64,000 nucleotides of DNA from Aphrocallistes beatrix. Lineage: Eukaryota > Porifera > Hexactinellida > Sceptrulophora > Aphrocallistidae. Shown here piece by piece: positions 1-64,000 of the stretch (positions are counted from its first letter, which is position 1; each line of letters opens with the position of its first letter). The position numbers and the translations under genes are program-made. Location of the stretch: NCBI GenBank assembly GCA_963281255.1, contig OY725501.1:62001-126000 (forward strand), in the 5' to 3' direction. Below the pieces are notes generated by a model, which ran no database searches, was not told the DNA's origin, and worked only from the letters and a program-made list of their open reading frames with translations.

Positions 1-815
1 GATTTTGCATTCGTGTAGATAGACCAGAGCGCTGGTGAGCTGAATGCTCCAGGTTAAAACCTATAAAGATTTATGATAAAACATTTTCAATAATTTTGTG
101 AATTATATACTCTGTCTATATAGCCGTCCTTTATTCACATTCCTGCGAATTCGATTCTTATCAAATTTGGCATATAGAATCATTTGAAGGTGAAGATGCC
201 AACTTCAAATTATTTGTCTCTAAATTTACGACTACCATTTATGGATAAATATTCATATTATTACACCTTTTAACACAAAAAACATAAATCTTTTTTCACA
301 TTTGAATATAGAAAGGTGAATATATACATGAATGACCTCACCTCAATCTCATTATAGCAGTCTCCACCTGCCACTCTCCTCTCCTTGATAGCTCTGAACA
401 GAGAACCTCTATCACAGAACTCCTGCACTATCTGTATGTGTCTACTTTCTAGCGACGTCATGGAAGCGTAGTAGTGTACGATGTGAGGATGTGACAGGTG
501 TGAGAGAATGCGAATTTCGCGATGGATTAAGTTTTCTTTCTTGGTCGCATCTGGATCACTCTCCTGCCCCAAAAACATTTCTTTCATCGCGAATACGTTT
601 TCACCTTCCTCACGGTTTTTCTCACTCTTAATCAAATATACACTCCCCATTGAACCTCTTCCAATCGGTTTTAATACTATGAAATCACCGTTACAAATGA
701 GGGAAAGCTCCTTGGATACGGTAGTGGAGCTTTGGAATGTGATGTGAGGTAGATTAGGAGGGTATGGGGGGACAGGGAGGGATAGCTTGGGTTGAGGAGT
801 GGGACCAACTGCCAT
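1..815 (-). CDS. NEK-like Ser/Thr protein kinase, 5' part (runs off left edge)
   Basis: Two exons are visible. Exon 1 is 342-815 (ATG at 813-815, donor GTGAGG) and exon 2 is 1-60, cut by the window edge. Exon 1 encodes 158 residues: a short proline-rich N-terminus, then a kinase N-lobe with glycine-rich loop GRGSMGSVYL, the ATP lysine in FAMKEM, an alphaC glutamate in HREIRILSHLSHPHIV, and a hinge near VQEFCDRGSL. Exon 2 continues in frame as LTWSIQLTSALVYLHECKI, the helix before the catalytic HRD loop, which lies outside the window. The REIxxLxxLxHPHIVxYY pattern resembles NIMA-related kinases; other Ser/Thr kinase families are possible. It would phosphorylate Ser/Thr substrates in cytosol or nucleus. 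The next gene ends about 310 bp upstream, so spacing is compact. Confidence 0.8.
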
Positions 816-1127
816 ATTAGAATAGCTAATTAAGAAAAATCAAAAGTGTCCATGGTCCAATGTGAAGATAAAAGATAAGTTCCTAAACGAAGTTTTATAT
901 AGAACCAAGTTGAAAGTATCGTTAGTTTTGTGGGAAAAAATCTAAATTCTAACGAAAATCAAAAGTTTTTTTTGAATAATTTGAAAAATAAAATCCAACC
1001 CTTGTTTTAGCCAAATCGATTTTAAACGAGATTTGACTTCAGTTTTGAATGGAATGAATAATCAATTCTCTGTTGCTAGTGCCATAAATAGAATCTCAAC
1101 ATATTTACATATAAATAAGCTACCACA
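816..1127. other. Intergenic spacer, kinase start to FNTA end
   Basis: About 310 AT-rich bases between the kinase start codon and the FNTA stop codon. I see no ORF, repeat or RNA gene. It must hold the kinase promoter and the FNTA 3' end. Confidence 0.5.
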
Positions 1128-2742
1128 CTACTTCACACCATGGACATCTCTCGCTAACGTCTTCAGCCTATCAGCTGTGTAGCTCCAGAAATTACGTCGA
1201 ATCACATCAATCTCTTCCCCCAACTTCTGACAATAACCTAAAGCTTCTTTTAACGAATTTTCACACCCTTCCTTTCCTCCTTCTTCTATCTGTACCTCAC
1301 ATACATCAACCAGAAAACTGAGTGCGAAAACTGTCACTTTTCTACGCGAAATCAACTCCAAAACCCATTTCTTAACTTCCAAGTAGATTTTCACATCCTG
1401 ACCATTCAGTATGCCTCTCATGTAATTCCATGGACTCTCGTTGTGTAGTGTTAGACGTATGCAGAGTTTGGTGTATTCAATCTAAATATGGTAGAAGGTA
1501 TGAAATTAGGCAATAAATATTAAAAATACTTCCCATAAATGTGCTTTTTTTGAATTTTTTTTATACAAAGGGAAATTAATAAAAAGGAGGAAACTCGAAA
1601 GTTTGTATCACATAAGCATTCAGATTAAATTCTAGATCAGTACCATACCTCTTGTCGAACTAACTCAGGTGTGAATTCTGCGGTTTTGGAGAGCACATAA
1701 TATCTCTGATTCCAAGCAGAATTATTCCTAACATCGCTTTTGATCAGAGAATCCAAATAGACCAATTCCTTACTATAGAAATCAGGGAATCTCTCTAACA
1801 GCCATTGCCTATACTGCCATACGTGATAGTTCTTAGCATCTTGCTCCAAGCAAAGCGCTGTAAACTCGAACTCTATCCCTGGTTCGTTCTTCCACTCTAT
1901 TAGTTTCTGTCGGTGGTACCAAACCTATGTGTAATACAAAGTTTTAGAATCGAAAACAATTTCCAAAAAGAAGTCAAATTTTCTACGATAATGGTCCCCA
2001 AAAGTAGAATTTTAAAAGTGGTGGTCGTTAAACTAGGTTTTCATTTATATTTGATGTCATATTCATAAATACCTGATAATTCTTAGGGTTATTCTCAATA
2101 ATATCTGCTACAAAGTGAACTTCCTTCTCCAAATCAGAGCACAGTCCCTTCAGCAACATTCTCCTATACTGCCAGGTGGTGTAGTTGGCGGGATTGAGTT
2201 TGACTGCGTGAGAAGTGAGTGAGAGAGCTCTCTCACTCACTTCATTACTTTTAAGAACCGCCCGTAGGTAGTCATGTACCTCTCTGAACTCCTAGATACG
2301 TTAAAATGTTTAAACTAGAGAGCTGGGGCTAGTGAACAATCTAGCATGTCCTCGTTTTAGCATATAATGGATCGAGATCGGAAACTCTTTACAATGAGAG
2401 GAAAACCCCATCGTATGGCTACCGGTCTTTATTTAGACGCATACAGCAGGGGTATGATATTATCAATTCTTTCAAGTTGCATGCGTCTAGCCAAAACAAA
2501 ATTATAAACAAACATCAAACAATCTAAGTCACAATCACTCTATCTACCTTTGAGTAAGCTATTCTCACAACCGGGAATGGCCCCTCTTTCTGTTCTATCG
2601 GGATGACGTCATCCCATACAGGATCGGTGGAGTAGCAGTGTGGCGGCGTGTCAGAATCCGTGGGAGATGTATCATCATTCACTTCATGATCAGGCACGGG
2701 TTCAAGGGATGGTTTGGAAATTGGATCTACATTGTCTGCCAT
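1128..2742 (-). CDS. FNTA: Protein farnesyltransferase / geranylgeranyltransferase type I alpha subunit
   Basis: Four exons read in frame on the minus strand: 2548-2742, 2073-2291, 1649-1924 and 1128-1481, total 347 aa (human FNTA is 379). An acidic proline-rich N-terminus leads into the conserved PVVRIAYSK/EFREVHDYLRAVLKS junction. It is followed by the prenyltransferase-alpha helical repeats, each with an N-x-x-x-W-x-x-R core: NPANYTTWQYRR, NPKNYQVWYHRQ, DAKNYHVWQYRQWLL, VRNNSAWNQRYYVL and NESPWNYMRG. The family pairs with the beta subunits FNTB or PGGT1B to attach farnesyl or geranylgeranyl groups to CaaX cysteines in the cytosol. The intron between exons 1 and 2 is 256 bp. The gene lies between the kinase and the PET100-like gene on the same strand, with no sign of co-regulation. 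The final residues after the last repeat are ordinary for the family. Confidence 0.93.
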
Positions 2743-2990
2743 TATAACTAAGGTGAGTTACAGGTAAGATCAAATATATTTTGGAGCTAAACTTTGTCAA
2801 AATATGCGTTTATGGATTAGTTGATGATAAGAATATATCAACACATTTACATTTCGCAACCGAATATAATTTTGTCTCGATTCTTACGGATTCCAGTTTC
2901 TAAAGATTGGCAGCTCTGACAATCGCGTTTCCCCCCATACATTTCAAGGATAAAATGTTTATTTATTAACAATAATTCGATAAAACATTT

Positions 2991-3200
2991 TCATTTAGAT
3001 CTTTCTTCATCTAAGAACTCCTGGGCTAGCTTTTTCGTATCGCTAAATGTTTTAGGAAGTTTCTCAGGGTGTGAGAATCTTTTCCTCCACCCTTCCACCT
3101 CTTTCTCATGATATCCCGGTACATTGAAATAGTAGAATGTTACGACCGGGAAAAATATGTAGATAGCCATCTTGAACATCTCCATATTTAATCCACCCAT
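2991..3200 (-). CDS. PET100: PET100-like cytochrome c oxidase assembly factor
   Basis: A single 69-aa exon. After MGGLNMEMFKM comes a hydrophobic segment (AIYIFFPVVTFYYF), then a short charged helix containing a PEKLP motif and a lysine/glutamate-rich end. Human PET100 is 73 aa and has the same order: MGxxLEIFRM, a hydrophobic helix, then WPPEKL. The known role of the family is chaperoning complex IV assembly at the mitochondrial inner membrane. Two in-frame start codons are close together (MGG and MEM); I use the first because the family begins MG. No intron is visible. It lies 248 bp upstream of FNTA on the same strand. Confidence 0.82.
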   Translation of the reverse strand: MGGLNMEMFKMAIYIFFPVVTFYYFNVPGYHEKEVEGWRKRFSHPEKLPKTFSDTKKLAQEFLDEERSK

Positions 3201-3353
3201 TCTGAAAAAAGGTTAGAAATGATATAGCTAGATAATCCTATTCAAATGAAAAGTAATAAGCTCTATTATCCACAGTGAAATTATCATCAGAAAGATAAAG
3301 CTACTTAGTTTAGTACGAAACCTTCATCAGCAAAGTTTATCATTACTATAAAG

Positions 3354-3549
3354 CAGTGGTCTTCAAACTGGGGTACGCGTACCCCTGGGGGTACGCGAGG
3401 CTTCTCATGGGGGTACGCGAGCTCTCTTTGAGACGAGTCTGTTAAGTATGTTATATCTCATTCAACCATAATTTCTCCTTACTTGGGGGTACGCGTAAAG
3501 TTCAAAAATAGCCAGGGGGTACGCTGGGAAAAAAGTTTGAAGACCACTG
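3354..3549. mobile_element. Non-autonomous hAT-type MITE with 8-bp target duplication
   Basis: The 196-bp element begins CAGTGGTCTTCAAACTGGGG and ends with the inverse, AGTTTGAAGACCACTG. It is flanked on both sides by CTATAAAG (3346-3353 and 3550-3557). CAG-start terminal inverted repeats with an 8-bp duplication are the hallmark of hAT elements. The inside is a set of GGGGTACGC blocks with no coding capacity. It lies between PET100 and the terminal exon of receptor gene A. Confidence 0.9.
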
Positions 3550-3791
3550 CTATAAAGGACATCTTATTTAAATTGAGTAGTAACAATGAACCTTCTTATC
3601 CGCAGTAAAGTTAATACAATCAATAATAACTATCACGGCAAGCATTGTAGTAAATGTACAGAAAACAATAACATAAAAAAATAACGACTAAAAGTAAATC
3701 CTTTAGAACAATTAAGCAAAGTCTGAACTTATGTAAACTTTTGAAGCGAGCGTATACTTATTGTAGTACTAGGGATATTAGAAATCTTCTA

Positions 3792-6700
3792 TCAGAGGTG
3801 AATGGAACAGTATTCGTTCATCAGAACATAACATGCCGTGTAGCAGACCTAGATAAAGGTGACAATTAAATCAGAACTCAATACTACTAACTTATTTATT
3901 TATTAACTAACCAATGTTGGGACCATCTGCATCCTCTGTCTTCTCAGCTTCCTTACAGCATTGTAGATGTTGATAGGTTTTTTCAGCTTCAGCTCCTGCA
4001 CTACATTGAAAATAGTCAGCAGAATTCCAGTTTTTGTTATACCATCACCACAATGGATGATGATGGGTTTGAGTGGTTCAGTTTCTTTCTGGTGGATCAT
4101 CTGACCTAGGAGAGCAATTACATTATTGAGATCAGATGGAGTGCCATCATCATTCCAAACGGCTGAAATACACTGTAATACAGTTCTATTCTTCTTCTCT
4201 ACTTCGTGTTTTATTAGAAGCTCTTGCTTTATTATGGACGCTTCAGCTTCTAATTTTTCAACAATACTGACAGAGAATGGATGGCATTCTAGATTCTTGC
4301 CTTCTTTCGGCCAATAAGCTTTCCTTTCTGAGAGATCTCCAATCATTTTAGCTTTTTCCTTCTTGGTGGCTAACATGATCACCATACTGGGTTCCGTTTG
4401 ATAGAGCATTTGCAGGAAGTCAGCAAGTGTTTCAGTTGTGGGGTGCATTGTAGCAATCAATTGATAATTACAGACATGACTCGCGTTGATATAGTCTCCT
4501 TCCAGATATGGAGACTCCAATACCACACGATTATCTTCAAATGGCAGTATATCTTTTATTGGGTTTTTAATATCATTTTCTGGTTTGATTGCTTCAATAA
4601 TTTCCTCATGAAAAGCTTGAGTGTTCAAAGTGAGTTTATCATATTCTTCTTCCATCTTAGATGTTTCTCCATCACCAGTTTTCATGTATTTCTGGTAGGT
4701 CTCTCTGAATCGATTTGCTGGTATATTAGTAGATTTTGGTTCATCATGAAATTTCCTCAATTCTAGCGCTTTTGTTGGGGCATAATATATGTCCTCTCCT
4801 CCAGAGACTTCTAATTGTTGATCAGAGGCTATATGTACATCGTCGGGGTGTTTATTGGGGCCTAGTGTGCCTTGGTTGAAATATGGCGTTTGATTGTATT
4901 CTATTTCGGTTGACTCACTGGGAGTGTAGTCACTCGCCTTAAATTCTGAGTTAGGTGGTTGATCAAAGTTTGTTATCGGAAATTCGCTCAAGTTAGAATA
5001 GTAGGTTGGTTTTGGACCCTTTAGAAGAATGTTTGCAGATTCTTCAATTGAAGAATAAAAGTGCGCTGGTTTTCTTAGATCTTCGAGTGGTATATCATGA
5101 GTGTCTAGCTCTTCAATATTAGAGTATTTTGTAACATCAGCTTTCTTCCCTTTGCTTTTCGTTCCTTTAGTATTTTCAATTTTAGACTTAACACTATCTA
5201 TTGTGCTATCTTCTTTTTCTATCTTCTGTCTTTTTCTCTTCTTTATTTTGCAGGAGATGATAGTAATTAGTAGAATGCAAGCCAATATAACTATGGATAT
5301 TGCAGCTACTCCTGAAGGTATAATGTAAATCACTGGAGCTGTGGTTGAAGCTGAGGCTGGGGCTGTGACTGGGAGTTTATGGGAGAGAGTAATTGTGACA
5401 GATTTGTTAGATGTTTTAAATGTGTAAGCATAAGATAGAGTGACATATATCGTATAAGTTTCTCCTGGAATTAGATCTGTGAGGTTATAAAAAGTTTCTG
5501 CTGTTGATTTTGTGAAGGTCTCTTTTGTTCCATTGTAGCTTATTCTAAACACTTGTTCGGCTTTTTCTGGTAGAACAGTTTCTACTTCCCAAAATATGAT
5601 GATCGAGCTACCATTAAGGTCACTATGCTTTAACGAAATAATTCTTTGCTCAACGAACCCTAAATACAAGAATGGCTATTAATAATTTAAATTATTTCTT
5701 TGTTATATATTGCAGTCAACAATGTTTTGTCTCTCCTAGACTGTTATATTGGATTTATGATCCAATATAATGGTATATAAAATGAGTTTCGGTGTACGGC
5801 CGGACGTAATTTCTCTTCCAGCAAGATTTTATTAATTAACAACTAACCTGTCACATTTAGGAGAAAATTAGCTGTTAGATAACTAACATCATCAGCAGTG
5901 TACCTTCTTAAAGCGTATAGACCTTGGTCCTCTATCCTCAATACCTCAATATTGTACTCACCACCAGAAGTTGATAATTCCTGTTTCCCATTTATGCTTA
6001 TCACTAAATCGCATTTGTTGATCTCACAGTTTAATTTTAGTTTTTGAGTCAAAATTTGAATATTGATAGATTGAAGAGATGGAAAATTTTCATTATTCAA
6101 GTCACCAAATTCTCTCACTGTAGTTCCATATGAAAGCTGTATATATGCTGTATCTAATAATGGGATGAGAATTATATTAAAAATATAGATTAAACCTTAA
6201 TAAGTCATTGCACATTAACACAATCAGAGTACCTTTCAAATCCATTTCAATATTTCCAACAATTGTGATAGGACTCTGTCTATAAAAGCAACTAAACGTG
6301 TAAGCTCCTGGTCCCATCCTTGAAAACACATCACTCACATCTACTGGATTTAAAAATTCAATGCTAGTGTCCGTATCGCCGTTTTTTACTTTATCAGTTG
6401 TCCACCGAATTGAAGATATAGTAACGTTCGGATTTCGATATATAAAGACAAACGATTGGCCTCTGATGTAAGTTTTACTTTGAGATTCAGCAAAATAGTC
6501 ATCGTTTACTAAATAGGAAATAATATAATTTTTAAGACATAACTTCTTTCCTTAAAGAACGTTTCGACACTTAATACAGAAAACGAAATTTAGATTTTAG
6601 ATGATTGCTACAAACTTACCTGATTCAGTTTTATTTGTCAAAGAAAATTTTCCAATTGAAAATAAAGTAGTTATCCCTTGGGTATTTGGGACATGACAGG

Positions 6701-9700
6701 TATAAAACCCATCTTTTACAACATACAAACTGCTAGCTCCTATTTCAGAGTTAAATAATGCGTTTTCTGCTTGAGGCTCTGATGCAACAGTCTTTTGATA
6801 ATACCACTTAATGCTACTAATCCCAGCATTCTGATAAGTAGTGAAGCAAGCTATTTCGGAATCATTTTCCAATAACGTGTTGTTCTGAATGGGTTGGTAG
6901 ATTGCAGAAGATCTTGTTGCAATTTCAGGTTCTATACATAAGAGAAAAATTCACGATTTGAAAAGAATAATATTGTATCCCATTAAATTGTATACCTGTT
7001 ATTCCTATGTCCAAAATGAAAATTTGGCTTTTCCTTCCATTCCAAGTCTGAGTTGTACTAAACGAGTATCTTCCTATTGAAGCAAGAGTGAAATCTTGAA
7101 TTGAATAGGTAGTAGCATCAGATACGGTAGACTGAGGCAGTATCCAGGTCCCAGATGCAAAATTTGCTGATAATCGTACTTGCGTTGAAGTTAAGGGGAT
7201 TTTAATTTGAATTACTCTTGGACTTAGAGTTGTAAAGGTTTCTGCAGTGGATCCAGGATAGGTAATAGTCAACTTGGGTTCTAAAGTTAAATAATATAAA
7301 TTAATTTTTTTAGTTTAGTATTTTATACAGTGCCCATTTTGTCCGATAGTCATTATATCCCTTGTGTGAATAGTATGTTCTCTCTAACGAACGCCGAATG
7401 AAAATTTAAAAATTCAGCCAAAGATGCACTGCACACCTACCTTGTATTGATAGAGTAATAGACAGTATATTATACCATGTGTTAACTCTGCATACAAAAG
7501 TCCTAGGACTGCTGAAGGTCTGATCATATAGAATGAGTGGGTTATTATATTGATAGTTCCATTTAATATTGTTCAATGAATGAGATGAAGAATCTGGGTC
7601 GCAGATGATTTGAACATTTGTAGGGTCTATTTGTTTTATGTAATTGTATGACATTTGATCTTTTGCTCCTAGAGATAGAATATGGATGAAAGGGGTAGGA
7701 AAAATATTCTATAATAAAATCAAATTTGGATGAATACAAAATACAGTCGACTCCACTTAATAGGGTCACATCGGTCATAGGATATTTTGGTCCGATTAAG
7801 CGGAGAACCTATTAACCGAAAATATTTTGTATTAGGTTCTATGTGTGAGAGCTAAAAGTGGCCCTATTAAGTGGTTGACCCGATTAAACAGTGACCCTAA
7901 TAAGTGGAGTCGACTGTACTATATATTTATAAATTTTAAACTTACTGATTGTATACTCAGGGTTGAAGATAGCAGCTATATAACTACCCACGCTACACAT
8001 GTAAAAACCTGATGATGACGTCCTAATATTCAGTGTACTAACTCCTGAATAAGGGCTAGAACTTGATGATATTATCGTATTAGTATCAGTTTGAGTAGGT
8101 TTATATGTCCATTGAATTCTCTGCGAAGTGTTGATTGCACACACAAGTGTTGTATCAGCATAGAAAATGGCATTGTTCGGTATCTGCATATATTCACCAG
8201 ATATTTCTTTTGCGAAATATGTACCTATAAGTAAATTACGGAATATAGTAGAAATACTCATTTTAGAAGAAGCTTCCTTTTCATAAAACATCTCCAAAAG
8301 CATTGAACATACCTGTTGGTAAAAGTTGTATTTGTATCGTCAGAACTTCGGTACTATGAGGTGAATTTTCGGACTGATAGAATGAATACAATCCACCATC
8401 ATTATATGTAAAAACAGGGAATCTGATCGATTTTGAATGGACATAGACATTATTAGGTCTTTTCCATCTTCCTTCGAGGTTACTTTGTAGATGAATATTA
8501 AGACTTAACACCCTAACAGTAACTGTATTGGTGCAAGGGTATATGCTAGTGTGAATTGTAGTTGAGATGTCGTTTGTCAATGTGACCAACGTAGAGGCTA
8601 TGGATGCAACAAATAAAATGTGTTAAAAAATGTATTCTCTCTCTTGCAAAATTCAAACCTCCTAATGCTGTATATATGGTATAAGATGATTTTCTGGTCA
8701 CTCTGCAGCTATAACGCCCAGTCAATTCAGGGCAGGCATACAGTGTACTGATTCTATCGGTTGAATCCCAGTTGGATTGTGATGTCACATCTGTTGTAGT
8801 ACTAGACTGTCCGTCTTGAAAGCTCCATGTAATCTGACCTGATCCTGTCTCAGTGATACAGAACAGAGTTGTGCCAGAAGTTAAAATTGTATTGTTGTTC
8901 AGAGGTTCATAATTGAATACGCCTACCACTCTTCCAAATATTGGAACTATCAGTATAAAAGTACACATAATATTGGTCACAATAAACTTAGTAATATAAG
9001 ATTATCTACCACAGGGAACTTTTTACGAGCAAATATAGGATTGAAATTATAATACGTATTATTGAGGAATTTCAAATAATACTAACTTACTTGATGCTTC
9101 ACAGAAGTAGCATGTGTATTTGGACGAACAAAGATTATCCCACCAAGAACCATAATAATAGAAGATAACACAATCTTTTGAACTTCCACCTGAAGGTTGA
9201 TTATAATAAAATGATCTGTATGTACTGGTACTACCATCAGCCCATACAAAATTAGATCCATATGTTCCTGCATCATTAGTTATATCATTTAATCCAATCC
9301 AACATATTGAAGAGGAGATACTAGTTACAGATGAACTAAATTGGCTGTTTTGAGTAGAAGATACAATGGTACTGAGATCTCCACCTCTTGATATACAGTC
9401 TGTTCTTGCTTCTTCCCAACTTACACCCGTGGTATTTGAAATAAATGTATGACAATAACCATCATACACCACACTGCATCCTACCGTTGGCACTATACAA
9501 TTTTAATAATTAATAGCGTATTTGTATTTAGATGAGTAGGACCTATATTTTTACACTTCTTTGCTATGTATGTATCGTTGTTGAGCTTTGCAGTGAATAG
9601 CATCATATTCACTTCAAAGTTTTATTTATTCATTACTATCTCGAATTTAGGGATTAAAAATACACGAGTATAAAGTCAATATTGAAGAGGCCCCTAGGCA

Positions 9701-10655
9701 CCAAAATATTTGGGCCATACCCAACTATACCTAAAGGCAAAGTTGAATAAAATAACAGGAAAAGCATTGCAATGACTGTCGGTTAATTAATTCGAAATAC
9801 GGTATAGTCAGTCTACTACACAAAATTAGGCTAAATGAACACTTTTTAAGAATTAAATTTATCGCTAGCAGCGCCGGCGCCACGGTTTTAGAAGTGGTCC
9901 GGTTTTTACCGAACCAACCTGACCACTTTTGAAGGGGTTAACAGAAGCAACCTGGGGCCACTTTTGAAAAGTGGTCCGGTTAAAACCGAACCAACCGGAC
10001 CAGTAGCGCCGGCCCTGGGCTTATGGAAAAAAGTCATCAAAATTTCTTGTTCAATTGACCGGGGGCTCCTAGGCACTGCTAATTTGCTTATTGGGTAATC
10101 CACCACTGACAAGACTATAGTCACTTTGTTCTTTTAAAAATAAATATTTATACTCATCACGAATTTCGAACTTACCTGCCTTCTCACAGAAGTAGCATGT
10201 GTATTTGTTTGAACAAGAAAGATCCCACCATGAACCATCATAATAGAAGATAACACAATCTTCTGAACTTCCACCTGAAGGTTCACTAGAATAAAATGAT
10301 CTGTATGTACTGGTACTACCATCAGCCCATACAAAATTAGATCCATCTGTTCCTGCATCATTAGTTATATCATTTAATCCAATCCAACATATTGAAGAAG
10401 AGCTAGTTACAGATGAACTGAATTGGCTGTTTTGAGTAGAAGATACAATGGTACTGAGATCTCCACCTCTTGATATACAGTCTGATCTTGCTTCTTTCCA
10501 ACTTACACCCGTGGTATTAGTAATAAATGTATGACAATATCCATCATATTCTACACTACAGTCAGATGTTGAGACTACAAACATAAATATATAATTACTA
10601 ATAGAGTTTCGAAAATTTATCGGTTAATCCTTACTATTAAAACTCGATTATTGTG

Positions 10656-10694
<39 letters not shown>

Positions 10695-11992
10695 GTAACG
10701 AATTGATTGAAGAAACTGCCGGTCATAGAAAGCTAATTTTTGGCATGTGGGAGTATTTTGGCTATGGCTCCAGTAAGTTCTGAGCTCAGAGCAAAATGTC
10801 GACTCATCATGGAATTATGACGTCATTGTCACATTTTTAAAAGTTAAGCACACAGTTATTCGAGCATAACTCAGCCATTATAGGAGATAGAAGGCTGAAA
10901 TTTTAATAGAATCTGTATACTAACACACCTCACATATGATGCGACTTTCATCAAAAAATGATGACTCATCACTCTGTTATGACGTCATCATTACGCATCA
11001 AAAATTTTAAAATTGACAAATTTGGTGATTTTTCGAGTGAAATCGGTTTTAACACTAAGATGGACATATTTAGAGATGTTATCTCCCTTACAATTAACCA
11101 ATGTCACCTCCAGGCGACCGAAGGGAGCCTCTGGCGGACACGAAGTGTCCGCCAGCCGCGCAGCGCAAGCAAGCGAAGCGCGCTTGTAGTAAATTAAACA
11201 TCCAAAGCATGGTTAAGACCAGAGTTTTGTGTTTGTCCGAATTGATTGAAGAATTGGGAATTCATAGAGATGTGAAAATTGGCATGTAGCTGTCAAATGA
11301 TATGACTACGATTAAGTTCTAAGATCTAAGCGAAATTTTCACACCTCTACAAAAAAAATGTGAAACAATTTTTCACACCTTTTCTATACAAGATAAATGA
11401 CTACACTATCACAATAGAAATCATTGTACGACACTACAATAGATCGTCATTGTTATTAATACTTAAAGCCACAACTTATGTTTGATATCTTAAACGTATT
11501 ATAGTGTATGACAATAAAAAAGATGATGTGCATTTTTCACACCTTTATATACATATTTTCACACCATTTGATGAATTTTGAAAATAATGCTAGAGATTAG
11601 CTTCCAACGGTTAACATGGGATTTTTAGTGCTCTAGATTTCGAATATTATATTTTCGGATCCATAAGAGAAATTATTCGTTGACCTTTGTTTACAATATT
11701 TATATAAAGGAAAAAATTCCCAAATATGTTAGATTGAGTAACTCCAGGCGCCCGCAGTGTCCGCAAGCCGCGCAGCGCAAGCAAGCGAAGCGTGCTTGTA
11801 TTAATTAATATGTTTGTTTAGGTTTATCTGTCATTTTTTCTCCATTTAGATAATTAAAATATTTATCATTGAATCTGTGAACATATAATTAGTTCAACTA
11901 TCTAAAAAGCTATAAAACTACAAATATATACCTGCTGTAAATGTTGAACTTAATATTGAAGTCAATAAAATAGTCCAGAGGATCCAGTACAT
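3792..11992 (-). CDS. Receptor gene A: two C-type lectin domains, eight Ig-like domains, FN3, TM and PTP-like pseudophosphatase
   Basis: Exons in transcription order: signal 11932-11992 (start MYWILWTILLTS), lectins 10176-10574 and 9091-9492, Ig-like 8659-8946, 8313-8597, 7946-8224, 7441-7668, 6996-7280, 6620-6931, 6233-6508 and 5848-6153, FN3/TM/PTP 3912-5659, last helix 3792-3848. Every ectodomain exon is phase 1-1 and the joined frame is open for 1641 aa. The lectin exons show WIGLND and the end pattern GSWWDxxCSxKYTCYFCE; the sugar-site triplet is EPS in the first and QPS in the second, so calcium binding is uncertain. The TM helix is followed by tyrosine motifs (TKYSNI, YYSNL). The single PTP domain has P-loop HCGDGITKTG and no WPD loop, so I infer it is catalytically impaired. 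It would sit at the cell surface. Gene B ends 600 bp upstream, same strand. The exon joins are my reading of splice consensus and shared phase. Confidence 0.82.
7744..7916. mobile_element. pogo/Tigger-like MITE in an intron of gene A
   Basis: The 173-bp element has terminal inverted repeats starting CAGTCGACTCCACTTA, ending TAAGTGGAGTCGACTG, and flanked by TA on both sides (7742-7743 and 7917-7918). CAGTCGACTC ends with a TA target duplication are typical of Tigger/pogo elements. It has no coding capacity and lies in the intron between the third and fourth Ig exons of gene A. Confidence 0.8.
9869..10017. mobile_element. Probable TIR-bearing MITE between the two lectin exons
   Basis: About 149 bp with ends CAGCGCCGGCGCCA and, inverted, CAGGGCCGGCGCTA. 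Inside are repeated AGTGGTCCGGTT and AACCGAACCAACC blocks. It is strikingly GC-rich against the intron around it. I could not find a clean target duplication, so the superfamily (hAT is likeliest from the CAG ends) is uncertain. Confidence 0.55.
10661..11189 (+). repeat. Dispersed repeat, family R, copy 1 (intron 1 of gene A)
   Basis: It starts with a TA microsatellite (about 10662-10692), followed by a body shared with 17760-18233 and 18270-18642 (GAATTGATTGAAGAA, then GGCATGTGGGAG, then TTATGACGTCATCATTAC). It ends in a GC-rich tail containing GGCGGACACGAAGTGTCCGCC, a 9-bp stem with a GAA loop, and the hairpin CAAGCGAAGCGCGCTTG. It has no coding capacity. Helitron-like origin is one option, not shown. 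Confidence 0.7.
11190..11800 (+). repeat. Dispersed repeat, family S, copy 1 (intron 1 of gene A)
   Basis: The body differs from family R but shares its plan: TTTGTCCGAATTGATTGAAG near the start, GGCATGT soon after, and the same GC-rich end (CCGCGCAGCGCAAGCAAGCG). The second copy is 18643-19439. It shares the TTCCAACGGTTRACATGGG segment, which recurs several times there. Non-coding. Confidence 0.65.
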
Positions 11993-12592
11993 TCTTACAG
12001 TTTAATGTAAAAAGGTTTTCAAATATGGGAGAATAAGTAGTTTAGCCAAGTGTTATGCTAAGAGTACGTATATGTTTTCATGCATACTACCTAACCTAAC
12101 CTCGTAATATTATCCTTGTGCGCATCATCAACTATAGAGCATATCAAATTCAGATTATAAATTTTCCACTTTAAAAAGAAAAGTAACTTCTTTCTTATTT
12201 TGGAATTGCAGTTGTTGTAATTAATGGTTAAAAATAGATGAGAATGGAAACGACATTGATTGTTTAGTCTGTATTTTAAACCGTACAAGGATAAAGTGCA
12301 ATCTTTTCATGAACTTACATCTCCACAATAAAATAATGGCAATTATCTCATAATTTTTAGTAACGTTATTAAATTACCCATCATTTATGTATGTTATTGT
12401 ATGGCTAAAGTATGAATTTCTTAGTAAGATTTGTCTGTTCTGATCCATGGTATATGTAGATACTTTGTTAGATTTAACAAACGATTAAAACAAATTTAAC
12501 ATTCATTTTAAACACAATTTTCCTAGCATTGTTTATTTATATTGTGATGCTAAATACAGTGGTGAATTAATATTGTTGATTTCAAATAAAAG
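11993..12592. other. Intergenic spacer, gene A start to gene B end
   Basis: 600 AT-rich bases upstream of the gene A signal exon and downstream of the gene B stop codon. I see no convincing exon or repeat. The gene A promoter should lie here. Confidence 0.45.
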
Positions 12593-14592
12593 TTACTGTT
12601 GAAGCACTCTATATTCTCTAATCAGCTCATAGCAATTCGTGTAAGAGATCTAAAGGAGGAAAACATGTAAAAATAGAAATCAATTTCGCTTTTATGAATG
12701 AATTATCTTGACTTACGAGAGTTGGGACCATGTTTGTTCTCTGCATTCTAAGATTCTTCACAATTTTCGGGATACCAAAATCCTCCATCTCTTGCATCGC
12801 CAGATAGCATGTCAGCAACACTCCTGTCTTACTCAGCCCATCGTTACAGTGGATTATTATGGGTTTGTTTAGATTATCTTTTCTGTGTTTAGAGATAATT
12901 TTGAGAAGTGTTAGAACACTTTTTATATCACTTACAGAGCCATCTTCTTCCCATCCAGCAGATATGAGGTGTCGAAACGAGATTGAGTTGTTTTCCAGGC
13001 TATGTTGCAAGGAAATTTCCTGATCTATCAAGCTATCTAATACTATTGGGATTGGTATGCCCATATTTGGAGCTTCTTTCAAAGGCCAATAACGAACATA
13101 GTCTGATGTACGAGATAGAATGGCTTGGTATTCAGATTTAGTTGTTAACATTACAACCATATTGCAGTCTGTTTGGTAGACAAGTTGTAGCAGATTTCTC
13201 TTTCGACTGGGATGCACCGTTGCAACGAATTGTTTGTTTTGAATATAACTTGCGTTTATTGTGTAATTTTCGAAGTGCTTTGACTCAAGTATGATCTGAT
13301 TCAATTTATTATCATCCGTTAATCCATGGTCCGTATCACTATTTAATTTGAAGAATTCCTCTTCAATATTCTTTCCTTCATCTGAATACTCTTTTTGAGG
13401 TATTTCGTATGTTTCGTTTAGATCTTGTTTACTTTCTGTTTGCTCAATAACATATGTATCATTCGCGGTTTGGGCTCCAGCATTATCATTGTTGTCACTA
13501 GCTTGTTCATCTTCAACATCAAATTTATTTACTTCTAAATTGTTATCAAAATATCTTTCACTCTCATCATTGCCCTTTTCAACATCTAAGACATTTCTAA
13601 GTGTACTTGTTGTATTAAATTCATTTTGCTCTAAAATGACATTTTCACATTCTTCATGCTCTGATTTCCTTATAAAACTATCTTCAATGTTGCTGATGTT
13701 TGCAAAGCAGATTGAATCTGGTTCTCTGTAACTTCTTGTTAAATTAATTTCCTCCGCAGTTTCTATGCTCCCTATATCATTCACATCCTGAAATGAGGAC
13801 TCACTGATGAATACACTAGCACTCTCACAGTCTAAAGGATTTTCAGCCTGTAAATTAGTTGGATCAAACTTTTCAGTTTCGTCAGGGGTCTCACAGACTT
13901 TATTTAGTTTATTTCTATTCTTTCTTCTGGTTGTTAAAATTATCCAAAATATCAATCTAGCGACACCTCCCATTAGAAATAGACTAAATGTCATAACGAT
14001 AATCACAATTCCAGATACCTTCAATTTATCTTTTTCATCTGAAATCTCTCCAAAGTTCTTATCAATGATGAAATACTGTACCTCACTATAGTAAGTTGAA
14101 TTTGTATATGTATTCGTTAATCCAATTTTATACGAGTACACTTCATTATACACCAAATTAGTGAGAAGAAATGAAAGTTGTTGTGTAGAGCCTACATATT
14201 TGAACGTACTGTTTGTTGCAAGGTAGATGTGAAATGTTTCGTTAGAATCGTTTTTTGGATCTTCTATGAGAGTCCATGAAATGTGTACATACGTTTGATT
14301 GATGACTTTTGACTTTATGTCCGTAATCTTTTGAATGTAAGAGCCTGGAAATTGTAAAAGAAATGAAAAAAGGGATTTTAAATGTTTTTGACAGATATTT
14401 CAATCGAAACAATGATATCAGTATTATGCATATGCATACAGGTAGAGTAACAAAAATGTGAAATGATGATGTATTTTATCCATAGTTAAAAATACAACAC
14501 TGGAATCAAAACCTGACTGAAAACTCACCTTGTGAATGAATAAGCAAAATGCTTGATAAACAAAACATAAAAATCGCCCTTTTATCACACAT
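12593..14592 (-). CDS. Receptor gene B: signal peptide, FN3, TM and PTP-like pseudophosphatase, no Ig domains
   Basis: Three exons: 14529-14592 (signal MCDKRAIFMFCLSSILLIHS), 12717-14344 and 12593-12649, giving 582 aa in one open frame. The large exon starts with a diverged FN3 domain (residues about 22-120: VHISWTLIED, then FHIYLATNST). Next comes a TM helix (IVIIVMTFSLFLMGGVARLIFW), an acidic linker rich in Glu/Asp/Asn, and one D2-like PTP domain with P-loop HCNDGLSKTG. The last helix (SYTNCYELIREY) is on its own exon. A Cys-x5-Lys P-loop and an AGWEEDGS stretch where WPD is expected suggest a pseudophosphatase. It looks like a receptor stripped of its recognition modules, possibly a co-receptor or docking platform. 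Relics of extra B copies lie at 42804-42857 and 52715-52935. Confidence 0.82.
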
Positions 14593-14928
14593 TTTGTTCC
14601 GGAAGGAAATGCAAGTTTGAAATTTGGAGTCCAAAGTTAGCTCACAAACTGGTCAAATTCCGCGATTTGAAATACTTATATGCTGCAATGGTAAGAACAA
14701 AAACATTTGGAATTCTTTAATGAGCAAAAATAATTACATCTAAATCACACAACATTTGTCCAATGAAATGATGGCTACAAAAGCACACACTCACTAACTA
14801 TACTTGGGAATTAAGTCCTAATTCTAAAGGTTTCAAACTAATCCTAGCTATAATGAGCAATAATAAATCTATAAACAAAATATACAGTTGTTAATCATCG
14901 CAGAAGAAGAGGCGTTCTTTACTGTCTT
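14593..14928 (-). promoter_or_regulatory. Conserved flank: gene B promoter region and gene C 3' flank
   Basis: This spacer is clearly alike in three places: here, about 42880-43182 and about 52950-53237, each beside a two-domain receptor. Shared blocks include CAAATTCYGCGATTT, ACATTTGTCCAAT, GATGGCTACAAAAGCA and CTAACTATACTTGGGAATTAAG. On the minus strand a TATA-like TATAAG (14675-14680) lies about 85 bp upstream of the gene B start. The second copy keeps it and the third has decayed. The promoter role is inferred from position. Confidence 0.45.
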
Positions 14929-17900
14929 TTAGGTTGAAGAGCAGTATTCATTCATTACTGCAAAACAGGAACAGAAATGGGTCTAGAGAAAAAAATAGTT
15001 ATTTCATTTGTAATATCTAAAACTTAGTTATTGATAAATGAATGTTAGAGATATTTCTTACCAAAGTTGGTACAAAGTTCATTCTTTCTCTCCTAAGACG
15101 TTTGATAGTATGGAATATGTCGATTTGTCCTTTCCCCTTCATCTCTTGTATGCATTGGTAAACTGTGTAAATAATACCAGTCTTCTCGATGCCATCTTGA
15201 CAATGTATTATCATCGGTTTACTAGGATTTTCGTGTTTGTATTTGATAATGAAATGAAGGAGAATCAATATAGATGGAATATCTGTTGTTTCGCCTTTTT
15301 CATTCCAAGCTGTAGAAATTACTTGCATAAAAGTCCGCTCCGACTGCTCGGAATTATTCTTAAGAAGGATACTTTGTTTTATCAGTGCTGTAGACCTTTC
15401 AGAATTGGTTACGGAAACTTCAAATGGAGGTACGTTCAAGGAAGCGGCTTTATTGGGCCAATAAGCCTTCCTATCAGACATGTTTCCAAGTATCTTAGAT
15501 TTTTCTTTTGAAGTTGCTAGCATGACAACTAACGCAGCCTCAGTTTGGTACACCATTTGTAAGAAGTCCACGAGAGAATTTGCATCGGGATGTATGGTAG
15601 TTATGAACTGATTGCCTTCATGGTAACTGGCATTTATATAGTCACACGGAAAGAAAGGAGAATAAATGACCACTCGATTATAATCAAATGGCACTATCTC
15701 TCCACTATGATTTTTCTCAGGGTTATTATCAGCAGCTTCAGTCTGTAAATAGAAGGATTTCTTGCATTGGTAGTTAAGTTCTGAGAATTGTTGAAAAAAT
15801 ACAGATACATACCCCTCTTGATCGCTTTCTAGATAGCTGTTATAGGTATTCGTAAATTCTTCAGCTGGAATGGATGTTTTTCCAAGCAAGAGTTCCAGGA
15901 CAGCAAGATATATGAACTTGTACTGACGAAAGGTTTGCACCATATGTGGACGATGCTCTCTCATCTCGTGTACAACCTGAAAAATTGAGATTGGCTGCAT
16001 TTGGCTTATGGCAGATCGAAGGTTGAATAACGTTATAAAGGTCCCAGTTCGACCAACACCTGCTGAACAATGGACAAGAATGGGAGCTTTGTTGGGTATC
16101 ATGGTCTCTTGAACTGTTTCAACAAAGAGTAATAATTCATCATACAAAGTTGGGACATCATGATCTGGCCATGCTGTGAAATGGAAATGTTTCACTTGCA
16201 CTTTTTCCTTGCTGCTTTCAACTTTAAACATCCGCGTTATGTTGCCGATAGAAATATCAGTTTGTATGTTCTTAAGTTTGTAAGGTCCATACTGAACTTG
16301 TTCGCCTTTATTTGAGGGAAAATAGGCTTCACACTTTTGTTTATCACCTTCTTTCAAATTGGTCACCATCACAATATTGACGATATTCTGTTCAAAAATC
16401 ATTCGCCAGAAGTCCTCTAGAGTATTTTCTTTCGGACCCTGTGAAGCAATGAAGCATTGTGGAACATACAGACCAGGGATATGGCTAGCATTAATGTAGT
16501 CAGACTGTGCATCTTTTCCTTTCTTTTTGAGGACAACTCGTGACTTATCATAAGGGTATATGAACTTGTATTTATTCTTAAATTTGTTAATTTCTATCTG
16601 TGCTTTATCACAAGTATATCGAAACGTATCACCCCCAAGGCTATCATATTCTTCCTCGAGCGTCCCATCTTTCTCCCAAAGCTGATCAACATGTCTTTTA
16701 AACACGTCTAATGGTATGGGCCTTAATCTTGGATCGTTGACGTCTGCGATGTTATAATAATTTATCTCTTCTTGCATCATTGGGTCTGATTCAGAAAATT
16801 TTGACTTTGGTGTCATTGATTCTGTAAGGTCAGGGTTATAAACAGGATTATCAAGTTGAGTGTCCAATGTTGTATATCCAAACTCTTTACTATTTCGATT
16901 GTTAGACGTTTTTGCGATTACATTGTCTTCATCCAAAGTTGTGAACGTTTTGTGCTTTCTTTTATTCATTTTGAAGATGATGATGATTAACAGTGTGATT
17001 ATTATTATGACAAGTACGATCATTAGGAATAGGAAAGCAGGGATGATTGCGGCTAGGGGGATTTCACCCTGTGGCAGAGGTACAATAATGACAACAGATC
17101 TGTTTGAAGTTTCAAGAGTGTAAGCATAGGATAGGATGACATATACTGTATATGTTTGACCAGGGATTAGGTCTGTAAGGTTAAAAGTTGTATCTGTTGT
17201 CGTATTTTCGTAGGATTCGCCATTTTCTGTGTAAGAAATGGTAAATGTCTGATTAGCTTCGTCAGGAAGAACTGTTTCTAGTTCCCAAAACAAAGTGATG
17301 GGTCTAATATCGATACTGCTGTGATTGAGAGAGATTATGCTCTGTCTTGTAAAACCTATGCAAATAAGATAGTTGTATTAATGATCTGGGAATAAGTGTG
17401 ACCAAAAATTGAACGAAAATCTACCTGTAACTGTGAGCATGAATCCAGCAGTTGAATAGGTAACATCAGCACTAGTCTTTCTTCTCAGTGAGTAGAGACC
17501 TTGATTCTCTATCTTCAGTACATTTATGACATACTCTGTGTCTGAAACGGAATAGTCTGCAATTGCATCTCTTTCCATCAACCACTCACACATACTAGTG
17601 TCACATGTTAGTTTTATATTTTCTGATAAAATTGGAAATACAATCCTTTGTGATTGAGGAAAGTTTGCATTGTTCACATCACTGAAAAGGATTTCCAATG
17701 TTCCATTATACGTCAGCAGAGTAAATGCTGTATCTACAGGAACGTATATAAGATACGTATAAAATCGTATGTTAGGCGTAGAAAGCTGATTTTTGGCATG
17801 TGGGAGTCTTTTGGCTATGGCTCCAGTAAGTTCTGAGCTCAGAGCAAAATGTCGACTCATCATGGAATTATGACGTCATTGTCACATTTTCAAAAGTTAA

Positions 17901-20900
17901 GCAACACAGTTATTCGAGCATAACTCAGCCATTATAGGAGATAGATGGTTGAAATTTTAATAAAATATGTATACTAATATACTTCACATATGATGCAACT
18001 ATCATCAAAAAATGATGGCTCATCACTTTGTTATGACGTCATCATTACTCATCAAGATTTTAAAAATTGACAAATTTGGTGATTTTTCGAGTGATATCGA
18101 TTTTAAAACTAAGATGGACATATTTAGAGTGATATCTTCCTAATAATTAACCAATGCCACCTCCAGGCGACCGAAGGGAGCCTCCCGCGGACACGAAGTG
18201 TCCGCCAGCCGCGCAGCGCAAGCAAGCGAATATATAAATAAATATACATTAATCGAGTTTTAATAGTAAGGATATATATATATATATATATCTGTAACGA
18301 ATTGATTGAAGAAACTGCCAGGCGTAGAAGGCTGATTTTTGGCATGTGGGAGTATTTTGGCTATGTCTCCCGTAAGTTCTGAGCTCAGAGCAAAATGTCG
18401 ACTCATCATGGAATTATGACGTCATTGTCACATTTTTAAAAGTTAAGCAACACAGTTATTCGAGTATAACTCAGCCATTATAGGAGATAGAAGGCTGAAA
18501 CTTTAATAAAATATGTATACTAACATACCTCACATATGATGCAACTATAATCAAAAAATGATGATTCATCACTTTGTTATGACGTCATCATTACGTATCA
18601 AAAATTTTATAAATTGACAAATTTGGTGATTTTTCGAGTAATCTTATATATTAAAATGCTAGGATTTTTTTATTTATTTGTTGGTGTGTTTGTCCGAATT
18701 GATTGAAGACTTGGGAAGTCGTAGAGGTGTGAAAATTTGCATGTAGGTGTCAAATGATATGCCTACGATTAAATTCTAAGATCTAAGCGAAATTTTCACA
18801 TCTCTGCAAAAAAAATGGAAAACAATTTTTCGCACCTTTTCTATACAAACTAAATGACTACACAAAAATATGCTAGAAACTTGCTTTCAACGGTTGACAT
18901 GGGGTTTTCAGGGGTGTAGATTTCGAATATCATATTTTCAGATCGATGTGATAAATTATTTGTTTACTTTTGTTTACAATAGATACATAAAGTAAACAAA
19001 TTACAAAAATAGGCTAGAGACTAGATTCCAACGGTTGACATGGGGTTTTAGGGGTGTAGATTTCGAATATAATATTTTCAGATGTATATGATAATTTATT
19101 TTTATTATTTGATTTCGAATATCATGTTTTCGAGCAAATTTGATAATTTAATTGTTTACTTTTGTTCACATTAGATACATAAAGTAAACAAATTACAAAA
19201 ATAGGCTAGCGACTAGCTTCCAACGGTTGGCATGGGGTTTTTAGTGCTGTAGATTTCAAATATTATATTTTCAGATCCATATGAGAAATTATTCGTTGAC
19301 CTTTGTTTACAATATTTATATAAAGAAAAAGAATTCCCAAAATATGTTAGATTAAGTAACTCCAGGCGCCCGCAGGGCGACTCTGTGGACACGCAGTGTC
19401 CGCAAGCCCCGCAGCGCAAGCAAGCGAAGCGTGCTTGTATCGATTATAACAGTAGGACAGACATATTTAGAGATGCTATCTCCCTTATAATTAACCAATG
19501 TGATCCCAGGCGACCGAAGGGAGCCTCCGGCGGACACAAAGTGTCCGCCAGCCGCGCAGCGCAAGCAAGCGAAGTGCGCTTGTAGTTAGTAACTTGCGGG
19601 CCAAAAATATTTATGCGGGCTTTTAGCGGGCCGCGGGCCGGGTTAACTTAAAAGTGCGGGCCGCGGTTACAAATTTCGGCCCGCGTGCAGCTCTGATGTT
19701 AGGAGTCAAGACTCCGTATGTATGAAATATGTATACACTCTCGAACATCAGTAGTACCTTTCAAATTCAAATTAATATTTCCAACAACAGTGATAGGACT
19801 CTGTCTATAAAAGCAGCTGGATATGTAGGCTCCTGATCCGAGCTGTGCAAACACATCACTGACATCTACTGGGTTTAAAAATTCAATAGAAGTATTCGCA
19901 TCACCGTTTTCAACCTCATCAGTCGTCCAACGAATTGAAGCTAAGCCAATATTCGAATCCTGATAGAAAAGAGTCAGTGATCCGCCTACAGTGTATGTCA
20001 TCTCATCATCTCCGTCTAAATCTTCTTCTGATACTAGAATGCAGTAGTCTTTATAGAAAACAGAATTGAGCTAGGATTTATCCATCGTTTAACGATAATA
20101 CTTACAGATCACTGTCGTATTATTTGGCACAATTATTCCCACAGAGAATATAGTTGGTTGTTCGAGATGGTCTGGAACATGACAAGTATAAATACCAGGC
20201 TTGACAATTTGGATGATTTTAACCCCGGATACAGAATCGAAATATCCGTTTTCAATCTGTAGAACTGAAGTCACAGTCTCTTGATAATACCACTGGATAC
20301 TACTATCGTCAACACCTTGATAGGATGTGAAGCAAGCTAGCTCCGTATTATTCTCTCCGAAAGTATTGTTTCGCATAGGAAAGTACCCAGAGCTGTTTTT
20401 CACTGCTACATTCGAACCTATAAAATATCATTATGTCACTTCTTCAAGCATCATTACCAGAATTAATAATGGACCTAATAAGACTAAATAAACGATTTAG
20501 GTGATATGAAGTATATACCTGAGGTTAATATGTCTAAGATGAAAACTTGAGATAGTCCTCTATCCCATGTTAGACTTGTGTTGAATGAGTATCTTCCTCC
20601 AGAAGCCAAAGTGTGAAATGGAATTGTAATGTTCATCGACGCAACTAACCGAGAATCCGGATATTCCCAAATCCCAGATTTGAAGCTAGTAGACAGCAGT
20701 ACTTGAGTAGAGAAAAGCGGTATTATTAGTGTGATTATATCTGGACTCAAAGAATCGTATTTTGTGGCTTGGAATCCGTCATAACTTAGCGTGAATGAAG
20801 GCTCTAGAATGAGGAGGTATGAGTGTAAATAGAAAAGATTAACATTTGCTACTTCTAACTTGTTCTTACCATAAACTGTAAGTATGATATCTAGCAAATC

Positions 20901-23900
20901 ATCGAAGACTTCACTAAGACACGAGAAAGTCACTGCATCAGTAGCATTGAAATTGTTTAGTTTGATGGGATTAGTATAATTTACTCCTGAATATCTCCAC
21001 ATGACGTAATCCAGTGGAATGACTGGATTGTCAGAATCACAGAGGAGACGAATATCAGAAGGATCAATTCCTTTTATGTAAAAGTGTGGCATCCCAGATA
21101 CTTCAATTGTTACAACTAAAAACAAATGTAATTTTTGGAAAAATATTAAAATATCATTAAATCCGATAAATAAACTCACTGATGGTATTAGCAGGATTGA
21201 AAATAGCTACATCATAACTTGATTGGATAACTTCACACCTGTAATACCCCTGCATTGACTCTAGAATGTTCAATACACTTCCTCCTGTATTAGCATTCCA
21301 ACTACTTGCAGAAGTGATATTAACTGCGTTAGCTATCTGAGTTGGTCTATATATCCATTGTATTCGCTGAGAAGTGTTACTAGTGGCACACGTTAGAGTT
21401 GTATTATTGTAGAATATTTCATTATTAATTACTGATCGGTAGTCTCCATTCGCTGTGAGTTTTGAAATGCTTAATTCTGTGATTAAATATAATTAATTAG
21501 CAAATTCAATCTAAACTAATTATATAATATAAATAGACAATCTTACTATCGGTAGATAAAATAACCTATATTGCTGTAAGACAAAAATAAATATAATCAT
21601 CAAACCTGTAGCTGTTATGTCGAGAATGAAAACCTGTCGATCATTACTATCCCAAGTCTGATTAGTACTGAAAGTGTATCTTCCCTGATATATCAGTGTG
21701 AATGTCTGAATTGTATGCGTCGTATCAGTTACGGTGGAAAGAGGTGTGTGCCAGGTTCCAGATCCTAGATTGGTTGTCAACTGTACTTGTGTGGAGTAGA
21801 GGGGAATATTCAGGTCAATATTGCTAGGATATATTACTGTGTATGTTTGTGTGCTCATTCCACTGTAGTTTGAAGTGAATACTGGTTCTAAATTCGAATA
21901 AGAAAGGTATGAAAGTCTATAACTGTTCTGATTAACTTCAATTTTGCGCATTTGAGTAATTACCTATCACTGACAATGAAGATAATAATTGACTAGAAGT
22001 TCCCTGTGCACAAAGAAGAAAATTATTGAATTGATTCAGTTCGTTCAGAACTATCGGATTGTTGTAGGTTGCAGATTGTTGTGTGTTCATCCGAACATCT
22101 TTCAGAGGAATATTAGGATTGTTGAGATCACAGAGTAGTAGAATGTTGGTGGGATCAATTCCTTTCACATAGTAATTCCTACTAAATGCTGCTACCACTA
22201 AATGATGATAAATAAGTGTCAACAGCATTGAAAAATTAATCTATTAACAAGTCTATAGCTTTGAATAACTCCAATGAACTCACCAATAGTATTGTCAGGA
22301 TTGAATATAGCTGCATCATAACTTCCTAGATTTCCTGCTTGACAGCTGTAATAACCTTGTTCTGACGTCATAATTTCCAGAGTGCTGATTCCTGTGCTAG
22401 CATCCCAACTTGAAGATGTTGTCCTACTAGAAGCAGTAGCAGCTTGATTAGGTTGATATGTCCATTCTATCTGCTGTGAGGTGTCACTCGTCGCACACAC
22501 TAGTGTAGTGTCAGTATAGAATATCTCATTATCAAGCAATGGTATGTAGTTCTCTTGTGAAGTTATCATCGCAAAGTTGATTCCTGGATTGAAATCATTT
22601 AAAAATTACCAGAAAAGTATTTCAAGTAATAAACATTCTACGCGTATCTGACCTGCTGCAGTTAAACTGATTTGAAAAGCTAATGTCTCAAGCCTGTTCC
22701 AAGACGTCACATAAAATCTATACAATCCTGTATGATTAGCAGTGAATACAGGAAATGTAATGTTATTCGAGGTAACTTCAGTATTGTCAGGTTTCCTCCA
22801 CTTCCCTATCAGGTTAGTTTGTAGTGTGACATTCTGACTCAGCACTCTAACACTAGCTGTGTTAGTGCTAGGAGGTAGGAGTGAGTGTGTTGTAGTACTG
22901 TCAGCTGTTAATGTGATGACAGGAGGTACTGTATGCAAAAAGAAAACAATAAATCATCAGTATAAGCTATTCCAAATTAATATATCTACAAATCAATAAA
23001 AATAAACAATTTGAAAGTATGTGATACAACTCGACTAACCAAATATTGACATTGTAACAGAATGTGCAGTAAACGATTCGCCCACTTTACATGTCAGAGT
23101 TAGTTCTTTCGTAGCATTCAGTTCATTAAGGATGAGAGGGTTGTTATAGGATTGTGATGTGCTAGATTCTGTCCACTTAATTGTACCCAAATTAACATAT
23201 GCAATTTCCAAATCACACAATAGTAAGATATTGATGGGATCAATTCCCTTCACATACGAATAAGACATCTCTGTCATTCCAGGTGAAATTTCTAAAATAT
23301 GCTCAAAAGATAAAAGGAGCAGATTTTTCTTTAAATAACAAAAAATAACTCACTGATAGTGTTATCTAAGTTGAATATGGCAGTTAAATATGTAGCTTGA
23401 CCCAACACTTGACATGAGTAATAACCTTCTGTTGACGTCATGATAGTAAAAGTACTTACACCTGTATTAGCATTCCATTGAGATGACCCTGTCTTAATAA
23501 TGGGTGCAGAAGTCTGAGTAGGTAGATAGTTCCATTGTATCTGCTGGGTAGTATCACCAGTCGCACACACTAGTGTTGTGTCAGTGTAGAATATCTTACT
23601 GACAAGTGGTACATATTCCCCTTGTGAATTTAGTATTGTAAAGTTGGTTCCTAAAATTCATTGCATTCTAAAAATAGCAAAATTGTATCATGAATTAGAT
23701 ATTCCTACCAACCTGTAGCAGTAATCCTAATCTGAATTGCTAGTAATTCATTTCCGTTTATGGAAGGTGTCACATAAAATCTATACAATCCTGCATGGTC
23801 AGCAGTGAATACTGGAAATGTAATGTTATCCGAGTTAACTTCAGTATTGTCAGGTCTCCTCCACTTTCCTATCAGGTTAGTTTGTAGTGTGACATTCTGA

Positions 23901-26900
23901 CTCAGCACTCTAACACTAGCTGTGTTAGTGTTAGGAAGTAGGAGTGAGTGTGTTGTAGTACTGTCAGCCGTTAATGTGATGAGGGGAGGTCCTATGTATA
24001 AGAACAGTGTAATAATCCAAAATGTGCAAACCAACATAAACTGACCTTGCGAACTAACAAACTAACCTTGAGCATATAGATCCGCTGATAAGAATGTATC
24101 AAGTTTATTAATGTAGAAACAATTGATCGTTGATTGTGAACTATTGAAGTATCTTCTCAAATTATTTATATTCAGAAGGTTTCCGAATGAAATGCCATCG
24201 CCATTAGAAATATGTACCAAGCTCAGATTTCTAGTGCTGTTCTCAGGATCACACAGGACCCAAGTATCAGTACTGTCAACACTTGCTGTGTATATGTAGG
24301 ACATCTCAGATTGCAATGCTAATGAGGTAAACATTGGGAATAATTGTGATCTAAATGCACAATTAACTTGAAAATAACTTACTTATTGTTTTAGTTGAGT
24401 CAATTATGCCCGCAATATAAGTCTCACTAACTCCATTATTGCTAATATCACAACTATAGAATCCCTGTAAGGAGATGTTAGTTGAGAGAATACTGATTCC
24501 TTCTGATGAGATGTCAGTAATGCTGTAAATTGATACAGCAGTTCTCGCAGATGATATAGTGGATGCTTGGAAGTACCAACTCACTGCAGTGTTAGAGTCA
24601 GTTAAACAAACTAATTTCATGTTCGAATAAAATATTTCATTGTTTTCTATTTTTATATATTTTCCAGAAGATGTTTGCATTGCAAATGGTGTGCCTAAAA
24701 AGAAATATATAAAAATATATACTAACCATTTGTTGTAGCAAAGTTAAGCAAACCTGAAGCTGCTAGAATAATGATGAAGATCTGTCGATTATCACCATTC
24801 CAAGTCTGAGTAGTATTGAAAGTGTGTCTTCCTTGAGATGTCAGTGTGAAGGTCTGAGTTGTATGTGTAATATTAGTAACAGTAGAAATAGGCGTGTTCC
24901 AAATACCAGATCCTATGTTACTCGTTAACTGCACTTGTATGGAGTAAAGTGGGATAGTTTGAGAAATAATGCTCGGATATAATGTTGTGAATGATATAGA
25001 ATTAATAAATCCATTGTAACTTAGTGTGATAGAAGGATCTAAACCAGAATTACAAATTCAAACAGTATTCTCATTGGAAATATGTGATATAATTTTAACT
25101 AACCAAGAATTGATACTGTAACAGAAGGTGTTACCGATGCTGTGCCCACTTGACAAGTCAGTGTTAGTTCATTAGCAGCATTCAGTTCATTAAGAATGAG
25201 AGGGTTGTTATATGTTTGTGATGTTCTAGAATCCATCCACTTAATTGTGCCCAAATTAACAATTGAAGTTTCCAAATCACACAACAGTATGATGTTGATG
25301 GGATCAATTCCCTTCACGTAAGAATAAGACATCTCTGTCATCCCAGGTGAAAATTCTAGAGAAAAACTCTAAATCTCAAAGAAGAGAAACTTTTTAATGA
25401 AATTTAAAAAAATAACTTACTAATGGTGTTATCCATGTTGAATATGGCAGTTGTATATGTTGCTTGATTCAACACTTGACATACGTAATAACCTTCTGAT
25501 GACGTCATAATATTAAGAGTACTAATCCCTGTGGTAGCATTCCATTGAGATGATCCTGTCTTACTAATGGGTGTAGAAGTATGAGTAGGTAGATATTTCC
25601 ATTGTATCTGCTGGGAAGTGTCACTAGTCGCACACACTAGTGTTGTGTCAGTGTATAATATGCTACTAACAAGTGGCATATAGTTCCCTTGTGAAGTCAA
25701 GAATGCAAAGTTGGTGCCTAGAATTCATTACATTCTAAAATTAACAGATTTTTATTAACAAATAAATATTCTTACTAACCAGTAGCAGTAATCATAATTT
25801 GAATTGCAAGTGCTTCACTTCTGTCAATAAAAGATGTCACATAAAATCGATACAATCTTGCATAATCAGCAGTGAATACTGGAAATGTAATGTTATCCGA
25901 GTTAACTTCAGTATTGTCAGGTCTCCTCCACTTTCCTATCAGGTTAGTTTGTAGTGTGACATTCTGACTCAGCACTCTAACACTAGCTGTGTTAGTGCTA
26001 GGAGGTAGGAGTGAGTGTATTGTAGTATTGTCAGCTGTTAATGTGATGACAGGAGGTCCTGTATGCAATTATAATACAATAAACCATCGGTATAAGCCAT
26101 TGCTAATTAATTTCACTACAAATCAAAGCAAACTTACCTTGAACATAAAGATTGACTGTTAAGAATTTATCAGATTGACTAATGTAGTAACAGTTTATCA
26201 TTGAAAGTGGACTATCAAAGTGACTTCTAAAATTTAATATTTTCAGAAGATTCCCAAAACCGAAACCATCAGCATTAGAGATATATACAGTTCTCAGATC
26301 TCTGCTGCTACTATTAGGATCACACAGTACCCAAGAATCAGCACTATCAACTCCTGCTGTGTAGATGTAGGATATCCCAGATTGCAACGCTAATAGAGTA
26401 CAAATGTGAAGTTTAGTTTAAGCAAATCATTTAAATAATCAACAAAATGTACTCACTTATTGTCTTAACTGGGTCAACTACACCAGCGATATAAGTCTCA
26501 CTAACTCCATTATTGTTAATATCACAACTATAGAATCCCTGTGAGGAGATGCTAGTTGAGAGAATACTGATTCCTTCTGATGAGATGTCAGTAATGTTGT
26601 TACTTGATACAGCAGTTCTCGTAGATGGTATAGTGGATGCTTGATAGAACCAACTCACTGCAGTGTTAGAGTCAGTTAAACAAACCAATTTAGTATCAGA
26701 GTAGAAGATCTCATTATTTTCTATCACATCATATTCTCCTGCAGAATTCTCTATTGCAAATGGTGTCCCTGATATGTAACATACTAGTAAAAGGTGTTTG
26801 AATTTGCGCAAAATGAATAAATTAACAAACCGATGGCTGCTATATCGATCATGAAAATCTGTCGATCATCCCCATTCCAAGTCTGATTAGTACTGAAAGT

Positions 26901-28993
26901 GTATCTTCCCTGAGATGTCAGTGTGAAGGTCTGAATTGTATGCGTCGTATTAGTTACGTTGGAAAGAGGTGTGTGCCAGGTTCCAGATCCTAGATTGGTT
27001 GTTAGCTGTACTTGTGTGGAGTAGGGGGGAATATTCAGGTCAATATTACTAGGACCTAATACTGTGTATGTTTGTGTGTTCATTCCATTGTAGTTTATAG
27101 TGAATACTGGTTCTAAATTCGAATAAGAAAGATGTGAAAGATTATAAATATTTTGGTTAAATTCTAATTTTGCGTATCTATGTAATTACCTATCACTGAC
27201 AAGAAATGAAAAAATCGATTAGAAGTTCTATCTGCACAGCCAAGTAAATTATAAAATTGATTCAGATCGTTCAGAACTATCGGATTGTTGTAGGTTGCAG
27301 GTTGTTGTGTGGTCATACGAACATCTTTCAGAGGAATATTAGGATTGTTGAGATCACAGAGTAGTAGAATGTTGGTTGGATCAATTCTCTTTACATAATA
27401 ATTCATACTAAATGCTGTTACCACTAAATGATGATAAATACGTGTCAATGCATGGAATAATGAATCCATTAACGAGTCGATAGCTTTGAATAAATCCAAT
27501 GAACTCACCAATAGTATTTTCAGGATTGAATATAGCTGCATTATAACTTCCTAGATTTCCTGCTTGGCAGCTGTAATAACCTTGTTCTGACGTCATAATT
27601 TCCAGAGTGCTGATTCCTGTGCTAGCATTCCAACTTGAAGATGTTGTCCTACTAGAAGCAGTAGCAGTTTGATTAGGTTGATATGTCCATTCTATCTGCT
27701 GTGAGGTGTCACTGGTCGCACACACTAGTGTAGTGTCAGTGTAGAATATCTCATTATCAAGTGATGGTATGTAGTTCCCTTGTGAGGTCATCATTGCAAA
27801 GTTGATACCTAGATTGAAATCATTTAATATGAATATAATATTTTTCTGTATGTGTGACTGCGACTAACCTGTGGTAGTAATCATCATCAGAATTGCTTCA
27901 CTGTTATTTACATAGAAAGTGTATAATCCTGCATTGATTGAAGTGAAAGTTGGAAATGTTATTGAGTTAGAATTAACTTCTGTACTGTCAGGTCTCCTCC
28001 ATTTTCCTGCCACATCAGTTTGTAGAGTGACATTGAGACTCAAAACTCTCACACTAGCTGAGTTTGTTTGTGGATATGGTAGAGTATAGTTTGTTGTCCC
28101 TTCGCTTGTTGTTAGTGTCACAGTGGTTGAGTCTATAGTTAATGTAGTTTATAAACGCTGTGTTTTCTACTTTCTGTCATGTTTATGCATCCATTTGTTA
28201 CATATGTAATCAAGTATGGATTCCCAGTGGAAGATAATTAACCTATTATAATATATTTAATAAACTTTTGATTGTTGTTTTGAAACATTTATAATTCTTT
28301 GAGCGAGTATTTATAAATGTATATGAACCATAAGGGTAAATCTGGCCAAAGTGGGGAGTGTGAAAGGAGGCTGGCCGCCTCAGTTTTCAGAATTATGAAA
28401 CTTTGGATAGTTTTACTACTATACCATCATTTTTATCTCTAATTTTGGAAGAACGTTAACAAATAACGCATGCAAATATTACTGGTAAGATAAATTTGTA
28501 TTCCATTTTTTCTTCTTGGGTGAAATAATAGCTGTAGATCACTATTTTCGCGTGTAGGATACAAAACAAATTGACTCGCTCTTGACACCTCCTCCCTTAC
28601 TTGCAAACGAGAAGACTGACGCCTATGTTATGAGACAAAGATGTGGTTTGAGTATAATAAAATTTTGTACCTCATATATAGGACAAGATTATACTTTTGA
28701 TATTATCTACCATGCATGATATATTATGATAAAATGAGTAAGATCTTTCAAATTTATCATTTTTTAACATTTACCTCGAATAGTGGCCAAGACCAGTCTT
28801 CAATGCACTGGTTTGACTATACCAGTGGAATTATTATCTTTGTGAATATGACTATGTACATGTAATTTCTTCGTTTTGTTATACACCAACTTTTTAACAA
28901 TTTTAATGGTTCTGTACTTATCTACTCACCTGTTTGTTTGGTTAACAATATTTTTAATCCAACAAAGACTATAAAGACCAAATAGTAGTTCAT
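14929..28993 (-). CDS. Receptor gene C: 25 Ig-like exons, FN3, TM, active D1 and degenerate D2 phosphatase domains
   Basis: 28 exons give a 3125-aa open frame. Signal exon 28930-28993 (MNYYLVFIVFVGLKILL). Ig exons, 5' to 3': 27869-28132, 27509-27808, 27190-27423, 26831-27112, 26457-26768, 26138-26389, 25780-26058, 25421-25717, 25104-25355, 24754-25038, 24383-24694, 24067-24318, 23713-23991, 23354-23650, 23040-23291, 22653-22928, 22284-22583, 21964-22197, 21606-21887, 21180-21476, 20870-21115, 20519-20803, 20106-20417, 19758-20033, 17425-17733. Then 15062-17355 (FN3, TM, D1, D2) and 14929-14982. D1 has the substrate loop YKFIYPYDKSRV, WPD loop AWPDHDVP (16151-16171) and P-loop HCSAGVGRTG (16043-16072), so it should be an active tyrosine phosphatase. 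D2 has HCQDGIEKTG (15176-15205). An ITIM-like INYYNI (16748-16765) and an NPVY lie between TM and D1. One intron (17734-19757) is swollen by repeats. Confidence 0.85.
17760..18233 (+). repeat. Dispersed repeat, family R, copy 2 (intron of gene C)
   Basis: It matches copy 1 at 10661-11189 from the GGCATGTGGGAG region through the GC-rich tail, but its 5' end with the TA microsatellite is missing and the tail stops at CAAGCAAGCGAA. It sits directly before copy 3. Non-coding. Confidence 0.7.
18270..18642 (+). repeat. Dispersed repeat, family R, copy 3 (intron of gene C)
   Basis: It starts at a TA microsatellite (18272-18291) with CTGTAACGAATTGATTGAAG and matches copy 1 up to the GATTTTTCGAGT segment, then is broken off where family S copy 2 begins. 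The 22 bases before the microsatellite are the reverse complement of those before copy 1, so flanking sequence moved with it or was inverted. Confidence 0.65.
18643..19439 (+). repeat. Dispersed repeat, family S, copy 2, with an internal repeated segment
   Basis: It begins TCTTATATATTAAAATGC and ends with the CCGCAGCGCAAGCAAGCG-type tail. A segment starting near CTTCCAACGGTTGRCATGGGG and running through TTCGAATATCATATTTTCAGATC recurs about three times (around 18880, 19025 and 19215), separated by AAAGTAAACAAATTACAAAAATAGGCTAG. Non-coding. Confidence 0.6.
19441..19700. repeat. Family R tail fragment (to 19585) followed by a GC-rich MITE relic
   Basis: The stretch 19441-19585 carries the end of family R with the GGCGGACAC stem and the GCGCTTG end. 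From about 19590 to 19700 the sequence is rich in GCGGGCC blocks, with an inverted pairing between AACTTGCGGGCC and GGCCCGCGTGCAG. It looks like a decayed TIR element. No target duplication was found. Confidence 0.5.
19758..28132 (-). repeat. Coding tandem repeat: eight Ig-exon triplets of gene C
   Basis: 24 consecutive exons fall into eight triplets. Alpha exons carry ASVRVLSLNVTLQT, GKWRRPD and AGLYRFYV; delta exons carry STQVQLTTNLGSGTW and LTSQGRYTFST. Both lack the usual cysteine pair. Beta exons carry TTLVCATSDTSQQIEW and GYYSC, gamma exons carry NILLLCD and LTC; both keep C-W-C. Order: alpha-beta-gamma, delta-beta-gamma, alpha-beta-gamma, delta-beta-gamma, alpha-beta-gamma, alpha-beta-gamma, delta-beta-gamma, delta-beta3-gamma'. 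A final delta'-like exon (17425-17733) follows. Introns between them are repeated too. Confidence 0.85.
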
Positions 28994-29628
28994 ATCTAAT
29001 CGAAACAAGGTCTTGAAACGTACGCCAAATACACCTTCTATCTAAATACAACCTGTTAAGTATGAGAAGGATACAAGAGGATAATTTAGAATAGCCTACA
29101 TTGAAAGTTTCCAGTGTAAGTTATCTAATCTCATAGATAATTAAGGTTATAGTGTGTCTATAGAGAATGTTATGACATAATAACCAAAGGATCAAATTTA
29201 ATTTTTCCTAGTTTTAAGGCCCCATTGAGAATTTGATATTGTTATTAAACTTCACAACATAAGAGAATCTGAGCATGAGGGATGTCATTTAACTCCACAA
29301 ATATCTCAATCGAAATGCAAAGAACAGCACTGATTGCAATGTTTCTCATATAAAGAATAATGACACCACAAGAAATCTCATATACAACTAGAAACATACA
29401 TTGAGTGTACTCTTAATATTCTTTTTACAAATGAATATCATTCGTACATTGAAATCCTCATAGCATTTGTCTTATTAGGAAATAACTTTCAGTTATAAAT
29501 GAGCATAAAGTAGCACTGAAATTCCCCTAATAGCAACTTTTTATTGTAGCAACCAAATTTAGACTAAAATCAACTCGTGATAAACAAATCTCTCTCTTTA
29601 CTGGTGTGTACACATCATCTATTTTTGT

Positions 29629-29660
<32 letters not shown>

Positions 29661-29893
29661 TCCTCAGGAACAAGTTTTTTTGATCTCTTCAAAACTAGTC
29701 ACCATTCTTCAAGGTTCTGTCATCTTTGGAAATTATATTTATTTTCCAGAATCATAATGTAATGTGATATACTTTCCTTACAATTCACTATGCGAACCTA
29801 AGTAACTATTAATATAAGTGTACCATTACATATAAAGTAGGCTATCCATTATTTTGTTCAATTAAATCTATTCAGATTTATTGGTCTCTACAA
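28994..29893. promoter_or_regulatory. Divergent spacer between the start codons of genes C (-) and D (+)
   Basis: About 900 bp separate the two start codons. Long blocks are shared with the E/F spacer (49740-50680) and, until a retroelement interrupts it, with the region upstream of G (61415-61826). An example is TAAATACAACCTGTTAAGTATGAG at about 29043 and its match near 49790. The likely job is a shared bidirectional promoter. No single core element is certain. A TA microsatellite lies at 29633-29660. Confidence 0.55.
29633..29660. repeat. TA microsatellite
   Basis: 14 uninterrupted AT/TA dinucleotides within the C/D spacer. The equivalent place in the E/F spacer lacks it, so it arose or expanded after duplication. 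Confidence 0.9.
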
Positions 29894-32800
29894 ATGTTGT
29901 ATTTTTATTTATTTATATTTATTTTTGCTTCTTTAAATCTCTCTCTCGCAACAGGTAATTGGATAATTAGATTAAATATGAACCACAAACGATTCCTTAC
30001 TTAATGCATACTGAAGGGAACTTTATTGCTATATAAATTGGTCACAAATCATCTAAATTAATCAGCTTTGACTGGGGACATTTCCATCTTGTTCCTAATG
30101 GCAACGTTTTTGAGCATCTATGGGGTTTAGACAAAATTAAGATAAAATTAAATCAGTTTAGTAAATTTTGATTTTCATAATAATTTCTAATATCAAGTTC
30201 TGAGAATTGTCATTTCGAATAAATGTAATATTTATAGACGCAACCACTGTGACACTAACAACAAGCGAAGGGACAACAAACTATGCTCTACCATATCCAC
30301 AAACAAACTCAGCTAGTGTGAGAGTTTTAAGTCTCAATGTCACTCTACAGACTGATGCGACAGGAAAATGGAGGAGACCTGACAGTACAGAAGTTGATTC
30401 TAACTCAATAACATTTCTAACTTTCACTTCAATCAATGCAGGATTGTACACTTTCTATGTAAATAACAGTGAAACAATTCTGATGATGATTACTACCACA
30501 GGTTAGTCGCAGTCACACATACAGAAAAATATTATATTCATATTAAATGATTTCAATCTAGGTATCAACTTTGCAAAGATGACCTCACAAGGGAACTACA
30601 TACCATTGCTTGACAATGAGATATTCTACACTGACACTACACTAGTGTGTGCGACCAGTGACACCTCACAGCAGATAGAATGGACATATCAACCTAATCA
30701 AACTGCTACTGCTTCTAGTAGGACGACATCTTCAAGTTGGAATGCTAGCACAGGAATCAGCACTCTGGAAATTATGACGTCAGAACAAGGTTATTACAGC
30801 TGCCAAGCAGGAAATCTAGGAAGTTATAATGCAGCTATATTCAATCCTGACAATACTATTGGTGAGTTCATTGGATTTATTCAAAGCTATCGACTCGTTA
30901 ATGGATTCATTATTCCATGCATTGACACGTATTTATCATCATTTAGTGGTAACAGCATTTAGTATGAATTATTATATAAAAGGAATTGATCCTACCAACA
31001 TTCTACTACTCTGTGATCTCAACAATCCTAATATTCCTCTGAAAGATGTTCGTATGAACACACAACAACCTGCGACCTACAATAATCCGATAGTTCTGAA
31101 CGATCTGAATCAATTTTATAATTTACTTGGCTGTGCAGATAGAACTTCTAATCGATTTTTTCATTTCTTGTCAGTGATAGGTAATTACATAGATACGCAA
31201 AATTAGAATTTAACCAAAATATTTATAATCTTTCACATCTTTCTTATTTGAATTTAGAACCAGTATTCACTATAAACTACAATGGAATGCGCACACAAAC
31301 ATACACAGTATTAGGTCCTAGTAATATTGACCTGAATATTCCCCCCTACTCCACACAAGTACAGCTAACGACCAATCTAGGATCTGGAACCTGGCACACA
31401 CCTCTTTTCACCATAACTGATACGACGCATACAATTCAGACCTTCACACTGACATCTCAGGGAAGATACACTTTCAATACTAATCGGACTTGGAATGGGG
31501 ATGATCGACAGATTTTCATGATCGATATAGCAGCCATCGGTTTGTTAATTTATTCATTTTGCGCAAATTCAAACACATTTTACTAGTATATTACATATCA
31601 GGGACACCATTTGCAATAGAGAATTCTGCAGGAGAATATGATGTGATAGAAAATAATGAGATCTTCTACTCTGATACTAAATTAGTTTGTTTAACTGACT
31701 CTAACACTGCAGTGAGTTGGTTCTATCAAACATCCACTATACCATCTACGAGAACTGCTATATCAAGTAACAGCATTACTGACATCTCATCAGAAGGAAT
31801 CAGTATTCTCCCAACTAACATCTCCTCACAGGGATTCTATAGTTGTGATATTAGCAATAATGGAGTTAGTGAGACTTATATCGCTGGCGTGATTGACCCA
31901 GTTAAGACAATAGGTGAGTGTATTTTGTTGATTATCTGAATAATTTACTAAAATAAATCTCCTTATTTATATTTTAATTAGCGTTGCAATCTGGGATGTC
32001 CTACATCTACACAGCAGAAGTTGACAGTGCTGATTCTTGGGCATTGTGTGATCCTAATAGTAGCAGCAGAGATCTGAGAACTGTATATATCTCTAATGCT
32101 GATGGTTCCTCATTTGGAAATCTTCTGAAAATTTCCAATTTTAGAAGTTACTTTGATAGTCCACAATCAGAAATAAACTGTTTCTACATTAGACAATCTG
32201 ACAAGTTCTTAACAGCCAATTTTTATGTTCAAGGTAAGCTTGCGTTGATTTGTAGTGAAATTAATTGACAATAATTTATACCGATGGTTTATTGTATTCT
32301 ATTTACATACAGGGCCTCCTGTTATCACATTAACAGCTGACAATACTACAACACACTCACTCCTACCTCCTAGCACTAACACAGCTAGTGTTAGAGTGCT
32401 GAGTCAGAATGTCACACTACAAACTAACCTGACAGGGAAGTGGAGGAGACCTGACAATACTGAAGTTACCTCGGATAACATTACATTTCCAGTATTCACT
32501 GTTAATCATGCTGGACTGCATCAATTCTATGTGACTTCTTGGAACGGACTTGAAGCATTAGCAATTCAAATCAGTTTAACTACAATAGGTCAGATACGCA
32601 TTTAATGTTTATTACTTGAGATACCTTTCTGGTTATTTTAAATTGAAATCAATCTAGGTATCAACTTTGCAATTATGACCTCACAAGAGAACTACATACC
32701 ATTGCTTGATAATGAGATATTCTTCACTGACACTACACTAGTGTGTGCGACTAATGACTCCTCACAGCAGATAGAATGGACATATCAACCTAATCAAACT

Positions 32801-35800
32801 GCTACTGCTTCCAGTAGGACGACATCTTCAAGTTGGAATGCTAGCACAGGAATCAGCATTCTGGAAATTATGACGTCAGAACAAGGTTATTACAGCTGCC
32901 AAGCAGGAAATCTAGGAAGTTATGATGCAGCTATATTCAATCCTGAAAATACTATTGGTGAGTTCATTGGATTTATTCAAAGCTATCGACTCGCTATTGG
33001 TTTTATTATTCCATGCATTGACACGTATTTATCATCATTTAGTGGTAACAGCATTTAGTAGGAATTATTATGTAAAAGGAATTGATCCCACCGACATTCT
33101 ACTACTCTGTGATCTCAACAATCCTAATATTCCTCTGAAAGATGTTCGGATGAACACACCACAATCTGCAACCTACGACAATCCGATAGTTCTGAACGAT
33201 CTGAATCAATTTTATAATTTACTTGGCTGTGCAGATAGAACTTCTAATCGATTTTTTCATTTCTTGTCAGTGATAGGTAATTACATAGATACGCAAAATT
33301 AGAATTTAACCAAAATATTTATAATCTTTCACATCTTTCTTATTCGAATTTAGAACCAGTATTCACTATAAACTACAATGGAATGAACACACAAACATAC
33401 ACAGTATTAGGTCCTAGTTATATTGACCTGAATATTCCCCCCTACTCCACACAAGTACAGCTAACAACCAATCTAGGATCTGGAACCTGGCACACACCTC
33501 TTTCCAACGTAACTAATACGACGCATACAATTCAGACCTTCACACTGACATCTCAGGGAAGATACACTTTCAGTACTAATCAGACTTGGAATGGGGATGA
33601 TCGACAGATTTTCATGATCGATATAGCAGCCATCGGTTTGTTAATTTATTCATTTTGCGCAAATTCAAACACCTTTTACTAGTATGTTACATATCAGGGA
33701 CACCATTTGCAATAGAGAATTCTGCAGGAGAATATGATGTGATAGAAAATAATGAGATATTCTACTCTGATACTAAATTGGTTTGTTTAACTGACTCTAA
33801 CACTGCAGTGAGTTGGTTCTATCAAGCATCCACTATACCATCTACGAGAACTGCTGTATCAAGTAACAACATTACTGACATCTCATCAGAAGGAATCAGT
33901 ATTCTCTCAACCAACATCTCCTTACAGGGATTCTATAGTTGTGATATTAGCAATAATGGAACTAGTGAGACTTATATTGCGGGCATAATTGACTCAGCTA
34001 AAACAATAAGTAAGTTATTTTCAAGTTAATTGTGCATTTAGATCACAATTATTCCCAATGTTTACCTCATTAGCATTGCAATCTGAGATGTCCTACATAT
34101 ACACAGCAAGTGTTGACAGTACTGATACTTGGGTCCTGTGTGATCCTGAGAACAGCACTAGAAATCTGAGCTTGGTACATATTTCTAATGGCGATGGCAT
34201 TTCATTCGGAAACCTTCTGAATATAAATAATTTCAGAAGATACTACGGGCGTTCAATAAGTTCTAGGCCCTACCTTCTTATTATGTCTGTAGTGCAATTG
34301 AATCCAAGTATTTGCATTAATAATGAACCTTAGACGATTTTCTATTCAGATCTACTTCATTTCAAAGCCTACTATATTTAGTTTCCAAATTATAGCCTAT
34401 TCTATTTATCCTGTTTTGACCATCTTTGTTTTTTCCAACGAAAAATGGCATCCAATTTGAAACTCGAGCAACGTGCTTCTATCAAAATTCGCACGCTTCT
34501 TGGTATTGGTCCAAAAGACATTCTAATAGACTTTGAAATAGTTTATAGAGATGCTAGCCTTTCATATATCACTGTGAAGGAGTGGGCCAAACGCTTTCGT
34601 GAGGGACAGGAGTCGATAGACGATGACTATCGGAGCGGGCGCCCCAAATCCGCCGTCACCAGTGGGAATACCTTGGAAATTGGATGGATGGTGGAAGAAG
34701 ACCCCCATATCACTGCTGACGAGTTAGCTATGCATGTGGGGATTTCAACGGGAGCTGCTCATGCCATCCTTATCGATGAACTGAATGTTACGAAGGTTTG
34801 TTCCAGGTGGATCCCGCATTCACTCACAAAGGCCCAAAAAAGATCGTCGGGTTATGTGTGCACAAAAGTTACTTTCCGAGTACCAGGATGCTGATCCACG
34901 AAGGTTATCTGAAATCATACCGGTGATGAGACATGGATACGATATAATGAACCACAATCCAAGGAAAGAAAAAAAGTTTGGGTGCTTAAGGGAGAGCGGC
35001 CTCCAGTTAACCCGAGGCCAGATTTCAGAGATCAGAAGGTCCTATACTCAATTTTCTTTGATGCACATGGTCCAGTTGCCCAGATAATTATTCCCAAAGG
35101 AAGCACAATCACAGGGGACTTTTACGTCAATAGTTGCTTATCAGAGGTTGAAAAACATTATTGGGAGCGGAGACCAAAGTCAGGTACACGGGGCCTGAGA
35201 TTATTGCACGATAATGCACGGCCGCATAAGACAAAGCTGGTCAAGGAAGAATTGGATAGAATGAGAGTCATTGAGCTAGATCATCCAGCCTACTCACCTG
35301 ATCTAGCTCCCTGTGACTTCTGGCTCTTTGCAAAGTTAAAGAAAGACCTTGCAGGGAAACATTTTCAGAGCAGGATCGACCTAGGAAATGCTGTTTGGAG
35401 ATCCCTAAAAGCCATTCCACCCGAAGACTATAAAAATGTATTTTTCGAATGGTTGACTCGTCTAGAACGTGTTGTAGATTGTAAGGGTGATTATTTCGAG
35501 AAAATGTGAAAATTATAGCTTGATATTCTGAATAGTTTCAAAATTATAGGGTAGGGCCGAGAACTTATTGAACACCCGTAGTACTTCAATAGTTCACAAT
35601 CAACGATCAATTGTTTCTACATTAATAAACTTGATACATTCTTATCAGCGGATCTATATGCTCAAGGTTAGTTTGTTAGTTCGCAAGGTCAGTTTATGTT
35701 GGTTTGCACATTTTGGATTATTACACTGTTCTTATACATAGGACCTCCCCTCATCACATTAACGGCTGACAGTACTACAACACACTCACTCCTACTTCCT

Positions 35801-38800
35801 AACACTAACACAGCTAGTGTTAGAGTGCTGAGTCAGAATGTCACACTACAAACTAACCTGATAGGAAAGTGGAGGAGACCTGACAATACTGAAGTTAACT
35901 CGGATAACATTACATTTCCAGTATTCACTGCTGACCATGCAGGATTGTATAGATTTTATGTGACACCTTCCATAAACGGAAATGAATTACTAGCAATTCA
36001 GATTAGGATTACTGCTACAGGTTGGTAGCAATATCTAATTCATGATACAATTTTGCTATTTTTAAAATTTAATGAATTCTAGGCACCAATTTTGCCGTGC
36101 TAACTTCACATGGGAACTATATGCCACTTGTCAGTAACATATTCTACACTGACACAACACTAGCGTGTGCGACTACTGACACTTCCCAGCAGATACAATG
36201 GAACTATCTACCTACTCAGACTTCTACACCCATTAGTAAGACAGGATTATCTCAATGGAATGCTAACACAGGAATTAGTACTCTTGATATCATGACGCCA
36301 TCAGAAGGTTATCACTCGTGTCAAGTGTTGAATCAGGTAGCATATACAGTTGCCATATTCAACATGGATAGCACTATCAGTGGGTTATTATCTTTATTTT
36401 GATTGAGAAAGTTGATTTCTTTGAAGTTCGGACATTCTTTTTAGAATTGTCATCTGGAATGACAGAGATGTCTTATTCCTATGTGAAGGGAATTGACCCC
36501 ATCAACATCTTACTGTTGTGTGATTTGGAAAATTCAAGTATTGATTTGAGTGCAATTAAGTGGGCGGATTCTAACACACCCTATAACAACCCTCTCATCC
36601 TGAATGAACTAAATTCTGTGAATGAGCTAACTCTGACATGCAAAGTGGGTCAATCGTCTGTTACATCTTCTGTTACAATTACAATATTTGGTTGGTTAAA
36701 TAGTGTTTAGATAATTAACTTAGATATTTGATTTGTCTAATTATAATGTTTAACTTTGGTTCAGAACCTTCGATCACACTCAGTTACACTGGATTTACTT
36801 CCTTGACATTCACAACATTAAACCCGAGTATCATCTCTCAAACTATTCAGCTCTTCTCCACACAAGTACAGTTGACAACCAATCTAGGATCTGGAACCTG
36901 GCACACACATCTTTCCAACGTAACTAATACGACACATACAATTCAGACCTTCACACTGACATCTCAAGGAAGATACACTTTCAGTACTAATCGGACTTGG
37001 GATGGTAATGATCGACAGGTTTTCATTCTCGACATAACAGCTACTGGTTTGTGTATATTTTGAATTTAGGCAAATCCAGACATCTTTATCCACATTTTAA
37101 ATTAGGTACACCATTTGCTATACAAGTCTCTATAGGAGATTACATTCCAAAGGAAAACAATGAAATCTTCTATTCTGATACGAAATTAGTTTGTTTAACT
37201 GACTCTAACACTGCAGTGAGTTGGTACTTCCAAGAATCCACTTTAGAATCAGCAACATTTATTCCACCAAATATCAATATTACTAACATGATATCAGAAG
37301 GTATCAGTATTCTCACAACTACGATATCCTCACAAGGATTCTATAGCTGTAATATAGTATATGGCGGGGTTAGTGAGACTTATACTGCTGGCGTATTTAA
37401 CAACGACACAACAACAAGTAAGTTGTTTCCTTTCATTTCTATTTTATTCAAATCCATTGTTAAATTTGCTATTCATAATTTACTAGCATTGCAAGATGGG
37501 ATGTCTTATATCTACACAGCGGGAATTGATAGTCTTGATACTTGGGTACTATGTGATCCTCAGAATAGCAGCACGGATCTGAGATTTGTGTATATCTCTA
37601 ATTCTGATGGCTTTGCCTTGGGAAATTTCCTGAAAATTGACAATTTTAGAAGTTATTTTAATAACACACAATCCAGGATTAAATGTTTTAATACAATAGA
37701 GTCTAATATATTCTTATCAGCTAGTCTCTATGTCCAAGGTTAGTTTGTATTTGTAATGATATTCTTGAAACATCACTGTGGTATTAGTTCAAGTATTATA
37801 CTTTAATTCTACGCACATTAAATTAGAATTCTGATCTGCTAATTATTGCATTTCTACATGCAGGACCTCCTATCATAACATTAACAGCTAATAGTGCTAC
37901 AACATACACACTCCTACCTCCTAACACTAACACAGCTAGTGTTGGTGAACTTATTTTGAATGCTACACTACAGACTAACCTGATAGGAAAGTGGAGGAGA
38001 CCTGACAATACTGAAGTTAACTCTGATGCCATAATGTTTCCTGCATTTACTGTTGATCATACGGGATTGTATCGATTTTATGTGATAAACTGGGAAAAAG
38101 TTGAATTCCTTGCCATACAGATTATTTTAAAGACCAATTGTAAGATTGCTCATTTCTATTTTATAATAATATTGGATTGAATTTGTTAATTAATTTGATT
38201 AAATTCTAGTATTAAACATATCCCAAATCACATCGAATGGAGACTACCGTTCAGTACTCAATAATGAAATTTTCTACAATAATACAACACTGACGTGTGC
38301 CACTAGTGACACTTCTCAGCAAATACAATGGATATATAGACCAACTCAGATAGCTGACACAGTTAATATCACTTCTACAAGTAGTTGGAATGCTAATACA
38401 GGAGTAAGTGTATTGAACATTCTAGAGTCAGTGCAGGGGTATTACAGATGTGAAGTTATCCAAACAAGTTATGATGTAGCTATTTTCAATCCTGCTAATA
38501 CCATCAGTGAGTTTATTCATCTGTTTGAATAATACTTTAATATTTTTCAAAAATTAATTTGTTTTTAGTTGCAACAACTGAAGTGTCTGGAATTTCATAT
38601 TATTACATTAAAGGCATTAATCCTTCTAATATTCAAATTCTCTGTGATTCAAACAATCCATCCATTCCACTGGATTCCGTCATGTGGAGATATTCAGGAA
38701 TAAATTATACTAATCCCATCAAACTAAACAATCTCAATGCCATCATTGCAGTATCTTTCTCGTGCCTTCATGAGGTCTCAAATGATTTGCTAGATATCAT

Positions 38801-41800
38801 ACTTACGGTTTATGGTAAGAACAAGTTACTTGTAGAAGTTACAAATGTTGATCTTTCCTATTTATATTCATACTTTCTCATTCTAGAGCCTTCAATCACG
38901 CTTAGTTATGACGAATTCCAAGCCACAAAATACGATTCTTTGAGTCCAGATATAATCACACTAACAATACCGCTTTTCTCTACTCAAGTCCTGCTGTCTA
39001 CTAGCTTCGAATCTGGGATTTGGGAATATCCGGATTCTCGGTTAGTTGTGTCAAGTAACATTACAATTCCATTTCACACTTTGGCTTCTGGAGGAAGATA
39101 CTCATTCAACACAAGTCTAACATGGGATAGAGGACTATCTCAAGTTTTCATCTTAGACATATTAACCTCAGGTATATACTTCATATCAGCTTAATTGTTT
39201 ATTTAGTCTTATTAGGTCTATTATCAATTCTGGTAATAATGCTTGAAGAAGTGACATAATGATATTTTATAGGTTCGAATATAGCAGTTAAAAACAGTTT
39301 TGGTTACTTTCCTATTCGTAACAATACTTTCGGAGAGAATAATACGGAGCTAGCTTGCTTCACATCTTATCAAGGTGCTGACGATAGTAGTATCCAGTGG
39401 TATTATCAGGAGACCGTGACTTCAGTTCTACAGATTGAAAACGGATATTTCGATTCTTCATTTGGGGTTAAAATCATCCATATTGTCAAGGCTGGTATTT
39501 ATACTTGTCATGTTCCAGACCATCGCCAACAACAAACTATATTCTCTGTGGGAATAATTGTGCCAAACAATACGACAATGATCTGTAAGTATTATCGTTA
39601 AACGATGGATAAATCCTAGCTAATTTGTGTTTTCTATAAAGACTACTATGTTATAGTATCAGAAGAAGATTTAGACGGAGATGATGAGATGACATACACT
39701 GCAGGCGGATTATTAACTCTTCTCTATCAGGATCCGAATATTGGCTTAACTTCAATTCGTTGGACGACTGATGAGGTTAAAAACGGTGATACAAATATTC
39801 CCATTGAGTATTTCAACCCAGTAGATGTCAGTGATGTGTTTGTACAGCTCGGATCAGGAGTCTACATATTCAGTTGCTTTTATAGACAGAGTCCTATCAC
39901 AGTTGTTGGCAATATTAATTTGAATTTGAAAGGTATTGATATTCGAGAATGTACATATATTTCATGCATACAGGAAAATTTGCTTTTAACATACTTAATC
40001 ATTTTTATGTACCTGTAGATACATCATTTACCAAGCTTTTATATAATGGGACGTTAGAAATCATTTTCAGTGATGTGAATAATGCAAACTTTCCTCAATC
40101 ACAAACGATTGATATTCCAATATTAACAGAAAATATAAAACTAACATGTGACACTAGTATGTGTGAGTGGTTGATGGAAAGAGATGCAGTTGCAGACTAT
40201 TCCATTTCAGACACAGAGTATGTCATAGATGTATTGAAGATAGAAAATCAAGGTCTCTACTCACTGAGAAGAAAGACTAGTGCTGATGTTACCTATTCAA
40301 CTGCTGGATTCATGCTTACAGTCACAGGTAGAGTTTGAAAACTTTAAATTATCGATTACATTTATTTCCATGACATTACTATATTCTTTGCTTAGGTTTT
40401 ACAAGACAGAGTATAATCTCACTCAAGCATAGCGATATTAATATTAGACCCATCACTCTGTTTTGGGAATTAGAAAAAGTTCTTCCTGACGAAGCTAATC
40501 AGACGTTTACCATTACTTACACAGAAAATGGTGAACTCCGCAAAAATACAACAACAGATACAACTTTTAACCTTACAGACCTCATCCCTGGTCAAACATA
40601 TATAGTATATGTCACCCTACTTTATGCCTATACCCTAGAGATCTCTAACAAATCTGTTGAAATTACAATACCACTGCCACAAAGTGGAATCTCCTTAGCT
40701 GCAATCATTCCAATCATAATATTATTTGTGCTTGCATCTGTTATGGGAATAATTGTAGTATTGGTAATCGTCATCTTCTGTTGCAGGAGGAAGAGAAGTA
40801 TAAATAAATTTAAAACTTTGACTGAGGACGATGGAAAGTTCCCTAATATTTCTCCCAAAATGTTAAGCTGTGCCCCTACTCAGGAAAAAACTCAGCAAAC
40901 TAGAGGAATAATGAATTTTTTTAAAGCTGGAAGCGTTGAGTATGCTAACATCGAGGAGAAATCTCAATATGACATACCATTAGAAGCTATCACTAAAACA
41001 GAACACAATTATGCTACAATCGATGAAACTTCGCTCGTGCCTCTTGAAAGTGAAGACAGTCCAAATGTGGATCAATTAAGTAGTGAAGAAAAACAAATAT
41101 ACTACTCCAACCTTGGTAAAATCTCGGTCCAAAAAACAGAAGCACCTTTAGAGCCAAAATCCAGATCTAATAATGAAGAAAATGTTATTGAACAATCGCG
41201 TAGCTACTCTAGAGTAGAGGACATGGATGAAAGCGATAAGCTTTATACTCCAATGAAAGCTTTAGAGAAGGAACAGTTTCTAAATCAGCCTGTAGCCACA
41301 AGCATAATACCAGCTAATCTATTCACTAAAACATATAAAAAATATGTTGAAGCAAGTTCAGGGGATGAATCCGTAATTACAGAGGAGTTCAATCAAATCA
41401 ACTTGACAATGCAATCGTTTCAAGAAAAAATAATAGAAGGCAGTAAACCTGAAAATAAAGTAAAAAACCCGACAGAAGACGCATTACCATTTGAAGCCAA
41501 TCGTGTAGTTCTAGAGTCTCCACATCTATTGGGGAATTACATTAACGCTAGTTACATTGATAACTACAACTTCATTGCTACAATGCATCCCACAGCTGAA
41601 ACACTTGTAGATTTCTTGCAAATGCTCTATCAAACTGAAGCTAGCATGGTGGTAATGCTAGCTACCAGAAAAGAAAAAGCTAAAATTATTGGAGGACTCT
41701 CAAATAGGAAAGCTTATTGGCCCAGAGAAGGCATGAATCTAGAATGCCATCCTTTCACCGTTAGCACTGTTAGCACTTCAGATTCCAACGTCTTTATAAA

Positions 41801-42430
41801 GCAAGAACTAATGCTAACTCATAATGTGGAAAAGAAAAGTAAATCCGTAATGCATTGCATTTCAGCAGTTTGGAATGAAGATAGTACTGCAGTATCGTTA
41901 GAAAATATATTAACTCTCTTGATTCGTATAATTAAACAGAAAGAGACAACATCACTTAAACCTGTCATAATCCATTGTGCAGACGGTATCTCAAAGACTG
42001 GAGTTCTACTAACCATATACAATGCAGTGCAGGAATTGAATCAGAGGAAGACTATAAACATCTACAACGCTGTGAAGAATTTGAGAAGGCAAAGGATGCA
42101 AATGGTCCCAACACTGGTTTGTTAATTAGTGCAGCTCCTTAATAGGGAGATGTCCTTATAGCATATATGGCGTACCACATCTGTCCATAAAAGAATCTAA
42201 TGATCTAATCTCTACCAAATATTGCATATTGGATTCCTTTACACCTTATTCTATCACTGGATTTGGTTTGAAAGAAAGAAATGCTTTTTCAAAATTATAT
42301 TTTTAATTCTTTAAATACTAGTACAATGATTATATCACAAAATATTCTATTTTCAGATATTTATATTCTCTAGGCCTGCTACAACACATGCTATGCTTTG
42401 ATGAACGAGTACTGCTCAATTCACCTCTGA
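29894..42430 (+). CDS. Receptor gene D: 25 Ig-like exons, FN3, TM, ITIM-like tail and PTP-like pseudophosphatase; one Ig exon split by a mariner element
   Basis: 28 exons. Signal 29894-29954 (MLYFYLFIFIFASLNLSLAT). Ig exons: 30238-30501, 30562-30861, 30947-31180, 31258-31539, 31602-31913, 31982-32233, 32313-32588, 32658-32957, 33043-33276, 33354-33635, 33698-34009, 34074-34242 plus 35584-35666 (split by mariner), 35742-36020, 36083-36379, 36445-36690, 36765-37046, 37106-37417, 37487-37738, 37864-38139, 38210-38506, 38569-38814, 38887-39171, 39273-39584, 39657-39932, 40019-40327. Then 40396-42116 (FN3, TM, PTP) and 42374-42430. Counting the split exon as one, the frame is open for 2935 aa. The tail has ITIM-like VEYANI (40935-40952) and IYYSNL (41097-41114), both also YxN Grb2-type motifs. 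The only PTP domain has P-loop HCADGISKTG (41973-42002) and no WPD, so I infer no catalysis. The mariner-bearing exon is probably skipped or makes the allele defective. Confidence 0.82.
34243..35581 (+). mobile_element. mariner element inserted in an Ig exon of gene D
   Basis: The 1339-bp element has TA on both sides (34241-34242 and 35582-35583) and about 32-bp terminal inverted repeats starting CTACGGGYGTTCAATAAGTT, with two mismatches between ends. The uninterrupted homologous exon in gene C (24067-24318) reads straight through the site. Removing the element and one TA leaves an exon of 252 bp, the same length as its paralogues. It is a Tc1/mariner, mariner clade, insertion. Confidence 0.97.
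34445..35509 (+). pseudogene. mariner transposase, D34D type, with frame breaks
   Basis: It opens with MASNLKLEQRASIKIRTLLG and the helix-turn-helix region, including the linker RSGRPKSA. The DDE region shows GDETWIRYNEP for the first Asp, then HDNARPHKTK and YSPDLAPCDFWLF with 34 residues between the second and third Asp, which defines the mariner D34D class. The coding frame changes twice: the first frame runs to about 34850, a second covers the SEYQDADPRRL segment to about 34920, and a third carries GDETW to the stop at 35507-35509. It is therefore probably inactive. It lies inside gene D and on the same strand. Confidence 0.92.
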
Positions 42431-43182
42431 TGTACCTAAAACTTCAGCTACTCTCATCATACCTTATTCTACACAAGGATTATTGCTCTATCTATTTGAT
42501 TATTTTCTTATTTACTAGTATGGAAGTTTAGAATTATCAGAAGTAGGATTAGAACTTTATTGGTTATTAAAACAATGAATTCGTTTACTGTTTTGCTTGG
42601 ATCAGTGATAAACAATGATAGTACGATTCCCGATTCAGTGTTGGAATCAGGTTTGGGTTTTGGATCGGATTCGAGCCGGGTTCAGGTTTGTCCTTCAGAA
42701 AATATAGCAATCTATAGAATATAGTTGATTTGGCATCAAATACGGATTCAAATTCAGATTCTGGTTCTGGTTCGGGTCATGCCAAGTTCTGTAAAGTGGA
42801 CACCTACTGAAGCACTATATAATCTCTTTTGAGCCCATGGCAATTCCTATAAGAGATCTTAAGGAAAAGAAGTTTTACGATGCTATGCTCGCAAACTGGG
42901 CAAATTCTGCGATTTGTAATACTTATACACAGCAAAGCCTACAATAATAGGAACAAAACATTTGGAATTCTTTGATGAGTAAAATAATTACAATTTAATT
43001 TCAAAACATTTGTCCAATCATATGATGGCTACAAAAGCAATGATTCACTAACTATACTTGGGAATTAAGTCACAATACAGTAAATATCAAACTAGTTCTA
43101 ACTATAATAAGCATTGATAAATCTATAAACACAATAGGTAGTTGTTAATTATCGTGGAAGAAGAGGCGTTCTTCACTGTATT
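42431..43182. other. Tail-to-tail spacer between genes D and E
   Basis: It holds the 3' ends of D (+) and E (-). From about 42625 to 42790 the sequence is low-complexity with repeated GGATTC and GGTTYGGG words. 42804-42857 is a gene B last-exon relic, and from about 42880 on it matches the flank at 14640-14928. Nothing else recognisable. Confidence 0.6.
42804..42857 (-). pseudogene. Relic of a gene B terminal exon
   Basis: On the minus strand, ISYRNCHGLKRDYIVLQ followed by a stop aligns with the gene B last exon (ISYTNCYELIREYRVLQQ), including the upstream AG acceptor. The rest of that B copy is gone: the flank that lies upstream of gene B follows almost at once. It shows that the E block once carried its own B gene. 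Confidence 0.75.
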
Positions 43183-46100
43183 TTAGGTCGAAGAGCAATA
43201 TTCATTCATTACTGCAAAACAGGAACATAAATTGGTCTAGAGGAGACAAAAAAGTTATTTCATTTATAATATCTAAAACTTAGTTATTGATAAATGAATG
43301 TTAGAGATATTTCTCACCAAAGTTGGCACAAAGTTCATTCTTTCTCTCCTAAGACGTTTGATGGTATGGAATATGTCGATTTGTCCTTCCTTCTTCATCT
43401 CTTGTATGCACTGGTAAACTGTGTAAATAATTCCAGTCTTTCCGATGCCATCTTGACAATGTATTATTATCGGTTTATTAGGATTTTCGCGCTTATATTT
43501 GATAATGAAATTAAGGAGGATCACAATACTTGGAATATCTGTTGTTTCGCCCTTTTCATTCCAAGCTGTAGAAATCACTTGCATGAAAGTCCGCTCCGAT
43601 TGTTCGGAATTATTCTTAAGAAGGATATCTTGTTTTATCAGTACTGTGGACTCTTCAGAATTGGTTATGGAAATTTCAAATGGAGGTATGTTCAAGGATG
43701 CATCTTTATTAGGCCAATAGGCTTTCCGATCAGACATGTTTCCAAGTATTTCAGATTTTTCCTCTGAAGTAGCTAGCATGACAACTAACGAAGCCTCAGT
43801 TTGGTATATCATTTGTAAGAAATCCACTAGAGTATTTGCATCAGGATGTATGGTAGTTATGAACTGATTGCCCTCATGGTAACTGGCATTTATATAATCG
43901 TTGCACGGAATGAAAGGGGATTTGATTACAACTCGATTGTGATCAAATGGCACTATCTCTCCGCTAGGATTATTGTCAGGGTTATTATCAGCAACATCAG
44001 TTGATAAATAGAAGGACTTCTTGCATTGATAATTAAGTTCAGAGAATTGTTGAAAAAATACAGATACATATCCCTCTTGGTCACTTTCTAGATAGCTGTT
44101 GTAGGTATTCGTAAAATCTTCAGCTGGAATGGACGTCTTTCCAAGCAAGAGTTCCAGGACAGCAAGATAGATGAACTTGTATTGACGGAATGTTTGCACC
44201 ATATGTGGACGATGCTCTCTCATCTCGTTTACAACCTGATAAATTGAGATTGGCTGCATTTGGATTATGGCAGATCGAAGGTTGAATAACGTTATAAAGG
44301 TCCCAGTTCGACCTACACCAGCTGAACAATGGACAAGAATGGGAGCTTTGCTGGGTATCATAGTCTCTTGAACTGTTTCAACAAAGAGTAATAGTTCATC
44401 ATATAAAATTGGGACATCATGATCTGGCCATGCTGTGAAATGGAAGTGCTTTATCTGTAACTTTTCCTTACTATATTCAAATTTGAACAACCGCGTTATG
44501 TAACCATCATAAATATCAGTTTGTATGTTTGTAAGTTTGTAAGGTCCATACTTAACCTTTTCGCCTTTATTTGTGGGGAAATAAGCTTCACATTTCTTCT
44601 TCTCACCTTCTATCAAATTGGTCACCATCACAATATTGACGATATTCTGTTCAAAAATCATTCGCCAAAAGTCTTCTAGAGTATTTTCTTTCGGGCCTTG
44701 TGAAGCAATGAAATGCTGTGGAACATACATACCAGGGATATGGCTAGCATTAATGTAGTCAGACTGTGCATCTTCCCCTTTCTCTTTCAGGATAACTCGT
44801 GACTTGTCATAAGGGTATATTAACTTGTATTTATTCTTAGGCTTGTTAATTCTTTTGTGCGCTTCCTCACAAATATATCGGAACGAATCACCCCCAAGGC
44901 TATCATACTCTTCCTTGAGTGTCTTTTCTTTCTCCCAAAGCTTATCAACATGTCTTTTAAACATATCCAGAGGTATCAGCCTGAAATTGGAATATTTTTC
45001 CACTTCTTGCATCATTGGGTCTGATTCAGAAAAATTTGATTCTTCAGTCATTGACTCTGTAAGGTCAGAGCTGTAAGCAGGATTACTAATTTGAGTGCCC
45101 AATGTTGTATATCCAGATTCGTTACTACAATTATTTCTCAACTCTATGCGATTTCGTTTATTAGACGTTTTTGCGATTGCGTTGCCTTCATCCAAAGTTG
45201 TGAACGCTTTGCCTTTTCTTTTCTTCATTTTGAAGATTATGATGATTAAGAGTATTATAATGACAATCACGATCATTATGATTAGGAAAGCTGGGATTAT
45301 TGCAGCAAGGAGGATACCACCCTGTGGCAGAAGTGGTACCATTATTACAACAGATCTGTTTGAGGTCTCTAGAGTGTAAGCATAAGACAGTGTGACAAAT
45401 ACTGTATATGTTTGACCAGGAGTGAGGTATGTAAGGTTAAAAGCTGTATCTGTTGTTGTATTTCTATAAGATTCACCATTTTCTATGTAAGTGATGGTAA
45501 ATGTCTGATTAGCTTCGTCAGAAAGAACTGTTTCTAATTCCCATAACAAAGTGATGGGTCTAATATTGACATCGCTATGATTGAGTGAGATTATGCTCTG
45601 TCTTGTAAAACCTAAGCAAAGAATATATTAATGTCATGGAAGTAAGTGTAATCGATCATTGATTAAAGTCTTTAAACTCTACCTGTGACTGCGAGCATGA
45701 ATCCAGCAGTTGAATAGGTAACATCAGCACTAGTCTTTCTTCTCAGTGAGTAGAGACCTTGATTTTCTATCCTCAATACATCTATGACATACTCTCTGCC
45801 TGAAATGGGATAGTCTGCAACTGCATCTCTTTCCATCAACCACTCACACATACTAGTGTCACATGTTAGTTTTATGTTCTCTGTTAAAATTGGAATATCA
45901 ATCCATTGTGATTGAGGAAAGTTTGCATTATTCACATCACTGAATAGAACTTCCAATGTTCCATTATGCGTAAGTTTGGTAAATGCGATATCTAGAAGTA
46001 CGTATATATGATATAAAATCAGTATTTTAGAAGTAGTGTTTCTGAAATATATGTACACTCTCGAATATCAGTACCTTTCAAATTCAGACTAAGACTTCCA

Positions 46101-49100
46101 ACAACATTGATAGGACTCTGTCTATAAAAGCAACTGAATATGTAGGCTCCTGATCCAAGCTGTGCAAACATATCACTGACATCTACTGGGTTTAAAAATT
46201 CAATGGAAGTGTTTGCATCACCGTTTTTAACCTCATCAGCCGTCCAACGAATGGAAACTAAGCCAATATTCGGATCCTGATAGAGAAGAGTTAATAATCC
46301 GCCTACAGTATATGTCATCTCATCATCTCCGTCTAAATCTTCTTCTGATACTATAACACAGTAGTCTTTATAGAAAACACAATTTAGCTAGGATTTATCC
46401 ATCGTTAAACGATAATACTTACAGATCATTGTCGTATTGTTTGGCACAATTATTCCCACAGAGAATATAGTTGGTTGTTGGCGATGGTCTGGAACATGAC
46501 AAGTATAAATACCAGCCTTGACAATTTGGATGATTTTAACCCCAAATGAAGAATCGAAATATCCGTTCTGAATCTGTAGAACTGAAGTCACATTCTCCTG
46601 ATAATACCACTGGATACTACTATCACCAGCACCTTGATAGGATGTGAAGCAAGCTAGCTCCGTATTATTCTCTCCGAAAGTATTATTTCGAATAGGAAAG
46701 TAACCATAACTGTTTTTCACTGCTATATTTGAACCTATAAAATACCATCATGACACTTCTTCAAGCATTATTACCAGAATTAATAATGGACCTAATAAGA
46801 CTAAATAAACAATTAAGCTGATATGAAGTATATACCTGAAGTTAATATTTCTAAGATGAAAACTTCAGTTATTCTTCCATCCCATGTTAGACTTGTGTTG
46901 AATGAGTATCTTCCTCCAGAAGCCAAAGTGTGAAATGGAATTTGTATGTTACTCGACAACACTACCTGAGAATCCGTATATTCCCAAATCCCAGATTCGA
47001 AATTAGTAGACAGTAGTACTTGTGTAGAGAAAAGCGGTATTGTTAGTGTGATTATATCTGGACTCAAAGAATCGTATTTGATAGCTTGGAATCCGTCATA
47101 ACTAAGCGTAAATGAAGGCTCTAGAATGAGGAAGTATGAGTGTAAATAGAAAATATAGATATTTGCCACTTCTGACTCGTTCTTACCATAAACTGTAAGT
47201 CTGATATCTAGTGAATCATTGAAGACTTTATTAAGACACGAGAAAGTTACTGTATCGCTAGCATTGAGATTGTTTAGTTTGAAGGGATTAGTATAATTCA
47301 CTCCTGAATATCTCCACATGACGGAATCCAGTGGAATGACTGGATTGTCAAAATCACAGAGAAGACGAATATCAGAAGGATCAATTTCTTTTATGTAATA
47401 GTGTGGCATTCCAGACACTTCAGTTGTTACAACTAAAAGCAAATTTAATTTTAGGGAAAATATTAAAATATCATTAAATCCGATAAATAAACTCACTGAT
47501 GGTATAAGCAGGATTGAAAATAGCTATATCATAACTTGTTTGGATAACTTTACATCTGTAATACCCCTGCCTTGACTCTAGAACGTTCAATACACTTACT
47601 CCTGTATTAGTATTCCAACTACTTGTAGAAGTGATATTTAGTGCTTCAGCTATCTGAGTTGGTCTATATATCCATTGTATTTGCTGAGAAGTGTTACTAG
47701 TGAGACACGTTAGAGTTGCATTTTTGTAGAATATTTCATTATTGGGTACTGAAAGGTAGTTTCCATTATTTCTGAAATACTTAAGTTCTGAAATGCTTAA
47801 CACTAAAATTAAGTCAAAATAATTAGCAAATTCAATGTAAAATTATTCTAGAGTAGTAAACTCATTCTTACAATTGTGTTGGTAGATATTGGTAAATAAA
47901 ATAATCTGTATTGCAAAGACTTCAACTTTGTCCAAGTTTGTCACATAAAATATATACAATCCAGCATGATTAGCAGTGAATACTGGAAATATAATGCTAT
48001 CTGAGGTAACTTCAGTATTGTCAGGTCTCCTCCACTTTCCTATCAGGTTAGTTTGTAGTGTGACATTCTGACTCAGCACTCTAACACTAGCTGTGTTAGT
48101 GCTAGGAGGTAGGAGTGTGTGTGTTGTAGTATTGTCAGCAGTTAATGTAATGACAGGAGGTCCTGTATGCAAGAAGAATAGAATAAACCATTAGTATAAG
48201 CTATTGTTAATTAAACTTACAATCAGCTCAAGCTTACCTTGAACATAGAGATTCGCTGTCAAGATCTTATCAGACGAAATAATGTAAACACAGTTTATCT
48301 TTGATTGTGGACTATTAAAGTGATTTTCAAAATGTAAAATGTTCAGAAGATTGCTAAAATACGGACCATCATCACCAGAGATATATACACTTATCAGGTC
48401 TCTGGTTTCATTTTTAGGATCACACAGTACCCAAGTATCATTACTGTCGATTCTTGCTGTGTAGATGTAAGATATCCCAGATTGCAACGCTAAATAGAAT
48501 ATAAATGGGAAGTTTAGTTTAAGCAAATTGTTTAAATAATCAACAAAATAACTCACTTATTGTCCTAACTGGATCAACTACGCCAGCGATATAAGTCTCA
48601 CTAACTCCATTATTGCTAGTATCACAACTATAGAATCCCTGTGAGGAGATGTTAGTTGAGAGAATACTGATTCCTTCTGATGAGATGTTAGTGATACTTG
48701 ATACAGCAGCTCTCATAGAGAAAGAAGAATTTTGGAAGTACCAACTCACTGCAGTGTTAGAGTCAGTTAAACAAACTAATTTCGTGTCCGAATAAAATAT
48801 TGCATTGTTTTCTATCTGAATGTAATCTTCTGTAGAATTCTGCATTGCAAATGGTGTACCTATTTCAAATACTTAGATAATATGCCATTATCGAAAGAAA
48901 TAACATTACGTATTAGAACTCAGATTAGACGTATTCATAAGGGAAAGTAAAGAAGTGCTAAGTAAATGAATAACGTATTTACCCATCGGATTTTAGCGTT
49001 TTTGGCCATGGATCTCATGTAGCAATTTTTCTAAACTCTGTAGACCCTCTCCCATTAAGCTTCATACAAAATTACAGACTTTGATGGGAGAAACTAAATC

Positions 49101-49739
49101 CGTTACCTAGTTCTACTGTAGTACCAAGTGAAGTTCACTCAGTAAACGATGTTCCTATGACATGTTAGTGTGATATGTATCTAGACTCTATTCGTATATA
49201 TGACTGTGACTAACCTGTGGTGTTGATCGATATCAGAATTACTTCACTGTTATTTACAGAGAAAGTGTATAATCCAGCATTGATTAAAATGAAAGTTGGA
49301 AATGTTATTGAGTTAGAATCAACTTCTGTACTGTCAGGTCTCATCCATTTTCCTGTCGCATCGGTATGTAGAGTGACATTGAGGCTGAAAAGTCTCACAC
49401 TAGCTGAGTTTGTTTGTGGATATAATACAGTATAGTTTTTTGTCCCCTCGCTTGTTGTTAGTGTCACATTGGTTGGGTCTATAATGAATATATATAAACG
49501 CCTTGTTTTCTACCATATATGATGTTATGTATGATTTTGGTAGATCCGCCCTTAATTTCCTGGTTTGACTATACCACTGGAATTATCATCTCCATTAATA
49601 TGACTATGTACATAATTTCTTCATTTTGATTTCACCAACTTAACATTTTTAATGGTCCTGTAATTCTCTCCTCACCTGTTTGTTTGGTTAACAATATTTT
49701 TAATCCAATAAAGACTATAATAAACAAATAGTAGTTCAT
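43183..49739 (-). CDS. Receptor gene E: ten Ig-like exons, FN3, TM, active D1 and degenerate D2
   Basis: 13 exons, 1751 aa, frame open throughout. Signal 49676-49739 (MNYYLFIIVFIGLKILL). Ig exons: 49215-49478, 48557-48859, 48238-48489, 47872-48162, 47497-47802, 47187-47432, 46836-47120, 46423-46734, 46075-46350, 45683-45991. Then 43318-45611 (FN3, TM, D1, D2; the same 2294 bp as in gene C) and 43183-43236. D1 keeps AWPDHDVP and HCSAGVGRTG, so it should be an active phosphatase; D2 reads HCQDGIGKTG. SNPAY and KYSNF motifs lie in the juxtamembrane part. Its first alpha exon is followed directly by a beta2-type exon, so it is shorter than C by a deletion of beta1-gamma1-delta, and the intron there (48860-49214) is about 290 bp longer than the matching introns. 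It is head-to-head with F. Confidence 0.86.
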
Positions 49740-50680
49740 ATCAATTGAAACAAGGTCTTGAAACGTACGCCAAATACTCCTTCTATCTAAATACAACCTG
49801 TTAAGTATGAGAAGGATCCGGGGGATAGTTTAGACAATAGCCTACATTGAAGGTTTCCAGTATAAGTGATCTCATCTTGTGGATAATCAAGGCTATAGTG
49901 TGTCTATAGAGAATGTTATAACATAATAACTAAAGAATAGAGGTTAATTTTTCCTATTTTAAGGCTCCATTGATAATTTGATATTGCTATTAAGTTTCAT
50001 AACATATGAGCATCTGTGTATTAATTAATTAATAATATGGATGCCATTTATCTCCACAAATATCTCAATGAAAGTGTAAAAACAGTAATGATTGCGATGT
50101 TTCTCAAATAAAAATTAATGACATCATCAGAAATCTCATATACAACTACATTGAATGTACTCTTAATATTTTTTTACAAATGATCGTCTTTATACATTGA
50201 AATCCTCCTAGCATTTGTCATATTAGGAAATAACTTTCACTCACTTATGAATATACAGTAGTCTTGAAATTTCCTCTGGAGCAAGTTTTTTTGTTGCAAC
50301 CAAATTCAGTTCAAAGTTAGCTTGTGATAGACTAAGCACTCTCTCTATTGGTGTGTACACATCATCCACTTTAACTGCAAAAAATAAATTAATTATTTGA
50401 TAAGTGAACCCTTAATATAAATAATCATATTTATTTTCTTTGTTGTATTATGGAGTATATTGTATGATCTCTTCAAATTTAGTAATCATTCTTTAAGGTT
50501 CTGCCATTTTAGGAAATTTCATATATTTTCCTGAATCATAATGTAATGTGATATACGTTTCTTACAATTCACTATGCAAACCTAAGTATAACTCTAAATA
50601 GAGTGTACCATTACATATTAATTAAGTAGGTTATCCATTATTTCATTTAAAAATCTATTCAGATTTAATCTTTCCTCCAA
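49740..50680. promoter_or_regulatory. Divergent spacer between genes E (-) and F (+)
   Basis: About 940 bp, aligned by eye over most of its length to the C/D spacer at 28994-29893, with scattered indels. Its conservation next to a broken F gene suggests it still serves gene E, or is simply young. Promoter role inferred from position. Confidence 0.5.
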
Positions 50681-52670
50681 ATGTTGTATGCTTATTTATT
50701 TATATTTATTCTTGCTTCCTTAAATCTCTCTCTCGCAATAGGTAATTGAATAATCAGAGTAAAATTGAGCTACAAATGATTTCCTCACTTAATGCATACT
50801 AAAGGGAACTTTATTGCTATATAAATCGATCACAAATAATCTAAATTTATCAGTTTTAAGAACATTCCCTACTTTGTTCCTAGTGGCAACACTTTTGAGC
50901 ATCTGTGTGCTTTGAAGATTAAAATGTTGAAAAAAAGTTTCTTGCTTCATTTTGATTTTTATAATATTTCTCAATATCAAGTTCTGTGAATTGTAATTTC
51001 GAATACACTACTCTTTATAGACGCAACCACTGTGACACTAACAACAAGCGATGAGTCAGTGAACTATGCTGTGCTATATCCACAAACAAACTCAGCTAGT
51101 GTGAGAGTTTTCAGTCTCAATGTCATTCTACAGACTGATGCGACAGGAAAATGGAGGAGACCTGACAGTACAGAAGTTGATTCTAACTCAATAACATTTC
51201 CTACTTTCACTTTAATCAATGCTGGATTATACACTTTCTATGTAATTGACAGTGAAGCAATTCGGATAAGAATTAGTACCACAGGTTGGTTAGTCACACA
51301 ACGGAATATGGACATATATCACACTAACATGTTATAAAACATAATTTGAAGAGGGACTGCACTCGGGAATTGCAGTAGAAATCGGGTAATACGTAATACA
51401 ATTATCACTAATCAGTGACTATTTATTAATACAGATCAATGATTTACAAATACATCGATTTCTAGGCTCCAACTTTGTAACGATGACTTCACAAGGGAAC
51501 TATGTACCACTTGTCAGCAACATATTCTACACTGCCACAACACTAGTGTGTGCGACTAGTGACACTACCCAGCCGATACAATTGTACTATCAACCTACTC
51601 AGACTTCTACATCCATTAGTAAGACAGGATCATCTCAATGGAATGCTAACACAGGAATTAGTAATCTTGATATCATGACGTCATCAGAAGGCTATTACTC
51701 ATGTCAACCGTTTAATCAAGCAGTATACATTGCTGCCATCTTCAACGCTGCTAACACCATTAGTGAGTTATTATCTTGATATTCTTTAAGAAGGTTCGCT
51801 TATTTTAACCTAGGGTTTATCTTTAGAAGTGTTACCTGGAATGACAGAGATGTCTTATATTCCTATGTGAAGGGAGTTGACCCCATCAATATCTTACTGT
51901 TGTGTGATTTGGAAGCTTCAAATATTGGATTGGGCGAAATAAAGTGGGTAGATTCTGGCACATCCTATAAACAACCCTCTCATCTTGAATGAACTGAATT
52001 CTGTGAATGAACTAACTCTTACATGCAAAGCGGGTACATCGTCGGTTACATCTTCTCTTACAATATCAATATTTGGTTAGTTAAATGCTGATAGATAATT
52101 GAGTGATTATATTTATTTGTCTAATTATTATGTTTAACTTTCGTTTAGAACCTTCGATCACACTCAGTTACACTGGATTTACTTCCTTGACATTTACAAC
52201 ATTAAACCCGAGTATCATCTCTCAAACTATTCAGCTCTTTTCCACACAAGTACAGTTGACAACCAATCTAGGATCTGGAACCTGGCACACACCTCTTTCC
52301 ACCGTAACTGATACGACGCATACAATTCAGACCTTCACACTGACATCTCAGGGAAGATACACTTTCAGTACTAATCGGACTTGGGATGGTAATGATCGAC
52401 AGGTTTTCATACTCGACATGACAGTTACAGGCATAGCATTTACACACTAGTGTATAGAATGCTATGTTACAGGTTTGTGTATACAAGTATTTAGAATTTG
52501 AGCAAATCCAAACATCTTTATTCACTTATCAAATTAGGTACACCATTTGCAGTACAAAATTCTACAGGAGATTACATTCTAAAAGAAAACAATGCGATCT
52601 TCCATTCTGATACAAAATTAGTTTGTTTAATTAATAACTGACTCTAACACTGCAGTGAGTTGGTCCTCTC
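50681..52670 (+). pseudogene. Receptor gene F: truncated Ig receptor gene
   Basis: The signal exon 50681-50741 (MLYAYLFIFILASLNLSLAI) and the first two Ig exons, 51021-51284 (alpha) and 51466-51762 (beta), are intact. The gamma exon (51827-52075) has a small insertion and stops at 51868-51870. The delta exon (52149-52472) carries a 42-bp insertion with an in-frame stop. A beta2 exon (from 52538) has a 7-bp insertion (ATTAATA) and breaks off near 52670, where a gene B relic begins on the other strand. There is no TM or phosphatase exon. If transcribed it could yield a soluble two-Ig protein of about 220 aa, but decay of the message is as likely. It lies in the same position relative to E as D does to C. 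Confidence 0.85.
52431..52466. repeat. 36-bp palindromic insertion between TTACAG repeats at a splice donor
   Basis: CATAGCATTTACACACTAGT followed by GTATAGAATGCTATG is a near-perfect inverted repeat. TTACAG stands on both sides (52425-52430 and 52467-52472), as if duplicated on insertion. Paralogous delta exons pass straight from this point into the intron. It adds 42 bp, a multiple of three, but includes a TAG in the exon frame. Confidence 0.7.
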
Positions 52671-52714
52671 AAAAATATATAGAAAATTGAAGGAGTTTTT
52701 GAAACTTAAGATAA

Positions 52715-52935
52715 TAGGGACCATGTTTGTTCTTTTCATTCTAGATTCTTCACAATCTTCGGGATATCAAACCGATCGCATGTCAATAACACTCCTGTCT
52801 TACTCAGTTTGTCATTACAGTGGATTTCATAGGTTTGTTTTGATTATTTTGTTTGTTTGATGATAGTTTTGAGATACTTTTTACATCACTTACACATCCC
52901 ATTAAAAAGGTATGTGGTGTCAAAACGAGATTTGA
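52715..52935 (-). pseudogene. Relic of the 3' part of a gene B main exon
   Basis: Plus-strand bases GACCATGTTTGTTCT, ATTCTTCACAAT, TTCGGGATA, CAACACTCCTGTCTTACTCAG and TTACAGTGGATT match 12717-12990 of gene B in order, with several internal gaps, including parts of the HCNDGLSKTG coding segment. It does not read as an open frame. It lies between the broken end of F and the 3' flank of G, where a full gene B would be expected. Confidence 0.8.
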
Positions 52936-53237
52936 CTTAACCCAGGCAAGCAAGCAAACTGATCAAATTCCGCGATTTCTAATAATTATACACTCCAATA
53001 ATAAGAATAAAACATTCAGAATTGTTCAAATGAGCAAAATAATTGCATTATAATCTCAAAACATTTGTCCAATCATATGATGGCTACAAAAGCAATGAAT
53101 CACTAACTATACTTGGGAATTAAGTCACAATACTGTAAATATCAAACTAGTTCTAACTATAATAAGCATTGATAAATCTATAAACACAATAGGTAGTTGT
53201 TAATTATCATAGAAGAAGAGGCGTTCTTCACTGTCCT
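52936..53237. other. Conserved 3' flank of gene G (third copy of the B-C type spacer)
   Basis: From about 52955 it aligns by eye with 14650-14928 and 42890-43182. No gene of its own. Confidence 0.55.
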
Positions 53238-56200
53238 TTAGGTTGAAGAGCAGTATTCATTCATTACTGCAAAACAGGAACAGAAATGGGTCTAGAGAAA
53301 AAATAGTTATTTAATTCGTAATATTTAAAACTTAGTTATTGATACATGTATGCTAGAAATAATTCTTACCAAAGTTGGCACAAAGTTCATTCTTTCTCTC
53401 CTAAGACGTTTGATAGTATGGAATATGTCGATTTGTCCTTTCTTCTTCATCTCTTGTATGCACTGGTAAACTGTGTAAATAATACCAGTCTTCCCGATGC
53501 CATCTTGACAATGTATTACTATTGTGTTATTGGGGTTTGCTTGCCTATACTCAATGATTAATTGAAGAAGGATAATGATTGATTGGAAATCTGTGCTTCC
53601 ACCCTTTTCATTCCAAGCTGTGGAAATTACTTGCATAAAAGTCCGCTCCGACTGTTCGGAATTATTCTTAAGTAGGATTTCTTGTTTTATTAATGCTATG
53701 GACTTTTCAGAATTAGTTACAGAGACTTCAAAAGGAGGTACGTTCAAAGAGACTCCGTTATTAGGCCAATAAGCTTTTCGATCAGACATGTTTCCAAGTA
53801 TTTCAGACTTTTCTTCCGAAGTTGCTAGCATAACAACTAACACTGCTTCAGTTTGGTACACCATTTGGAAGAAATCCACAAGAGTATTTGCATCTGGATG
53901 TATGGTAGTTATGAATTGAATACCTTCATGGTAACTGGCATTTATATAATCACACGGAAAGAAAGGAGAAGTGATTGCAACTCGATTGTGATCAAATGGC
54001 ACTATCTCCCCACTAGGGTTTTTGTCAGGGTTATTATCAGCAACATCAGTCGATAAATAGAAGGACTTCTTGCATTGGTAGTCAAGTTCTGAGAATTGTT
54101 GATAAAACACAGATACATATCCTTCTTGATCACTTTCTAGATAGCTGTTATAGGTATTCGTAAAATCTTCAGCTGGAATGGACGTCTTTCCAAGCAAGAG
54201 TTCCAGGACAGCAAGATATATGAACTTGTATTGACAAAAGGTTTGCACCATATGTGGACGATGCTCTCTCATCTCGTTTACAACCTGATAAATTGAGATT
54301 GGCTTCATTTGGCTTATGGCAGATCGAAGGTTGAATAACGTTATAAAGGTCCCAGTTCGACCTACACCAGCTGAACAATGGACAAGAATGGGAGCTTTGC
54401 TGGGCATCATGGTATCTTGAACTGTTCCAACAAAGAATAATAATTCATCATACAAGGTTGGGACATCATGATCTGGCCATGCTGTGAAATGGAAGTGCTT
54501 TATCTGTAAATGTTCCTCGTTGCATTCAACTTCGAACATCCGCGTTATGCTACCATTATCAAAATCAGTTTGTGTGTTTGTAAGTTTATAAGGCCCATAC
54601 TCAACCTGTTCCCCATTATTTGAAGGGAAATAAGCTTCACACTTCCTCTTCTCACCTTCTATCAAATTGGTCACCATCACAATATTGACGATATTCTGTT
54701 CAAAAATCATTCGCCAGAAGTCTTTTAAGGTTTTCTCTTTGGGACCTTGAGAAGCAATGAAATGCTGTGGAACATACAGACCAGGGATATGGTTAGCATT
54801 AATGTAGTCTGACTGTTCATCTTCCCCTTTCTCTTTCAGGACAACTCGTGACTTATCATAAGGGTATATGAACTTGTATTTATTCTTAGGCTTGTTACTT
54901 TGTATTTGGGCTTTATCACAAGTATATCGGAACGCATCACCTCCAAGGCTATCATACTCTTCTTCGAGCGTATTTTCTTTCTCCCAAAGCTGATCAACAT
55001 GTTTTTTAAACATGTCCAGTGGTATTGACTTTTGTCGTTGATCATTATAGTATGTGATATTATACTGACTTTTTTCTCCTCGCATTTTTGAGTATGGTTC
55101 AGGAATTTGTGGTTTTGTCATCATTGATTCTGTATCATGATGGTTATAACTAAAATCATTCTGTTGAGTGCCGCATGTTCTATGCTTATATTCTTTACCA
55201 TTTAACATATATGCAGGATTTGAAACTGAGTCACCTTCTTCCAAATTTTTAATCACATAATTTTTTGTTTTCCTCATTTTGAAGATAATGGTGATTAAAA
55301 ACAGTGTAATTGCTATCGCGACGAGCACGAACATTAGGAACATTAAAGCTGGGATGATTGTCTCTAGGGGGCTACCACCTTGTGACATTGATTGTGTGAT
55401 TACAACAGATTTGTTAGAGGTCTCCAGTGTGTAAGCGTAAGATAATGTGACATAGATTGTGTATGTTCGTCCAGAAATGAGGTTTGTAAGTTCAAAAGTT
55501 GTATCTGTAGTTGTCATTTTGTAGGATTCACTATTTTCTGTGTATGAAATAGTAAATGTCTGATTAGCTTCGTTAGGAAGAACTGTTTCGAGTTCCCAAA
55601 ACAAAGTGATGGGTCTAATATTGACATCGCTATGATTGAGTGAGATTATACTCTGTCTTTTAAAACCTAAGCAAAGAATATATTAATGTCATGGGAATAA
55701 GCGTAATCGATCATTGATTAAAGTCTTTAAACTCTACCTGTGACTGTGAGCATGAATCCAGCAGTTGAATAGGTAACATCAGTACTCGTCTTTCTTCTCA
55801 GTGAGTAGAGTCCTTGATTTTCTATCCTCAATACATCTATGACATACTCTGTGTCTGAAATGGAATAGTCTACAAATGAGTCTCTTTCCATCGACCACTC
55901 ACACATACTAGTGTCACATGTTAGTTTTATGTTCTCTGTTAAAATTGGAATATCAATTGTTTGTGAATGTGGAAAGTTTGCATTATTCACATCAGTGAAA
56001 AGAACTTCCAATGTTCCATTATACTCAAGCTTGGTAAATGCTGTATCTATATGAAACATTTTTAAAATTCACACTGTATTTGTTAATTTTAATGTCATCG
56101 CCGAATTTTTACCCATTAAAATAATACGTGTATCTAATTTTTAATTGTTTAAGTTACTCTATAAAGTTGTTATGATTAACCTAAATGTCTAACATTATTT

Positions 56201-59200
56201 GTCGCTTTTACATAGAAAATCCCTTTACATATCCTATAGTTATATACTTAAAGAATGGAATTCATGACACCTTATCCAATTCCGTACCTTTCATATTCAA
56301 ATTTAGACTTCCAACAACTGTGATAGGACTTTGTCTATAGAAGCAACTGAATCTGTAAGCTCCTGATCCTAGCTGTGCAAACACATCACTGATATCTATA
56401 TTGTTGTAGAATTCCAATATAGTGTCTGTATCTCCATTTTGAACTATATCCGTTGTCCAGTGAATTGAAAATAAGCTGATATTTGGATTATGATAGAATA
56501 GAGTTAAAGAGTCTCCTTTGATATATGTCATATTATCATCTCCGTCTAAATCCTCATTTGATACTACAATACAAAATCGCAAATTAAGAATTTTTTAGAA
56601 TAAATTCCTATTGAAAGTGGATTGTTAGATTACGCTAGATTGTGAGTACAAATGCACTATCGTAGTACATCAACATGTCATAATTAGTGCCGAATTATAG
56701 AAATTTTAACGAAGATTATGCAACTTACGTATTTGAGTGCCATCAGCTAATACAAGTACCCATACAGACAATAGCATATTGCCTTGAAGACGACACGTAT
56801 AGATGCCTTCCTTGATAACAGTGATATTGGCTGCTCCTAATTGATCATTATAGTCTCCACTTTTCATTTGAGGTTCTGAGGATGCAGTTTCTTGATAATA
56901 CCATTTGATACTACCAGCATTAGCATCCTGATTACTTGCAAAGCAAGCTAGTTCTGTGTTAAGTTGACCAAATGTATTGTTCTGTAAAGCAAAGTAACCA
57001 GTTGTGTTTTTCAATGCTAGTAAAGGTCCTAAATGAAGAAGAATGTCATTCAATGGATTCAAAATTGTCACAATCTTAATAAGAAGTGATGAATATTGCA
57101 TTTACCATTAAGTATTGCAAGTACTTAAACATTGTATGCCCATCTGACCTGTTGTAGTTAAACTGATTTGAATTGCTAATGTCTCAACTCCGTTCCAAGT
57201 CGTCACATAGAATTGATACAATCCAGCATGATTAACAGTGAGTACAGGAAATGTAATGTTATCCGAGATAACTTCAGTATTGTCAGGTCTCCTCCACTTT
57301 CCTATCAGGTTAGTTCGTAGTGTGACATTCTGACTCAGCACTCTAACACTAGCTGTGTTAGTGCTAGGAGGTAGGAGTGAGTGTGTTGTAGTACTGTCAA
57401 CTGTTAATGTGATGAGAGGAGGTCCTGTATGTAAATATAATACAATATCCCATCAGTATAAGCCATTGCCAATTAAATACAAATCAATTAAAAAATAATA
57501 ACTATACGTATGTGATGCAATTTGACGAACCAAAAATTGATATTGTGACAGAAAGTGCAATGGAAGATGCGTCCACTCTGCATTCAAGAATTAGTTCATT
57601 CACAGCATTCAGTTCATTGAGGATGAGAGGGTTGTTATATGATGTGCTAGAATCCACCCACTTAATTGCGCTCAAAACAATATTTGAATTTCCCAAATCA
57701 CACAACAGTAAGATGTTGATGGGGTCAATTCCTTTCACATAGGAATGGGACATCTCTGACATTCCAGGTAACAATCCTAGAAAAAAACCATAAACTTCAG
57801 AGAAGAGAACCTTTCTAATGAAATTTCAAAAAATAGCTTACTAATAGTGTTATCCATGTTGAATATGGCAGTTGTATATGTTGCCTGATTCAACACTAGA
57901 CATACGTAGTAACCTTCTGATGACGTCATAATATTAAGAGTACTAATCCCTGTGTTAGCATTCCATTGAGATAATCCTGTCTTACTAATGGGTGTAGAAG
58001 TCTGAGTAGGTAGACATTTCCATTGTATCTGCTGGGAAGTGTCACTAGTCGCACACACTAGTGTTGTGTCAGTGTAGAATATGTTACTGACAAGTGGTAC
58101 ATAGTTCCCTTGTGAAGACACCACGGCAAAATTGGTACCTGTAATTAATTGTATTTTTAAAATAACAGAATTATACGTATTATCAATTGAATATTCCAAC
58201 TAAACCTGTAGCAGTAATCCTAATCTGAATTGCAAGTGATTCATTTCCGTTAATAAAAGATGTCACATAGAATTGATGTAATCCAGCATGATTAGCAGTG
58301 AATACTGAAAATGTAATGTTATCCGATATAACTTCAGTATTGTCAGGTCTCTTCCACTTTCCTATCAGGTTAGTTCGTAGTGTGACATTCTGACTCAGCA
58401 CTCTAACACTAGCTGTGTTAGTGCTAGGAGGTAGGAGTGAGTATGTTGTAGTACTGTCAGCTGTTAGTGTGATAAGAGGAGGTCCTGTATGCAAGAAGAA
58501 TACAATAAACCATCGGTATAAGCCATTGCTAATTAATTTCACTACAAATCAAAGCAAACTTACCTTGAACATAAAGATTGACTGTTAAGAATTTATCAGA
58601 TTGACTAATGTAGTAACAGTTTATCATTGATTGTGGACTATCAAAGTAATTTCTAAAATTGTTTATTTTTAGAAGATTTCCAAATGCGAAACCATCAGCA
58701 TTAGAGATATATACAGTTCTCAGATCTCTGCTGCTACTATTAGGATCACACAGTACCCAAGAATCAGCACTATCAACTCCTGCTGTGTAGAGGTAGGATA
58801 TCCCAGATTGCAACGCTAATAGAGTACAAATAGGAAGTTTAGTTTAAGTAAATTATTTGAACAATCAACAAAATATACTCACTTATTGTCTTAACTGGGT
58901 CAACTACGCCAGCGATATAAGTCTCACTAACTCCATTATTGCTAATATCACAACTATAGAATCCCTGTGAGGAGATGTTAGTTGAGAGAATACTGATTCC
59001 TTCTGATGATATTATTCTGATATTATTAGATGGTACACCAGTTCTTGGGGTCGCTAGAGTGGATGTTTGATAGAACCAACTCACTGCAGTGTTAGAGTCA
59101 GTTAAACAAACTAATTTAGTATCAGAGTAGAAGATCTCATTATTTGCTATCACATCATATTCTCCTGCAGAATTCTCTATTGCAAATGGTGTCCCTGATA

Positions 59201-61414
59201 TGTAACATACTAGTAAAAAGGTGTTTGAATTTGCGAAAATGAATAAATTAACAAACCGATGGCTGCAATATCGATCATGAAAATCTGTCGATCATCACCA
59301 TTCCAAGTCTGATTAGTACTGAAAGTGTATCTTCCCTGAGATGTCAGTGTGAAGGTCTGAATTGTATGCGTCGTATTAGTTACGTTGGAAAGAGGTGTGT
59401 GCCAGGTTCCAGATCCTAGATTGGTTGTTAGCTGTACTTGTGTGGAGTAGGGGGGAATATTCAGGTCAATATTACTAGGGCTTAATATCGTGTATGTTTG
59501 TGTGCTCATTCCACTGTAGTTTGAAGTGAATACTGGTTCTAAATTCGAATAAGAAAAATTAGATATATTATGACTGTTCTGATTAACTTCTATCTTAGCG
59601 CATATAAGTAATTACCTATCACTGACAATGAAGAAAATAATTCACTAGAAGTTTCATCTGCACAAAGAAGAAAGTTATGAAATTGATTTAGATCGTTCAG
59701 AACTATCGGATTGTCGTAGGTTGCAGATTGTGGTGTGTTCATCCGAACATCTTTCAGAGGAATATTAGGATTGTTGAGATCACAGAGTAGTAGAATGTTG
59801 GTGGGATCAATTCCTTTCACATAATAATTCCTACTAAATGCTGCTACCACTAAATGATGATAAATACGTGTCAATGCATGGAATAATAAATCCAATAACG
59901 AGTCGATAGCTTTGAATAAATCCAATGAACTCACCAATAGTATTGTCAGGATTGAATATAGCTGCATTATAACTTCCCAGATTTCCTACTTGGCAGCTGT
60001 AATAACCTTGTTCTGACGTCATAATTTCCAGAGTGCTGATTCCTGTGCTAGCATTCCAACTTGAAGATGTCGTCCTACTAGAAGCAGTAGCAGTTTGATT
60101 AGGTTGATATGTCCATTCTATCTGCTGTGAGGTGTCACTAGTCGCATACACTAGTGTAGTGTCAGTGTAGAATATCTCATTGTCAAGCAATGGTATGTAG
60201 TTCCCTTGTGAGGTCATCTTTGCAAAGTTGATACCTGGATTGATTTCAATTAACATCAATATAATATGTGTCTACGTGTGTGACTGTGACTAACCTGTGA
60301 TGGCAATCAATATCCGAATTGTTTCACTGTTATTTACATAGAAAGTGTATAATCCTTCATTGATTAAAGTGAAAGTAGGAAATGTTATTGAGTTAGAATC
60401 AACTTCTGTACTGTCAGGTCTCCTCCATTTTCCTGTCACATCAGTCTGTAGAGTGACATTGAGACTCAAAACTCTCACACTAGCTGAGTTTGTTTGTGGA
60501 TATGGTAGAGTATAGTTTGTTGTCCCTTCGCTTGTTGTTAGTGTCACAGTGGTTGAGTCTATAGTTAATATAGTTTATAAACGCTGTGTTTTCTACTTTC
60601 TGTCATGTTTATGCATCCATTTGTTACATATGTAATCAAGTATGGATTCCCAGTGGAAGAGAATTAACCTATTCTAATATATTTAATAAACTTTTGATTG
60701 TTGTTTTGAAACATTTATAATTCTTTGAGCGAGTATTTATAAATATATATGAACCATAAGGGTAAATCTGGCCAAAGTGGGGAGTGTGAAAGGAGGCTGG
60801 CCCCCTCAGTTTTCAGAATTATGAAACTTTGGATAGTTTTACTACTATACCATCATTTTTATCTCTAATTTTGGAAGAACGTTAACAAATAACGCATGCA
60901 AATATTCCTGGTAAGATAAATTTGTGTACAATATTTTCTTCTTGGGTGAAATAATAGCTGTAGATATTTTCAAGTGTAGCATTCCAAACAAATTGACTCG
61001 CTCTTGACACCTCCTCCCTTACTTGCAAACGAGAAGACTGACGCCTATTATATGAGACAAAGATGTGGTTTGAGTATAATAAAATTTTGTACCTCATATA
61101 TAGGGCAAGATTATACTTTTGATATTATCTACCTTGCATGATATATTCTGATAAAATGAGTAAGATCTTTCAAATTTATCATTTTTTAACATTTACCTCG
61201 AATAGTGGCCAAGACCAGTCTTCAATGCCCTGGTTTGACTATACCAGTGGAATTATTATCTCTGTGAATTGACTATGTACATGTAATTTCTTCGTTTTGT
61301 TATACACCAACTTTTTAACAATTTTAATGGTTCTGTACTTATCTACTCACCTGTTTGTTTGGTTAACAATATCTTTAATCCAATAAAGACTATAAAGACC
61401 AAATAGTAGTTCAT
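53238..61414 (-). CDS. Receptor gene G: 13 Ig-like exons, FN3, TM, active D1 and degenerate D2
   Basis: 16 exons, 2013 aa, frame open. Signal 61351-61414 (MNYYLVFIVFIGLKILL). Ig exons: 60295-60558, 59935-60234, 59616-59849, 59257-59538, 58883-59194, 58564-58815, 58206-58484, 57842-58138, 57531-57776, 57149-57424, 56729-57028, 56288-56563, 55738-56046. Then 53370-55666 and 53238-53291. D1 keeps AWPDHDVP and HCSAGVGRTG, so it should dephosphorylate phosphotyrosine at the membrane; D2 has HCQDGIGKTG. The juxtamembrane part differs most from C and E (SNPAYMLNG, SQYNITYYND). Relative to A, C, D and E it lacks the membrane-proximal beta-gamma-delta, so an alpha exon abuts beta3. Its distal array is very close to those of C and D, introns included. 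A retroelement lies 412 bp upstream of the start. Confidence 0.86.
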
Positions 61415-61826
61415 ATCTAATCGAAACAAGGTCTTGAAACGTACGCCAAATACACCTTCTATTTAAATACAATCTGTTAAGTATGAGAGGGATACAAGAG
61501 GATAATTTAGAATAGCCTACATTGAAAGTTTCCAGTATAAGTTATCTCATCTCATAGATAATTAAGGTTATGGTGTGTCTATAGAGAATGTTATGACTTA
61601 ATAACCAAAGGATCAAATTTAATTTTTCCTAGTTTAAGGCCCATTGAGAATTTGATATTGTTATTAAGCTTCACAACATAAGAGAATCTGAGCATGAGGG
61701 TTGTCATTTAACTCCACAAATATCTCAATGGAAATGCAAAGAACAGCACTGATTGCAATGTTTCTCATATAAAAAATAATGACACCACAAGAAATCTCAT
61801 ATACAACTAGAAACATACATTGAGTG
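61415..61826. promoter_or_regulatory. Upstream region of gene G, cut by a retroelement
   Basis: It matches 28994-29409 (upstream of gene C) until ACATACATTGAGTG, after which the LTR begins here while the C/D copy goes on into its spacer. This is the proximal half of what is elsewhere a divergent promoter region. Confidence 0.55.
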
Positions 61827-62019
61827 TGTTGAGAGACTGGAACTGTTCTACAAAATTGATAGTAAGATTATACAGACTAATAAGAAATACCAAACAGTAT
61901 GCGAAACTAAAACTGAATACTGAATACACAGCTTATATCTAAGTCCTAGCTAACACCTTGGGTGGTACTAACACGGAGTTCTATCGCTAACCCCAAGTAG
62001 AGTGCTAATACTCATAACA
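61827..62019 (-). repeat. 3' LTR of the Ty3/Gypsy element
   Basis: About 193 bp, starting TGTTATGAGTATTAGCACTC and ending CTCTCAACA on the minus strand, so the ends are TGTT...AACA. The host sequence resumes at ATTGAGTG, by comparison with the paralogous spacer at about 29400. Confidence 0.8.
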
Positions 62020-62044
62020 TCACCCCCTTTACAAACGGGGGTTC

Positions 62045-64000
62045 TTATGTATACCCCGACTCTACGTCCGAATCCCCGGTGCTTGCGGAATCTCGTCGGT
62101 CTCCCCCCCATGGTACCACATATTCCTTGAAGCGCTGTGGAGGTCTTCTATCCCTCTCCGGGTATCTCCGCTCGGGACTGGCGATTTCGTTGCTCTCATC
62201 GACTGTTTCTCCTTCCATCCCCGAAGCTTGTTGTTCCCCTTCGTCGAATTCGTAACTTGTCCCGGGTTGGTTTGCCTTTTGGAGTTGTGCTTCCAGGGCG
62301 GCCCCTCGAGATGTGGCTTGGATCAGCGAAGGTCCCGGCCCCTCGTACCGCTTCACGTGGTCAAGGTGCACCCATTTGTCCCTACGTGTCAGGCGCAGTT
62401 TCACGTTCGGTCCTTTTCTTTCCAGGACGTCGAAGGGACCGTCGAACCTAGGAGATAAGGAGTCCTTAGCTTGGTTGCGCTTTATCATGACTCGGTCTCC
62501 TTTACTCGTATCAGACGCCGTTCTGCTAGTATTGTAGCGGTTCCTCGCGCTACGCAGGTTGGCCTCGATATTTTCTCTCGCGATGTCTCTTAGCTCTGCC
62601 CTCTTCTGCTTGAGCTTTGCCAAGTACTCTCCGTGAGTGTTGCTCTCTTCTTCCTTGAGGTGCTTGCACCATGAATCTAGGGGAGACAATGGCTCTCTGC
62701 CAAATGTGAGAAGGTGCGGCGACAGGCGGGTGGTGGCATTTTCCATACTATTCATCTGAAAACTCACTTCTGTTAACAGCATCGGCCAAGATCCCTTCTC
62801 GAGATGACGGTCCATTTGCAGGCATCGAATCACTTGCTTCACCAGGCCGATGTTTCTTTCCGCCATCCCGTCGCATTGCGGGTGGTATGGCGTATGTCTC
62901 TTTTCGATCCCGGCCTTCTCGCAAAACTCCCTAAAGGTCCTACCGTCGAGATTGGCCCCCTGGTCCGTGAGGACTATTCTCGGCATACCGTGCCCTCGAT
63001 ATACCCACCCCATCTGGAATGCGTCAAGAATGGTGTCCGTTTCTTGGTCTTTGAGTGGTCGGAGCTCCACGTATCGAGTGAACAGGTCGACCATCAGGAG
63101 TACGTACCTGTAACCTCCGTTTGGATCGTCCGACCATGGGAGGGTCCCAACGTCCATGGCTACTGCCTCCCCCGGTACACCGCTACCGATAGACATTGTG
63201 CACAGGGGTTCGCGACCAGAGGTCTTGTATTTTGCTCTTTGACAGGCCACGCAGCCTCGACAACACCTAATGACGTCCCGTCTCATTTTCGGCCAAAAGA
63301 AGTTCTTCCTCAGCGTCCGCAATGTGCTGGTCTGCCCAAAGTGGTGTTGGGCATGAGTGACCTCTGTTGTCTCCTGACGTAGGTGCTTGGGGGTCACAAT
63401 CCTATCCTCAAAGAATAGATTCCCCTCGATGCATTTAAGCCTGTCAGATACATTCTTCAGCTGTCCGCTCATTACTCTCCCCTTACGTGACAGCTCCGTT
63501 AGTGCTCGAGCAATGACGCCATCTTCCTTTTGTTCCATTGCAATCCTCTCGAATAGGCGCTTCTCCTTTTCGACGGTATATATTCTGTCCTCGAAGTTGT
63601 CCTCCTGATTGACCGTATCATCATAGGAGACCCCCGGGTTGCGACTTAGGTAATCCGCCACCAGATTCTCCCGGCCCGGTCTGAACTCGATCCTGAAGGG
63701 AAGTTCCTGCAACTCCATCAGCCATCTAGCGAAAGTGTGTTTGGGATCTTTCTGCTCTTTCAACCATTTAAGAGGACAGTGATCCGTAAGCAAGACGATA
63801 CCACGCGCCCCTTTGAGGTACACCGACCACTTGCGTGTTGCCGCCGCGAGGGCCCACGCTTCGAGCTGACCGGCGGAGTAGTTCTGTTGGGAAGGGCTTA
63901 AGGAGGAGAAAAACTGTACTGGTCTCAACTTTCCCGTATCGCCGTCTAGCTGTGACAATACCGCTGCAACTCCGGTCGAGCTAGCGTCTGCTTCCATATA
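62045..64000 (-). CDS. Ty3/Gypsy pol polyprotein, RNase H and integrase part
   Basis: An open frame runs from the window edge to a stop at 62045-62047, just inside the 3' LTR. It shows an RNase H region (EADASSTGVAAVLSQ, LTDHCPLKWL, VADYLSRNPG), an H2C2 zinc knuckle (HAQHHFGQ to CRGCVACQRAK), the integrase core with the D, D and E residues (AMDVGTL, LTDQGANL, MAERNIGLVKQ) and a C-terminal basic chromodomain-free tail ending in an acidic/proline-rich stretch. Domain order RNase H then integrase fits Ty3/Gypsy. It is a fossil or mobile gene of the element, not a host gene. Confidence 0.92.
   Translation of the reverse strand, partial: YMEADASSTGVAAVLSQLDGDTGKLRPVQFFSSLSPSQQNYSAGQLEAWALAAATRKWSVYLKGARGIVLLTDHCPLKWLKEQKDPKHTFARWLMELQELPFRIEFRPGRENLVADYLSRNPGVSYDDTVNQEDNFEDRIYTVEKEKRLFERIAMEQKEDGVIARALTELSRKGRVMSGQLKNVSDRLKCIEGNLFFEDRIVTPKHLRQETTEVTHAQHHFGQTSTLRTLRKNFFWPKMRRDVIRCCRGCVACQRAKYKTSGREPLCTMSIGSGVPGEAVAMDVGTLPWSDDPNGGYRYVLLMVDLFTRYVELRPLKDQETDTILDAFQMGWVYRGHGMPRIVLTDQGANLDGRTFREFCEKAGIEKRHTPYHPQCDGMAERNIGLVKQVIRCLQMDRHLEKGSWPMLLTEVSFQMNSMENATTRLSPHLLTFGREPLSPLDSWCKHLKEEESNTHGEYLAKLKQKRAELRDIARENIEANLRSARNRYNTSRTASDTSKGDRVMIKRNQAKDSLSPRFDGPFDVLERKGPNVKLRLTRRDKWVHLDHVKRYEGPGPSLIQATSRGAALEAQLQKANQPGTSYEFDEGEQQASGMEGETVDESNEIASPERRYPERDRRPPQRFKEYVVPWGGDRRDSASTGDSDVESGYT

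Follow-up and report, generated by a model that had tools for sequence, protein, structure and literature searches.

Head-to-head immunoglobulin-array receptors with catalytic and degenerate phosphatase tails: a probable birth-and-death cluster of paired receptor tyrosine phosphatases

The window analysed here, a stretch of 64,000 nucleotides, contains a tandem receptor complex of seven related genes in mixed orientation (A to G), in which paired receptor tyrosine phosphatases of the Ig superfamily have probably evolved by birth and death. The genes are built of a signal peptide, Ig-like exons, a weak FN3 domain, one transmembrane (TM) helix and one or more PTP domains, and in the predicted gene models a single ectodomain type occurs with two kinds of cytoplasmic part, catalytic in C, E and G and pseudophosphatase in A, B and D. 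This arrangement fits paired receptors which would be kept alike by gene conversion and have opposed PTP outputs. To an earlier note on this DNA, the analysis adds what appear to be a triplet unit of array growth, head-to-head pairs of catalytic and dead receptors, a chimeric gene with its break near the membrane, recent exchange of one catalytic receptor with one dead one, and a dN/dS that is higher in the outermost type A modules than in the FN3 and PTP domains.

The limits of the complex given in the earlier note, 3792-61414, coincide with the end of gene A's short final exon and the signal-peptide ATG of gene G (Table 1), and both flanking genes that it named, FNTA (as PPTA repeats) and Pet100, are found by Pfam. 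Its description of receptors with PTP or pseudo-PTP tails is borne out by Y_phosphatase domains in all six non-relic genes (88.7-397.7 bits, cut-off 20.9), and the ectodomains do vary in length, with 25 Ig-like modules in C, 25 in D, 13 in G, 10 in E, 8 in A and none in B. Near-identical modules (a 447-nt tract of identity between C and D), a relic (gene F), mixed orientation (D and F on the forward strand, A, B, C, E and G on the reverse) and two lectin exons in gene A (PF00059, scoring 43.1 and 49.9 bits against a cut-off of 22.6) were likewise recovered. Some of its details are corrected here. A to E and G are receptors, while F is a five-module relic in which no FN3, TM or PTP was found; Ig exons occur in A, C, D, E, F and G, but within the window gene B has none, nor was its last exon located, and one exon of D is interrupted by a mariner-like element whose transposase frame is broken by stop codons. 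The FN3 call is weak, resting on sub-threshold fn3 matches in A, C, D, E and G (16.5-24.5 bits, cut-off 25, the best in A), and the sole match in gene B is a weak one to fn3_SORL1, also below cut-off. GC content is mostly 33-38%, and the introns are compact: the 68 gaps measured in C, D, E and G, among them the mariner-split exon, have a median of 72 nt. In both respects the DNA may resemble that of demosponges.

Table 1. Positions of the receptor genes, their parts and neighbouring elements in the window.
Feature	Position	Strand	Remarks
Gene A	3792..11992	-	best signal-peptide candidate, ATG 11992
Gene A, two C-type lectin exons	10176-10574, 9091-9492	-	Pfam PF00059
Gene A, 8 Ig-like modules	8938..5848	-	order B-A-B-C-A-B-C-A
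Gene A, exon encoding a weak FN3, the TM, a tail and one pseudo-PTP	3906-5675	-	last exon end 3792
Gene B	12630..14592	-	signal-peptide candidate ATG 14592; weak FN3-like stretch, TM, single pseudo-PTP HCNDGLSKTG
Gene C, catalytic type	14929..28993	-	signal peptide 28993
Gene C, 25 Ig-like modules	28132..17425	-	ABC x8 + A
Gene C, FN3-TM-D1-D2 exon	open frame 15020-17377	-	last exon end 14929
447-nt gene C tract identical to gene D	23705..24151		D copy from mariner right edge, 35582
Divergent spacer, ATG of C (-) to ATG of D (+)	28994..29893		900 bp
Gene D, pseudophosphatase type	29894..42430	+	signal peptide 29894
Gene D, 25 Ig-like modules (one mariner-split)	30238..40327	+	
Mariner-like element	34243..35581	+	inserted in gene D, Ig exon C4, at a TA; ends inverted
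Gene D, FN3-TM-tail-pseudo-PTP exon	40374-42122	+	last exon end 42430
Gene E, catalytic type	43183..49739	-	signal peptide 49739
Gene E, 10 Ig-like modules	49478..45683	-	
Gene E, FN3-TM-D1-D2 exon	open frame 43276-45627	-	last exon end 43183
Divergent spacer, E (-) to relic F (+)	49740..50680		941 bp
Gene F, relic	50681..52638	+	signal peptide 50681; five Ig modules, two broken
Gene G, catalytic type	53238..61414	-	signal peptide 61414
Gene G, 13 Ig-like modules	60558..55738	-	
Gene G, FN3-TM-D1-D2 exon	open frame 53328-55682	-	last exon end 53238
Ty3-type element (RNase H, integrase)	62048..64000	-	continues past window end

The Ig-like modules number 86 in total (83 with open frames, the mariner-split one of gene D and two broken ones in relic F), and in C, D, G and E their exons follow a strict A-B-C triplet order, such that every array has 3n+1 modules and the ectodomain lengths differ by whole triplets. 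Exon calling was restricted to phase 1-1 and module borders were set by hand; AG/GT borders in this phase flank 76 of the 83 open-frame modules, and the other seven have provisional borders, with phase-1 candidates close by. The three module types resemble Ig domains to different degrees. Type B (27 modules) has Pfam Ig_3 matches in 22 of 27 at E<=0.1, a best Ig E-value of 4.3e-5 (PF00047), with bit scores under the curated cut-offs in the two members for which they were seen, and a profile match to NCAM2 in PDB at 2.2e-11. Type A comprises 32 modules, 26 of them without cysteine, and Pfam gave no Ig match in the 26 scanned or in one cysteine-bearing last module that was scanned; its structural model (pLDDT 91) matches mostly Ig-domain chains in Foldseek, with probabilities of 0.98-1.00, TM scores of 0.44-0.60 and E-values of 0.003-0.012, none at E<=0.001 among the 50 matches listed. 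For type C (24 modules, model pLDDT 78), the best Foldseek match has a probability of 0.92 and an E-value of 0.04, and non-Ig chains are among the matches listed, so that its model is weakly suggestive of an Ig-like fold.

The signal-peptide scan demanded a phase-1 donor, and candidates were chosen by likeness among C, E and G and by donor quality. On these grounds ATG 61414 was selected for gene G, and the idea that this gene has lost its start codon was rejected; gene C has a second, more hydrophobic candidate at 28506, and gene A had other candidates. Two signal-peptide types are shared across the genes. In six genes a single TM segment lies between ectodomain and PTP (top hydrophobic 21-mers with means of 2.34-3.75), followed by basic residues.

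The phosphatase domains divide the genes into the two cytoplasmic types. D1 of C, E and G retains HCSAGVGRTG and AWPDH, that is, the HC(X)5R motif and WPD loop of a classical receptor PTP, and the closest PDB sequence matches to D1-D2 of gene C are PTPRS, PTPRA, PTPRE and LAR. The D2 domains of C, E and G and the sole domains of A, B and D read HC.DG..KTG without WPD and are seemingly dead. A, B and D have this degenerate PTP domain only and lack a catalytic D1; their domains are of the D2 type (36-46% identity to D2, 19-29% to D1) and are preceded by a tail at least 200 residues long. The dead domains keep open frames, and D2 is the most constrained part of the receptors (dN/dS 0.20) and is therefore probably in use. 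Conserved tail tyrosines had been considered as docking sites and were dropped, as tyrosine conservation between A and D, seen in 7 of 12 tyrosine columns, did not exceed background (p=0.12). ITIM-like tail matches, two in D, one in C and one in E, are raw counts and are not used as evidence. Two scans for close relatives of the gene C phosphatase exon, one across 84,980 prokaryote genomes and one across viral contigs, each by six short peptide patterns, confirmed none, as expected of an animal gene.

Two head-to-head pairs, C/D and E/F (F being the relic), are arranged across homologous spacers of about 0.9 kb, and the E/F spacer lies within a 1.78-kb block that is 81% identical to the C/D spacer region. 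C and G share 4.3 kb at 92.7% identity, the 5' spacer included. As in paired receptors, C and D carry highly similar ectodomains on different cytoplasmic parts: the FN3 of gene D is 83% identical to that of C and 57% to that of A, whereas its PTP is 68% identical to A and 49% to C, and within one exon the nucleotide identity of D to C, 80-97% in FN3, drops to about 55% where the TM begins and stays there. By its sequence, gene D is a chimera with a break near the membrane, combining a C-like ectodomain with an A-like phosphatase. The 447-nt tract, which spans exon and intron among modules that are otherwise 84-88% identical, brings exchange between the C and D ectodomains close to proof. Together with the end of likeness near the TM it agrees with the gene conversion of ectodomains known from paired receptors, although the exchange may also have taken another route, such as a recent duplication. 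C/D is the only nearly whole pair, D having one interrupted Ig exon; A and B are unpaired, and G has no visible partner, a Ty3-type element occupying the place where one would be.

Rates of evolution were estimated by maximum likelihood for 19 sets of modules and domains. dN/dS was 1.07 for the tip module A1 and 1.19 for the A2 set, 0.4-0.8 for the other Ig sets (e.g., A9 0.37, B1 0.46, B7 0.80, C7 0.73), 0.30 for FN3 and 0.36 for D1; the fall toward the membrane is uneven, as B1, B7 and C7 illustrate. A ratio of one was rejected at p<0.001 for A9, FN3, D1 and D2 (p per single set among the 19 fitted, with kappa in the constrained fit held at its free estimate). In the sets B1, C1, A2, B2 and C2 and in the middle sets, several internal copies of one subtype are combined, so that these sets do not represent one position, and the estimates leave out all modules of gene A, whose synonymous sites are mostly saturated, G.B4 and G.C4, which are far from their position mates, and the non-tip relic modules. 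The pairs used in pairwise comparisons were hand-chosen and overlap. Fisher tests of tip versus PTP gave p=0.006 for C-E and p=0.08 for C-G (single pairs), and tip versus membrane-proximal modules gave p=0.17 for C-E (single pair). With only 87 codons, a dN/dS near 1 at the tip is no demonstration of positive selection; it may reflect relaxed constraint and not diversifying selection.

In the mechanism that we propose, triplets would be gained or lost through unequal exchange, which would spare the reading frame, and both members of a pair would bind the same variable ligand, be it self, non-self or microbial, via their membrane-distal modules. On contact, the catalytic member could cluster or be excluded by its length, and local dephosphorylation would shift as a result, while the dead member could dock the same substrates or adaptors and either pass them on to its partner's D1 or shield them. 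The balance of the catalytic and the dead member would then set the cellular response.

Other explanations account for parts of this picture. An ordinary tandem expansion, in which LAR-like adhesion phosphatases drift in repeat length, their tip is relaxed and dead copies are scaffolds or dying, would agree with the PDB neighbours of gene C and with a tip dN/dS of about 1 and not higher, but the open frames of the dead PTP domains, the strong constraint on D2, the end of C/D likeness near the membrane, the head-to-head layout found twice and the signal peptides of two shared types all speak against it, and we consider it unlikely. Slightly less probable still is an allorecognition locus, as suggested by the earlier note, with tip modules that would be highly polymorphic among individuals and determine whether these fuse or reject each other. 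Such a role would agree with the duplication, the relics, the head-to-head pairs, the exchange and the fast outermost A modules, and passages of a report on Dictyostelium tgrB1/tgrC1, a paired, recombining, Ig-like self/non-self locus, offer a precedent (PMC12324515); the same pattern, however, is expected of paired receptors facing microbes or other ligands. That haplotypes or repeats of a highly heterozygous genome were misjoined in assembly is very improbable: near-identical blocks, one of them the 447-nt identity, could have such an origin, but the D1-D2-bearing blocks of C, E and G diverge by about 15%, the intracellular parts of C and D differ, and transposable element insertions and relics are not alike between copies.

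If the paired-receptor reading is true, opposed outputs would come from phosphatase domains, active or dead, that are part of the receptor and would make it its own signalling switch; paired receptors are already known with ITIM/ITAM signalling, from which an active/dead phosphatase output would differ. If the animal fuses or carries symbionts, the locus would be a candidate for the missing recognition genes of non-model animals. A bolder version, which we regard as improbable, is a histocompatibility-like system of an animal, in which head-to-head Ig-array pairs that share a fast-evolving tip tell self from non-self, one phosphatase is active and the other dead, and array length (8-25 Ig units, in triplets) is the code for the phosphatase staying in or leaving the contact.

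Among known systems, receptor PTPs of the R2A (LAR/PTPRS/PTPRD) and R4 (PTPRA/E) types have one TM, a catalytic D1 and a D2 in common with C, E and G. R2A ectodomains consist of three Ig and several FN3 domains, whereas the cluster genes carry 8-25 Ig-like modules or none and one weak FN3, which places them outside that type; unlike R2A and R4, they also have A-B-C triplets, D2-only members, a clustered arrangement and exchanged ectodomains. Hydractinia Alr comprises polymorphic surface genes of the Ig superfamily tied to allorecognition; we know of no fused PTP domain in Alr or in Botryllus fuhc, nor of a PTP domain in tgrB1/tgrC1. The roles of Alr and fuhc rest on polymorphism and phenotype, whereas the cluster is read from the sequence of one haplotype. 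In passages of the respective sources, fuhc is described as polymorphic surface genes tied to allorecognition (PMC12065747), and tgrB1/tgrC1 as a pair of polymorphic recognition genes whose transmembrane products carry Ig-like TIG domains and which have adjoining partial duplicates (PMC12324515), their host being an amoeba and that of the cluster an animal. Haplotype-specific clusters of the pearl oyster, as partly described in PMC9646362, encode Ig domains of varying number, often with FN3 and TM, and vary in copy number between haplotypes; the word phosphatase does not occur in the main text of that paper, unlike the PTP-tailed cluster here. Among the titles and abstract starts listed for open-licence PMC papers, none describes a clustered Ig-array RPTP recognition locus.

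The ectodomains of PTPRU and PTPRK are MAM-Ig-FN3 and, to our knowledge, these receptors form no cluster with exchanged ectodomains. According to passages of PMC9640194, the D2 of the inactive paralogue can serve the D1 of the active one. Siglec-11/16 are described, in part of PMC5701461, as paired receptors which gene conversion keeps alike and which are under relaxed constraint. Like C and D, Siglec-11/16, CEACAM1/3 and CD300A/C have, in the partial accounts used here, similar ectodomains and opposed cytoplasmic parts; the cluster differs from them in opposing an intact to a degenerate PTP domain instead of ITIM to ITAM, in its head-to-head layout and in its very long arrays.

As read from its sequence, the cluster is a real and well-ordered series of recombining Ig-array receptor phosphatases with catalytic/dead pairs, and a putative recognition role for it is likely, with allorecognition as a possible form of that role. 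The receptor gene series claimed by the earlier note is present as a run of open frames with GT-AG borders (stop-to-stop frames plus an exon caller), with modules missed by the caller recovered via tblastn of modules against the window, and its limits of 3792-61414 match the last-exon end of gene A and the signal peptide of gene G (genes A-G are named by position; F is a relic). The Ig-like modules number 86, comprising 83 fully open, one split by a mariner-like element in D and two broken in F. Phase 1-1 AG and GT borders were set in 76 of the 83 open modules, the remaining seven having phase-1 candidates nearby, a uniformity that is by construction because the caller searched phase 1-1 exclusively; a phase-1 donor was also part of the search criterion for signal-peptide exons. 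Signal peptides of a MNYYL... type are common to C, E and G and those of a MLY.YLFI... type to D and F, and the best candidates of A and B are distinct from both. A weak FN3 domain, the TM helix and the PTP domains are all encoded in a long 3' exon, and a small final exon, recognisable by the common string C(F/Y)(A/V)(V/L)MNEYCS, is present in five of the six non-relic genes (A, C, D, E, G); none was found when looked for in gene B, which is a possible cis partner of the other cluster genes. On visual inspection, the lectin exons of gene A seem to carry altered versions of the customary sugar-binding triplets.

Features of the window with their coordinates
Feature	Position	Remark
PF00069 protein kinase N-terminal exon	273-839	minus strand, adjoining FNTA
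C-type lectin exons	9091-9492; 10176-10574	mutually alike; in gene A alone
Short elements with recurring translated text	10983-11186; 11629-11805	5' region of A
Short elements with recurring translated text	17740-19650	2.0-kb intron before last Ig exon of C
Gene B	12630-14592	signal-peptide candidate, weak FN3, TM, dead PTP; no Ig exon
C/D identity tract	23705-24151	447 nt, exon and intron
ATG of C	28993	minus
ATG of D	29894	plus
C/D spacer region	28808-30519	
Mariner-like element	34243-35581	at a TA inside Ig coding exon of D
ATG of E	49739	minus
ATG of F	50681	plus
E/F spacer region	49560-51300	
First B module of G	59936-60232	first canonical Ig cysteine replaced by Tyr
Ty3-type polyprotein (RNase H, zinc-binding integrase, rve)	62048-64000	open at window edge

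The arrays follow a strict grammar, in which three module types recur in the single order A, B, C. Type A has no cysteine in 26 of 32 members and two in the last A module before FN3, type B mostly carries the canonical C...W...YxC, and the short type C has two cysteines in 19 of 24. Type B is assigned to Ig by a profile match to NCAM2 (2.2e-11), the members with bit scores shown lying below Pfam cut-offs. Type A is assigned by predicted structure (pLDDT 91) and Foldseek matches, none of them at E<=0.001, and the 26 of 32 type A modules scanned gave no Ig match in Pfam; type C modules are, from modelling, only probably Ig. Since C and D (25 modules each), G (13) and E (10) always read (ABC)n plus a terminal A, arrays seem to grow and shrink by whole triplets; gene A has eight modules in the same order with an extra B at the start, and the relic has five. 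Whole-triplet change, or skipping of the mariner-split exon, would preserve the reading frame. Stops break the transposase frame of that element, and the equivalent exon of C is uninterrupted.

Two cytoplasmic types can be distinguished. In C, E and G, the first PTP domain (D1) carries HCSAGVGRTG and WPD and the second (D2) HCQDGI(E/G)KTG and WNE; the nearest PDB matches of the phosphatase exon of C are PTPRS, PTPRA, PTPRE and LAR. The sole domain of A, B and D reads HC(G/N/A)DG..KTG, lacks WPD, and is 36-46% identical to D2 domains versus 19-29% to D1 domains. Normal PTP activity depends on the P-loop arginine and the WPD aspartate, and their absence therefore implies that these domains and the D2s are predicted to lack it.

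The outer parts of C and D have very probably exchanged sequence. The nearest modules on both sides of the identity tract are 84-88% identical; the FN3 of D is 83% identical to that of C and 57% to that of A, and its PTP domain is 68% identical to A and 49% to C. Within this one exon, nucleotide identity between D and C falls from 80-97% in FN3 through 67-77% just before the TM to about 55% from the TM onward. By its sequence gene D is thus a chimera, and the homogenised outer and differing inner parts are as expected for paired receptors.

Maximum-likelihood dN/dS over 19 sets (nominal p; kappa held fixed in the w=1 fit; B1, C1, A2, B2, C2 and the middle sets pool internal copies of a subtype) was 1.07 for the tip A1 in four genes and 1.18 with the relic included. 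It was 1.19, 0.46, 0.80, 0.53 and 0.47 in A2, B1, C1, B2 and C2, and 0.63, 0.79 and 0.57 in the middle A, B and C sets. Inner values were 0.80, 0.73, 0.57, 0.40, 0.59 and 0.37 in B7, C7, A8, B8, C8 and A9, followed by FN3 (0.30), D1 (0.36) and D2 (0.20). The tip-to-membrane trend is uneven, with B1 low and B7 and C7 high. w=1 was unrejected in nine sets (both tip sets, C1, A2, middle B, B7, C7, A8, C8) and rejected at nominal p<0.05 in ten, with p<0.001 for C2, A9, FN3, D1 and D2. With NG86 on hand-picked pairs, the tip was again highest (1.04), and A9 (0.33), B8 (0.33) and B1 (0.27) were the lowest Ig sets. Fisher tests on single pairs gave p=0.006 (C-E) and p=0.08 (C-G) for tip versus PTP, and p=0.17 for tip versus membrane-proximal modules (C-E). 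The outermost A modules therefore appear free or diversifying, and the phosphatases and FN3 constrained. Decay of the dead D2 is disfavoured, as it seems to be the most constrained part.

The ATGs of C and D are divergent and 900 bp apart, those of E and F 941 bp, the two spacer regions are homologous (81%), and G shares 4.3 kb with C at 92.7%, from its array across the spacer to 61827. This layout makes it probable that the cluster descends from a head-to-head unit of one catalytic and one dead gene, of which there are three copies: one near whole, one with a relic second member, and one interrupted or extending past the window. The Ty3-type element lies in a more G+C-rich stretch, at the expected site of a G partner gene.

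Common outer parts, differing inner parts, the C-D exchange and the constraint pattern are apparent in the sequence. C-type and D-type receptors would share one ligand with opposed effects. One Ig module is about 4 nm long, and the longest arrays would therefore reach up to about 100 nm, which is predicted to suffice for size-based exclusion from contacts. Tail tyrosines may act as docking sites; comparison of A with D showed no significant conservation of them (7 of 12 tyrosine columns, p=0.12). An active D1 can be supplied with substrate by a dead D2, a service that the D2 of PTPRU, itself inactive, could render to PTPRK (PMC9640194); a D-type receptor may therefore feed or starve a C-type one.

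The cluster would constitute a new form of paired-receptor system built upon an RPTP chassis. A search of open-licence papers yielded no locus of such build among the matches listed. Sponges possess multiple PTPs, including an R3 receptor in Amphimedon, and the portion of that account consulted describes no receptor built like this cluster (PMC5336234). In Botryllus, CD45-like RPTPs expressed in ampullae are named, in the review sections seen, as signalling parts and not as a polymorphic locus (PMC12065747). Ig clusters that vary between haplotypes, commonly with FN3 and TM, are described in the pearl oyster, and the main text of that study has no mention of phosphatase (PMC9646362). The paired receptors Siglec-11 and Siglec-16 likewise have homogenised outer and differing inner parts, and relaxed constraint on the converted exons is also reported for them (PMC5701461).
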